Assembly: GCA_947579665.1 (NCBI GenBank)
Contig: OX388343.1
Location: forward strand, 98,213,657 to 98,277,656
Reading direction: 5' to 3'
DNA length: 64,000 nt
DNA from: Sympetrum striolatum
Taxonomy: Eukaryota; Arthropoda; Insecta; Odonata; Libellulidae
Shown here: positions 1 through 64,000 of the stretch, piece after piece
Layout: every line of letters starts with the position of its first letter
Numbering within the stretch: the stretch's first letter is position 1
Position numbers and translations under genes: made by a program
Notes under the pieces: generated by a model
The model's input: the letters and a program-made list of their open reading frames with translations, nothing else
What the model was told of the DNA's origin: nothing
The model's database searches: none

Positions 1-597
1 AGATGTATCAAATCCCTATCTTAAATTGCCTTCACATAAGTATTTTATGTGATTAGCAAGAATATAACATGAAAGAGGCTGATCGTTGGACTTCATATTA
101 CCAAAAAGACAGCGAAACTGGATTCGGGGATTCTATGGCGCCGAGCCGGACCACGCAGCGCTTACGAAAACTCCACCGCAATCCCAGGGTACTATGTGAA
201 TTGACACAGTTTCTTCAGACTCCATATTTAAAAGACTTGTAGATTGAGGTGGCATAAGACATTTGATAGTCAATAGCCGTTTACCTAGTTGTTTTACTGA
301 TTCTATCTCGAAATCTGGTCGAAAATCGTGTCCGCCTTTTTGTTGCTTCCTCCAAAACTCCTCCAAAAACCTCCCCCAGGCAATACATTACATTATACAT
401 CAACATGAATAACAGATCATACTACAGGACATCATATTACAGCATTAAAATATGAAATATTAAAAATTACAAATAGATTTGAGATTATTTTAAGTTTTTT
501 TACATTTTTTGGCACCGGAAAGAATTTCTCCAGGTAACTAAATAGGGGAATCAGAGAGTGCACTCCCTATTAACGAATTGATATTTCGCTATGTCCG
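1..597. other. intergenic, no gene recognised
   Basis: AT-rich sequence. A short open frame on the minus strand (133-366) has no family resemblance I recognise and no convincing ATG or splice context, so I do not call it. Confidence 0.4.
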
Positions 598-1010
598 TCT
601 TCTGTTCGCGTTCTTTGATTTTTAAGCTATGATTGCCACGTTCGATATAGCTAGGAAGCTTACCCTAACTTCCAGTTCGCTCCAGACCTCTGCGGAATTC
701 CATGCTTTGTACATCCCGGCTAATCTAAAGACTTTCCTTTTCAACTCAAATGATTCCCATTTCAAATGAGCTAGCATTTTCGTTCTTTTTCCGCTTTTTT
801 TGTTTACCGACTACGTACCAGGCCGCCTTTCTTTACACCCTTCCGAGTTACTTAATAAGGCCTGTTTCGTAGGAATCCCATACACTCGTTACGTATTCGA
901 TAATCGGCCTGACAAGAGATTTGTACGCTCTCTCCCTGACACCTTTCCCGCTCCCTTTTAGGCTCCTTATTACAAAATGGAGATTCTTATATGTCTTAGC
1001 GACTTAGCGT
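598..1010 (-). pseudogene. non-LTR retrotransposon (jockey/CR1-like) RT C-terminal fragment
   Basis: Read on the minus strand from about 1005 downward, the translation gives RERAYKSLVRPIIEYVTSVW, followed by DSYETGLIK, a stop, LGRV, a stop and RKAAWYVV. This is the post-catalytic (thumb/C-terminal) part of LINE reverse transcriptases, whose usual form is KERAYKxLVRPxLEYASxVWDP...LExVQRRAARFV. In-frame stops and a later frameshift show it is dead. No catalytic YxDD box is in the window for this copy, so it is a 3'-biased fragment, as expected of 5'-truncated LINE copies. The clade (jockey versus CR1) is uncertain; the assignment to a LINE is firm. Confidence 0.75.
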
Positions 1011-1204
1011 GCCTTCCTCATAAATCATGAGCAAATACTCATCTTTGAACACGAAAACTTCAACGAATCGAACAGTTCCAATTCCATTTTCTCTCGAAAG
1101 TCTGAATCAAAGAACTTGAATGTTTCAGCGTGAATCCGAGACTCATTTCTGGGAAAATTTTCTCAAGTTTGACGCTGGAAAATATTCAAAAACAACAAAA
1201 GCAA

Positions 1205-2060
1205 ATAAAAAATCTGATGTGGCCAACACGTGACTTACTTCATATTTATTGAAAACAGAAGCCTATGCCGTTCATTTATAAATAACTCCAAAACAATGAG
1301 TGCTACAGAAAAATGTTTCAAACAAAAGTTGTAGTAAAATACATTATCTATAACTTTTGTACAAATTGTATATAAATACATCACATTCTGTCTGAGATAT
1401 TTAAGAAAAACTACAATTTTTGGATAAAAATTTACTTACAGTTAGCGAGTACTCACTAATAACACCTAAACAATCAGTGTTACGAAAAAATGTTTCAAAC
1501 AAAAGTTGTAGAAAAGTACATGACCTATAACTTTTATATTTTACTGTATATACCTACATTGCATTCTGACAGAGATATGTATGAAAAATTTCCATTTCTG
1601 CATAAACAACAACTTCCGGTTAACCATTATTTAAGAATAACTCCTAAACAATCAGTGTTACGAAGAAATGTTTCAAACAAACGGTGTAATAATGTACATT
1701 ATCTATAACTTTTGTAAATAATTGTATATACCTACATTGCATTCTAACAGAGATATTTAAGAGACAAAATTTTGTTCCGGATAAACCACAACTTCCGGGT
1801 AAGCGATATTCATCAAAAACTAATCAACTCTTGGCATTGAAAGGAAAATACTAAATATGAATTTTAAAGATGATCGGATAATTAATTTTTAAGAGCGCCC
1901 ACAAACGTTTTTACCACAGACAGAAAAACAGACATGTTCGGGAAAATAGCGAAAACGAACTCTATGGCCCCCAAAACATCTATTTCCGTTGAAATCTGAA
2001 GGTCGATTTCTTTGCGAATACAATTCTTTCTCTATACTACGTAAAGGGAGAAAGTAAAAA
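1205..2060 (+). repeat. modular dispersed repeat, copy 1 (three ~178-bp modules)
   Basis: It starts with AAAAAATCTGATGTGGCC and ends with a short hairpin-like tail (TTTCTCTATACTACG...GGGAGAAAGTA). Between them, the phrase ATGTTTCAAACAAA(A)GTTGTAG recurs at about 1313, 1490 and 1669, a period near 178 bp. A second copy lies at 8612-9309 (two modules), a truncated copy at 57003-57438, and a palindromic relative at 35861-36404. There is no coding capacity. It looks like a non-autonomous element with internal tandem modules; the superfamily is not recognised. Confidence 0.7.
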
Positions 2061-3672
2061 TTGCCTTTTTTGCAGTAAATATGCAAAGTTTCATGTTCCA
2101 CGCTAAAAAAAACATTTTTGAAGCAATGTCCGGCTTTTTTTATTTCAGCCCACTGTGAATCGCTGTCAACCACCCAAGACAGCTAGACAACACTTTTAGA
2201 AAATGCGATATGTTGCAAAGAAAATTTCACTTCCAAATACTATTCTTCGCATCCCTCCGGTGGCTAAAATAATAGATTAATTAAATACATTAATTGATAT
2301 TATGTGTAATCGAAACTGTTACGCCTATCTTTAGTTTTTTTCCAGTTAATTACGTGAGGAATTAGCAAAAATTTATTATTTATTTACTACAGAAATATAT
2401 TCAGGAGCATGGTAACGGAGATAATACATTTACTGTTTTCGCCGAAATGCCCATGAAATATAACTTCCATTTATCTTACCAAAATCAATTAGTTGGCCAT
2501 GTTTGGACATGAAAGGAGTTAAAGTAAAAGGAGTAAAGGAGTAAAGTATCTCCCATCAATATTTTCCATAGTTGCAAAATAAAAAAGAGCGATTTTACAC
2601 TTTAGAAAATTAATTAAAATGTTTTAGTTAACATTGAATTAACATACATTGAAGATCTCCCGCTCAAAATACTTATTAAACGAAAGTCCTTTCATAACCC
2701 CTTTCGGTAGATATGTTCGGGATCCTCTGCTAAAATTTCTGTTTTCATTCAATGTCTTCCAAATATAAATATGCTGGGCTTGTTGCTAATAAAATTGAAG
2801 ACTTTTTCGAACTCTACACTTATTTGAAGAGGTAGTTTTGCCTCCATTTTATTGACTATAATTTTCCTAGCTCGCTCACCTCTAAAACCGGCTTAAGTAC
2901 TTCCTGATCCTCTTATCCTTCTTCCCATGCTGGAACTATATAGCCAAACTTCCGCAAGTTGATGCTTAATGACCAGCGAATCAGAAGGAGATATTTCCTT
3001 CCATGTTTGTAGACCACGGACACGGACGGACTTTTGCCACAAATGCTTACGCCTCTTGTTCGCACTATTTTGTAAGAAGTACGTGTACGTCCGTCGAGGG
3101 ATTAACTAAATTTTAACGCTGATAATTCTTTGTTTAATTTTTACAGCAATGAATTAAATAATAAATTATTGATTGTTTACAGTAATGAAATGAAATCAAT
3201 GACGTAACAGATCAAAATTCGTTAACCATGTTATTCAAATAGCGAAATTATGAAACTTTTTACAAATTATTTATTTTTCATCTCATTTCTGAATATCGTG
3301 CATTTTATTTTTTATTGAAATAAATTTGCAAAGTTGGAGGGAAAATTGCGCATCTAGTTACTTAGATTCTTCTCTCGTAAACAGATATTGGTTGTGGAAC
3401 AATTTCCATTATTTTCACTAGCAATTTCTTGTAAACAACATGAAGTTTGCATTGGTATAGCACTTTTTGCCGATCAATCATCTTCACAATTAATAATTGA
3501 GAAACTGTAATGTTTCCATCGTAAGAAAATCGCAGAATTTATTGATGGCTGTCGAAAGAATCACGTAACGTTATTTGAGGACATTCGCACTGTCTTTAAA
3601 AAAGGGATTTTACGGGTGAATGCACTTTAAGGTTGAAGTTTCGAATAGTCCTTAATTATATACCCAATTATA
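2061..3672. other. intergenic, nothing recognised
   Basis: AT-rich sequence without a recognisable gene, RNA gene or strong repeat. Confidence 0.4.
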
Positions 3673-3920
3673 TCGGCCGTGGTGGCGGAGTGTTTAACGT
3701 GATAGCGCGTTAACGCTCCAACCCGGGTCCCGGGTTCGAATCCTGGCTAATCGGATTTTTCCGGTTGGGGAATGATTGTGTTTGTGCGTGTGTGATATTA
3801 ATAAAATAAAAAAATGCAAAAAAGGAATAAAATTAAGAAAAAGAGGTTAATTGGAGGAATAGCCTTCCTAGGCTAAAATTCGCCAACATAAAAGACGGCT
3901 TATTATTGTTATTATATTCT
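3673..3920 (+). mobile_element. tRNA-derived SINE
   Basis: The head reads CGGCCGTGGTGGCGGAGTGT, then TTAACG (A-box-like). About 50 bp later comes CCCGGGTTCGAATCC, a near-perfect Pol III B box in a TpsiC-like context. The body is unrelated to a tRNA and the 3' end is a TTATTATTGTTATTAT-type tail around 3900. The acceptor ends do not pair, so this is a SINE head, not a functional tRNA gene. Confidence 0.7.
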
Positions 3921-4414
3921 GTGACCGACAAAATTCAATTTAGTTTATTTTTGACCAAATGTTTCGTTTATTTATCTCCTCATTTGCTACCTTTTTTTAA
4001 ATAATTACTGGATAAAATTAAGATCGTCATATTATTTGAGAACGTAGTTTTGCAAGTAAATAGCGATATCCAGGAAGTAAGTAGGAATATAAATATCCAG
4101 GAAATAGGAAGATTTTTTATTTGAATCCGGAAGAAAGTTCGAAAACTCTTGCCTGAAGGTGTTGACCTTGCAGGAGTTAGAATATGAGGAGTTTACTCCA
4201 GCGTATAAACGATGTAACATCTTATAATAGTTATTGAAAATGTCGAGACAATCGCAGTAACAGAGCAAATGATTGAGTTTCGGTATTTACAAAATTATTT
4301 CCCTTTTTCCATAATTCAAATTTCTGGAAACTATTCTCACGTGGATGTGGCATTGGGGGAACGTGGACTGGAGTGTGAGATATTTTTTGGGAATGACCTC
4401 GGGGTTGGAGGGCC
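3921..4414. other. 5' flank of the CYP4 gene
   Basis: No feature recognised. Open frames here run antisense to the P450 start and look like shadows. Confidence 0.35.
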
Positions 4415-4460
4415 AAAGTTAATAAGGCAGCTCCCCTGCGAAAGATCTCTTCAGAATCCC
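4415..4460 (+). promoter_or_regulatory. possible core promoter of CYP4 gene 1
   Basis: A weak TATA-like TTAATAA (4419-4425) lies about 30 bp upstream of TCAGAAT (4451-4457), which fits an arthropod initiator (TCAKTY-like). That would give a 5' UTR of about 50 nt before the ATG at 4504. This is inferred from spacing only. Confidence 0.25.
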
Positions 4461-4503
4461 TCGACAGGAGCAGGAGGGCGGACGGATATTCGCACCCCCG
4501 GAA

Positions 4504-4672
4504 ATGTATCATTACCTTCTCGCTTTAGCTGCTTTGGTGATATACTTGCCACGGTTTTTGGAATGGCGTACGCATTTTTCTAGATTCCATCGGCTCCTTA
4601 ACCATTTACCTGGTCCGGATCCAATCCCCGTATTCGGCAACGCATTGGAATATATTACGGTTTCACAACACA
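4504..4672 (+). CDS. CYP4C-like: CYP4 gene 1, exon 1 (membrane anchor and hinge)
   Basis: ATG at 4504. It encodes residues 1-56 and one base of codon 57 (phase 1): a hydrophobic anchor, then [17 protein letters not shown], the proline hinge and GNAL block typical of CYP4. The donor is CA|GTAAGT. Intron 1 is very long (4673-9540). Confidence 0.93.
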
Positions 4673-7600
4673 GTAAGTATGGCTCCATTTTTTTTAGAAG
4701 AAAGGGGATATAATTGCTACATATTTTAAGAGACATAGTCCTGATATGACTTGAATCGTATACCAATGTAGAAAATAGTTAATCCTCCCCGAGAGAAAAT
4801 TCTGTGGGCGTTTCCAGTAATGAACCAAATTGATTGAAAATATCCTCGGTGAAAAGTTGTCTCATCGGAAATAACCAACCCTTCTCTTGATTCAATATTG
4901 TTTCTTACTGAAAATTTTAATCGTATTTAGGAGTTGATAACAGTATGTTTGATATTCCAAAAAATGAGAAAACTTAGTATATTCCACAGAAAATATTTTC
5001 TGTGGAAGATACTAAGTTTTCTCATTTTTTGAAACGTCTTTTCCATTCCACGAAGTCACGCTTCAGCATAACAATTTTATTTTAGTATGTTCGATCTTTG
5101 ATCGTAATTTGTAAACTTCCCCCCTATTCATAATTTATCAGTGTAAATATAATTGTTATTTTTTTCTTATCCAATGACTTAATAGTGATATAGCATAGTG
5201 TAACATATTATCATACGGTGCATTTAAGAAATTTATCGGATATTGAGGGGAAACAAACTTAATTTAAAACAATTTTATAAAGTCACCCTTGTGCTAGACT
5301 TATTTTAATGATTTAATGGGGTAATGGAAAGTGGGAGGGGGTCCCCTCAACAACAGACTATCTCGTATAATCTTCTTTTATTTATTGCTGAGTGAAGTAC
5401 GGTAGCATTTTCTAAAGATCGGGAGTTTAGAACTCTGATACCGTGGAATTGAAAGCTTATCGCCCTTGCACAGTTTTCTAGTCCAGGCAAGTGAACCTTC
5501 AAAGGGTGGCAAGAGGTTTGGGTATGTACCTAGTGGTTACAATCTATCCACACAATTCCCACATATTTACTCGCGGAAAAATAGAGTTATTATCAGTTAA
5601 GCAAATAAAACGAATTCCTAATTTTAAATTTGAATATTATCTCATACTTGTGTGTTAAAGAAGTTATGAGGAATAACACTGAGATCAGCAATGTGTATGA
5701 ATTCAAGTTCCTCCTAAAGTAATAACCCGGATTATGTGAATAAGGGATTATCGAATGTTGATTCTGCTCATTTAAGGACTAGCTGTGCGTGTATCATATT
5801 GCGTTCAAAGAATATTTCTTTTCCTGAGATTTGTTGCTGAATTTTTATTTTCGACTTGATGCATATACTCCAAATCATATTTTTAATTGATACAATTTGT
5901 ATTGGAAAATTTTAAGTTGATGTATAATTTCTTAATCCTAAATCTGTTAAATGGAGTTTGGCTTTTGAAAATGCCGAAAACCCTTTTGTGTCAATCAAAT
6001 CGGCCTAAGTTTTTAGAATAGCTTAGCTAAGTAAGATAAATAACATAGCGAAACATCTCTTTTTAGTCAGTTTGTATTGTACACTCAATTGTTCCGCATA
6101 AAATGAAGTTCTTCTCGTCGGCATCAAGACCTCTGTACACCGATGAAATCTCTCTGTAGGACGTGAGTCAAAAAGATCACAATGGACCGTACTAATGAGT
6201 AGAAATTATTGAATGAGAATAATATTTATCAAGAATTACGCTCATTGAAAATTTTTAAAGTTATGATTAGAGAACAGGAATATGCATTATAAGCAATATC
6301 ACTATAATTTCCGTTATTTTAATCGAATAATCCTTAAAAATTTTATCTAAAATATACTCCTTGTAAAACGTTTACTTCTGAAGTTAAATCTAATAATTAG
6401 AGTCATTCTTTTATTGGCTACTCCTCCATTAAACGGAAAATAAAAGTGTCCATTTATCCATATTTTAATATTAAATACGGAAAAATGGAAGGGAGAAGTA
6501 TCCGAAGGGCATATATAAACATTTTATTTTCTCTTTTTTGCAGAGATCTAAATTACTCCCGGATTATTTAATATTTCATTTAAGCACTGTTTAATGATTA
6601 TATATTATCGTGCCATCGAGCAAATTTTCCAGCAAATCAAACAATAATACACAAGAAACCTGAAGTTTAACTAATCTCATCCGTGAGGATAAGGTATCAT
6701 CAAGATGTCTAACTAATGTTTTCACTTCCTAAGGAATGGCTTTTCTCAGGGACGCAGACAAGGTCTGATTTTATGAAGTTTCCTCCGCCCCAAAGGACTC
6801 TGAAAACCGCAGTCCCCGGTATTTAGTTTCCTTCCGCTCCGAAACACGGTACTGATTTTCTGTTGGTACACGGAATGTTCTTACCACCGAAGCAACGATG
6901 ACTCCATTATCTTCATGTCTGAAAAGTTACCGTAAAATCTGAGACTAAAACTCGTTCCAGCCTTTACGATAATAATAATTCACTACTATTTGCAATTAAC
7001 GAAGGTTCACGAGTACAATAGACACATTTATATCATGTTTAAAATCAATCAATTGACTAATCCATTAATTTATTTCTACGGAAATAAATGCTCCTGATGA
7101 TAAGGCATATGACGAGTCACTGTGACTCGTATGTTACAGTACTTTCGAAACAGTTATTCCTCATTGAGCACAATGAATGTGGATTTCAGATGACAAAATT
7201 TAATAATTTGCGTTGAGAGAAGTCAGTTTTTGTTTCCCTAATGAAGGAACGCCTCCGAAATTCCGCCTTCTTCTAAACCAAGCCCATTTTCTGACTGGTT
7301 TGGTGGGATTTTCAACGAGCAAGTAGGCCACGGCTATCGTATAGATGAATTTGGAAGACAGCGCCCACAGGAGGGTTGGCCTTGGCGGACAAATTTCGAT
7401 CTTTATCGTAGCAATAAATCATCGGAGAATCTGACTAAGGTTCTAACTACGCCACTTCCGTATGTTCTCTAATCGAAGCTTCAGATGTCCTCCTCGGTCG
7501 TTTTCTTGATATCTGTGACAAGCAAATTTCCATATATGAAATTAAAACGTAAATTACTATTGAAATTCCTGATATTGAACTGTATTGTGACATTTTGATT

Positions 7601-10600
7601 ATTGATGTGTATCGATTTCTTTGTGTTGGTTCACAATTCTTTAATTTTAATCTGATGTCATCAATCATTAACTTTGTTTCCGTAAAGTGATATTTGCATT
7701 TCTTCTGCTGCTCTTTAAAGGTGAAATAAAACCTGAAATAGTAGAAAAACGAATAATCCAAAAGAGATACAATTTACCATACACGAATTTCGCTCTTGAA
7801 TTGGTAACTCTATATGTTATATAAACAACAACTATATAATTAATAACATTGCAATATTTGCCAATCGCATGTCATTATTAATTATAACATATTTTCAAAC
7901 TGGTATACATTGCAAAATTATCTTTCAATACCTCGATTCATAAGGTAAAATTCACCTGTAAAAGTTTCCTCAATATTCGAACCTAAACTGTAATTTCAAT
8001 CGAGATCAAAAACACATTTTTATGGACTCGCTGTTTTCTCTTATTCGCTTTTCTTATTTCTCTGTACAAGACTGAAATGCTCATTCACTTCATATAAACA
8101 ATTTTAGTTCTGTTTTCTGATCTATAATTATTTTATTTTTTATACATAGTTATAATTTTCTGATCTATAAATACGAGCAGACCAAAATATCTTTCCGTAA
8201 GATAACACGCAATATCAATAATAAAAAGTGCTTCGACAGCTGACGTAATTTCCAACATCGGGAGTTGAAAGTGGGAGATATTCCACTGATATTGAATGCG
8301 CTGCTCACATTGCTATCCGGGAGCCCACACGTAATATTTCTCTTTTCAACTATTTCAAATTTAATTTAACATGAGAGCAAATTTCCATCGTCATTTCTTA
8401 ATTCAACGACTAAGACCGTAAATTATCTTATTTTATCCATGACAGTGTTACGCAGTATAAGCTTAAACATTTTTACTGTTTCGATTTCTTCTTTGTTTTA
8501 TCGAAGTTGTTTCTCTTTCTAGAAAATTTATCGGAAGTTATATTCAGAGCTCGAATGGGTCCGGGATTGAGAGAATTCGTTTATAGAAAGAAGATTGGAA
8601 GCTAAAATAATAGTAAAAAATCTGATGTGGCAACATGACTTTCTCCATATTTATTGAAAACAAAAGGCTATGCCGGTAATATATAAATAACTCCAAAATA
8701 ATGAGTATTACACAAATATGTTTCAAAGAAAAGTTGTAGTAAAATACATTATCTGTAACTTTTGTACAAATTTTATATAAATACATCACATTCTGTCTGA
8801 GATATTTAAGAAAAACTACAATTTTTGGATAAAAAGCAACTTACGGTTAGCGAGTATTCACTAATAACTCCTAAACAATCAGTGTTACGAAAAAATGTCT
8901 CAAACAAAAGTTGTAGAAAAGTACATGACCTATAACTTTTGTACATAACTGTATATACCTACATTGAATTCTGACAGAGATATTTAAGAAACAAAATTTG
9001 TTCCGGATAAACCGCAACTTCCGGTTACGCGATATTCATCAAAAACTAATCAACTCTTGGCATTGTTAGGAAAATACAAAATATGAATTTTGGAAATGAT
9101 CGGATAATTGCTTTTTAAGATAGAGCGCCCACAAACCTTTTTACCACAGACAGACACACACACAAAGACACACAGACAGGCATGTCCGGGAAAATAGCGA
9201 GAACGAACTCTATGGGCCCCAAAACATCTATTTCCGTTGAAATCTGGAGGTCGATTTTTTTTGCGAATAGAATACTTTCTCTATGCTACGAATAGGGAGA
9301 AAGTAAAATAGTATCAAATGCCGAACCTTTGTGTATAGCACTTGAGGGTAATTTTTGAGCCATAAATTTGGGAAAAAGGTGTGTCTTAGATGCTGTCAAA
9401 TACAGTAAGAAAAGTATTACAGAGAGAACGTTTACTTAAATGAAAACCTTTAATATAAAACAATATATTCCAATCTTTAATTTGATTGTCTTTCTTAAAT
9501 ATACGACTTATCTATCATGATGAATTTCTTCCTTTGGCAGGAGTTTATGAAATATTGAAGGAATGTAATAAGCAATATAGGCCTTTCTTCCGGCTGTGGC
9601 TTGGACCATTCATAGGAATAATACATATTACATCATTCAAATATGCTGAGGTAAGAATTAATATTAATCCTTAATTAGTCGCGTGGGGTCAATATGACCG
9701 CAGGCGATGTATTTCCTTCGGTAACACAGAAACTAATAAAGATATTTCAGCTAAATTTTCGTTTTGTAAAGATGTTTGCTATTTTATGATTATCTGGGAA
9801 TTTCGTTAATTTCAAGAAGTAAAAAGTATGCAATTTTAGCGGTGTTAACAATTTACAAAAATAAATCTAAATAATTATATAAACAATATTTTAATATTTT
9901 TAAGTACCTATATATAAACTAATTCATTGCTAAGTACCACAAAAATAATGAACACCATATCATGCTTACCAACTTGAAAAATTAATTTTCAAAACAAATT
10001 TTCTCGGATATTTTTAAGATTTTACTGAATATATCTATAATGTTTAAAATGCTCTTATGGTTTACAAAATACTTTACTAATGCTCACTGAGTAAATCAGT
10101 GTTCATATATTTCTAACATAATAACAAAAAGTTACCCAATAAAAACTTTTGATAAATGATTTTTTACTTCCAGGAAATTTTCAACAGTACTATACATATT
10201 GAAAAAAGTAAACCATATAGGCTACTGCATTCATGGCTTGGAACAGGACTTTTAACCAGTACAGGTTAATATTTCACTAATAAATACTTTCAGTAGAGCT
10301 TAAAAATATTTTTTAATATACATATAAAATGATCATCTAAATTTGTAATTTAATCCTAAACATCCAGCTTATTATGTTATTTGAAATTTAAGTAAATACA
10401 TATTTAAACAGAGATGTAGCAGTGTGGATATCTTACTTTAGTTAATTAAATTTCAATTTGAAATTACTTATTTTAAGGACCCAAGTGGCATTCAAGAAGA
10501 AAACTTCTAACTCCTGCATTTCATAGATCTATTTTGGAGAGCTTTCAGGAAGTATTTGTAGAGAAAAGTGAAGTACTTGTAAAGAAACTTGCAAGGATGA

Positions 10601-13600
10601 GTGAAGAAGGACAAGTGTTTGATATAGAACCGTACATAGCTCAATCCAGTCTTGATGCAATTTGTGGTATGTATGTGTGATTATAGCTTTAATGGCATGA
10701 GTTGTGATAAGTATGTCCAGTAGTAAATGTACATGGGCTGAAAAGGCTTTTTTATTATCTTTTTATCAAATGAAGTTCTCTTACAAAGAAATCCCACTGA
10801 ATTTTCAATGATGCTGATATTGGACTTTTGAGCTATAAACCCAATACCATAATACAACATTAGAGTATATCAGGCATTTTTGTAAAAGATGAGTGAAAAA
10901 ACATTAATTTCTCTCATTTAAGACATATAAAAATTTTGAATACAAAATACTGTAAGTCAGTAAAGTCATCAGGATGTTTTGGCCCTTAGCCCCTCAACTA
11001 TTAGCTACCAAAAGCCTTGAAAAGTATGAGTGGAGTGGAGTTTACTAAACAAGATTAGAAATGAGTTATTTTGAACATGTTCTTCGTACAGAGAGAGGGC
11101 AAGAAAAAACTTACAACAACTTTTCTCCATCTGCAAGGTTATTTGGAAAATTACTCGTGAACTACTGAGTTTTTCACAGGAAAGGGGCTCTTTAAGGTGG
11201 AACCTGCATAACGTAGATAAAAATCTATATTCCTTCAACTCGGCTTATGAACAACTAGAATTTGAACCTGCATAACCCGGAAAATTTACTCTGATCCTTT
11301 CACCTTAAACAGGTTCCACTGTAACCATATTCATTCATGTAGTTAAACCTCTTTATTAAAGGTATTCAGGTGATGCAGATGATTTCATGGCATATGGTTT
11401 CTAGGGAAGAATTAAAAAATTAGAACATTCACAGTATCCAAGAGAATAATAATTCATCTTTCTAATATCCAATAACTCATTGTATGTTAAAAATGGATAT
11501 TATTCTCTCAGTTCTTCAGACGTTTTTGTTATTTTTAATGGAAATGATGGAATATTACTTATATGTAGTTTACATAATTCGTTGAGATAATTTACATTTC
11601 AGAAGATTCCTACTCTGTTAATTAAAATTTTCTTATCATCAAATAAGTCTACATATATCTAGCATTCATGGAATTAATAATCCTAATAATTAGACCTTTT
11701 TTAACAAAATAAAATAAAATGAAAGCCTTTTCAAAAAGTAGTAGTATTGTTAAAAGTTCTGAAATAGGATAAGTCATTTAGTGCAGGACTTCTTCTGGGA
11801 ATTGAACCCAGGACCACTTTCACCAAAGCCAAATGCACTACCCACTTAGTTATCTGTGAGCTTAGCATTATAGTAGCTAACAGTAGCTTACAATTAAATA
11901 TATAGAAAAATGTATGTAGACCCCTTACTTCAGCACTATTTATTAGCTCTAAGCCTATTGTTAATATAATCAGCTGCATAACTATAGTTGAATAGTTCAT
12001 AGTTATAGAGATGAATTAGTTCTTTAATTATCAGTTACATCAAAAAACTCTAAAAATGTATCACAAAAATATTGTATATTACAAAAATAATCATATCTTA
12101 CTCCATTGGATTTTTTCTTGTAAAGAAACGGCAATGGGAACCAAGATGAGAATTCAAGAAGGAGTGACTGTGGAGGAGGCTAAGTACTTAGATGCAAAAA
12201 ACAGGTACATATTTTTCTGAAGTTTTACTGACTTATTTTTATTTATCTAATGAAGCAAACTTCAGCTAAGATTTCTTCATTTGCTGAATTAAATGAATTC
12301 TCTTAATCAATACATTTCCTTTTCAAACTATATCACAAGTCACAAATCAAAACTTGTGAAGAAAATCAATGATTTACCATATACACCCTATTTTCAGTGC
12401 TGCTGATATTACAACATACAGGTTTTTAAGGCCATGGCTGCATCCAGATTTTATATTTAATGTGACTCCAACAGGATGGAAGTACAATCAGTCAGTGAAA
12501 ATAATGCATGATTTTACTGATAAGGTATGTAAAAATGATTAATTAATTATAGGCTGAAAAAATACATGAACTGGATTTGTCACATATATGTATATATATA
12601 TATTTTTTAGGTCATCAGACTCAAGAAGGAAGAATATCTGAAGTGCAAGAATACTGAAGTGAATGGTAAGTAATGTTAGGACATAGTACAACATTGTGGA
12701 GTAAAATTATGAATATCCTGATTAAGGTCTATGCACTCCGAATTTTTAAAGGGACACAATTTTTAAATTGTTTTATTGTGGATATTGGACTATTTCACAA
12801 TTTTTAAGAGTATTTCATATTTTATAGGTTATGAGATTGAATAAAATTTTGGAAATATACTGAGAAACAATATATAATTTTGCACCCTCAATGCTTAATG
12901 CATTTAGACAAAGAGCCAAGCTAGAACAATATTTACATTTAAACATCCACTTAACAACATTCCCCTAAGGTCTCACATTTGAGTCACAGCTTATCAGATT
13001 ATTTTAATTAAGGAATGGCTCTGTATTTTCATTGATTAAATTGATTATTAAAATGGATCCAATTTTGTCTTCCCTGTTTCCATTAAAGAAGATATTATTA
13101 TTATTACCCTATCACTTTACCACACTTGTCTATCTTCTGGTACCTCCAGATGAGCTTCCTTGCTCAGGAGGACCTTATTGCTTGTAATTTTTGTTTCTTT
13201 TGTAAACAGCTGCTTAAATTTAGGTAAAACAGCAAAGGAAACTGAATATAAATACTGTTGTAACAAACTATTGTGCAAAATAAATTATTATCACAAATTA
13301 AAAAAATTCTATTATTATCTGAAGCATTGTCAAATAGTTTTAAAGAAAAAAATCAATGGAACAAGAAAATAATAAACCAGTATTTGATTTCATTAGCAAA
13401 TTTTGAAGATTACGAGGAGGTGCAAACAAAGAGAAGGAAAGCTTTCATGGACATTCTAATAGAAGCCTCATATGCTGAAGGGCCTGAAAGCAAACCTCTT
13501 CTCAGTGATTTGGATATCCGCGAAGAAGTTGACACATTCATGTTTGAAGGCCATGACACAACGGCAACAGCCATTTCTTGGGCCTTATATCTTTTGGGAA

Positions 13601-16600
13601 GGCACCTAGAGATACAGGTTAGATATAGTGTCATATAAATTATGTTCTTTTGTACTATTTAGTAATGTATATACAGTAGAGGAATAGTATTCCCTGGCCC
13701 AATGCTCATTCAGTGGATTATCATACTTATTTATTTCTTTCTTCACCTAATAATAAGTCACATATATGTTTTTGTTTACTTGATGAGTCCCCTACATCTA
13801 TTTCTCCAATTTGCTTCAACAAGATTGTCTTTCGAAATACCCCTTAACCATTTCCTCAGAAATGTTCTCAAACAGCTAATTAAATGCTGATTGACAGAAA
13901 GTGAGTTTATTAATAGAAGAGAGTATGTCAAGTGAATCTATAAGTATTTTATAAACAGAAATACCTGACATGTAGAACATTATGAAAATGCTATTATTGT
14001 TTGCAAAAAGCTATTGTTTTGTCTCTTACAATTAGCCACAAATGCAAATCTCCATCATTAACTAATAACAACAATCCCGCACAACAATATCCCTTATTTT
14101 TGTATAAATTTGAAATCATCTAACATGTAGTAAGGCTTCACTAGAGGATTTTTGAATACCCATCTACCTTATTATTTTAGTAACCAAATCACAATAATAA
14201 CTATTTAAAAACTTTTTGATATATTTTTATTATTAGTGGTTTGTTTGAAGTTGTAATGTACTGTGCTAATATTTCAAAAAACATTGCTTCACACCTCAAA
14301 ATGGAAAAGGTTTATCCTTATTTTACTTTCATTAAATAATGGTACATGTTTGTACATGAATATTTCAAAAATGCACTTAATTTCTTTAGAAAATGATCAA
14401 AATTAACATACTTCAAGTAATTATCAAATCTATACATATAATATAAAAATAATCTCTGGATATCAAATGAAATTGATGATTAGCTAAATTTAGCTACAAT
14501 GAAGGGATGGGGAAATATCACAACATAAGCTGATAGCAGTCAATCTTAAGCCACATTTCTACCATGTCTTCTTAGTGATAGGGAGGAGGGTAAAGAGAAA
14601 AGTTTCACACTAAGCAAAATAGTATCTTGAGCAGTAGCATTTTATCTAGTAATAAGGAGGTTCATGGGCAGGAAAAATGGGCATTATTTAAGATTTTGTT
14701 TCATAAAAAGTTAGTGTTATATTATTTAATATGTAAGTATTTTCTGTTATATTATGCTTCAACAAAGCTTTGCAATTTTTAACCAAAGAAAAACTTCAAA
14801 AATTTACCACAATATAATGGTTGTAAATTGACCATGCAGCTCCAGCAGCGTTCAATTGTTGGCAGCTTTTCACCAAAATAATAAATCATCTGAAATTTAA
14901 TTTTTATTTTATCTGTGAGTCCCTGGTGAAACTACACATCAGTTTGTATGTTCTGTAAACTACTCCACTGCATTTTGGAATGGCACATTTGCTTCTCGTA
15001 ACATGTTCTTAATTTCAAGGGAATAATTCATTTGGAAATACATAAATAGTTCCTTAAGGATGAACAGAGAATACACCATTTTAAAGAGTTATAGTAAATA
15101 GACATTTGCAGCACTAAACTATGCATCCGAATTTCCACACATACCTTATTTTTTCTCAGTAAATTTTAGCACACTGCCCCACAATGCAAATATAATTCAT
15201 CAAAGTTTAGGAAAAAGCACTATACATAAGTATTGCAATTACTTATACTTGCAATGCAAGAGAAATTACTGTTTTCCTTTCAAGCTGAAATTGATGTTAA
15301 AAGGATAGGGTTGATCTGAGATAACATTTCAAGGAATCTGAAATAAATTCCTGGCAAGGATTTCATGCACTTTGTTTCATTTATGACCTAAACTCAAAAC
15401 TTTTTAAAAGATTTGTGTTTTATAAAATTAATCTTATTTTTAAAACATCTTCCCTTTCACAGGAGAAGGTTTGGCAGGAGGTGAATGAGGTTTTTGGAGA
15501 TGAAAAGATATCCTCAATGCAAAAACTAGCTGAATTAAGATTACTAGATAGATGTATCAGGGAATCACTTCGTCTCTATCCTAGTGTACCTGTGATTGCA
15601 CGCAAACTTAGGGAGGACATCAAGTTAGGTAATGTAATTTAAAATATGTTAATCACATTAATGTTGTAACTGTGTTGATGGCAACATACTGATGGTGATG
15701 GAGAGAAACTGATGAAAATATCAGTGTAATGACCAATTCTATGATTATAATACTTTATTTTTGATGGAGTCCATACAATTTCTTTTGTTATATCAGTATA
15801 TGTTGGTTACGAAACAGAAGAAGCAGCTAATTAGATATAATTAAAAGTAAAATTACCAATACAATAATAAAATGTATTTAATTATCTTTCAAATTTTCAG
15901 CTAGGAATTAATCTGTTTTACTCTTCTCCTACTATTCTTCAGCATGTTAAAATGGCTTTGGCAAATGTAATAAATTCTTCTATATTTTATGTTTCATTGA
16001 TCTTCTTAATCCATTTATTTATTTCCGTTTCAGGAGAATACATTGCTCCTGCTGGATCAGAAGTTTTCATTCATTTGGTCTTGGCTCACCGTGATCCTGA
16101 AATATTTCCTGAACCTGATAAATTTGATCCAGATAACTTTTTACCAGAGAATTGTGAGAGGAGGCCACCTTTTGCCTTTGTTCCATTCAGTGCAGGATCA
16201 AGGAATTGTATTGGTGAGTTAAAATACACAAATAGTTTAATATATACTTCAGAATTATATGTGAAATCGTCATGAAAATCACATGAAACAATATACTTAA
16301 AAAGTACAGAGAGAAATAAATATGGACCATTAAAAATACTTGTTGAATATTAGGAATACCTAACTCAAAAATATCATTAATCAGACGATAATATTAATTA
16401 TCACGACAATTTATATTATTATAAAATATTATAAAACTAGATATTTTAAATACAAGTAAAATTTTCCAAATGTTTTAACAAATTGCAATTGCTTGAATAA
16501 TAAATAATAGCATTCATATTATATATTCATTTTAAAGTATATTGCTAACTAATCTATTTATCATTTATAATTAATCTAAAGTGTCACAGCAAAACGTCAT

Positions 16601-16797
16601 TTAGGAGAGGAGATAATTTTAATCCTCTCTTTTTCACAGGGCAAAAGTTTGCTTTACAAGAAATGAAGACTGTTATGGCCACAATATTAAGGAATTACCG
16701 ATTAGAGTCAGTTGATGCTCCTGAAAATTTGACTGTTATTCCTGAACTTGTCCTTCGTTCCAAGAAAGGAATCAATGTTATTCTTCATCCAAGATAA
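4504..16797 (+). CDS. CYP4C-like: cytochrome P450, CYP4 family (CYP4C-like), 11 exons, complete
   Basis: A haem-thiolate monooxygenase, predicted to be anchored in the ER membrane. CYP4 enzymes typically omega-hydroxylate fatty acids or act on hydrocarbons, hormones or xenobiotics; the substrate here is unknown. Exons: 4504-4672, 9541-9650, 10174-10264, 10478-10666, 12126-12204, 12398-12524, 12611-12665, 13397-13617, 15463-15628, 16034-16213, 16640-16797. Together they make 1545 nt, or 514 aa plus TAA, the usual CYP4 length. All introns are GT-AG and all phases join without a break. Landmarks: N-terminal hydrophobic anchor (residues 2-19), proline hinge LPGPDPIP (35-42), [16 protein letters not shown], the CYP4 signature [13 protein letters not shown] (317-329), K-helix ESLR (381-384), and haem loop [11 protein letters not shown] (453-463) with Cys461 as the thiolate ligand. 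E324 is the position that carries the covalent haem bond in many CYP4 enzymes. Ser458 replaces the usual Pro of the haem loop. The start of exon 8 could be 13397 or 13409; both keep frame. Confidence 0.95.
4958..5031. repeat. 74-nt near-perfect hairpin in intron 1
   Basis: Two 37-nt halves meet at 4994/4995 with essentially no loop and a single A/G mismatch. The left half begins CAAAAAATGAGAAAACTTAG and the right half ends with its reverse complement. See the finding for interpretation. Confidence 0.85.
5032..8611. other. intron 1 of CYP4 gene 1, mostly featureless
   Basis: AT-rich intron sequence. A short palindrome ACGAGTCAC-T-GTGACTCGT sits near 7111-7130 and contains AP-1-like GAGTCA/TGACTC cores. 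I see no other gene or RNA. Confidence 0.4.
8612..9309 (+). repeat. modular dispersed repeat, copy 2 (two ~178-bp modules)
   Basis: Same family as 1205-2060: AAAAAATCTGATGTGG at the start, two modules (phrase near 8716 and 8894), and the tail ACTTTCTCTATGCTACG...GGGAGAAAGTA. It lies inside intron 1, in the sense direction of the P450 gene. Confidence 0.75.
9541..9650 (+). CDS. CYP4C-like: CYP4 gene 1, exon 2
   Basis: The acceptor CCTTTGGCAG|GAG and donor GAG|GTAAGA bound 110 nt that complete codon 57 and run to residue 93 (phase 0). The peptide includes [11 protein letters not shown], the conserved A-helix/beta-1 region of CYP4 (Y-G/R-P-x-F-R-x-W-L-G-P). Confidence 0.92.
10174..10264 (+). 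CDS. CYP4C-like: CYP4 gene 1, exon 3
   Basis: 91 nt between TTTTTACTTCCAG and ACAG|GTTAAT. It ends with [11 protein letters not shown], matching the CYP4 WLGxGLLxSxG block, and leaves phase 1 into exon 4. Confidence 0.92.
10478..10666 (+). CDS. CYP4C-like: CYP4 gene 1, exon 4 (C-helix)
   Basis: 189 nt encoding [16 protein letters not shown], the C-helix block whose W and R contact the haem propionates. It ends in [10 protein letters not shown], which continues into ETAMG across intron 4. The acceptor TTATTTTAAG is slightly unusual; the donor is GTATGT. Confidence 0.93.
11781..11862 (-). mobile_element. tRNA-derived SINE fragment in intron 4
   Basis: On the minus strand an A-box-like GATAACTAAGTGGGTAGTGC is followed by CCTGGGTTCAATTCCCAG, a B box inside a TpsiC-like stem-loop. 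The same arrangement (TTTGGTxxAAGTGGTCC...GGTTCRATTCCCAG) occurs in the SINE at 49.2 kb, so both probably belong to one family. Antisense to the host gene. Confidence 0.6.
12126..12204 (+). CDS. CYP4C-like: CYP4 gene 1, exon 5
   Basis: 79 nt. It completes CETAMGTKM, the conserved CYP4 ETAMG block, and ends phase 2 (AG|GTACAT). The acceptor TTTTTTCTTGTAAAG has a strong pyrimidine tract. Confidence 0.92.
12398..12524 (+). CDS. CYP4C-like: CYP4 gene 1, exon 6
   Basis: 127 nt from CCTATTTTCAG to AAG|GTATGT. It encodes the F-G region ([20 protein letters not shown]), part of the substrate channel and variable among CYP4s. Ends phase 0 at residue 255. Confidence 0.92.
12611..12665 (+). CDS. CYP4C-like: CYP4 gene 1, exon 7
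   Basis: A short 55-nt exon after TATTTTTTAG, encoding [18 protein letters not shown] and ending phase 1 (ATG|GTAAGT). It lies in the basic linker before the CYP4 H-helix. Confidence 0.88.
13397..13617 (+). CDS. CYP4C-like: CYP4 gene 1, exon 8 (I-helix and CYP4 signature)
   Basis: 221 nt. It contains [13 protein letters not shown] and then [13 protein letters not shown], the 13-residue CYP4 signature with the oxygen-activating Thr and the Glu used for covalent haem attachment. It ends at HLEIQ|GTTAGA (phase 0). The acceptor TTTGATTTCATTAG is preferred; AG at 13407-13408 is an in-frame alternative that would drop four residues. Confidence 0.93.
13618..15462. other. intron 8 of CYP4 gene 1
   Basis: 1.85 kb of AT-rich intron; no embedded gene, SINE or strong repeat recognised. 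Confidence 0.5.
15463..15628 (+). CDS. CYP4C-like: CYP4 gene 1, exon 9 (K-helix)
   Basis: 166 nt after TTCCCTTTCACAG. It contains the ExxR motif as ESLR in the context [20 protein letters not shown], typical of CYP4. The donor is TTAG|GTAATG, phase 1. Confidence 0.94.
16034..16213 (+). CDS. CYP4C-like: CYP4 gene 1, exon 10 (PERF and haem loop)
   Basis: 180 nt after ATTTCCGTTTCAG. It contains [18 protein letters not shown] (the PERF-like stretch) and [13 protein letters not shown], the haem-thiolate loop. The intron splits the final Gly codon after the Cys ligand (ATTG|GTGAGT), a position often used in CYP4 genes. Confidence 0.94.
16640..16797 (+). CDS. CYP4C-like: CYP4 gene 1, exon 11 (C-terminus)
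   Basis: 158 nt after CTCTTTTTCACAG. It starts [20 protein letters not shown], the L-helix following the haem loop, and ends VILHPR-stop. Two TAA codons stand in tandem (16795-16800). Confidence 0.94.
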
Positions 16798-17699
16798 TAA
16801 TGCTGTAGCTTCATAAATGAATCAACCTTTACTCATCACATTTTCTCAATCAGTTTTGTAAAATTTATTTGAAAATTTCTCTGTGTGTCATTGATTCCCC
16901 ATTTCTTCAATTAGCTAAAGAAATATAAAGCTATTCCTTAAGGTGAAGTGTTCTGAAGTAAAAATGTCATTTATGGTGGAAAAGCAATTGTTTAGAGATA
17001 CTTTTGAAAAATTTGATAGTCCAAGCAAAGATTTCTATGGCAATAAAATCTAGTTAGCAAGTTAAGGAAAATCTTTCAAATTCAAAGCTATAAGACAACA
17101 TAGGGGTAAATTTTGAAAAAAAAAAATCAATTTTAATACATCAGATCAACTTTTTTTCACATTCACTCCATTTCTATAGTTATCATTAATGTAAATATTT
17201 ATTATTATGGGTTATTAAAGTTTATTTTCATTTTATTATTATCATCTGCATTTTCATCAATGTAATTCCTTAAGTCATGAATAAAATTTATTTTACTTTT
17301 ATAACATTTTTTATTATAAAATCATCAATCCTCAAAATTTATTTTGCTAAAAATGACAATTATAGAGTATATTAAATTTTGTTTTCTAATCTTGAAGTTA
17401 TTTTATTATTCTAACCTTGCATTAACAATTTTAATCCCCCTTCCATTTTAGTAACGAATAATATAACCAACTCCACACACTGGAAACAAAATTCATTTAT
17501 ATCAATATTATAAAAATAAAACGATAGAAATTTAACATAACTTTTAACATCTGGGATGCTGAAAAGGTGCAAAATGACCTTGCTTATCGGGGCACCTTTT
17601 AAAATTATTGCTAAACAATTTCAATTTATTTTTCTTATATTGATTTGATAAATCACAGTTTAATTTCTTTTCCATTACATATTATAAAAGATTAGCCTA
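16798..17699 (+). other. 3' UTR and flank of CYP4 gene 1
   Basis: Candidate polyadenylation signals AATAAA at about 17042-17047 and 17280-17285. No other feature recognised. Confidence 0.45.
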
Positions 17700-18770
17700 T
17701 TTGTAAGGTATTCAGTCAGAAGATAGGTAGAAACCTAACTCACTCTAAAACAAGTTATCAAGAGCTATGAGGGACTTACTAGGCAAAGGGAGGTTTGAGG
17801 TAGTTAACCCTTGCTTTCCTCACAAAGATATAATTTATATTTTATTTATAATTTGTCCAATATTTCCAAGTACATGGAAGTGGGATAACTGAATAAGTAA
17901 CATTTTTCTTAGCATTCTATAAGAATAGACCTTATTCAGTGTCATTATTCAGCATCACTAATATCTCAATAGCTTTCTTGTCCTCACAGCCATCAACTAC
18001 ACTGCAAAAAAAGTGGATTAAAGATACATTTGTGCCTATCCTGTACCAAAAGATAAATGAAAAATTCTATTCATCAAGGTACAGCATCAGAAAATAAAGA
18101 TTAGGAAGAATCTATAAAAATGTATATAACTATTCTTGGCTGGCCTCTTGTTGAAATTTTAATTTCTAATTAATGATTCACAGCCATTGATCTACACAAA
18201 GAAGTTCTAATGGCATCGTATTAGCATTTGTTTAGTCTTTGAAATGAATTACTAACTTCTTTTGATAATTACTCCAATTGATTCAAAACTATTCCTTTGA
18301 GTGTTACTTAAAAATTAAAACTTTCTCTTATTAGCAAAAACAGCGTCTGTCTTTTAAGTATTCAGCACAAAGGCTGGTTGATGCCTCACCCCCTCTGACA
18401 TAAACAACTAAGATCTTGCAGAGAAGAATGAGGTTTACTAGGCAGGATGAGGAGTGAGGTTCCTCACTGAGCCTGAATGGCATAAGAGGAACATTTCCAT
18501 GCAAATGAAGCACAAAGACTACAAGTAACACTCTTCTTGGCATACCATAAGTAGAGACATTGATTAGTGCAATCATTCTCTCATACCTCAGTAGCTTTCA
18601 TTTCATAACAACCATAATCAAGACTGGGACAAAAGAAAATGAAAGATGTAATCAATATGTCCTAGCCGTACTTCGTGGAACGACATCTTAAGTTGAAAGA
18701 TACATTTTTCTCTATCCTGTACTGAATGACAAATGAAAATATTCTTTTCATCAGAAAATGGCAGCTGAAA
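17700..18770. repeat. diverged direct repeat pair (~400 bp each)
   Basis: Copy A (about 17700-18095) and copy B (about 18345-18770) share an ordered set of words: AAGTATTCAG/AAGGTATTCAG, TTACTAGGCA, a CATAAGTAGAGAC/TATAAGAATAGAC block, TCAATAGCTTTC/TCAGTAGCTTTC, and AAAGATACATTTxTxxCTATCCTGTAC. Copy B carries an extra ~55 bp near 18640-18690. No conserved reading frame links the copies. Confidence 0.65.
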
Positions 18771-19861
18771 TCAGTAAGTAATCGATACAATAACTTAAAA
18801 CAGTATATAGAGCAAAAAGTCTAGCCTGAGTTAGAAATGTTATATTATGAATTCTTTGTGGGTATTCTAACGCTAAATAATATACTCTGATTATGTAACA
18901 GATTATGAGTTATTTGCAATAAGTTTTCCAGCAAACTTAAATTCATAGAAAATGTAATTTAAAACTTGATATTCTTCAACTCAAAGTTAGAACCCAGTAA
19001 AAATATAGAAGTAGAAAATCAATATGCTTGAGTGTATTCGTAACCAAATATTCAGCCATATATTCTTTAGAAGGAAACATAAGCTAGCAACTTGGTATTT
19101 CGAAAAGATTTTTTCCCATACCTGGGCATACTCACTTTTAATATATGCTACAACAACAATAAAAGAGATTGATCACAAATAGTCTTTATTTATTACACAA
19201 GATACCTGCACATTGACTCTAGCCTTTGTTATCCTTGGCTTCTAAAGAATGATACATAAATCCAACAGAAGAATAATGAGAGGAAAATTACACATGCTCC
19301 TATTTTGGCAAGAAAATAGTTAACATAATGTGATCAGATTTATATAGCAATAAACCAGAATTATTCCTGTATATTATTACCTATAATTCTAATATTTTTC
19401 AGCCTCTTTCTACATGCAGTGGCAAAATACATCTACATTGGATAAATCTATTATGGGCTAAAGCATACAAAAATATGTTACAAGGGTACCTCTTTCTTCC
19501 ACTATTTTTCTGACAAAAATGTAATATCCAGCAAGAGTACTCACATGGACATTACAGGTATAATTTTTTTTCCAAACTAAATATCATCTTCTGTGAGAAT
19601 TTTTTTTGAAAGCGAATACTTCTTGGATAAGGAGATTGTAAAGGTGTGGATACTAAGAAAAAAGCTCAGTGTTTTCTCTTATCAACTTAGGCTTTCTTTC
19701 CTATTATAAGTTAACAACAAAAAGTCCCACTTTCACCCACACTACACACCTATTCATTTCCGCATGCACACTAGATCAGACTCTTGTATGTACAATGAGT
19801 ATAATATTAAATGAACAGCATAAACACAACAGATATAACGTTTTTGATGAAAACTGACATT
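18771..19861. other. intergenic, nothing recognised
   Basis: AT-rich sequence with no gene or repeat that I can support. Confidence 0.4.
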
Positions 19862-20040
19862 CGTGCCTCCATATCTTACTTACATGCCTCTGTAGGGGGC
19901 AGTGATGCCTCCTATGACACCAGAAAATGAGGTATATTCATTGAAATTAAGCTCTTTTGTAGCTGCTTCCATCTTTGTCTATTCCTTTACCTGGTTGCTC
20001 ATAGGAGTAGCAAAGAATTGCAGCTGCGCACCTATTTATA
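19862..20040 (+). repeat. dispersed repeat family Y
   Basis: Shares ATGCCTCTGTAGGGGGCAG, the GTCTATTCCTTTACCTGG region and the end phrase CGCACCTATTTAT with 57612-57745 (+) and 58136-58350 (-). Non-coding. Confidence 0.55.
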
Positions 20041-20278
20041 CCGGGACACTTTGGTGCTGGACACTTAGCCACGGTTATGACCAAAAACAACTTCGTTGTT
20101 CGTTAAGTTATTAGTGAATAATATGTAACTTGTGATTAGCGTAAGATATAGAATTCGTTAATGGAATTTAAATCAGAGGTATATTGTTTTATGTTTAAGA
20201 TGTTGTAAAGTTATGTAAATAGTATACAGTCTTAGTTGTATTTATTCAAAAACAATTTTGTATTTCGTTAAATTCTAA
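20030..20278 (+). repeat. dispersed repeat family Z, interrupted by the Harbinger element
   Basis: Its reverse complement is present at 60760-61035, including GGTTATGACCAAAAACAAC, TTGTGATTAGCGTAAG and ACAATTTTGTATTTCGTTA. The repeat resumes after the transposon at 24656 (TAAGTATATTATGCCTAAC), so the 60.8-kb copy is an unoccupied version of this site. Confidence 0.85.
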
Positions 20279-20723
20279 GGCCCGAGTGCACCAATCTCGG
20301 TTAAATCCACCGTTAGCTGACTGCGGTTAAATATTAACGGCGGTCAATTTAAATTTTTAGTGCACCAACAGTAACCGAGGTTTTCGAAACCGCAGTTAGC
20401 TGACGGTCGATTAACGTCCCTGTGAATACGTTGAGTACATAGAGTAAGGATGGGGTAGAGCGCGTGTTGCGTTCTGCGCATGTTACAGGATTGAACGTAG
20501 GAGACCACGTGACTTTGGTCCACTTTCGGAAATCTCGCCGGTAAGTTAAGTGAGAAATTCGTGTACTCAAGTTGGTTTTTTAAGTATTTATGTCCTTTAC
20601 GGACAGCTGATGCTCTGAATTCGAGTTTATTTAGATGCTCTATAGTCTGGCTAATGTAACTCAATATTTATTTTCGGTATCTGGATGAAAATTAACCGTA
20701 AAAGATTAAAGGACTTGGGAATC

Positions 20724-21464
20724 ATGGTTTTGAAATGCTGCGCATGGAACTGCAAGGAAAAGTACGTTAAAGAAATCACTTTTAACTCGTAAGTTTTGTG
20801 TTTATGGTGATTTTAATACTTATTTAGAATTGTTTTCTTAAGTAGTAAGTAGCTTAAGTAGCTTGCAAATAGGCGATTGCGGCTATTACTGCAGAGTATT
20901 CCATGTGACAAAAATGGAATATAGCAGTTTTTACGGTTTATTCTTGTTTGTCGATGATTATAACAAGATAAACTTTGTTTTTCCGTTTAGGAATATTATT
21001 CCCTTCGGTGCATATTCAATATTATTGCTTGAATCGAGTTCATTGGAGCGCTCGAGTATATTAAAGTGTCGCAGGCTTTTCTCGTTATTTATAATTATTA
21101 ATATTGACTTTATAGCTTCCCAGTAGATGATGAAAGGAGAAAACTATGGATTCTCAGCTTGAGGAGAAAGGATTTTGTGCCCTCTAAACACTCTAAAATC
21201 TGGAAAATGGAAAACTTTCCTGGAACCCTACATAACGTTATTTTGCATATAATTATTTTAATTTACATAAATAACTTGCCAAAAATTCTTATATCAAACA
21301 TCCCTTTATTTGCTGCCAATTGTAATATTTGTCAAGCAATTAGAAACCTTGGAGATTACACCGCATTAACCTTACAAGTTAACCTTACAAAATTGCACGT
21401 AAGTCTTCTTAAAAGTAAATTACAATGCAATGCTAGGAAATATAAACTAATGAACTTCAACTGA
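20724..21464 (+). pseudogene. THAP-domain zinc-finger gene relic, two exons
   Basis: Exon 1 (20724-20788) starts MVLKCCAWNCKEKYVKEITF. A GT-AG intron (20789-21115) joins in phase to exon 2, which begins FPVDDERRKLW, ILSLRRKDFVPSKHSKI. THAP domains are C2CH zinc fingers (C-x2-4-C, W, FP, then C-x2-H), and every landmark up to the SK(H)SKI block is present. The second Cys-x2-His pair (normally ICSxHF) is replaced by IWKMENF, so zinc binding should be lost, and the rest of the frame to 21464 is unrelated. THAP domains are common DNA-binding modules of transposases; here it sits inside the Harbinger element. Confidence 0.8.
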
Positions 21465-21682
21465 AATAAATTTAAATTCAATTACAACATGTAGTTATGT
21501 GAAGTATCACGTAGCAGAGAAATGGACTCCTTTACATGTCTTGCTTTAGAAGCATCTGTGAAAAAGATCTCGGATGGAGAGATGGCCTGTTGCGTAAAAT
21601 TAAACTTTCTGAATCTTTGTCTTACACTTACCTTCTGTAAACAAAGCTGTATTGTTTTAAAAATATGTATTACTAAGAAATG

Positions 21683-21795
21683 AAACCTGAGGGTGGCGTT
21701 AGCCGAAACCGCTCGTTTTTAATAAATAACACAGTGTGAAAATTACGAAGTGCCTTATTTATTTCTTATTATGGCTTTCCACGAAGTCCGGCCTA
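21683..21795 (+). mobile_element. Penelope-like element 3' remnant with hammerhead-like core
   Basis: CCTGAGGGTGGCGTTAGCCGAAACCG at 21684-21709 has the order CUGA...short stem-loop (GGC-GTTA-GCC)...GAAAC found in the hammerhead motifs of Penelope-like elements, here with CUGAGGG in place of CUGANGA. It is followed by ATGGCTTTCCACGAAGTC, comparable to ATGGATTTCCAC after the similar motif at 33.1 kb. Nested in the Harbinger copy. Confidence 0.5.
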
Positions 21796-23088
21796 ATACC
21801 ATAGAATTTAATATGTATTAATTTATAATTTATATCTAAATAATGATACTTAAATATGAATGAATTCTAAATGTGAGAAGTTGTCAGTGATGTGGCAGGA
21901 GGATGTTTCCTAAAACTTTGTTAAAGAAGTGATTATTAAATATTATCAGAAAAATCCCACTGTAATTTCATTCCATTCTAAATCGTTTCCTTTATTTGGA
22001 GCTATACCTATACCAGTAGTTGATTCAACCGGAGGCATATCAAGGTACAGTTTCCAATTTATTCAATTTACAAATATTCGCAAAAATCGACGAACCTGTC
22101 TCGTTTTGAAGACTCGTAACTTTAGAATGGAGGAAGTTAAGTAAATTGTTCTTTCATTCGTTGAAATAAATTGAGTGCGTTTCTATTAAATTATTCATGA
22201 AAGTTCCACATTGTTTAAATATGAAAGAAAATGTTAACTGTGATATTCGACCACTTAAACCCAAGTTTGCCTTAGTTTTAAACGTTACTCTAGCTATATG
22301 TGTAATTTAAACTTAACAACACTTAAACGTCATTTTTTCCAGAAATGTTCAAAAAAATCAACGAAAACTGGGAATTTATTCGAAACTTTCAGTTTTTTTG
22401 CTCTCTTCCTTTTCTTGCTTGATCTTGCTTTTCATCCGAGTAAACCTAGTCGAAATGATTCTCTTTTTTAAGAACTCGACGAGAAGTATCTTAATATTCC
22501 ACTTAAACGTAATTTTCTCCGGATATGTTCGAAAAACTCAACGATAACTGGGAATTTATTTGAAATTTTGTTATTTTGTATTTATCTTGCTTGTTACTCG
22601 AGTAAACCTTGATGAGTTGATACTCGTTCCGAAGAACTCAACGAGAGGTATCTAAATATTCTTAAACAATGATAAATATATACCCGACGTTGATTATTAT
22701 ACTAAGAAAACTTTAAGCGGAAACTCTACTATCTATTAAAATAATATACGCATTAACTACGTAGTTCAGAGTTACTTAAAAACTCGATTTTTCAAGATGA
22801 AACTCCACAGCGTATTTGAATTGCCGCTAGAAAACGGAAAAGTCACGTGGTTTAATGCTGTAACATCGGCTCGGCTACTGCGCAGCCTGTCCAGCACTCT
22901 ACCCCATCCTTACTCTATGGTTGAGTACCGCTTATTGCTCGCCTAAACGTGTATCGCAATTCATTTGTCTTTGTTGTTGATATATTGGACGACTAGTAAA
23001 TAATGATATAAGTGGACTTACAAGTGTGTACACTTTGTCAGTGGAACAAATAGTAAAGAATCGCTATAAGAGATTGACGTAAACGATA

Positions 23089-23178
23089 AAAAAAAGGCAG
23101 AGAACCCCTAATTTTAATAAATATGAAGCTGAACTTCTGATCGATTTGGCTATAAGACGAAAAGACATCATTCAATGT
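23089..23178 (+). pseudogene. Myb/SANT-like DNA-binding exon of the Harbinger element
   Basis: The frame reads KRQRTPNFNKYEAELLIDLA then IRRKDIIQC. This matches the start of Myb/SANT-like domains (PF13873 type: kRxRxxNFtxxEkxxLxxLVxxyxxiIE) that Harbinger transposons encode as their accessory protein. The domain is cut off after about 32 residues. Confidence 0.6.
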
Positions 23179-24076
23179 GTATTTATATATTATTATATTG
23201 TGTATTATAGTTTTAGTCATTAGTACAATGTTATTTCAGTAATCTTCTATATTCGCAAGTATTATAAAGAGAAATTATTCGTTACAGCAATTATAGTGTG
23301 CAGTTGAAACACTCATAACTTAATTTTCTCACTAATTTTAATCTTATCCAAATAACTTCTTTAGGTTGCTTAAATTTTAAAATAACATGAGTGAATTTAT
23401 ATGGTCCTTAAGGTGTTGTTAAAAGTGTCAGATGTTACGAAATAGATGTGTGTTAAAATAATTTTGTTTGAGATGCTTTGTGAAATTATGTGATAGATAT
23501 TTAAGGTTGGTAGCTGGGCGTATTTTGATGTTGTTTGGTTGAGAGCGTTGAGAGGGCGCGGTCGCCTTGAGGGACTGATAAGGACGTGTGTAGGGAGTGC
23601 CGACGGAGGTAATATATCCATCATCATACATCGGGGTTTTTCCTTAACATAAACTCATAATAATCTAAATAGACGCTACTTGACAAAAAGATCACATGGC
23701 CAATTGAAAACATGCTATGAGAACATGAAAAGAAAGACTAGCAGGTGAGAAGATGGAAATGTATAAGACTGTATAAGAGGAAGGCAATCAAATGAAAAAA
23801 GAATTAGAATTAACGAAAAGGTAGAATTTATTTTGGGTCCTAATGTTAGACCCTTTGATTCGGATTTTATCGTAGTAATGGTTAGCATATTAATATTCAT
23901 ACCAGTTACCTAAATAAAATGAAAAAAATAATCAAATCTAGTTACTTTTTTAGATCAGTAGCATATAATCATTCTACCAAAACATATATCAAATTCATAA
24001 GAGGTAGGGTTACAGGTAACATAAGTTTACACCTTGTATAAATCATGAGTAAACTACTAATATTCAATGTTTATAG

Positions 24077-24253
24077 GATGTGTTGGAGAATTCACATACA
24101 GCACAAAATGAATCAGTATCATTTACTGAGACTCCTATAGTAGAAATTCACGAAGTGGAAAGCAGTAGTTCGGTGTATTCCGAAAGAATCTCCTATCAGC
24201 ATGTGAAACGCACCTGTGGCGTAAAATTTCAACGTAGTCAAAATTTAACTTAA
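24077..24253 (+). pseudogene. possible last exon of the Harbinger accessory protein
   Basis: After the acceptor-like CAATGTTTATAG, an open frame of 58 codons runs to TAA, acidic and Ser/Thr-rich (SVSFTETPIVEIHEVESSSS). This composition is common in the middle of Myb/SANT accessory proteins. It overlaps the antisense transposase frame at its 3' side. The assignment rests on position and composition. Confidence 0.35.
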
Positions 24254-24502
24254 ACTTAAGTTTATCCATCGGCGAAAGATGATTGTTTCTCTGGCTTGGA
24301 TATTCAAGATGCTGGCGAATATTTTGTAAGAGGGAAAGCACTGTTTCTTTCCTCAACCTATATCTTTCGTACAATTTAGTTTCACTTAAATTATCGAAAG
24401 GATTCACCCTAGTATCATGGTTTCTACGCTGTAATTATTGTGGCTTTCTAAATAATCTAAATACAGGAGTTCATCTTCAAAACTATCAAATCGAAACGCC
24501 AT
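24135..24502 (-). pseudogene. PIF/Harbinger transposase, N-terminal fragment
   Basis: Starting from an ATG complementary to 24500-24502, the frame reads MAFRFDSFEDELLYLDYLES. After a frameshift near 24420 it continues NPFDNLSETKLYERYRLRKE, TVLSLLQNIRQHLEYPSQRN, NHLSPMDKLKFKL. This is the N-terminal region of HARBI1-like transposases (PFxxLSxxxFxxRYRLxKETVxxLLxxIxxxLEYPxxRNxxLSPxxxL). It loses similarity at about 24250, before the DDE nuclease, so all three catalytic acids are absent. Convergent with the SANT-like exons. Confidence 0.85.
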
Positions 24503-24699
24503 AATTGTTTACTACTTTTGTTGCTACACCGATTAAGTAACTTAACCGGTCGATTTCGGCCGGTTAATCCTTAATCGCGGTCAGCTGCCCGGTTAACGCT
24601 AACCGAGGTTGGTGCACTTGAAAATGGCCTTAACCGAGATTGGTGCACTTAGGCCTAAGTATATTATGCCTAACTTGTAAATCCTTATTTTTAAAATTT

Positions 24700-26373
24700 T
24701 TACCCATATGTTCTTAAAATACATACATAATACGGGGAAAACAGAAGTATATTAAAAATATTTTCACTCCTTTCTTAGCGATTTATTTATTTATATTTAT
24801 TTAAATACATTGATGCAATTATTTTATTATGAATTTTCAGGGAAAATCTCAACATCTTAGGTAGTAAAACCAAACCAGTCGGATAAATTCATAAAACCTC
24901 TGCTTCTATCTTAATATTCATTTTTGACTAAACATGATAAGCAACTCTTAAATTAAAACGTCATAAAAGTTCCTAAATTAGTTGCTTGAGGTCGGGATGA
25001 CCCCAAAGTTCTTTAAATGTTTAAAGTCCTTTAAATACAGATGTAATTTGTTTAGCCTATCCAAAATAAAGAGTTGAGTCTAAAATTTATCATACCCTTT
25101 ACTTTGTAAATAGTTTAATGGTTTATTTAGAAACAAACGATGACGTACGTCCCAAATTTTCCAGTCTTCCTCATATGAAAAAATCGTTCCGACTGAAACT
25201 GGTACTATACTTCGTAACTATACATTTTGTATATGTATATATGAGAAGAAATACATAACCCGAAAAATATGAATAGTAGTCATGAACATGTCTTACAAAT
25301 GCAGCTCCCTGATTGTCCTTGGTTCGACACCAGAGTAACATTTGCATTTTAGCATTAAATTTAAGGGGAATACCGAATTTCTTTGAAGACCTTCCAGATA
25401 TTACGACTTGAATTTTAGAAACGGTCAGGGGACAACTCCACTTGCATATTCCACGTGTCCACAAAAGATGAATGGATGGTGAAAGATGATGTTGCTGCTA
25501 GCTCTTAGACACTTCTTCTATGAATGCACGCATACAAATGACCAGTATTTCTGACAAAACTCGAATAGAATTGGAGAGAACTAAAGAGGTGCAATGAACT
25601 TATGGTCATGCAGACATGCATACCTTCGGATACTTTCTCGAGGTTACTGAATTTTGGAGGTTTATTGAGGTCCATACATCTTGTATAATTAGAATGAAGA
25701 GAAAATCTTGGGGAAAATCGGCGGCATGTGTTTGTTCAGGAACCACAGCTGCAAAATACTTAAAAGGGTTGTAAATGAGCCCACAGGTAAATGGCCATTG
25801 TTCCATCCATAGTTTCCAATTCCTATGGTTTCTTAGGAGTTTGGGAATCCCAATATGTTACATACACACCGGCTTTCTCGTCATGGAGTTTTTACCTTAC
25901 GATTGTGAAAGAAGGACGGCGCCCCCCTCTGAGAGGCACCTGAAGCAGTAACCTCGCCACCTCACACAGAATTGCTGATGATTTGCTTCCTTTTATGATC
26001 TTTCTTCGATGCTATTAATTATCCTGGTAAATATTCTGGAAACATACATCCTGAATATTTTGAGGGAACACCGAGAGGTTTATGAAAAATGCGTAGGAAA
26101 AAGTAGTTAGCAACTACTTTTCGCTATACTTGTGTATGAAAAACATCCAGAAAGATAGTATTCCGAGAAAAGATTGAATTTTACTCCTGTGTTATTTTAA
26201 AACCCTATTTTCTATTACAAACATTTGAAAACGAGCTAAAACTGCGGAAGTTACACCTTCCGTACACACGATAAAGATTCTAGTGTCTAAAATAGTAAAA
26301 TATACTACTCAACACATATTATACTGTAATCACAAGAGAAAAACTACGTTGTACACAGCAATTATTTTTTGCG
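24700..26373. other. intergenic, nothing recognised
   Basis: AT-rich sequence between the Harbinger element and the palindrome; no gene or clear repeat. Confidence 0.4.
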
Positions 26374-26466
26374 ACTAGTTTAGTGTAATTCTAGACATCT
26401 TCTGGCAACAATAATAGGAAAAACACAGATTTACTAGAAGATGTCTAGAATAAGAGAAAACTAGTC
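26374..26466. mobile_element. 93-bp MITE-like inverted repeat
   Basis: The ends read GACTAGTTTAGTGTAATTCT and GACTAGTTTTCTCTTATTCT (inverted), both followed by AGACATCTTCT, giving 31-bp imperfect TIRs around a ~30-bp loop. No obvious target duplication. It lies just outside the giant palindrome. Confidence 0.6.
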
Positions 26467-26640
26467 ATAATTTACAATGTCTGTGGAAATCACAAAATTT
26501 TCTTTTGGTTATGGAACCTTATCTACTACAAGATTTGGCTAGAAAACATCAGATTTATACAGTAATCGTTTGTGTATATGTTTTTTACATATTTGTGATT
26601 ATTGGGATTAGATAGATATTATCGGGTAGGGATGTTACAT

Positions 26641-27830
26641 ATCCCTACCCGACCTCTCCTAACCCAACCCTCTCCCTACCCACCCTCTCTCTTCCCAACC
26701 TATCCCTACCCAACCTCTCCTAACCCACCCTTCCCTACCCACCGTCTTACTACTCACCCTCTACCAACCCACCCTCTCCCTACCCAACCTCTCTCTATCC
26801 ACCCTCTACCTTCCCACCCTCTCCCTACCCACCCTCTCTCTTCCCAACCTATCCCTACCCAACCTCTCCTAACCCACCCTTCCCTACCCACCGTCTTACT
26901 ACTCACCCTCTACCAACCCACCCTCTCCCTACCCAACCTCTCTCTATCCACCCTCTACCTTCCCACCCTCTCCCTACCCACCCTCTCTCTTCCCAACCTC
27001 TCTCTATCCACCCTCTACCTTCCCACCCTCTCCCTACCCACCCTCTCTCTTCCCAACCTATCCCTACCCAACCTCTCCTAACCCACCCTTCCCTACCCAC
27101 CGTCTTACTACTCACCCTCTACCAACCCACCCTCTCCCTACCCAACCTCTCTCTATCCACCCTCTACCTTCCCACCCTCTCCCTACCCACCCTCTCCCTA
27201 CCCAACCTCTCTCTATCCACCCTCTACCTTCCCACCCTCTCCCTACCCACCCTCTCTCTTCCCAACCTATCCCTACCCAACCTCTCCTAACCCACCCTTC
27301 CCTACCCACCGTCTTACTACTCACCCTCTACCAACCCACCCTCTCCCTACCCAACCTCTCTCTATCCACCCTCTACCTTCCCACCCTCTCCCTACCCACC
27401 CTCTCTCTTCCCAACCTATCCCTACCCAACCTCTCCTAACCCACCCTTCCCTACCCACCGTCTTACTACTCACCCTCTACCAACCCACCCTCTCCCTACC
27501 CAACCTCTCTCTATCCACCCTCTACCTTCCCACCCTCTCCCTTTCCACCCTCTCTCTCCTCACCATCTCCCTTCCCACACTCTCCATTCCTACCCTCTCC
27601 TTTCCCAGCCTCTTTATTCCCACTCTATCCTCACCCACTCTCTCCATACCCAACCTCTCCCTACCAACTCTCTTCCTACTCACCCTCTACCTACCCAACA
27701 TCTCCCTTCCCACACTCTCCCTTCCCAAACTCTCCCTTCCTAATCTCTCCCTTCCCATCTTTTCCCTTCCCACCCTCTTACTTCCCACCCTCTTACTTCC
27801 CACCCCAATTTTTTCCCTCCCCCTTCCCTC
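26641..27830. repeat. 15-bp C-rich minisatellite, left cap of palindrome
   Basis: The basic unit is about CCCTCTCCCTACCCA (15 bp). A higher-order pattern is visible: CTTCCCAACCTATCC recurs at about 26691, 26840, 27050, 27259 and 27409, spacings near 150 and 210 bp (10 and 14 units). Degenerate from 27540. A small hairpin CGGGTAGGGAT-7 nt-ATCCCTACCCG (26623-26651) marks the outer edge, i.e. one flipped unit. The G-rich strand is the minus strand. Confidence 0.95.
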
Positions 27831-29050
27831 CCTCCTCTCACATACCCTTCACTTCTTTCCATCCCTCTCTTAATCAACCTCCTCCGTCCTCTACCTTCTC
27901 TCCCTCTTGCCCATGAGATTTATTCAGAGGAAAAGTGACAGCAATACAATGAAAATTTACTGAATATATAAATTATACATCATCCTGCCTTACATATCCT
28001 TAGAAACCTGTACATTCTGCAATAGTTATTTAGGTTCAGGGTGCTAGGTCATTTCTGTATTTTTATTCTATATACATGTCAAGTTATAGGAAACTATAAA
28101 AGTTCAGGCCTTACAATTTTTAAGCTATACATGATTGAATATATATTTTGGCTCGGAAAAAATGATAATATATCACTTTTTATTCATCTAATGTGTTACT
28201 TATAAAGATGCGCATAGATCAATAAACAAATTCAATCTCTAAAGATTGAATAAACACCTAATAGATACACAAAACATAAAACTTCAAGAATAATTTTTAC
28301 CTAGCATCATCATTAGTAATATAGAAGATTAAAAGTTGAAAAAGCTTCAAATAGTATACATAGATAAAGATTCACTGAATTGTTCATTAAATAGCATAGA
28401 ATGTTATTATATGAATGGAATGTGCACTTTACTGGGACAGTTCACTTCAAAAGTCACGGATTTTATTTCACAAGGGAGTTTATATTTTATTCTTCCCAAT
28501 CCTAAATAGGTCACGATGCCGTCCCACGCCGTAGCAACACAACTTCGTCCGCGACGCCGTCCTTCGAGAAAAATAATATCTTTATATGATATAATATAAA
28601 AAAATAATATCTGTATGTAATATATAATATAAAAAATTCTCATATTTTTATGCACCTTCAATTTCCATTGCCTTGCATAATTGGTAATATAGTTTCAAAA
28701 TATAAAATAAAGCCTTTACAATGACTAGATGCCTATGAATATCTTATTGGTCTCTAAAACAGTTGCTCCGGTTTTATCCTCCAGAATGTATTTACATCGA
28801 TTGCATCAGTATATACAGGGAACACTGATAAGTACTCTAAACTTTTAGGACGAATAAAAAATTAATTAGTACTCCATGAGTTGAGGAATGTAACATAGTA
28901 GTTCTGTTGAAACTGAGGCATTGTCTCAAAACTGCAGAAGAAATATAAATTGAAAGTAAATCAATTGTGACGAAAATCGGCTGAGATTAGAGAACTTTAA
29001 CGAATTAAAAACATACACATTATCGATCATACTTAAATAGGATTTATAAT
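27831..29050. other. left arm, unique part next to minisatellite
   Basis: Mirrored at about 52.7-53.5 kb and 50.8-51.15 kb. Includes a GC-rich block with CGTAGCAACACAACTTCGTCC near 28530, matched at 52755. No gene recognised. Confidence 0.6.
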
Positions 29051-30502
29051 GACGCTTGATTAAACATGCACTTATCGTATTCTATGTTCCTTCCATGGAC
29101 CGAATCACTCTCCATAGCATCGCTGCATTCCTATTCTCGCCATGACATGAAGTAAAAAAGTTCCGTGCGTATTTCAGAAAGACAGAAAAGAAAAAATTAT
29201 TAAAACATTATTTCATAAACAAAACACTATGTTAATAAAAATAAATTAATCATTTCATCATTGTATTTTGAATTCTATCTCCGTATCTCTGTGGTACGAA
29301 TCTGCTCTCCCATGATGGAGAAATGATGCGAACATGTATGAATAGAATATACGAGTAAAATGTTGCTTGCATACTGCAAGCAGATCGACAACACTATTTT
29401 CATGTCGGCATCATATCGGGACGGCCATCAAAAGAAAAAAATGGATTGAAATTTTTCTTAAAATTCGCTAAAATTCCATCGTCTGGCATCGAACCCGGGT
29501 CATTACAGTGAACTTACTATGCAGCACAATAGAACATCACCATCTCTAACTGTGTAAAAATTCAAGCAGAAATATGGGCTACAACTGCCTCAAAAGACGT
29601 TCTAATTTTCACGAATTTAAATGGCTCTCTGGATTCGAACCAAGGACGATCTTGGAAATCTAAAAAATGTTTCTGAAAGTTATTTATGATCTCTATCTAT
29701 ATGCGGAATTTGAAGCTTCTATATTATTAGCAAAAGTTTCAAAATAATTCTTAAAAATCGGATCAACTACTGATTGCAGAGACACCTGGTGTCGAACCCA
29801 GGACACATTGATAGCTGTGAATGCACTGTTTGATTTGTATGGACTTGATCTTTCTATATGCAAAGTTTGAAGTCGATAGCATAACGGGAAGTACCTAAAT
29901 TTTGTTTCCGTTATCTCCGTAAGAAAGGCATTGAGGAATATAAATGTCCCTCTGGGATCGAACCAAGGACCATCAGCGAATATGTAAAATTCATTTATGA
30001 TATATTTTTATAATATCCAACCTCATACTGAATTTCAAGTTTCTATGGCATCGGAAAAGGGTCCAAAAAAAATCTTAAAAATCGCCACAGTGCATTTTAA
30101 ACGGCAGATTTTTGCCCCGACCTAGCATCGAACCAAGGATAATATTCGTAGATGTCTTTATGGTTTCCTTTAGATATGCGCGGCATCTAGCGATCCCTCG
30201 AGTTTCAACTCTCTCCTTTTCCGGGAAGTGCCTCAAAAAAATTTTCGAAAATCCCCGCCATGTAATCTTATGGGGAAAATCGCGACTTTGGGGCCTTCTG
30301 GAATCGAACCCATGACACTGAGGTTCAAAGTCGGCTTTTTCCTGGAGGTTGCACGTTATGGCCAATATGTCGTAAAAATTTCAAGGCATTGGCACTGTGG
30401 AACATGGTTAGAATTTTGATCCCCTATGAATGAATATATAGGTATATCCGGAGAAGCGTCTATCTATTAAATATAGATGCTTCTCCGGATTCATTCAAGG
30501 AT

Positions 30503-30546
<44 letters not shown>

Positions 30547-32420
30547 GATACTAATTCACAGCCTAAACTAGAAGCGTCATCGACTTGAAATTTTTACGAC
30601 GTATTTACCATAACGTATAACCTCCAGAAAAATTGCGATTCTGAACCTCAGTGTCATAGGTTCGATTCCAGAGGGCCCCAAAGTCGCGATTTTCCCCATA
30701 AGACTACATGGCGGGGATTTTCGAAAATTTTTTTGAGGCACTTTCCGGAAAAGGAGAGAGTTGAAATTCGAGAGATCGCTAGAAGCCGTGCATATTCAAC
30801 GAAAATCAAAAAGACATCGCCGAATATGGTCCATGGTTCGATGCTAGGTCGGGGCAAAAATCGGCCGTTTAAAATGCATTGTGGCGAATTTGAAGATTTT
30901 TTTTGGATCCTTTCCCGATAACATGGATACTTGAAACTCGGCACGTGGATATATATGTTGAATATATTTCATAACTAAATTTTAGATGTTCGCTGATTGT
31001 CCTTGGTTCGATCCCAGAAGGCCATTTGCACTTCTCAATGCATTCCTTACGGAGATAACGGAAACAAAATTTAGGTACTTCCCGGCATGCTATCAACTTT
31101 AAACTTTGCAAGATACAAGAAAAAATCTTTAAAAATCATACTTTGCATTCACAGATTACAATATGTCCTGGGTTCGACACCAGGTGTCCCTGCAATCAGA
31201 AGTTGATCGGATTTTTAGGAATCATTTTGAAACCTTTCCCAATAATATAGAAATTTGAAATTCGGCATATAGATAGAGATCATAAATAACTTTCAGAAAC
31301 ATCTTTTAGATTTCCTAGATTGTCCTTGGTTCGAATCCAGAGAGCCATTTACATTCGTGATAATTAGAACGTCTTCTGAGGCAGTTGTAGCCAATATTTC
31401 TGCTTGAATTTTCACACATGGTTAGAGATGATGATCTTCTATTGTGCTGCATAGTTAGTTCACCAGTAAGACCCTGGTTCGATGCCACTCGATGAAATTT
31501 TAGCGAATTTTAAGAAAAATTTCAATCCTTTTCTTTTTCTTTTGAGGATTGTTCCGATATGATGCCGATATGAAATTAGTATTGCCGATCTGCTTGCAGT
31601 ATGCAAGCTACATTTTACTCGTATATAATAGATATCCGGAGAAGCGTCTATATATAATAGATAAAAAAGGAAATGGAATAGTAATTCGAAAACAATTAAT
31701 ACCAGGTTAATCCGAAAATAAGCACTTTGTAGCATAAATAAATATTAATAGCAAAAATATTAGATTTATATTATAGAATTGGAGTAGTATTAACATTAGA
31801 TTCAATTTGTGCTCATCGTATTCTGTGTTCCTTCCATGGACCGAATTACTCTCTACAGCATCTCTGCATTCCTACTCTCGCCCTTCCATGATGCAGAAAA
31901 GTTCCAAGCGTATTTCTGAAGGATAAATTTAAAAATAATTAAAAAAAATTATCTCCAAAACAATAATAAATATTAATTAAAAAGATGGTACTACCTATGA
32001 TACTTGTACATGAATAGTTATAAAATTAGATTCAAATTATACTCATTGTATTTTGAATTCCATCCGTGGAGCGAATTTCTCTCCTCCGTATCTATGCGCT
32101 CATAATCTGCTTTTCCATGATGAAGAAATGATGTGAGCGTATTTCCGAGAAATAACTGAAAAACAGTCAATGAAGTATTATTTCGAAAACAGATAACTCT
32201 ATGTTAATCTAAATATACGCACTACTGATCATACTCTAAAACGAATAGCAGAAATGTTTTATTCCTTTTGTACTTATTGTATTTAGTGTTCCATCCCTGG
32301 ACTGAATATCTCTCCTCCGTATCTCTTTGTTCTTACTTATTACCTTTCCGCAGCTTCGCTGCACTCCTTTTCGTTTTTCAATGATAGAGTAATGGTTTTT
32401 TGGCTTGTCAGACCGTTGAG
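29050..32420. repeat. ~220-240-bp satellite-like tandem units, left arm (interrupted)
   Basis: Units carry TTCCATxxxTGGACxGAAT, CTCTCCxxxGTATCTCTGCxTTC and CCATGATGxAGAAA. They recur near 29085, 29280, 31830, 32045 and 32290; the B-box element at 29351-31653 has inserted into the run. Mirrored at 49430-50740. Confidence 0.7.
29351..31653. mobile_element. palindromic element of ~168-bp B-box modules, 2.3 kb
   Basis: Two ~1.13-kb copies stand head to head around a hairpin at 30446-30490 (ATCCGGAGAAGCGTCTAT, 7-nt loop, inverted copy). The outer ends are ACGAGTAAAAT...ATTTTACTCGT. Each half has six GGTTCGANNCC motifs in the same order: minus strand near 29488, 29632, 29790, 29958, 30124, 30299; plus strand near 30655, 30833, 31003, 31170, 31325, 31470. 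A (GATA)n tract lies at 30500-30545. A further TIR-like copy ATCCGGAGAAGCGTCTATAT lies at 31633-31653. The mirror position in the right arm (about 50.5 kb) has no such element. Confidence 0.85.
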
Positions 32421-32701
32421 GAATACCGGAATCTCAAATATCTCGCTTATTTATTTAATATTCTGAAAATACCATTTAAAAATAACAACTCTATTTGGAA
32501 CAATCGCAAGATGTCGATTGATAATTCTTGGTTGAACGCCATGTGGACATCACTCCACAGAAGCCGAAATAAATCATCCAAAAGTGAGAGAATTCACTTC
32601 CTCGGAACTTGAGAAAGAAAGAAGCCCAATTTAATTCAGAATTTACAGAGATTATTGTTCAAAGAGAGATATATAATCTGAAAAATATCTACCAAAAACA
32701 C

Positions 32702-33200
32702 GATTTCATGGCTTTTGTGAATGAGTCACCTGCCACCCATTTTGCAAAACATCTCTTTGAAAATAAGCATTCCATCAGTTTTTCTCCCGACCTTTTATGT
32801 TTCGAAAATAAAGATAAACGTCTCAATGCCTTGGAGCAGTTCGAAATTATACGACGTTCTACACAAAGTAATCACTTTCTCACGAACGAGTACCTATTTC
32901 AAACCCCCTCCCCTATCCTCCACGCTGCCCTTTCCCCTCCCCCTTCTTTCACTGGCGACACTACCACCTCTTGCGTTCCCCCTTCCCTTCAGACTCATTC
33001 CCATCCCCCTCCTGATTTGTCCTATATCTATTATATATAGATTATACCACTGTTTGGTGAAATTATGGTTTGTGTTGACCTGATGATGGTGGAGTTCCAG
33101 CGAAACCGGTAGTCTTTTTTTTTATAAAACCTGTGGAAAAGAGAACATCTGTCTACTTCCATAAGAATGGATTTCCACAACATCAAGGCCGCTTCCGTCG
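32702..33200 (+). pseudogene. Penelope-like element: endonuclease-region remnant and 3' tail
   Basis: The frame to 33040 reads ATHFAKHLFENKHSIS ... ENKDKRLNALEQFEIIRRST ... FLTNEYL. This is the C-terminal part of Penelope-like elements around the GIY-YIG nuclease (SxFAxHLxxxxHxIxx...KxxxLNxLExxEI). After a Pro-rich stretch comes CTGATGATGGTGGAGTTCCA then GCGAAACCGG (about 33079-33108), a hammerhead-like core, and a T-rich tail. The right palindrome arm lacks this segment, which fits a 5'-truncated insertion. The first part of the open frame (32609-32701) belongs to the arm, not to the element. Confidence 0.75.
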
Positions 33201-33411
33201 ATTTTAATATTTCACTTATTCTACACAAGTGAATATATATTCATTATTCAAGAACTACATGTCTGGAGATTTTGAATTGATTTATGAAATAGCCATAGGA
33301 AGATGGAAATCTTCCTCCTAAGGGATGGATGATACAGTAATGATGGACGGTAAAATACAATTTTGAATTTAAATAAAAATATAGTTGATATGATTTCAGT
33401 AGATATTATAT

Positions 33412-34150
33412 ATAAATGACCTCTAAAAATTGAGACATAATTGCTTGATGATTACAGTCCAGCTGTTATGTAGTATTCAAAATCGATTCTAAAAATTACG
33501 ACTTTCAATACGATTTCTGGTTAGAAAAACTTCGACCCCAAAGTCTGGCGGATGGATTCATGAAAACAAAGAACAAATGGAATCTGAATTATAGAAGTTC
33601 GTTTAACTGTAATTCAAGGTTAAAGAAAACGAAAAATAACATCGACTCGAGAAATAGCTGACTAATCTGTCAATGTCACAGCTAAAACACCTTATCTGCT
33701 AACTCGTACAATATGTTTGTCATAAGAATCGAAGTGATATATTTTGTGCTCAATTGCAAAAATAAAGCTTTACAAATTGATCTAGAGTAATTCATGATAA
33801 TAAACTCACTTACCAAATAAATGAGAGCCCCGACGAAGTCCACGAAAATCTTGACCTCAGGAAATATCAACTTATTTAATGAATATACACTTTTCTAATA
33901 AAATTAATCAAACATTAATTAAGTTAAACTTCGAAATTTGTTCGAATACGCTCAGTTTCGAACCTATTGTCCATCTACAATTCAAAATATAACGGCTTTC
34001 TCGAAAATAAGACCGGCAGCAACTTCTCACTAGGTGACGATTTCGTAGATAATAAAGTTTAAACCTTTAGAATAAAAATGGAACCAAATACAGCGATGTG
34101 ACTGGTCGTTGATTAAACTAATATTTACTCCCTGTTTATCTACCAAGGTT
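33412..34150. repeat. left-arm-only segment (~740 bp) with an exon-like block
   Basis: The right arm joins the flanking sequences directly (TTGATTTGATTTCAG then ATAATAGTATTCATAAATT, about 47828-47845). Inside, on the minus strand, an 81-nt open block (33814-33894) lies between TTTTATTAG and GTAAGT and encodes LIFPEVKIFVDFVGALIYL. It resembles the exon-like block at 38750-38816. It may be an insertion here or a deletion in the right arm. Confidence 0.5.
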
Positions 34151-35146
34151 AATAGTTTTCATAAATTATAATCACCACCGTAATAAGATTTAATCAAAAG
34201 CAAAACAATTCAATTTAAATTTAAAAGATATTGTAAAATTTATATTAATTTTTAACTCCTTGATAATATTCCGCGTAGATTTCTCGTCTCCCCCGGGTTA
34301 CGTTATGACTCATAGTTAAATAACTTCAGCGATATATCTAATTATGCGAATATTTTTTGTGAAAAGACTCGAATAAAAACAATTTAATTTTAAATGCAAA
34401 TATTGTTTTATATCATGTGAAAGAATAAATGAAACGGGACAAAGTGAGCATCGATCTGCGAATTTAAATCGGACATAATTTTATTAGGATATCTAAAGCA
34501 TTGATGTAATTATAGTAAAAACGTAAAAATAACATCGAATTTCCGAGAAATATTTATTTTATACAAACAATAACTCTTATAACATTTACTTTTTAATCGT
34601 GGAATATCTCTCCAAGGTAATGAGGTGAGTACACACTAATGTTATGATACGTAGCTAGCAATAATATTTTCTCTGTCAAGAGAAAATATTGCAATAGTAT
34701 CATACTTTTTATTATGCTACACAATAAAATTCCTGAATGTAGTACTTCATCAATGCTTCCTTCGATGGAACATCTTGGGACGCAACTTAATCAAAAACAA
34801 TCAAGTCCTCGTATATAAGAAAAATTGCTCAATTAGCACGATAATGATCTGATTGGCGTTTTCGTCCAAGTGAATTAATCTCAAAGGTATTTCATGTTCA
34901 ACTGGTACGAATTGGGATTGGGTAATGATGAAAATTTTTGAACTTCGTTTCCCTCAAACTAAACCGAAATATCACAATTTAAGGAGAGGCAAGAGATATT
35001 AATTTTCACATTTTCACAGTTCCAATCCGAGTGATATTAAGTTAACTTGAACTAAAAAAAACTCAGTACGTAAGGATGATATTTCTTAACGTTTATTCGC
35101 TAATACGCGTTTATACTATCGTTTACGTGATATTATGCAAGGTACT

Positions 35147-35251
35147 TTAGATTCCTTGGTTCGTCAGAGGTAGGTAATAGACCACTTGAACAATGAGAAC
35201 CAAAGCGAAAGAATCCAAGGTCGTTGGAACAAAATATCGAGATAAACGAAA
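35147..35251 (-). other. conserved hydrophobic open block, left arm
   Basis: 35 codons ending in TAA, including TLDSFALVLIVQVVYYLPLT, a plausible membrane span. The right-arm copy (46738-46842) differs at a single base in 105 while the flanks differ by roughly one base in eight. No upstream coding exon could be joined with confidence and I do not recognise the family. Confidence 0.35.
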
Positions 35252-35645
35252 CTCTTCACAAAAAATTGCTAGCTTACATTGAAAAGAATTTTCCCGAAAA
35301 ATGAACGGAAAGGGAGAGCTAAATCATCCTTGTGTATGTATACAAGTAACTCTCACTTCTCTTTACAGAGATTTAGAACGAGGCGGGAAAGCGAAAGTTT
35401 TTGCCTATTAAGACTCACACAGCAAAGCAACAAGCCTAATCGAAAATTATCATGGCTCCCGCAATAAAGCGCTCAACTATGACTAGTTCAGTAATAGCGC
35501 AATATCAACGACTGCCGATGAATATCATCGTAGAATTCTATGTCAATCTATTTTTCTCTATATGAAGGGCTTCTCATATCCTTAAGCATGACAGAGCGCA
35601 GTATATTTTTTTTCTTATGTCGATGGTCAATGTCATTCCACCTAT

Positions 35646-36433
35646 ACTGCCGATGAATATCATCGTAGAATTCTATCTAAAGTTCGGGTTAATACCATAT
35701 AACGATAACTCTCATCGTTATATGGTATGGCTGTAGGAAGTTAAACCTGCCACCATTTCCTTTTATGGATATTAAAAGTAAACGCGAAAAGTTATGCGTT
35801 TATTAGTGACTTATGGAGAAATGCACCATATCTAAATCTAGTAGATAGGAAAGGAAAAGAAAAAAATCTGATATGGCCAGCACAAGATTCTCTCCGTATA
35901 TAAGATGTAAATTTTTATCGACGAGATTATTTTCTAACTCTATATTATCTAGTAAATCAGTTAACCGGAAGTTGGGCGTTACTTTTCGAAGTCCGTTTCC
36001 GTTTTTGCAAAATATCTCCATAAAAATGATATCAAGGTATACATTATTAATTATAAAGTTTTAGAAAATAAAATTTACAATAACTTTTGAATGATATATA
36101 TTTTTGTATAACTGAATTTTTAGGAGTTATTCATGAAATCCTGATAAACCGGAAGTTGCTGATTATGTACTTTGTGGGCGCTCTGTGCGATGTAGCCGAA
36201 AGACCAATTTCGTCAACTTTTCATCGAACATGTCCCGAAAAACATTATTTATAATGTTTGCGACGTAAAATATAATATGATATAAAAATTAATCACTTAT
36301 CTTCCGAGGTTAGATTGAATATAGTTTGAAAATACTCTCATAGATAAATATTTACATCTTATATATGGAGAAAGTCATGTGCTGGCCACATCGAATTTTT
36401 TTTCTTATGTCGGCGATATCTGTCATTCCACCT
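35646..36433. repeat. left-arm-only insertion containing a TIR element
   Basis: Bounded by two imperfect copies of TTCTTATGTCG...TGTCATTCCACCT (35608-35645 and 36398-36433); the right arm has one copy (about 46344-46382). It includes a hairpin at 35692-35728 (ATACCATATAACGAT, 7-nt loop, inverted) and a palindromic element at 35861-36404 whose ~50-bp TIRs begin AAAAAATCTGATATGGCC and belong to the modular repeat family of 1205-2060. Confidence 0.65.
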
Positions 36434-37853
36434 CCTTGTCCGCAAAATGCGAAAGAGTGAAAAAAGGTAAACGGAGAGGTCAGAATACCGGATTAATCTT
36501 TGAAAAGCGACAGCGAAAGTTTAATAAACGATTGAGTTGCAGAGAATTAATTCAACGACCATAAAAAGCTCTGAAAAAGTGAAGAAACTACCTAGGCTCT
36601 TTTAATATTCTATTACATTTCAATCGTTGCTTCGACAGCGAATATATATATTAATACCGAAAACATGCTTTACCATCGGTATGCACTTGAGTTACGAAGA
36701 GGTATGGAAAGAGAGCATCGTCGACTGAATAATATGATTAGGCATGCAATCTCAAAGTAAAGGTTTAAGATTCACATTTTAACATAAATTCTTAAGGTAT
36801 AGGTACAAAAAACGAATATTTAGAATAATTCGTAGCTATAACGAGGTGTTCGAATTTTGGAAAGAGCGGCTTAGGACTGAAGTCCGCCTCAGCCCATGTA
36901 AATCACTGTTGCGTACAAAATCGCAAAATTATTGCCATTTGCTTCACTTCGGCTAGTTTCCTTTCTCAAACGTTGGCTATTCTTCCACAAATATGTCGAA
37001 GCGGATTAGAGTTTCGGAACGATATTTGCAAATATCAACAAATTATATGGCTCGTGAATACCTAAAATTGATCGTGTCACATGGTCTAGTTCTATGTAAA
37101 AAGGCTTACATAGAGTTGGAATAATATTCTTTAAAACGAGTTTAAGTTCACAGTAAACCTGCGATAGACTATTTATTTACGGAAAGTGATATAATATCTA
37201 TGCTTATGTAAAAAGCGTTATTCTATAAGGGGGGGTAAATGCTAGCGACAATTTTCAACAGGGCTTGAGATAATTGATAAGAAAGCCTATTAATAGTTTT
37301 ATCTGATTAAATCATAACGATTACGAGTTACACATACACTGTAAGTTAGTGTCAGCTGATGGCCAGTCGAGATGAAGGGGAAAAGAAGGAACCATATACC
37401 GAACCTACTACTACCGATTATCTTGCAAAACATATAAAATCAATAAATTACACAGTGCTTTTCGAAGGTTCCAAACTATTTCAACCAAGCATTCTTTCAC
37501 TTGAACGTCGAATTTAAGAATATTAACAAGTGCCATTACATGACGAAGAACTCTCAATAAAATATAATGTAAGGTTAGAGCATTAAGTGAGCTTACCAAA
37601 TAGATCAAATTTCGTTCCTCACGTTTCTTCCGCGAAGGTTATTCCGTGGACATTCCCTTTCGAAACGAAGTAATGCAGATGCCTATCGATGTGAAAATTG
37701 AAAGTTCAGCTTTTAAAAACTGGAATAATAGAAATACCTAATTAGTAAAACAATAATTAATTTCATTCAGAAAAGTACTGTACAAAACGCCCATGAGCAT
37801 GTATTTTATATAACGGATAAGTTTAAAATTAGAATGTCCGTTATATGAAACCC

Positions 37854-37879
37854 AAGGCCCTCTATATAGAGGGCCTTGA
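37854..37879. mobile_element. 26-bp perfect palindrome with 8-bp target duplication (hAT-like)
   Basis: Two back-to-back 13-mers, CAAGGCCCTCTAT and its complement, with no loop. Flanked by ATGAAACC on both sides (37846-37853, 37880-37887). The right arm has a single ATGAAACC (complement of 44316-44323) and no insert. An 8-bp duplication and a CAAGG end (YARNG) are hAT hallmarks. Confidence 0.65.
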
Positions 37880-38749
37880 TGAAACCATCATGTCAGAGCC
37901 ATCTATAGTGTTAGATATAAGATAAAGGACAGGTAGAATGCTAACAATTGGAAAATTAAAGTAACAAATTTTCAGGGACAGCGATGGAAACCGAAAAAAT
38001 CATAAATTCGATTTACTCAAATCAGATAGCGACAATCCATTTCGGGATTAAAACTAGGAACGTATTTATCAATACAATGTTAAAGAAAGATAAATTTTAA
38101 TCAGAAGCTCAAGGAATAGTAAAAAGCTTTATTTAACAGAAAACTAAACCAAATATAGATCGTATGGAAATAAGAACACCGTTAAATTCCAACGACGGCA
38201 TTGCAAGAATTGAAATATGAGTAATCAAAAATTTGAGCATGAAAATGTGTAGTTTGAATCAGCTTGGAGCGCTCACAGCAACTTACAAATACTGATTTCC
38301 GATAATTATACCGGACGGATAGTGTAATCAGCGAGTGTTTAGGAGATTCCAGTTTCGAGTCCCACATGCGTTAAAATTTTCCTTAAATTAAACATTCGGG
38401 GGGGGGGTTATTACCATTGATCATTTAAGTTTCAACAGAATTTTCTTGAATTTGCTTACGTCAGCCTCTCAAGAACTTTAAACAGAAGGTAGTTATCAAA
38501 TCAATTTCAAATATGATTACTAAATCGAATTTTAATCGAAAAAGACGTGGGGGCTAAATTTTATGCGAGCGCATTATGTATGTAAGTTAGGATTTAAGCG
38601 ATGCCCGAACTCAATATATTATACACATACACACGAAATTCCGCGACTACAACTTCTAAAATACCGGAACTTTTAGCTCACAAAAGCAACTATATCTTCA
38701 AGGCAACATTGCAATCAATATTTGAATAAGGTTAATTCGTTCAACTTAC

Positions 38750-38816
38750 CATTAAAAGGAAATCCTCGGTGACGACCACAAACATCTTCAGGTCTTCAAA
38801 CGTCGGTCTTTCTTTT
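38750..38816 (-). other. exon-like block A, left arm
   Basis: 67 nt between a good acceptor (ATTTTCCTTAG) and donor (GTAAGT), encoding KERPTFEDLKMFVVVTEDFL-LM. The right arm has the same 67 nt at 43384-43450 (+). The surrounding introns are also almost identical between arms, so conservation here is not coding-specific. Possible exon of an unrecognised membrane-protein gene relic. Confidence 0.35.
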
Positions 38817-39328
38817 CTAAGGAAAATTCGTTTAAGGAATTGTTATTATTGCGAAAAGAAATCGGAAGGGTTTGAAATTGTCACTTACGTTTACCAGTTT
38901 CCAAATCCAACGGATGTCACAAAATTTAAATTGTAACGGAAATTTTAAAACAATTGACATAACTTCCGCACCAGACGGGCTCTAAGCAGCAACTGAGGAA
39001 ATTTCCATCAACACAACGGTTGAACAAGTAAGATGAAATTTGATTGGTCGAATTAGGATAATCCGTCGCTGCCCCCCCCCCCCCACTGCTCAAATAAATT
39101 CTTTTCATTAATGATAATTATAATTAAAATTACATACAATTTTATGGAGTACCTAATTTATTTAAATTTAAATTGTTTGGAGTATTAGTTTTCCTTAATA
39201 AAAGTTTTTATGTATACTTCGACTTAATTTTGACGTTTCCTCCAATGGGAATGTTCGAAACATCGTAATCGTTTACTGTTTAATTATAAGTTTGTAATTA
39301 ATAAGTATATACATATACAATCTATTAT

Positions 39329-40285
39329 ATATAGATGCTTCTCCGGATTCATTCATGTATATACCTAGATAGATAGATAGATAGGATACTAATTCACAGC
39401 CTAAACCACAAGCGTGATTGACTTGAAATTTTTACGACGTATTGGCCATAACGTGTAACCGCCAGAAAAAATGTGATTTTGAACCTCGGTGCCATGGGTT
39501 CGATTCCAGAAGGCCCCAAAGTCGCGATTTTCCCCATAAGAATACATGGCGGGGATTTTCCAAAATTTTTTTGAGGCCCTTCCCGGAAAAGGTGAGAATT
39601 GAAATTCGAGGGACCGCTAGAAGCCGTGCATATCCAACGAAAATCAAAAAGACATCTTCGAATTTTGTCCATGGTTCGATGCTAGGTCGGTGCAAAAATC
39701 GGCCGTTTAAAATGCATTGCAGCGATTTTTAAGATTTTTTTTGATCCTTTTCCGATAAGAAGGATACTTGAAACTCGGCACGTAAATAGATATCATGAAT
39801 ATATTTCATAATCAAATTTTAGATGTTCGCTGATGGTCCTTGGTTCGATCCCAGAGGGCCATTTGCACTTCTCAATGCATTTCTTACGGAGATAACGGAA
39901 ACAAAATTAAGGTACTTCCCGGCATGCTATCAATATCAAACTTTGCATGATAGAAAAGCCAATCCTTACAAATCAAACTTTGCATTCACAGCTTACAATA
40001 TTTCCTGGCTTCGACACCAGGTGTCTCTGCAATCAGAAATTGATCCGATTTTTAGGAATTATTTTGAAACCTTTCCCAATAATATAGAAACTTGAAATTC
40101 GGTATATAGATAGATATCATATATAGGTTTCAGAAACAAATTTTAGATTTCCAAGATCGTCCTTGGTTCGAAAAAGAAAAATTTCATTCCTTTTTTTCTC
40201 TTTTGAGGACCGTCCCGATATGATGCCGATATGAAATTAGTATTGCCGATCTGCTTGCAGTATGCAAGCTACATTTTACTCGTAT
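39329..40285 (+). mobile_element. half copy of the B-box modular element
   Basis: Begins ATATAGATGCTTCTCCGGAT (39329-39348) and ends ATTTTACTCGTAT (to 40285), i.e. exactly one arm of the palindromic element at 29351-31653. B-box motifs at about 39497, 39673, 39842, 40007 (variant GGCTTCGACACC) and 40165, spacings 176, 169, 165 and 158. A deletion removes the part after the fifth motif. The mirror site in the right arm (about 42.87-42.9 kb) is an AT-rich stretch without it. Confidence 0.85.
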
Positions 40286-41554
40286 TAATATATAAGTAAT
40301 AATTGTATTTGTTCACCATGATTGCTAAAAATTGTTTAATATTTAATAAATATCAATATAATTAATTACTCTTCGTCGGCCATAACGAATGAATGGAGTT
40401 AGGGCATCAATTCATTTCACTTCAATTTAATCAAATCACATTGTGGTGGTTTTATATCAGAAAGTGTCTTTAAGATTTCTACTCGAAGACATTTAAATTG
40501 ATCGAAAACACTGTATTTATTCAGAAAGATCTACTCATCGAGAAAAAACAAGTGCATTGCATTATTCTGGAGAATTAAAATCGTTTCGGCTTGAGAATAT
40601 CTACATCACCTCCTCCTAATATTAAACGGAGACGGATTGCTAAAGAACGCAATCTTGAATAGTTTTGTTAGAGAAATTTGGTAAGACAACAGAATGTTAG
40701 AAGAATACATTTTTATATCCTTTACTTACACATTTTTTAAAGCACCTCGAGTCCAAAAAAGACCTTGTATCCGTCTGGGAAGAAAAGAAGAATTCTAAAA
40801 GCATTTCAACCACATTCCATTTCGACCACAACGTCGAAGGTCTCATCCTTTTAGAACCTCTCTGTTTGATGCCTTAAATATGCTTCGTATATCCACAACA
40901 ATACCTAGCAAGCACTTTTTATTTATACTCTTTTTACACTCATCAAATAAAAACATATTATAAATACCTTATTACAACTGTTGACAAGCATAACCTCCTC
41001 GGAGGAAGGCGACATATTGTGGAAATCCACCGCAGCGTGAGAAGAGAGACAGACTATTGCTTTTTCGGTTTTATTAATCGTAGCATCATCATTATTATCC
41101 ATAACACATCACTATAGCGACTGCGATTATTCGCTAAATCCAGTAGCGGATAATAAAACTGTGGAAAAAGATTCTCTTTCTTCTCTCGTTGTTGACAATA
41201 ACTTTTCGCTTGAGTATTCCATGAGGTCACTCCCACTATGAACTAGTTAAACACGAATTGTGGAGACTAATCCAAGGGGTGACACCGTCTTGAAGAGTTT
41301 GCACTAATTCATTTCACATCAACTATTATTAAAACTTGAAATTAACTCAAAGAAGATCGGCATTCCAGTCACGAACTCCGTGTAACCACGAAGTTCTTAC
41401 GTGGCCTTTTACCGCGATTTTACGCTTTTCCGATCGTCACGAAAAGACTGAAGTACTAAATTTGCGTGCGATGAACCCTGATTAATGTGGAGTTACTGGC
41501 CATGTTCATTCTGTTTCTCACAATGGTGGTCTTTCAGCCCTTCTAAATTTACCT

Positions 41555-41711
41555 GGATCATATTTTTCAACTATTCGTAACTGAAGTGCATACCGAGGGT
41601 AAAGCATTCTCAATTTTTTCACACCATTATTACTTGCACTTCGAACATTCACAGGAAAGTCTATTCGTGTAATACTTTAACATACATAGCATATCCACAG
41701 GAATATATTCA
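41555..41711. other. loop of the giant palindrome
   Basis: 157 bp unpaired between ACCT (41551-41554) and AGGT (41712-41715). AT-rich, no open frame or recognised motif. Confidence 0.7.
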
Positions 41712-43383
41712 AGGTAAATTTAGAAGGGCTGAAAAACCACCATTGTGAGAAACAGAATGAACATGGCCAGTAACTCCACATTACTCATACTTCCTCGGAC
41801 GCAAGTTTCGTACTTCAGTTTTTTCGTGACGATCGGGAAAGCGTAAAAGCGCGGTTAAAAGCCACGTAAAAACCTCGTAGTTACATGGAGTTCGTGACTG
41901 GAATGAAGATCTTTTTTGAGTTACTTTTACGTTTTAATATCAGTCGACGTGAAATGAATTAGTGCAAAATGGTCAAGACGGTGTTACCCTTTGGATTAAT
42001 GTTCACAGATCGTGTGCAAACCATTTACAGTGGGAGTTAACTCATGGAATATTCAAGTGAAAGGTTTGTATTACCAACGATAGATGAGAGACAAACTAGT
42101 ACTTTTTTCTCAGTTATATTATCTACTACTGGATTCAGTGATAAATCGCCAAGGGTGTGATGATATGTTATGTAAAATAATGGCAGCATCATCATTAATT
42201 TCCTTTCTGTCTATCTGTCTCTCTTCTCTCGTTGTTGAAAATAACTTATCACATGAGTACTACATGTCGGATGTGAGTTTTTAGCATTAAAAGAATATAT
42301 TTCAGAATTTCAAAACTGTGAGATTTTATTGTGTTTCTGCGCCGACATTTTGTTTTATTAACATGGTGTCCTTTAATTCGTGTGAAAAGTGTAGAAATAT
42401 AAAGTGATTGCTAAGTATTCTTGTGGATTTACGAAGCATATTTAAGGGATCAAACAGAAAGGTTCCTAAAGAATTGAGACCTTCGACCTTGTGATCGAAA
42501 TGGAATGTAGTTCAAATGATTTTAGAATTCTTCTCTTCTGCACAGACGATCCGTCCCCGTTTAATTTTAAGAGGAACATGAGGTAATACAGATATTCTCA
42601 TGCCGAAGAGATTTTTATTATCCAGAATCATGTAATGCACTAGTTTTTTTCTCGATGAGTAGATCTTTCTGAATAAATACAGTGTTTTCTTTCAATTTAA
42701 ATGTCTTCGAGAAGAAATCTTAAAAATACTTTCTGATATAAATACACGAAGTGAATTGATGCGCTAACTATAATCTTTCGTTCTAATGACCAGGAGTAAT
42801 AAATTACTTTTGAAATTTTTTTTATTTTAAACAATTTTTAGTAATCATGGTAAACAAATAGAATTATATCTTATATATTTATATTATATATTTATATACT
42901 TATTTATTACAAACTTATAATTAAACAGTGAACGATTACGATGTTTCGAACATTCCCATTGGAGGAAACGTCAAAATTAAGTCGAAGTATACATAAAAAC
43001 TTTTATTAAGGAAAACTAATACTCCAAACAATTTAAATTTAAATAAATTAGGTACTTCATAAAATTGTATGTAAATTTAATTATAATTATCATTAATGAA
43101 AAGAATTTATTTGAGCAGTGGAGGGGGGCAGCGACGGATTATCCTAATTCGACCAATCAAATTTCAGCTTACTTGTTCAACCGTTGTCTTGAAGGAAATT
43201 TCCTCAGTTGCTGCTTAGAGCCCGTCTGGTGCGGAAGTTATGTCAATTGTTTTAAAATTTCCGTTACAATTTAAATTTTGTGACATCCGTTGGATTTGGA
43301 AACTGGTAAACGTAAGTGACAATTTCAAACCCTTCCGATTTCTTTTCGCAATAATAACAATTCCTTAAACGAATTTTCCTTAG

Positions 43384-43450
43384 AAAAGAAAGACCGACGT
43401 TTGAAGACCTGAAGATGTTTGTGGTCGTCACCGAGGATTTCCTTTTAATG
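43384..43450 (+). other. exon-like block A, right arm
   Basis: Same 67-nt block as 38750-38816, between CCTTAG and GTAAGT, encoding ERPTFEDLKMFVVVTEDFLL. It starts after one base of a split codon and ends in phase 0. No neighbouring exon could be assigned. Confidence 0.35.
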
Positions 43451-44759
43451 GTAAGTTGAACGAATAAACCTTATTCAAATATTGATTGCAATCTTGCCTT
43501 GAAGATATAATTGCTTTTGTGAGCTAAAAGTTCCGGTATTTTAGAAGTTGTAGTCGCGGAATTTCGTGTGTATGTGTATAATATATTGAGTTCGGGCATC
43601 GCTTAAATCCTAACTTACATACATAATGCACTCGCATAAAATTTAGCCCCCACGTCTTTTTCGATCAAAATTCGATTTAGTAATCATATTTGAAATTGAT
43701 TTGATAACTACCTTCTGTTTAAAGTTCTTGAGAGGCTGACGTAAGCAAATTCAAGAAAATTCTGTTGAAACTTAAATGATCAATGGTAATACCCCCCCCC
43801 CCCGAATGTTTAATTTAAGGAAAATTTTAACGCATGTGGGACTCGAAACTGGAATCTCCTAAACACTCGCTGATTACACTATCCGTCCGGCATAATTATC
43901 GGAAATCAGTATTTGAAAATTGCTGTTGGCGCTCCATGCTGATTCAAACTACACATTTTCATGCTTAGATTTTTGATTTCTTATATTTCAATTCTTGCAA
44001 TGCCATCGTTGGGATTTAACGGTGTTCTTATTTCCATACGATCTATATTTGGTTTAGTTTTCTGTTAATTAAAGATTATTACTATTCCTTGAGCTTTCGA
44101 TTAAAATTTATCCTTCTTAAACATTGTATTGATAAATACGTTCTGTGTTTTAATCCCAAAATCTATCGCCGCTATTTCATTTGAAGAAATCGAAATAGTG
44201 ATTTTTTTCGATATTCAACACTTTTCCTGAAAATTTGTGACTTTAATTATCCGATTGTTAGCATTCCACCTGTCCTTTGTCTTATATCTAAAACCAAAGA
44301 TGGCGCTGAAATAGTGGTTTCATATAACGGACCTTCTAATTTTAAACTTATCTGTTATAAAATATACCTACTCATGGGCATTGAGTACAGTAATTGTCTG
44401 GATGAAAGTAATTGATGTTTTACTAATTTGGTATTTCGGTTTTTTTACGTTTTAAAAGCTGAACTTTCAATTCTCTCATCGATGGGCATCTGCTGTACAT
44501 CGTTTGGAAAAGGAATGTCCACGGAATGACCTTCGTGGAAAAACGTGAGGAACGTAATTTGATCTATTAGTAAGCGCACTTAATACTCTAACCTTACATT
44601 GTATTTTATTGAGAGATTTTCGTCATGTAATGGCGCTTGTTGATATTTTTAAATTTGCCCTTCAGGTGAAAGAATGCATGGTTGAAATAGTTTGGAATCT
44701 TTGAAAAGCACTTTGTAATTTATTGAATTTAATCTCTTTTGTAAGATAATCGGTATTAG

Positions 44760-45418
44760 TTGAAACTTGATTGTGCCTGAAATTCCGATATTACTGTTAG
44801 GGATGTGAAAGTAATGGAACGCGTTTTAATCAAGTAACTCCGCTTTTTTAAGTAAGACAATGCTAAAAGGCATACCAATTCAAAGCGAAATGAAGCGGGT
44901 ATTTATAATCGAATGCTCTTCCTCTCTACAAAAAATGTGTTATTTAAGTGTAGAGCTCGAGTTATTCAAGATTATGATAAGTAATTATCTCTAGCTTTAC
45001 AGTGTGTATATAGCGATAGTTATTGGATTTTATAAAATAGGAAATATCTCGAGGAAAACTTTCCCCGTATTTACAGCACGATTATAAGTCAACTGCGTAA
45101 GCAAATTTTTCTTCTCTATATTCGTTTTAGGCATCAGAATGAAGAAGTTGTTTATTGCATCGCGAGTTAATTGTATTACGAAAACTATAATTTATCTCGT
45201 GCCTTTCAAGTGTATATCTGAAGTATAAATGTAGTTATTCATTGATGCTGATTGTAATTTTTCAAACGAGAGCTGGACATAACTCGGATGGTTTCGATCA
45301 TTTCATATTTATGAATTCTATACCATAATTTGGATGGTTTTTCATTGCTGGAAGGTGCTGCATTAGTTTTTTAAGTATCGAATTACGTTTTGCAGTACAA
45401 TTATGTCGTGTAGCAATA
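44760..45418. other. right-arm-only segment (~660 bp)
   Basis: No counterpart in the left arm, where its borders meet near 37400. No gene recognised. Confidence 0.45.
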
Positions 45419-46132
45419 TGGTTCCTTCTTTTCCCCTTCATATCGACTGGCCATCAGCTGACACTAACTTACAGTGTATGTGTAACTCGTAATCTTTATG
45501 ATTTAATCAGATAAAACTATTAATAGGCTTTCTTAGCAATTATCTCAAGCCCTGTTGAAACTTGTTGCTAGCATATACCCCACCCATAGATATTATATCA
45601 CTTTCCGTAAATAAATAGTCTATCGCATGTTTACTGTGAACTTAAACTCGTTTTAAAGAATATTATTCAAACTCTATGTTAGCCTTTTTAGATAGAACTA
45701 GACCATGTGACACGATCGATTTAAGGTATTCACGAGCCATATAATTTGTTGATATTTGCAAATATCGTTCCAAAACTCTCACCCGCTTCGACATATTTGT
45801 GGAAGAATAGCCGACGTTCGAGAAAAGAATCTTGCCGAAGTGAAGCAAATGGCAATAATTTTGCGATTTTTACGCAAGAGTGATTTACATGGGCTGAGGC
45901 AGACTTCAGTCCTCAAGCCGCTCTTTCCAAAATTCGAACACCTCGTCATAGCTACGAATTATTCTAAATATTCGTTTTTTGTTCCTATGCCGCAAGAATT
46001 TATGTTAAAATTTGAATCTCAAACCTTTACTTTTCGATTGCATGCTTTATCATATTATTCAGTCCACGATGCTCTCATTCCATACACCTCTTCGTAACTC
46101 AAGTGCATACCGATGGTAAAGCATGCTCTTCG

Positions 46133-46161
46133 GTATATATATATATATATATATATATATT
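46133..46161. repeat. (TA)n microsatellite
   Basis: About 14 TA units. The mirrored site in the left arm (about 36640-36655) is much shorter, so it expanded after the arms separated. Confidence 0.8.
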
Positions 46162-46737
46162 CGCTGTCGAAGCAACGATTGAAATGTAATAGAATTATTA
46201 AAGAGTCTAGGTAATTTCTTCACCTTTTCAGATCTTTTTATGGTCGTTGAGTTAATTCTCTTTAACTCAATCGTTTCAAAGATTAATCCATTATTCTGAC
46301 CTCTCCTTTCACTTTTCTTCACTCTTTCATATTTTGCGGACAAGGAGGTGGAATGACATTGACCATCGACATAAGAAAAAAAATATATTGCTCTCTGTCA
46401 TGCGTAAGGATATGAGAAGCCCTTCACATAGAGAAAAATAGATTGAAATAGAATTCTACTATGATATTCATCGGCAGTCGTTGATATTGCGCTATCACTG
46501 AACTAGTCATAGTTGAGCGCTTTATTTCGGGAGCCATGATATTTTTCGATTAGGCTTGTTGCTTTGCTTCGTGAGTCATAATAGGCATGAACTTTCGCTT
46601 CCCCGCCTCGTTCTAAATCTCTGTAAAGAGAAGTGAGAGTTACTTGCATATATACTCAAGGATGATTCAGCTTTGCCTTTCCGTTCATTTTTCGGTAAAA
46701 TTCTTTTCAAAATTAGCGAGCAATATGTTGTGAAGAG

Positions 46738-46842
46738 TTTCGTTTATCTCGATATTTTGTTCCAACGACCTTGGATTCTTTCGCTTTGGTTTTCATTGTT
46801 CAAGTGGTCTATTACCTACCTCTGACGAACCAAGGAATCTAA
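46738..46842 (+). other. conserved hydrophobic open block, right arm
   Basis: Mirror of 35147-35251 with one base change (Leu to Phe) in 105 nt and the same terminal TAA. Unknown family. Confidence 0.35.
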
Positions 46843-48029
46843 AGTACATTACATAGTATCACGTAGACGATAGTATAATCGCATAAACGTTAAGAAATAT
46901 TATCCGTATGTACTGAGTTAATATGTAGTTCAAGTTAACTTATTATCACTCGGATGGGAGCTGTAAAAATATGTCATATGAAATCTTAAATTTAATATCT
47001 CTTGCCTCTCCTTACATTGTGATATTTCGGTTTAGTTTGAGGGAAACGAAGTTCAAAAAGTTTCATCATTACCCTATCCAAATTCGTACCAGATGAACAT
47101 CAAATATCTTTGAGATTAATTCACTTGGATCAGAACGTCAACCAGATCATTATCGTTTTAATAGAGCAATTCTTCTTATATTCGAGGATTTGATTGTTTT
47201 TGATTAAGTTGCGTCCCAAGATATTCCATCGAAGGAAGCATTGATGAAGTACTATATTCAGGAATTCTATTGTGTAGTATAATAAAAAGTATGATACTAT
47301 TGCATTATTTTCTCTTGCCAGAGTAAATATTATTGCTAACTACGTATCATAACATTAGTGTGTACTCATCTCATTTCTTTGGAGAGATATTCCACAATTA
47401 AAAAGTAAATGTTATAAGAGTATAAAATAAATATTTCTCGGAAATTCGATGATTTTTTTACGTTTTTACTTTAATTACATCAATGCTTTAGATATCCTTA
47501 TAAAATTATGTCCGATTTAAATTCGCAGATCGATGCTCACTTTGTCCCGTTTCATTTATTCTTTCACGTGATATAAAACAATATTTGCATGTAATATTTA
47601 ATTTTTTTTATTCGAGTCTTTTCACAAAAAATATTAGCATAATTAGATATATGGCTGAATTTATTTAACTATGAGTCATAACCTAATCCGGGGTAGACGA
47701 GAAATATACGCGGATTATTATCAAGGAGTTAAAAATTAATATAAATATTTCAATATCTGTTTAATTTAAATTGAATTGTTTTGCTCTTGACTAAATCTTA
47801 TTTCGGTGGTGATTATAATTTATGAATACTATTATCTGAAATCAAATCAACTGGATATTTATTTAAATTCAAAATTTTATTTTACCGTCCATCATTACTG
47901 TATCATCCATCCCTTAGGAAGAAGATTTCCATCTTCGTATGGTTATTTCATAAATCAATTCAAAATCGCCATACATGTAGTTCTTGAAACCTGAATATAT
48001 ATTCACTTTTATAGAATTAGTGAAATATT

Positions 48030-48900
48030 ATTTTAGTTTTCGAGTCTTCATTTTCAGGAAGACAGTTTGAAGGTGTAATTTTAAAATTTAATGGAAGTCT
48101 AAGATTTGTCACGTTCCTCTTCTTGGTGCAACCCGTCAAGAATATCGGATATAATTATTGGTAATATTACCTGATTATTTTAGGCGATACTTTCAATAGT
48201 CGTGTAGAGGAAGAAGCTGGATAAACGCTCCAATTTTATTTTACGAGCAGTGATCGCTTAATGCATTTTTCATGCGAGTTTGCGTTGGGAAATCTTAATC
48301 AGAATTAGATTTTTCGAAATAACTTATAAATAGTAAAAACAGAGAGATAGAAAACGTTACGTAATGTTTTATAAAATTAATTTGGGGTTAGTAACGGATG
48401 TCAATAACTGATGCCATATCAATGGGGTTTAGTTTTGAATCTTAACTTGTTTTTTTCGAATAGTTATCGTTCAAATGATTTCTTTCTGAATACCTTTCCA
48501 TCTATATAAGATTAAAATTTAGCTTGAGGATTATTCTTAAATAATAGGTACATACTGATTCTCTCAAAAAAGTTAATTTTTATTTTCACTCTAGAATCCT
48601 GAGTTTCTATCAGTTGTGAATTCTTAATATTTAAATTAACTTCTGTTTAAGATGTTTGCTATCACAGTATTTTGTCTTCAACTGTACTACTGGAGTTGAA
48701 TTTCGGATATGATCATTCATAATATATTCCAAAGACTTAAGTAAATACTTTCTACTATTCTTGTAACGAAAGTTCTGAAAAATTTGAAATGATGATTAGT
48801 TATCATTTTAAGCATCTTGCTTATTCATTTACTAATAATATTTCATTTTGCTTTGACATTTTTATTGGATTCAAATAGAGATTTTAAATTAGCAATAAAG
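48030..48900. other. right-arm-only segment (~870 bp)
   Basis: Occupies the position where the left arm carries the Penelope remnant (32702-33200). AT-rich, no coding block recognised. Confidence 0.4.
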
Positions 48901-49177
48901 GAGCAGGTTGTAGTGTTTTTTGTAGATATATTTCAGATTATGTATCTTTCTTTTTACAATATTCTCTGTAACTACGAAATTAAATTGGGCTTCTTTTTTT
49001 CTCAAGTTCCGAGGAAGTGAATTCTTTCACTTTTGGTTGATTTATTTCGGCTTCTGTGGAGTGATGTCAATAGAGCGTTCAACCAAGAATTATCAAGCGA
49101 CATCTTGCGATTGCTCCATATAGTTTAATTATTATGAAATGGTATTTTCAGAATATTTAATAAATAAGCGAGATATT

Positions 49178-49400
49178 TGAGTTTTAAAAGACTTCCATGG
49201 AACCAGGTACTTCAATGGATGGGGGGGGAGGCTCCCGAATAGTCATGATGACTGCGCGTTTTTCTTTGGTAGAAGTGGTCCCTGGTTCGATTCCCAGGGA
49301 GGACAAATGCGCGGAAAGACCTGTCGAAGCACTTTCAACAATATTGCTAGTACTACAAGGAGGGGTAATATTACTCTCGTGATCAGTTATATTATTTTTT
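49178..49400 (+). mobile_element. tRNA-derived SINE with empty site in left arm
   Basis: AGTCATGATGACTGCGCG (A-box-like), then GTCCCTGGTTCGATTCCCAG (B box in a TpsiC-like stem-loop) at about 49278-49297, and a T-rich 3' end. The left arm reads straight across (CGGAATCTCAAATATCTCG near 32430), so this is an insertion into the right arm. Related to the SINE at 11781-11862. Confidence 0.7.
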
Positions 49401-49429
49401 CCGGTATTCCTCAACGGTCTGACACGTCA

Positions 49430-50740
49430 AAAAACCATTACTCTATCATAGAAAAGCGAAAAGGAGTGCAGCGATGCTGCGGAGAGATAATTGATCCATG
49501 TATGGAAAATTGAAAACATTGAGTATAATTTGAATAAAATGTACAGTAAAGTAGTGTACATGCATATTATACAGTTATTACTTTAGTAGAGTAAATACAC
49601 TACTAAAGTAATAACTTACTTAGTAAGTACTAAGTAAAGTATATAATCAAATAGACCCTATACTCTAACAAATGTTTGAATGAAGAGTACTTTATTATGA
49701 TTGGTATTATTACTATTATATTAGTATTTTGGATTAACACAGGTTTTTTGTTTTCGAATTGTTATTTTATTAACTGTTTCCTTATTTTTTCTTTAGAATC
49801 ACACTCGAAACTTTCCTATATCTTGGAAGACCGGAGTAAGAACACAGAGATACGGAGGAGAGATATTCAGTCCAGGGATGGAACACTAAATACAATAAGT
49901 ACAAAAGGAATAAAACATTACTGCTATTCGTTTTTGAGTATGATCAGTAGTGCGTATATTTAGATTAACAAAGTGTTTACTGTTTTCGAAATAATACTTC
50001 ATTTATTTCTCGAAAACGCCCTCACATCATTTCTCCATTATGGAAGAGCCGATGAGGAGCGCAGAGATACCAAGGAGAGAAATTCGGTCCAGGGATGGAA
50101 TCCAAAATACAATGAGTATAACTTGAATCAAATATTATTAGTATTCATGTTCAAGTATGATAGATAGTACCTTCTTTTTAATTAACGTAGTGTTTTTGTT
50201 TTGGAGATAATATTTTATTAATCATCTTTAAATTCATCCTTCAGAAATACGCTTGGAACTTTTCTGCATCATGGAAGGGCGAGAGTAGGAATGCAGAGAT
50301 GCTGTGGAGAGTAATTCGGTCGATGGAAGGAACACAGAATACGATGAGTGCAAATTGAATCTAATGTTATTACTACTCCGATTCTATAATATAAATCTAA
50401 TATGTTTACTATTCCTATTTAATTATGCTACAAAGTGCGTATTTTTGGATTAACCTGGTGTGAATTGTTTTCGAATTACTATTCCATTTCCTTTTTTTAT
50501 ATATTCTATTCATACATGTTCGCATCATTTCTCCATCATGGGAGAGCAGATTAGTACCGCAGAGATACGGAGATAGAATTCAAAATACAATGATGAAATG
50601 ATTAATTTCTTTTAATTAACATAGTGTTTATGTTTATGAAATAATGTTTTAATAAATTTTTCTTTTTTGTCTTTCTGAAATACGCACGGAACTTTTCTAC
50701 TTCATGTAAGGGCAAGAGTAGTTACTACTACTATGTTACA
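49430..50740. repeat. ~220-240-bp satellite-like tandem units, right arm
   Basis: Units with GCAGAGATAC, GGAGAGA, CCAGGGATGGAAxxC and AATACAATGAGT recur near 49470, 49845, 50065, 50300 and 50555. Mirror of the left-arm run and not interrupted by the B-box element. Confidence 0.7.
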
Positions 50741-51154
50741 TTCCTTAACGCATGAAGTACTAATTAATTTTTTATTCGTCCTAAAAGTTTCGAGTACTTA
50801 TCAGTCTTCCCTGTATATACTGATGCAATCGATGTAAATACATTCTGGAAGAAAAAACCGGAGCAACTATTTTAGAGACCAATACTTCATTTAACGTATC
50901 GTAAACGGTTATTAAAATTGCTTCCTAAACGTAAAATGAAATCCATATCAAAAAATTAAGGTAGAAACGTGTTTTATTTATTTTGCATAATGGCTTGCTG
51001 TTCCATCACAATGAAAGCCGACCCTTTATTGTAAGATATTCATAAACAGCTAGTCATTGTAAAGGCTTTATTTTATATTCTGAAACTATATTACCAAGTG
51101 TGCAACGCCAACGGAAATTGAAGGTGCATAAAAAGATGAGAATTTTAATTCCGA

Positions 51155-52715
51155 TTCCTTTTATCGGTCGTTTAATTTTACATTCCGTTAGATGTTTTTA
51201 GAAATTTCTAGTAACTATCGAAAATATTCTAAATTTGACGATTAAAAAGAATTTCGTTACCTTGCTGAACAACGTTATTGTTAATTCAGCGCATTTACGT
51301 TTTTTAAGATAATTTACGCCATTTTAATAGAATATTGTAATACTAACCACTTATCAGAAGAGTAATTTTTTATGGGACTTTTCGGTCAGGATAAATAAAT
51401 CGCTGGTTGAAACTTACGATCTTGTATCGTATGTTGATCATTAAACATCTTCGTATTGGCAATAGTTTGTTAAATGTTCCTGTTAAAACTGTTTCTGTGA
51501 TTTTTTATATATAAAGCTAAAACGACTGATATAAAGAGAAATACGCTGGATTATTAGTTTTTGGGTTTGCGCTGATAATCTTTCGTCAGTTCATCTTTTT
51601 TAGAGTGCTTCTTTCGTAATTTCAATGAGAGTACGACTTTCAATGACAAAATTATGTTTACATTTTAAACGTTCTTTCATATTCCGATTTCGTTCTATCA
51701 TTTTCTTAAATAAAGTTAAAGAGAGAAACAAGATTGGCGATCAAGGAGATGTCACTTACCGTGTGATTCTCATCTAAGTTAATGATGATTCATAAATTAT
51801 AGAATGAATACATAGACGGCAAAGATTAGTGCTGTGGATGAATAATTATGGTTTGAGCATTGTGTACTTAGATTTTTCAAATCCGGGAATAATGTCGGCA
51901 TAGTTAAAGATGGCATTAGTTCAATATGTTTTCCCTTTCATCCCTTCCGTTTCGGCTCTAATATCAGCTTTAATTTCTTTCTATTCACAGAGATTATTAT
52001 CTCACTTTCATTTTCTCCTTTTTGTTAGCAGAGCGGAAGTACATGTCGTTTAGGAATCACCTAAGGTCGATTCTTCCTCGAATTTCAATTACTGCCATTC
52101 CTAGAATTTTTTCACAGTGGTTCGTGCCATTTTCACCTTACGGTCTTTTCACAAGTTCAAGGTCTTGTTTTCAAATACAATCTCCGACGTTGTAAACAGA
52201 GTCTTATATGTCTTAATGCAAAGGTTCCACCTCTAAGATTCTTGCGTTGGTTTGCACCTTAACTTTTTTTCGCGAAATGTCAGATAAACAAATTAATTAT
52301 AAAGGAATCATACATTATGAAAATCTGATTAAGTTATATATTGATGTATTTTTTCATCATTATCTTCCACTGGATATACCTGTATCTCTATTTTTTTTCG
52401 CTAATACACGCTTAGTATTTATTTAGTATGATTTTAAATAATGATCTTCCAAAATTAGGGTCAACACAAGAATAATTATTGAGAGTTTTCAGTAAATATT
52501 CTTAATTATTAAATTTCAGATGAGGTAGTAGAAATATAATACTGAAACATGGAGGTTCTCTAATTTAAGACGCATCCTGAATTGACTTTTTGTGTAGATT
52601 AATAACATTGCGTTATAACAGACTGTTGTGCTTTGCGGAGTCTCCGTTTATGCGATACATGATTTAAGTACTGAAAAATGTGTGTCGTGTCTAAGTTTCG
52701 TTTTGAGTGAATAAT
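51155..52715. other. right-arm-only segment (~1.55 kb)
   Basis: Left-arm homology stops at about 28640 and resumes at about 28580, opposite these borders. No gene or repeat family recognised inside. Confidence 0.5.
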
Positions 52716-53519
52716 ACAGATATTATTTTTCTCGAAGGACGGCGTCTGGGACGGAGTCGTGTTGCTACGGCGCGGCGGGGGACGGCATCTGAACCAATTT
52801 AAGATTGGGAAGAATAAAATATAAACTTCCTTGTGAAATAAAATCCGTGACTTTTGAAGTGAAATGAAGTTTCCCAGTAGAGTACATTCTAGTCATATAA
52901 TTACATTCCAAACTATTTAATGAACAATCAACTGAAAAATTCAGTGAATCTTTATCTATGTATACTATTTGAATCTTTTTCAACTTTTAATTTTCTACAT
53001 GACTAATGATGATACAAGATTAAAATTTATTTTTGAAAGTTTATGTTTTGTGAATCTATTCGGTATTTATTCAATATTTAGAGATTGAATTTGTTTATTG
53101 ATCTATGCACATCTTTATATATAACACGTAATATGAATAAAAAGTTAAATGTTAATATTTTTTCCGAGCCAAAATATATTTTCAATTATGTATAGTTTAA
53201 AAATTGTAAGGACAGAACTTGTATTGTTTCCTATTACTTGAAATGTATATATAATAAAAATATAAAAATGACCTAGCACCCTGAACCTAAATAACTATTG
53301 TAGTATGTATAGATTTCTAAGGATATGTAAGGCAGGATGATGTATAATTTATATATTCTGTAACTTTTCATTGTATTGCTGTTACTTTTCATCTGGATAA
53401 ATCTAATGTTGAAGAGGGAGACAAGGTAGAGGATGGAGGAGGGTAATTAAAAGAGGGATAGAAAGATGTGAGGGGTATGTGACAAGAGGGAGGGAAGCAG
53501 AAGGGTAACAAAAAATTGG

Positions 53520-54395
53520 GGTGGGTAGTAAGAGGGTGGTAAGGGAGAGGGTGGAAATCGGAGGGTGGGATGGGAGACGGTGGGAAAGAAGAGGGTGGGA
53601 TGGGAGACGGTGGGAAAGGAGAGGGTGGGGAGGGAGAGGGTGGGAAGGAAGAGGATGGGTAAGGAGAGGGTGGAAAGGGAGAGATTGGTTAGGGAGAGGG
53701 TGGGAAGGGAGAGGGTGGGAAGGGAGAGGGTGGGAAGGGAGAGGTTGGGTAAGGAGAGGGTGGGTAGGGAGAGGGTGGGTAGGGAGAGGGGAGAGGGTGG
53801 GTAGGAAGAGGGTGGGAGGGAGAGGGTGGGTAAGGAGAGGGTGGGAAGGGAGAGGGTGGGTAGGGAGAGGGTGGGGAGGGAGAGGGTGGGAAGGGAGAGG
53901 GTGGGTAAGGAGAGGGTGGGAAGGGAGAGGGTGGTTAGGGAGAGGGTGGGTAGGGAGAGGGTGGGTAAGGAGAGGGTGGGTAGGGAGAGGGTGGGTAAGG
54001 AGAGGGAGGGAAGGGAGAGGGTGGGTAGGGAGAGGGTGGGGAGGGAGAGGGTGGGAAGGGAGAGGGTGGGTAAGGAGAGGGTGGGAAGGGAGAGGGTGGG
54101 AAGGGAGAGGTTGGGTAAGGAGAGGGTGGGGAGGGAGAGGGTGGGAAGGGAGAGGGTGGGTAAGGAGAGGGTGGGAAGGGAGAGGGTGGGTAAGGAGAGG
54201 GTGGGAAGGGAGAGGGTGGGGAGGGAGAGGGTGGGAAGGGAGAGGGTGGGGAGGGAGAGGGTGGGAAGGGAGAGGGTGGGTAAGGAGAGGGTGGGAAGGG
54301 AGAGGGTGGGAAGGGAGAGGTTGGGTAAGGAGAGGGTGGGAAGGGAGAGGGTGGGAAGGGAGAGGTTGGGTAAGGAGAGGGTGGGAAGGGAGAGT
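53520..54395. repeat. 15-bp G-rich minisatellite, right cap of palindrome
   Basis: About 58 copies of GAGAGGGTGGGWARG-type units, regular to the base except a few short slips (near 53790). The G-rich strand is the plus strand, mirror-wise to the left cap. Each unit has two to three GGG runs, so the whole array fits G-quadruplex motifs. The long open frames on both strands follow from 15 being a multiple of 3. Confidence 0.95.
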
Positions 54396-55251
54396 GTTGG
54401 ACGGAATAGGGTTTTTCTGTTCTGTTGCTGCTCCAGCGACCAAAGAGTTCAGTTTAAATTTTCAGTTTTGACTACGTGATTTTCAGGTAGATATTAAAAC
54501 AGAGTTGGGGGGTAAACTTTTTGGTACTTACGGTGTGTAAAGGTAGCTACAGTGAAATTTATGGGAACCCGATTCGAATAGAGAATGCGCTTTGAACCAT
54601 CTAAAGGACTGGTAAATTTGGTCGGAGAGACCAAATTTCCTTTGCCGAGCTTATAGTAGAACATGATACATACCAACTAAAATTCTTGGAAATATAACAC
54701 TCACCTCATATCGTTTACCGAAAAATCACTTTTCAGTACTCTCTGGGTTTCGAGAGTTTTTTTATTTGAAATTGATCACGACATAAAAGGAGATCAAGAT
54801 ATAAAGGGCAAAATTTCCTTACAAATTTTAAAAATGTTTTTTTAAGTTTTACGCTTCTTTTGTTGCAATCTAAGTTGTATAACACCTTTAGAATATGTAA
54901 TTTACTCTATTAGATTTTCTTAATTAACCCAATTATTTTTTATTCCGACTGGAAAACCACATTCGCTGATAGTATTACATTTTGTTTTAGATTCTCCTTC
55001 ATCTAATTTAATATTGAAGAATGATAATGCTTGATAAATATTCTTATTTATTCTACATCTTTTTTTCATTCCTCATCTTAACGTAAGATTATTATTTTAT
55101 ATAATAAGATTATTTTTTCATGCAATTACCAGCAAATCGATCTAAAATATTGCCGCAAGTTTATCGTTCTTTCCTCTTACTTCTCTTGTTGCTGATTCAT
55201 CAAAACGAATGCAACGTAAAAGAAACAAAATCTCTTGTAACTCATGACAGC
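54396..55251. other. flank right of the palindrome, nothing recognised
   Basis: No gene or repeat family that I can support. Confidence 0.4.
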
Positions 55252-55632
55252 TCAAAGTGCAACAATACCCGTACCATCTGAGTTCCATAATTCTAAAACA
55301 TTCTTATGATGATCATGTTTTACTGCAATGAAGAAAAGGGCTCCAAACAATGCGAGAATTTGTATCACAGAAGTAACTCTAACATCTCTATCTCGTGAGT
55401 AGCTTACCTCAGTGCATTTACGCTTGATGAAGACATTGGTGTATTTTACAATATCCTCAACCATATCGCTGTCTACTATTTTTTGAAATGTACTAACTTC
55501 ATCAGTGATGTCCTTAGCGCAAGATTTCAGACCCGGTGGAATTTTGCAAATATCTTTTCCCTTTGTTCCCACTGTTATCCCACTTGTATAGTGGTTATCA
55601 TTGGGTCTCCTGAAAAGCATCTTAAGCGACAA
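55252..55632 (-). pseudogene. piggyBac-like transposase fragment
   Basis: The frame includes KIPPGLKSCAKDITDEVSTF, DMVEDIVKYTNVFIKRK and ALFGALFFIAVKHDHHKNVL followed by ELWNSDGTGI. This is the N-terminal half of the DDE_Tnp_1_7 (piggyBac) domain (lPPxxxRtxxxNIxxE...f.dexxxxIVxxTNxxI...elkAllGllxlxGvxKxxHxxlexLWxxDGTG). It ends before the first catalytic Asp. No TTAA-flanked TIRs seen. Confidence 0.8.
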
Positions 55633-55639
55633 TGGTTTG

Positions 55640-56431
55640 CATTGCCTTCAATTGCATTGCCATGCCTGGGTGGTAAATGACGCCAATTTACGTATAATGG
55701 ACAATAGAGGCCTTTATAAAGAATCCTGTTCTCATGAGAGAGAAATGAGGAAAAGAAAGACTGAAGAAAATCATATTAACATAGAGTGACGATGAGACAG
55801 GATGCTTTATAGCGAATGATGTAGAGTGATTAAATAAGTGAGGCCAAGGTGTGTTCACTCACTTGATTTTTTTCATTTTCTTGAAGGGAATGACAGAGAA
55901 AAATTTAAAAGGAAAGAAAAGAGACATATTGATATAGTGTGTGAAGCTTGTAGGTGGTTTTCTTCTGTTTCTCGAATATTCTGAAGCGTAAAAATTTTTA
56001 CTGGATAATATTAATCTATATTTTTAAACTGAATTGAATATAAAGAAAGGCTAAACCTATACGAAGAAAATAGAAGGATAAAAATAAAATTAACGCTGGG
56101 TAGAGAGGGTACAAATATTTTGGCAGTACCGAAAAGACGGGGGGGGAAATACATATTCACTACAAGCAATCAAATCAAATAAAACATCTTCACAAATAAT
56201 ACTAATTCTAAATTATTCATTAATAAAAATTGTAGCATAAAACAAGATAAAACACATAAAAATATTTCAAGAATAATAAAATGATTATGTGCATTAGGTT
56301 GAGAATGAATCTAATGATCAAAAACTGTATATGTAATTTATATGTAATTGGTAAAGAAAGATGAAAGGAGATTTTTCAGTATTTGAAAAAAGAGCGTCGA
56401 AAAAAATAATCAACCCAATATATAAGTTCCT
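55640..56431. other. intergenic, nothing recognised
   Basis: AT-rich sequence with a G9 run at about 56141-56149. Confidence 0.4.
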
Positions 56432-56694
56432 CCTTGGCTAGGACGTTCCCCAGATTTCAATCACATTGAAAATTTACGGGGAATTTTTAAGCAAAAGCGG
56501 ACGGCAGATAGCCAGTGCCTCCTGCGTCTCTGGAGCAGCACATCAGGAATCTGGAGTCCAGATCCCTGAGATCCAGATTCTGGACCTCTCCTGCGCGGCG
56601 TTTAGGTGTATTAAAAAACCTGGTAGATTCCATGGGAAGGCGACTGCAGAGCACAATTAAGGTTGAAGGATATATCACTGAATATAATATTATT
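56432..56694 (+). pseudogene. Tc1/mariner transposase C-terminal fragment
   Basis: The first frame reads PWLGRSPDFNHIENLRGIFK, the Tc1 block carrying the third catalytic acid (DxNxIENLW). After a frameshift the second frame reads KNLVDSMGRRLQSTIKVEGY, the Tc1 C-terminus (LVxSMPRRxxAVIxAxGxxTxY). Frameshifted and 5'-truncated. Confidence 0.85.
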
Positions 56695-57002
56695 CAAAAA
56701 TTCCTCCGTATTTTATTCATTCCGATATTCATCAAGAATGACAGATCCCTTATTCTTATGTCTCCACATTCGTATTCCGCGAGGATATAATAATATAATG
56801 GGGAAATTTGCCAGTCACAACGCTGAGTTCGTAAATAACCGCAATAAACTACTTATAAAATTAGTATCTTTTAAGAATCGACCAATTCTATAGGAATTTA
56901 TTTTAATAACAGAGCGTATGACTTCAATGAAATTAATATATCCAGAAGAGGATTTTTATAAATTTTCTCCGGAAAAGGTATCGATTAAATTGAGGTAGGA
57001 AA

Positions 57003-57438
57003 TTAAAAAATATCAGTGTTACGAAAAAATGTTTCAAACACACGTTTTAGTAAAGTATATTGTCTATAACTTTAGTACGTAATTGTATATACCTACATTG
57101 CATTCTGACAGAGATATTTAAGAAACAAAACTTTGTTCCAGATAAACCGCAACTTCCGTTTACGCGATATTCATCAAAAACTAATCAACTCTTGGCATAG
57201 TTAGGTAAATACTAAATATGAATTTTGGAAGTGATCGGATGTTCACTTTTTCAGATAGAGCGCCCACGAATGTTTTTACCACAGACAGACAGACATAAAC
57301 ACACAGACAGACAGGTTCGGGAAAATAGCAAAAATGAACTCTATGGGCCCCAAAACATCTATTTCCGTTGAAATCTGGAGGTCGAATATTTTTGCGAATA
57401 CAATACTTTCTCTATACTACGTATAAGGAGAAAGTAAA
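57003..57438 (+). repeat. modular dispersed repeat, copy 3 (5'-truncated)
   Basis: Starts within a module at TCAGTGTTACGAAAAAATG and continues to the standard tail CTTTCTCTATACTACG...GGAGAAAGTA, colinear with 1650-2060 and 8880-9309. Confidence 0.75.
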
Positions 57439-57611
57439 AATTATGTTTTTGAAGATATCTGGGAATCCAAGACGTTTTAACCCCGCGTGACTAAGTAAGA
57501 AGTGGCTGACTACATTTTATACTACTGTCTAATACACACGGACGAATTGAACTTTTCCAGAGATAGACGGTCCCACGCCGAAACGGTGGCTCCTAAACCC
57601 CTAAACTGCCC

Positions 57612-58350
57612 CTCTAGCCTAAGTATGCCGCTTATATGCCTCTGTATAGGGCAGAGATGACTCCTATGGGACCAGAATAGGAGGCGAATTAATTTAAAAT
57701 TTAACTATTTTATAACTCCTTCCGTCCTAGTCTATTCCTTCACCTATTGGCACCAATTTATTACATTTATATCTTATATGATTCATAAATATTATTATTA
57801 CATTTCCGAGTACCACATGACCCAACTTAAAGATGATGAGATTGTTATTCTTAATAGTGAAGGAAAGAACACTGATACTTGTTGGAAGGATTCTTCGAAT
57901 TTTCGAGGAATTATCTAGAAAACCAATGGAATGGAATATAAGTTCATTGTCATGTAAAAGACAAAAAGACCATTCAATTGGTTTCTAGTTAATTCTTCGA
58001 ATATTCAAAGATTATCACCCATTCAACCAGTATTGGTGTTCCTTCATTTACTCCCAAGAATCTCATCAACTTTAAGGTGTGCCAGAATGTACTCAAACAT
58101 TGAATAATACCATTCATACAACAAAAAGAATATTAAATATAATAAATAGGTGCGTGACAGTTAGCAAAGCACTGCTTTGCTACCGCTACGAGCCACCAAG
58201 TAATGGAATAGACGAGAACGGAAAGAGGTACATACAAAAAAATACTTCTATTTAATTCATTCTAAATTAATGTGCCTTCTATTCTGGCCTCATACGAGGC
58301 ATCTCTACCCCACAAAGAAGCATATAGGTGTCATATTGAGGCTTGGGTGA
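57612..58350. repeat. palindromic repeat of family Y
   Basis: 57612-57745 (+) and 58136-58350 (-) are inverted relatives sharing ATGCxTCTxTxxxGxxAGAG, GGxCCAGAATAG and GTCTATTCC. The ~390 bp between has no recognised feature. Confidence 0.5.
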
Positions 58351-58894
58351 CTGTTTTCGTCGCAAAGGACATATATTTATCCAAAAAAATATTCGTTTAA
58401 ATCATAGAGAGAGTTTGAATCGAACTAGATTTCTTTTGCAATTTTAACGTTTCTTGCCGAAACTTCGAGGTAAAAATTCTCACAAAATATATTATTTGAT
58501 TTGAAAAGAAAATTATATCTGTAATGTGGGTGTGCAACTATTGCTGGGTATTACTTTTCTATCAGAAAAAAGACAAAACGACCCACCCTACTGTCTAACC
58601 AACATCAGTAACATTTCTGTATATTTTGCGTATTTTGACGAATTCTATTTAACTGAGAAACCATTTTCCCTGATTCAAACGTACTAAATCTTTAATATTA
58701 AGCAACAACCAAGCAATATATGTACTTCTTTGCCATTAAATCACTTCGGAAACATTTAGAAACCAATGGGAAAAAATGCAAAAACTTGACATTTTTCACA
58801 AAAATTTAAAATTTTGTCTAAAATTCGCAGCCCCAGGACATCGTCCGATCGAGTTGATTTTTTTACATGTTATAGGTACCACCAAACACAAAAT

Positions 58895-59440
58895 TTAAGC
58901 ATTAGCCGTTGAACGATTTCGAAAAAAAAAAGTTTTTTCGATCCACCTGATTGTGTAGTCTTTCTTTGATTGCTTTCTTTTATGTTTGCCTAGAATTTTC
59001 TCAATTGTGTTTCTTCTGTAACCATTTGTTCCGCGCATCTGGTGATGTTCTTCATCAATACATTTCTGTTCCTCTACTTCAAGTGTAAACTTAATGGAAG
59101 CGTGTTCAGAATTCAATTTCAGAACAAATTGGTCGATGTTGCACTCATTGGTATCGGAAATCGCGAAAACGTCTTCCACGTATCTAAACCAAATTTTCGG
59201 GATATAAAAAAATTTTTTTCGGCAGCTGTCTTCAAACTTAGTCAAAAAGAGATTTTCTAAAAAAGGGAAAAAAGAATTCCCCATTGTGGCTCCCTGAGTT
59301 TGTTTATAAAAGCATCCGTTGAATTTAAAAAATGTTTGACTCATGCATGAATTCGTCAATGTTTTTATATTAATTAAATGTTTGTATTCGTATAGTTTTT
59401 CATTCATATTCAAACTTTTTGCTTTTTCCTTTCTACATAA
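58895..59440 (-). pseudogene. Penelope-like element reverse transcriptase fragment
   Basis: On the minus strand: FFKFNGCFYKQTQGATMGNS, FFPFLENLFLTKFE, PKIWFRYVEDVFAI, LNSEHASIKFTLEVEE, GTNGYRRNTIEKILGKHKRK. These match Penelope RT motifs (FxFNGxxYxQxxGxxMGSPLSPxLAxxFMxxFE; WxRYVDDxFxI; LNxxHxxIxFTxExE) and the following linker. The catalytic box is YVED instead of YVDD, and the order breaks after LEVEEQK, so this copy is dead. The open frame extends to 59578 but its first part shows no similarity. Confidence 0.85.
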
Positions 59441-59578
59441 TTCAATTATATTATAAGTTAATGTTATGCTACCTATATAGTATAAAAAGAAAATAATCAT
59501 ATGGAAATGAGAAAGGAAAATCATGCAACTGAATTTTTGCATTTTACTACCATTACAAATGAATTTACTTGTAAGCAT

Positions 59579-60759
59579 AAATGGGTCATTATTCCAGCTG
59601 CTTTGGTGGAACTGCAGGTAAGATCACTCTACCATTTCCGCTCAAATGTCAAACAGGTCATCGTTGTCATAAAATGACACGTTTTTTTCTAAAATATGCT
59701 CTGCATTTCATTTGAGACGGAAAATATATAACCGCTTGAGCTATGAGAGTTTAGGGTGTTAAAATATCTGCTTGGTTAGGTAATTTAATCGATTTTAAGT
59801 AAAGCTTATTCCGTACATCTTCGTCATAACTTTCACACATTTTAATAATTAAATCAAGTTTTGCATGTATACGATATTTTTCGTTATTCTATATTTTTAA
59901 TACCCCTGAAAATTTTCAGTTGAAAATAATAAGGTAGTTCAGGTAAGAATAGTGGTGTTACTACATCATCTGTCATACCCTACTGGCGGCTCGTGGGGTA
60001 CATATCTAAATCTGAAACGTTTTTGTGTAAGAGCTCGCTGATTAACCGGAACGTATTTCATTATAACGTATCGTGATAATTTATCATCCACGGTTTTTTA
60101 TTGACATAAAGGAACGGACTAAAATATTCTTAGCGAGTTACTCGTGTGTAGTGAACCGAGTCTATTCGCATTGATGGAAAAGAATTGGCCAACGTCTTAT
60201 CGAGAGAGAGTATGCAGGAAAGTGAGGGAGGGCTCTCAGATTGAGCCGTCTTCTCTTTATAATTAATCGTGGGACTTATAAGTAAAGAAAATATCCTATG
60301 AATAAATCAAAGAAATGTTTTGGATTAAATTGCATAAGATGCAATTTATATGCATGGGCTCCAATTCATTGTGCACAGTTGCGCTTGCCTTCTCAAAATT
60401 CTTTTTTACTCGAGGAAAATATTTGTTTTAGTCTCAACATCTCGCTAAGTAATTTTAATTTTACTTTCAACGGCTTTTATACATCCAAACAGCGTCAGTA
60501 CTTTTGCTAAAACCTTGTCACTTGAATTTCGGATAAGCGACTTTAAATGTTTTAAATTCAAGAGCATATTAGTAAACGTATAAGCTTCCACAACAAGATG
60601 CAATTTTTAGGATGGCCCACGCCGAAATAGCTCTGACCCATTGAACTAAGCAAAGATGAGAGATTTTAGGTTCTATTTTTAAAAAAGAGCGCAAATATTT
60701 TTAATATACTTCTATTTTCTCCGTATTATGTACTTAAAGAACTTAATGTTAAAATTTTA
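59579..60759. other. intergenic, nothing firm
   Basis: No gene recognised. A phrase CCCACGCCGAAATAG near 60617 recurs in similar form near 57571 and 61034, so old repeats are present. Confidence 0.35.
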
Positions 60760-61035
60760 AAATATTATATGGAATTACAAATTAGGCATAATACACTTAG
60801 AATGTAACGAAATACAAAATTGTTTTTAAATAAATACAACTAAGACTGTAAACTATTTACACAACTTTACAACATCTTACACATTAACCAATATACCTCT
60901 AATTTCCATTCCATGGACGAATTCTTTAGCTTACGCTAATCACAAGTTACATATTACAATATTCACTAATAATTTAACGAACAACGAAGTTATTTTTGGT
61001 CATAACCGTGACTAGCGCCCAATTGTTCAGCGTCC
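60760..61035 (-). repeat. dispersed repeat family Z, unoccupied copy
   Basis: Reverse complement of 20030-20278 joined to 24656-24700. At the junction it reads ATTCTAAGTGTATTATGCC with a single TAA, i.e. the pre-insertion state of the Harbinger site. Confidence 0.85.
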
Positions 61036-61064
61036 CGCGCCGAAATGAGCTTGCGCCCAAGTGG

Positions 61065-61122
61065 CCCGCGCCGAAGTGGCCGCGCCGAAGTGGCCGCGCC
61101 GAAGTGGCCGCGCCGAAATGTC
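61065..61122. repeat. short GC-rich tandem repeat (~15 bp, about 4 copies)
   Basis: CGCGCCGAAGTGGC repeated about four times with small changes. Strongly GC-rich against an AT-rich background. Confidence 0.8.
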
Positions 61123-62054
61123 CTAGGACCCCATGTGGGAGGGCCACTTTTGCTGGCCATTACATTTTGATCAGAAAAAAGTGGTAAAACCAATCATCCT
61201 TGTATATTACTCACAAGTTACTGGCATACGTTACATTTTAATTAATCCTCCCGTTTAATTTTTATAAAAAATTCTTAATTATTCAACAGTCTAAAATTTA
61301 TTTTTTTCATACAATGTGTGTGATGTCAAAATCATAAATCAAAGGTTTTTTTAAAACATTAACAAATCTTGGAAAAACAAAATAAATCTGCATCATTGCA
61401 TAAGCATTCAAGGCTTGAGATTCAAAATAAAATAGAATATCACAATCTTTTAGAGCTTTGATGAAGGGGATACAGAGACCAAGAATGATTTTTAACTCTT
61501 TGGTGTCTTTAAATATTTAGTATTCAGAAGAAATATATCTTGAGGTACGTAAATTTTGGAAGGGAGAATATTTTATAAGTTATTTAACAAAATTAATATC
61601 GGCTGACAATATATCGAACTAAGCATTCATTTTCTGTCGAGAGTTTTCTAATTAGGCTGCAGTAAAAAATCTGGAATTTTGGAAATTTAAGTAGCATATT
61701 TCTACTGGATGTCAAAAGGTTTTGGGTTATTCTCTACTTTAAATGAATTCACGCAAATGCATTAATTGCATTGCAATATCAATGCATGTAATTCGATTGA
61801 AAAAAAACTAAAAGACATTAGAGAAAATTCAAATAAATTGTATTTTTTCAGTATATATATTTAGGATATGTATGACTATCAAGATGTCACTCTTTGATAT
61901 GAAATTAGAACCTTAATTTAACTTAAAAGCCAATGCATCATGGCCACCTTATTTCTTTGTTATCCTCCATTAAGAATTAGTTTATTGCAGCTATCATGGA
62001 GAATGAATTTGTTTTAAAATAAATGATTTGGTATGTTTATAAGTGCTATGCTGT
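61123..62054. other. intergenic, nothing recognised
   Basis: AT-rich, no supported feature. Confidence 0.4.
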
Positions 62055-62513
62055 CAGAACCTAGATCTGGAGCTGAGAAAAAGGCTAGCAAAGTGTTACA
62101 TATAAAGCGTAGTAATGTATGGATGTGAGGCGTGAACGTTAAGGAAAGGAATAGGATAGAGGCATTTGAAATGTGGGTGTGGAGAAGGATGGAAAAGGTG
62201 AGATGGGTAGATATGGTGAAAATTCAGAATATCTTAAATAAAGTGAAAGAAGAAAGAAGGATGATGAAGGAAATAAGAAAAAGGAAGGCTAACAGGTTGG
62301 GCCACAAAATTAGAGGGAATAGCTTACTACAAGTGGCATTAGAAGGCTCAGTGGAAGGAAGGAATAATAGAGGAAGAATAAAGATGGTGGATGAAGCGAA
62401 AATCAAGAATTATAGAGAGACTGAGGAGAAGGATATTGACAGAGGGGAATGGAGGCGGCAGTGGCGTGCGGGACCTGCTTCCGAGCAGAAAACCACATGA
62501 TGATGATGATGTT
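62055..62513 (+). pseudogene. RTE-like LINE 3' end with TGA(TGA) tail
   Basis: The translation reads NLDLELRKRLAKCYI, stop, SVVMYGCEA, stop, TLRK, then IEAFEMWVWRRMEKVRWVDM, KEIRKRKANRLGHKIRGNSL and ALEGSVEGRNNRGRIK. This matches the C-terminal region of arthropod LINE polyproteins (DLxLRKRLxKCYVWSVxLYGxExWTLRKxxxxRLEAFEMWxWRRMxKxxWxD...RRRKxxxxGHxLR...LxxALEGxVxGxRxRGR). Two in-frame stops. It ends in (TGA)n at 62499-62512, a tail type seen in RTE-clade LINEs. A 5'-truncated insertion. Confidence 0.8.
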
Positions 62514-63310
62514 TGTTAGAAGTAGGTATATTCAGCCGAAGGGAGTAAAGACCGCGGGATCAAGAGTGCATCAATGTGTGATTAAAAAAACAATGACAAC
62601 TGCTAATCGCCTATTGACCTTGCAATCTCTGTGTGCATGCGAATAAGCACAGAATAGATTATTACTTTTAACCTTCGGCAAGCGGCTTTCACGCATAATT
62701 TTCAAGGACGGTAAAATGCATGATTTATATCATATGAAATAGGCCATAATAATTTTCATTTTACGGTTTTCTGACATTGACGTCAAAATACCCAGATTCA
62801 CTTCATGCATTTCAAGTTTTTTGTTTTTTTTTTATTTTCACAAAAGCCAAGAAATTCGCACGAAAACATTCCTGAGGAATATTATCGTAAGAGAAATGAA
62901 GAAATATTCCGTGACCGGCCATGAAGCTCCCTTTTCAAAATAAACTGACGTTAAAGTATTTTTAAAGAAGAGATCCCGAAATATTGTGCGCATTATCCAA
63001 GGATGAAGCCCTCAAGGCCAATCGGATGATGCTTCAATTCTTCATTGTAACGCATCTATATCACGAATTAAGCTGTTTGTATAAAAAAGATCGAGGGTCT
63101 AGTACACACATGCATCTAAAATGATCTCAGTTTTTTGAAGAAAATTTTATTTCCGCCACAAGAGAAGTAGATGCGAAGGTCAATGGAAGAGCAGAAGGTA
63201 TACAGACGGGAGAAGAAGACTGCTCAAAGACATTAATATTCTTGTTGATGAAAAACCGCAATATTTCTTAACATGGGATCATTCTTAGGTCTAGTCGCAA
63301 CTCTTCTTAT
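62514..63310. other. upstream flank of CYP4 gene 2
   Basis: No gene recognised. Confidence 0.4.
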
Positions 63311-63316
63311 TACAAA

Positions 63317-63347
63317 GACGTGACGCATAAATAGGTACTTATATAAA
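63317..63347 (+). promoter_or_regulatory. core promoter of CYP4 gene 2 (TATA box)
   Basis: TATATAAA at 63340-63347, about 52 bp before the ATG, predicting transcription start near 63370 and a short 5' UTR. ACGTGACGCA (63318-63327), a CRE/AP-1-like element, lies 13 bp upstream. Confidence 0.6.
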
Positions 63348-63398
63348 GCAGCGAGAGAAGAAAGTGGACCATAAGTCCTATCTCCGCGCCGAGGCAGC

Positions 63399-63582
63399 AT
63401 GGAAGTCTTCTATATCACCTTCAGGTTGACTTTGCTTTGGATTGTTATTTTATTCCTTCGATGGTTGAAAAAGTGGTTCTACCAGTACACAAGATTTGTG
63501 CGTCTGACAGAACAGATTCCAGGACCTCCGACCACTCCGATTTTGGGGAATGCATTGCCATTTATCCGTAGACCACAAGATG
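63399..63582 (+). CDS. CYP4-like: cytochrome P450, CYP4 family, exon 1 of a second gene (partial)
   Basis: ATG at 63399. 61 codons plus one base: a hydrophobic anchor (residues about 4-20), a basic stretch (WLKKW), and the hinge QIPGPPTTPILGNALPFI. This is the same PGPxxxPxxGNALxxI block as CYP4 gene 1. The donor ATG|GTAAGT gives a phase-1 intron, as in gene 1. The gene continues beyond the window. Tandem paralogue, same strand, diverged in sequence. Only this exon is visible, so the subfamily is open. Confidence 0.88.
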
Positions 63583-64000
63583 GTAAGTAAAAATTCCTGA
63601 CTTGTTTAATATTATCAAATCTTACAAAAGTCAATTTTTGTCAAAAAGGTGCAACTTAACTATTATTCTTTTAAGATAGTCAACAGCAATTTTAGGCTAG
63701 TATTGATACATCATATATATCCATAATTAGCTCCTTTGATTGACGATTCCGTAGTTTGTTTAAAATTAAGCAAGGGAATGATATAGATATAGAAGTATCT
63801 TAATCAAAGAGGATAATTTAGTCCATAATAGCTCTGCAGTAATATGGCTTCAGTCGAGCCCAATAATGCTTGGTACCAGAGGTGTAGTGGAGCGGGAACG
63901 CGTGGGAACGGCTTTCCCACATTGGTTTCCTACAGTAAAAAATAGCCAATTTATTGCTAGATATTGATTTGTTCTAAAATGATTAATATATTAATATAAA
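63583..64000 (+). other. intron 1 of CYP4 gene 2 (partial)
   Basis: AT-rich; no further exon before the window ends. Confidence 0.6.

What the first reader, a model, noticed from the sequence alone, without database searches (positions are those of the whole stretch)
26641..54395. A ~27.8-kb mirror-image palindrome between two CYP4 genes
Two arms of 14.9 and 12.7 kb match in mirror order from the terminal minisatellites to a 157-bp loop. Divergence is roughly 10-15% by eye, so this is an old inverted structure and not an assembly fold-back of identical strands. No transposase is seen. It could be a giant foldback-type element (foldback elements have long inverted arms with terminal tandem repeats), an inverted segmental duplication, or a structure made by template switching. 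Transcribed, it could form very long double-stranded RNA feeding siRNA or piRNA pathways. I know of no described element with this architecture.
Basis: partly seen in the sequence, partly recalled or inferred. Interest (0 to 1): 0.9.

Follow-up and report, generated by a model that had tools for sequence, protein, structure and literature searches.

The report
Giant palindromic jumping-DNA family in dragonfly
The mirror-image stretch is one worn copy of a repeated, roughly 20-38 kb mobile-DNA family in what looks like a dragonfly genome; its two long arms have been kept alike by DNA copying between them, while a short central piece has stayed different.

Summary
The palindrome is real: left arm 26640-41554, 157-bp loop, right arm 41712-54412; outside the arrays the arms are 90.9% identical over 7,875 columns. 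It is not unique. The genome it lies in (1.35 Gb, probably a dragonfly) holds at least 40 palindrome centres with the same loop (40 of 40 scored candidates, window included; 195 of 235 unscored). Six further copies read out have the same plan.

The minisatellites are not the ends. On 10 of 13 arm ends examined an outer domain follows; it also exists alone as a 5.2-5.4 kb inverted-repeat element. Its terminus, CAGTCATTTGCATAAGTCTGTGGGC, is preceded by TA at 21 of 27 ends read. Two palindromes carry it at both ends: 20,778 bp (TA/TA) and 38,592 bp (TG/TG). The window copy has neither.

Within a copy the arms are about 70-90% alike in the inner ~1.2 kb and then, in 5 of 7 copies, mostly 93-100% for several kb. 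Trees sort the core by side and the outer arm by copy or close-copy group.

Best reading: a non-autonomous TIR transposon family of foldback-like architecture with arm-to-arm gene conversion, probably moved by a Tc1/mariner-type transposase, which was not found.

The parts
26640..27907 (.). left minisatellite (15-bp unit, C-rich on +; G-rich strand runs 5'->3' outward); here the left edge of the truncated copy
   Evidence: arrays in other copies
27908..40282 (.). left arm
   Evidence: homologous to six other copies
40283..41554 (.). left core flank (old asymmetric zone)
   Evidence: blocks at 77.7% and 73.9% identity to the mirror (gaps counted); side-specific in 7 of 7 copies
41555..41711 (.). 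single-copy loop, 157 bp
   Evidence: spanned by 40 of 40 scored genome matches
41712..42883 (.). right core flank (old asymmetric zone)
42884..53518 (.). right arm
53519..54412 (.). right minisatellite (G-rich on +)
54418..57013 (.). outer domain: truncated, interrupted relative of a standalone 5.2-5.4 kb TIR element; inner transposon end at 54418, outer end missing after 57013
38286..39298 (.). patch 98.6% identical to its mirror (conversion-like)
   Evidence: log-likelihood ratio 54 against a permutation maximum of 12.8
29352..31651 (.). stretch absent from the right arm: itself a palindrome of ~1.1-kb units with repeated GGTTCGA motifs
39334..40282 (.). stretch absent from the right arm: single unit of the same repeat
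33418..34149 (.). stretch absent from the window's right arm but present in C5 and C8b copies, so a right-arm loss is as likely as an insertion
35644..36394 (.). stretch absent from the right arm, partly local duplication; parts present in other copies
51147..52713 (.). stretch absent from the window's left arm but present, whole or in part, in C8b and C1 copies
44761..45383 (.). stretch absent from the left arm

Best explanation
This is a truncated, aged copy of a non-autonomous TIR DNA-transposon family whose members are giant palindromes. Plan: CAGT terminus - outer domain (a ~5-kb TIR element, variably shortened) - G-rich minisatellite - long arm - asymmetric core with 157-bp loop - the same in mirror order. 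SHOWN: many genomic copies with the same centre; the common terminus near eight centres, two of them complete; TA before most termini read; outside the core, arms of one copy (or of a group of close copies) more alike than arms of different lineages; and a core of about 1.2 kb per side whose asymmetry predates all seven copies compared. INFERRED: a Tc1/mariner-type transposase acting in trans on the CAGT ends; gene conversion between the paired arms as the homogeniser; and either pairing geometry near the loop, or loss of copies whose centre became a perfect palindrome, as the reason the core is spared.
For: Copies: arm query 42 matches, many as inverted pairs (40 of 458 candidates scored); core query 40 of 40 scored candidates span the loop at 85-100% (195 of 235 unscored). 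Six fetched copies share arms and core, with arrays C-rich left and G-rich right in 11 of 12 outer pieces. Termini: BLAST similarity among C5-left, C1-left and C8b-right stops within 9 bp of CAGT; 157 genome hits for the 25-mer with up to one mismatch, 0 for the reversed pattern; TA before 21 of 27 termini read; C10 complete at 20,778 bp with TA/TA; C5 complete at 38,592 bp with TG/TG. Of 48 centres, 8 have a listed inward-facing terminus within 30 kb (8.9-16.1 kb) and 0 an outward-facing one. Homogenisation: within-copy identity steps up at 0.8-1.4 kb from the centre. Core segment: 78-83% within copies, tree splits arms by side, support 1.000; outer segment: C1 and C5 arms are sisters, support 1.000 each.
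Against: 40 of 48 centres had no listed terminus within 30 kb (only 100 of 157 hits were listed, at most one mismatch). TA beside a terminus is also what a lone outer-domain insertion gives, so it does not by itself prove that the giant moves as one unit; no empty site was shown. Of 27 termini, six lack TA: C5's two ends have TG (one reads CA inward), three others have CA and one AC. For three of the eight centres with termini I did not read the DNA between. The window copy has neither terminus. C9, C11 and C26 are 98.7-99.4% alike in the compared arm (same sides) and C9/C11 99.8% in the outer domain, so those may have spread by segmental duplication. No transposase was found apart from a 131-aa DDE_Tnp_1_7 fragment inside the window's outer domain, and the genome search for one never ran. 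W and C8b do not sort by copy in the outer segment. In C1 one 258-column bin at 4.5 kb is only 81% and the 1-4.5 kb part is missing from that chain, though one search has 1.0-3.6 kb at 93-100%.
Confidence: 0.8

Rival explanations
1. A palindromic low-copy repeat spread by segmental duplication: an old inverted duplication that happened to include transposon copies at its edges and was then copied around with flanking DNA.
For: C9_R and C11_R are 99.8% identical over 2,960 bp and the C9/C11/C26 arms 98.7-99.4% side for side; termini occur at regular spacing on C302 and C49; such repeats exist in insects (An. gambiae 2Rj, PMC1952172, passages); 40 of 48 centres have no listed terminus.
Against: Similarity among C5, C1 and C8b ends at the CAGT terminus; two complete copies with matched 2-bp flanks; distances from centre to terminus are 13.6-16.1 kb in 7 of 8, all inward-facing.
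Confidence: 0.13
2. Single-locus inverted duplication or fold-back of the CYP4 interval, ended at the G-rich arrays by replication template switching.
Against: 39 further centres elsewhere with the same loop. It may still describe how the first palindrome arose, long before this locus.
Confidence: 0.02
3. The within-copy likeness is not ordinary conversion: each copy re-forms its arms when it moves (for example copying one arm from the other during repair after excision).
For: In C9 the homogenised zone is collinear with few gaps from 1 to 8 kb, and C1 arms are 98-100% over most of 5-12.5 kb, as one large event would give.
Against: W and C8b show mixed old and young patches (38286-39298 at 98.6% beside about 85%), more like repeated short tracts. 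Mechanistically this is still templated copying between arms.
Confidence: 0.3
4. Assembly artefact: haplotypes or chimeric reads joined head to head.
For: Long inverted repeats are hard to assemble; arms in several copies are nearly identical.
Against: Arms of the window copy differ by 9% with arm-private stretches; the same asymmetric core recurs at 40 places.
Confidence: 0.03

Closest known systems
Foldback transposons (FB, Galileo, Tetris, Tm1)
   Same: Long inverted arms with variable tandem-repeat domains, a middle domain, mostly non-coding.
   Different: Loop to terminus about 9-16 kb (25 kb on C5's right side with nested elements), against the 1-2 kb maximum stated in 2007 (PMC1952172) and up to 1,735 bp in Tetris (PMC4079207); 2-bp, mostly TA, flank instead of the 8-10 bp duplications of Tm1 and Tetris.
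Tc1/mariner-type non-autonomous elements and MITEs (recalled, not from a call)
   Same: CAGT start and TA flank; 0.5-kb and 5-kb relatives with the same ends.
   Different: 20-38 kb palindromic body; no transposase of that type seen.
Palindromic low-copy repeats of An. gambiae inversion 2Rj (PMC1952172)
   Same: Insect, non-coding, long inverted arms (5.3 kb), patchwork of repeats.
   Different: Those are two insertions, described as lacking target duplications and terminal subrepeats; here at least 40 centres, arrays and defined termini.
Mammalian X/Y palindromes (PMC8981503, PMC6790999; start of abstract in the search listing only)
   Same: Arm-to-arm gene conversion keeps arms alike.
   Different: Those are sex-chromosome palindromes, often gene-bearing; here a dispersed repeat family with a shared unconverted core.

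Membership tests
Foldback (FB-type) transposons | long inverted arms around a short middle domain | tested here: met
Foldback (FB-type) transposons | tandem-repeat domain within the arms | tested here: met
Foldback (FB-type) transposons | 8-10 bp target-site duplication (as in Tm1 and Tetris) | tested here: not met
Foldback (FB-type) transposons | multiple dispersed copies | tested here: met
Tc1/mariner superfamily | TA target-site duplication | tested here: inconclusive
   TA before 21 of 27 termini; four of five two-ended elements TA/TA (L038, L039, L042, C10), one TG/TG (C5); no empty site shown
Tc1/mariner superfamily | inverted termini beginning CAGT (motif recalled) | tested here: met
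Tc1/mariner superfamily | DDE/D transposase in an autonomous member | tested here: inconclusive
   Long ORFs in fetched copies were retroelements or had no Pfam match (9 ORFs; ORF lists otherwise judged by eye); genome search for PF13358 not answered
Inverted segmental duplication at one locus | one or few copies sharing flanks | tested here: not met
   similarity of three copies ends at the terminus

The most novel reading that the evidence does not exclude
A transposon class built as a self-homogenising palindrome: inserted copies keep their two ~10-kb arms alike by intramolecular gene conversion, while a fixed asymmetric core of about 2.4 kb is excluded from conversion in every surviving copy, either because pairing cannot start that close to the loop or because copies that lose the asymmetry become unstable. 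The core would then be the part that lets a ~30-kb palindrome persist and move.
Probability: 0.35. Interest if true: 0.88.

Novelty: new variant of a known kind. Interest (0 to 1): 0.76.

Why it matters
Long near-perfect palindromes are generally unstable (general knowledge), yet this genome holds at least 40 centres of one whose arms, in the seven copies read, are near 10 kb or more. Because these share one origin and one core, they are replicates of the same palindrome, which makes two open questions directly testable: how close to the centre of a palindrome gene conversion can reach, and what asymmetry lets a long palindrome survive. If the 20-38 kb units really move as units, they also extend the stated arm length of foldback-type elements several-fold to tenfold and suggest very large cargo for a TA-targeting transposase. 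This copy sits inside a CYP4 gene cluster; such copies could seed inversions or, if transcribed, long double-stranded RNA.

Tried and rejected
Rejected: one-locus fold-back duplication ended at the G-rich arrays. Rejected: the minisatellites as element termini. Rejected: the outer domain as chance neighbouring insertions; it lies in the same place and orientation on 10 of the 13 arm ends compared (absent on W_L, C8b_L, C1_R; C26_L not seen; C10, read later, has it on the right and only an 80-bp terminus on the left). Rejected: rising divergence near the loop as merely faster mutation; it is an old split shared by all seven copies. A possible exon in the conserved patch led nowhere. Led nowhere: Rfam at gathering threshold, tRNA scan, Pfam on arm and flank ORFs without a clear match (part), CYP4 exons inside the arms (none at E 1e-3 with 120 proteins), homologues of one RT-like ORF (none at E 1e-5), exact-pattern scans of viral and prokaryote contigs (0 matches), the first guess at C10 ends, a global MAFFT alignment that misplaced insertions (replaced). 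Literature: ten searches listed no description of such a family; the library is open-licence PubMed Central only, so absence from print is not shown.

Dropped before counts: alignment bins with fewer than 60 or 100 columns; BLAST pieces below the printed score or length cut-offs; the arrays, from the arm identities; ORFs under 150 aa or repetitive. The 27 termini are those I fetched, out of 157 counted, of which 100 were listed; two of them (L047, L048) have near-identical flanks and may not be independent.
Full report
Setting. The window is C8:98213657-98277656 of a 1.35-Gb genome in 544 contigs. It holds a CYP4 gene at about 4.5-16.8 kb and the start of a second at 63.4 kb, both on +. The nearest protein to my rough splice of the first is from the dragonfly Ladona fulva, 87% over 80%, so the source is probably a related dragonfly; the species is not known.

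Observation. The palindrome is as described: arms 26640-41554 and 41712-54412, loop 41555-41711 (157 bp), minisatellites at both outer edges. Outside the arrays the arms are 90.9% identical over 7,875 columns, with many stretches that only one arm has. Identity is far from even: a 1,009-column patch at 38286-39298 has 14 mismatches, while 40899-41360, a few hundred bases from the loop, has 123 in 457.

It is a family. After many busy answers the genome search ran. A 994-bp arm query gave 42 matches, many in inverted pairs about 5.4 kb apart on different contigs; only 40 of 458 candidates were scored. A 461-bp query across the loop gave near-full-length matches for 40 of 40 scored candidates (the window included), 85-100% identical; 195 of 235 were not scored. 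I fetched six further copies (C26, C9, C8b, C5, C1, C11). All six align along the arms and through the asymmetric centre; arrays are C-rich on the left and G-rich on the right in 11 of 12 outer pieces, the exception being a C26 piece that holds a nested LTR retroelement.

True ends. Similarity between copies does not stop at the arrays. An outer domain, in the window at 54418-57013, follows the array on 10 of 13 arm ends compared. In C5-left, C1-left and C8b-right similarity stops within 9 bp of the same terminus, CAGTCATTTGCATAAGTCTGTGGGC, which occurs 157 times in the genome with up to one mismatch, against 0 for the reversed pattern. Of 27 termini read, 21 are preceded by TA, four by CA, one by TG and one by AC. 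Two palindromes have it at both ends: C10, 20,778 bp with TA on both sides, whose left end is an 80-bp terminal repeat directly followed by the array (its middle was not fetched, but the arm pair lies inside); and C5, 38,592 bp including nested elements, with TG on both sides. Among 48 centres (40, eight from arm pairs), eight have a listed inward-facing terminus within 30 kb, seven of them at 13.6-16.1 kb, and none has an outward-facing one; my own arithmetic, not a call, puts the chance expectation near 0.1 for either. The other 40 have none listed; 57 of the 157 hits were not listed. The outer domain also occurs alone as a 5,172- and a 5,372-bp inverted-repeat element, and a 518-bp element has the same ends, each with TA on both sides. 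So the giant resembles a composite: two outward-ended copies of a TIR element around a palindromic cargo.

Concerted arms, protected core. Within each copy the arms are 69-94% alike (200-bp bins) from the centre out to a step at 0.8-1.4 kb, in all seven copies. Beyond it (500-bp bins) they are 94-100% to about 8 kb in C9, C11 and C26; 93-100% in C5 to about 11 kb, with a gap at a nested element; and in C1 93-100% from 1.0 to 3.6 kb and 98-100% from 5.0 to 12.5 kb, apart from one 258-column bin at 4.5 kb with 81%. Further out, in the outer arm, arrays and outer domain, most bins fall to 70-92%, with two small bins at 96-97%. W and C8b are older and mixed, with bins from about 71 to 100%. Trees show what this means. 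For a core segment, all seven copies split by side: one clade holds the C26, C9, C11, C1, C5 and C8b left arms with the window's right arm, support 1.000, within-copy identity 78-83%. For a segment 1.3-3 kb out, C1 and C5 arms pair within the copy (support 1.000 each); for C9, C11 and C26, which group together, left arms join left and right join right (0.97-0.98), so their homogenisation predates their split; W_L joins C8b_R and W_R joins C8b_L (1.000 each), so theirs does too. Hence one ancestral palindrome with an asymmetric core, dispersed, with later templated copying between arms that stopped short of the core. A core kept by selection for stability and a purely geometric limit to pairing fit equally.

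Mechanism and likelihood. That this is a dispersed repeat family is shown (about 0.95). That whole giants move as TIR transposons is well supported but lacks an empty site (about 0.8). That the enzyme is of Tc1/mariner type rests on the recalled CAGT/TA signature and is about 0.6. No such transposase was seen: of nine long ORFs scanned in fetched pieces, five are retroelement parts (LTR elements in L009 and L020, a reverse transcriptase in L038) and four have no Pfam match at E 0.01; a 131-aa DDE_Tnp_1_7 fragment lies in the window's outer domain, mostly in a stretch not shared with the copies compared; the genome search for PF13358 never ran. Gene conversion as homogeniser is about 0.7 against re-formation during transposition about 0.3.

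Comparison. Foldback elements share the plan, but arms were stated in 2007 not to exceed 1-2 kb, and Tm1 and Tetris show 8-10 bp duplications (PMC1952172, PMC4079207, PMC3169594; passages). That feature was tested and not met, so I call this foldback-like in architecture and a TA-flanked TIR element by its ends, not a member of those families. The An. gambiae 2Rj repeats are the nearest published insect structure I found. The original palindrome may have formed by fold-back replication, which leaves a single-copy loop of this order (PMC4256205, loops of 59 and 441 nt; passages).

Noticed in passing
29347-31626 and 39334-40282; also L011, L012, L014, L024, L026-L028: A ~1.1-kb repeat with several GGTTCGA (tRNA B-box-like, recalled) motifs roughly 160 bp apart by eye, found head to head, singly and in arrays outside or within the outer domains of the C9, C11 and C26 copies; no tRNA was called in the window.
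   Followed up: partly
26622-26652: 12-bp perfect inverted repeat with a 7-nt loop at the outer edge of the left array, perhaps the scar of the truncation.
   Followed up: partly
C302:4873, 22875, 40877, 58879 and C49:91347516, 91379694, 91412148 of G000: The terminus motif recurs at an exact 18,002-bp period on C302 and at about 32-kb steps on C49, suggesting tandem arrays of related elements.
   Followed up: no
window and C8:101.92 Mb (L015-L017): Sister copies in opposite orientation 3.7 Mb apart on one contig, each lacking one outer domain, on non-corresponding arms; a potential substrate for inversion.
   Followed up: partly
55255-55647 (-): Fragment matching Pfam DDE_Tnp_1_7 inside the window's outer domain, mostly in a stretch not shared with the other copies compared.
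   Followed up: partly
58898-59623 (-) and 32588-33037 (+): Reverse-transcriptase-like ORFs, Penelope-like by eye (recalled); no Pfam match and, for the first, no homologue at E 1e-5.
   Followed up: partly
1206-2070, 8614-9308, 57012-57450: Another dispersed repeat; its copy at 57012 is where the match to the outer domain ends.
   Followed up: no
arrays at 26640-27907 and 53519-54412: In both arms the G-rich strand runs 5'->3' outward, telomere-like in orientation, and this holds in the 11 outer pieces of other copies with arrays.
   Followed up: no
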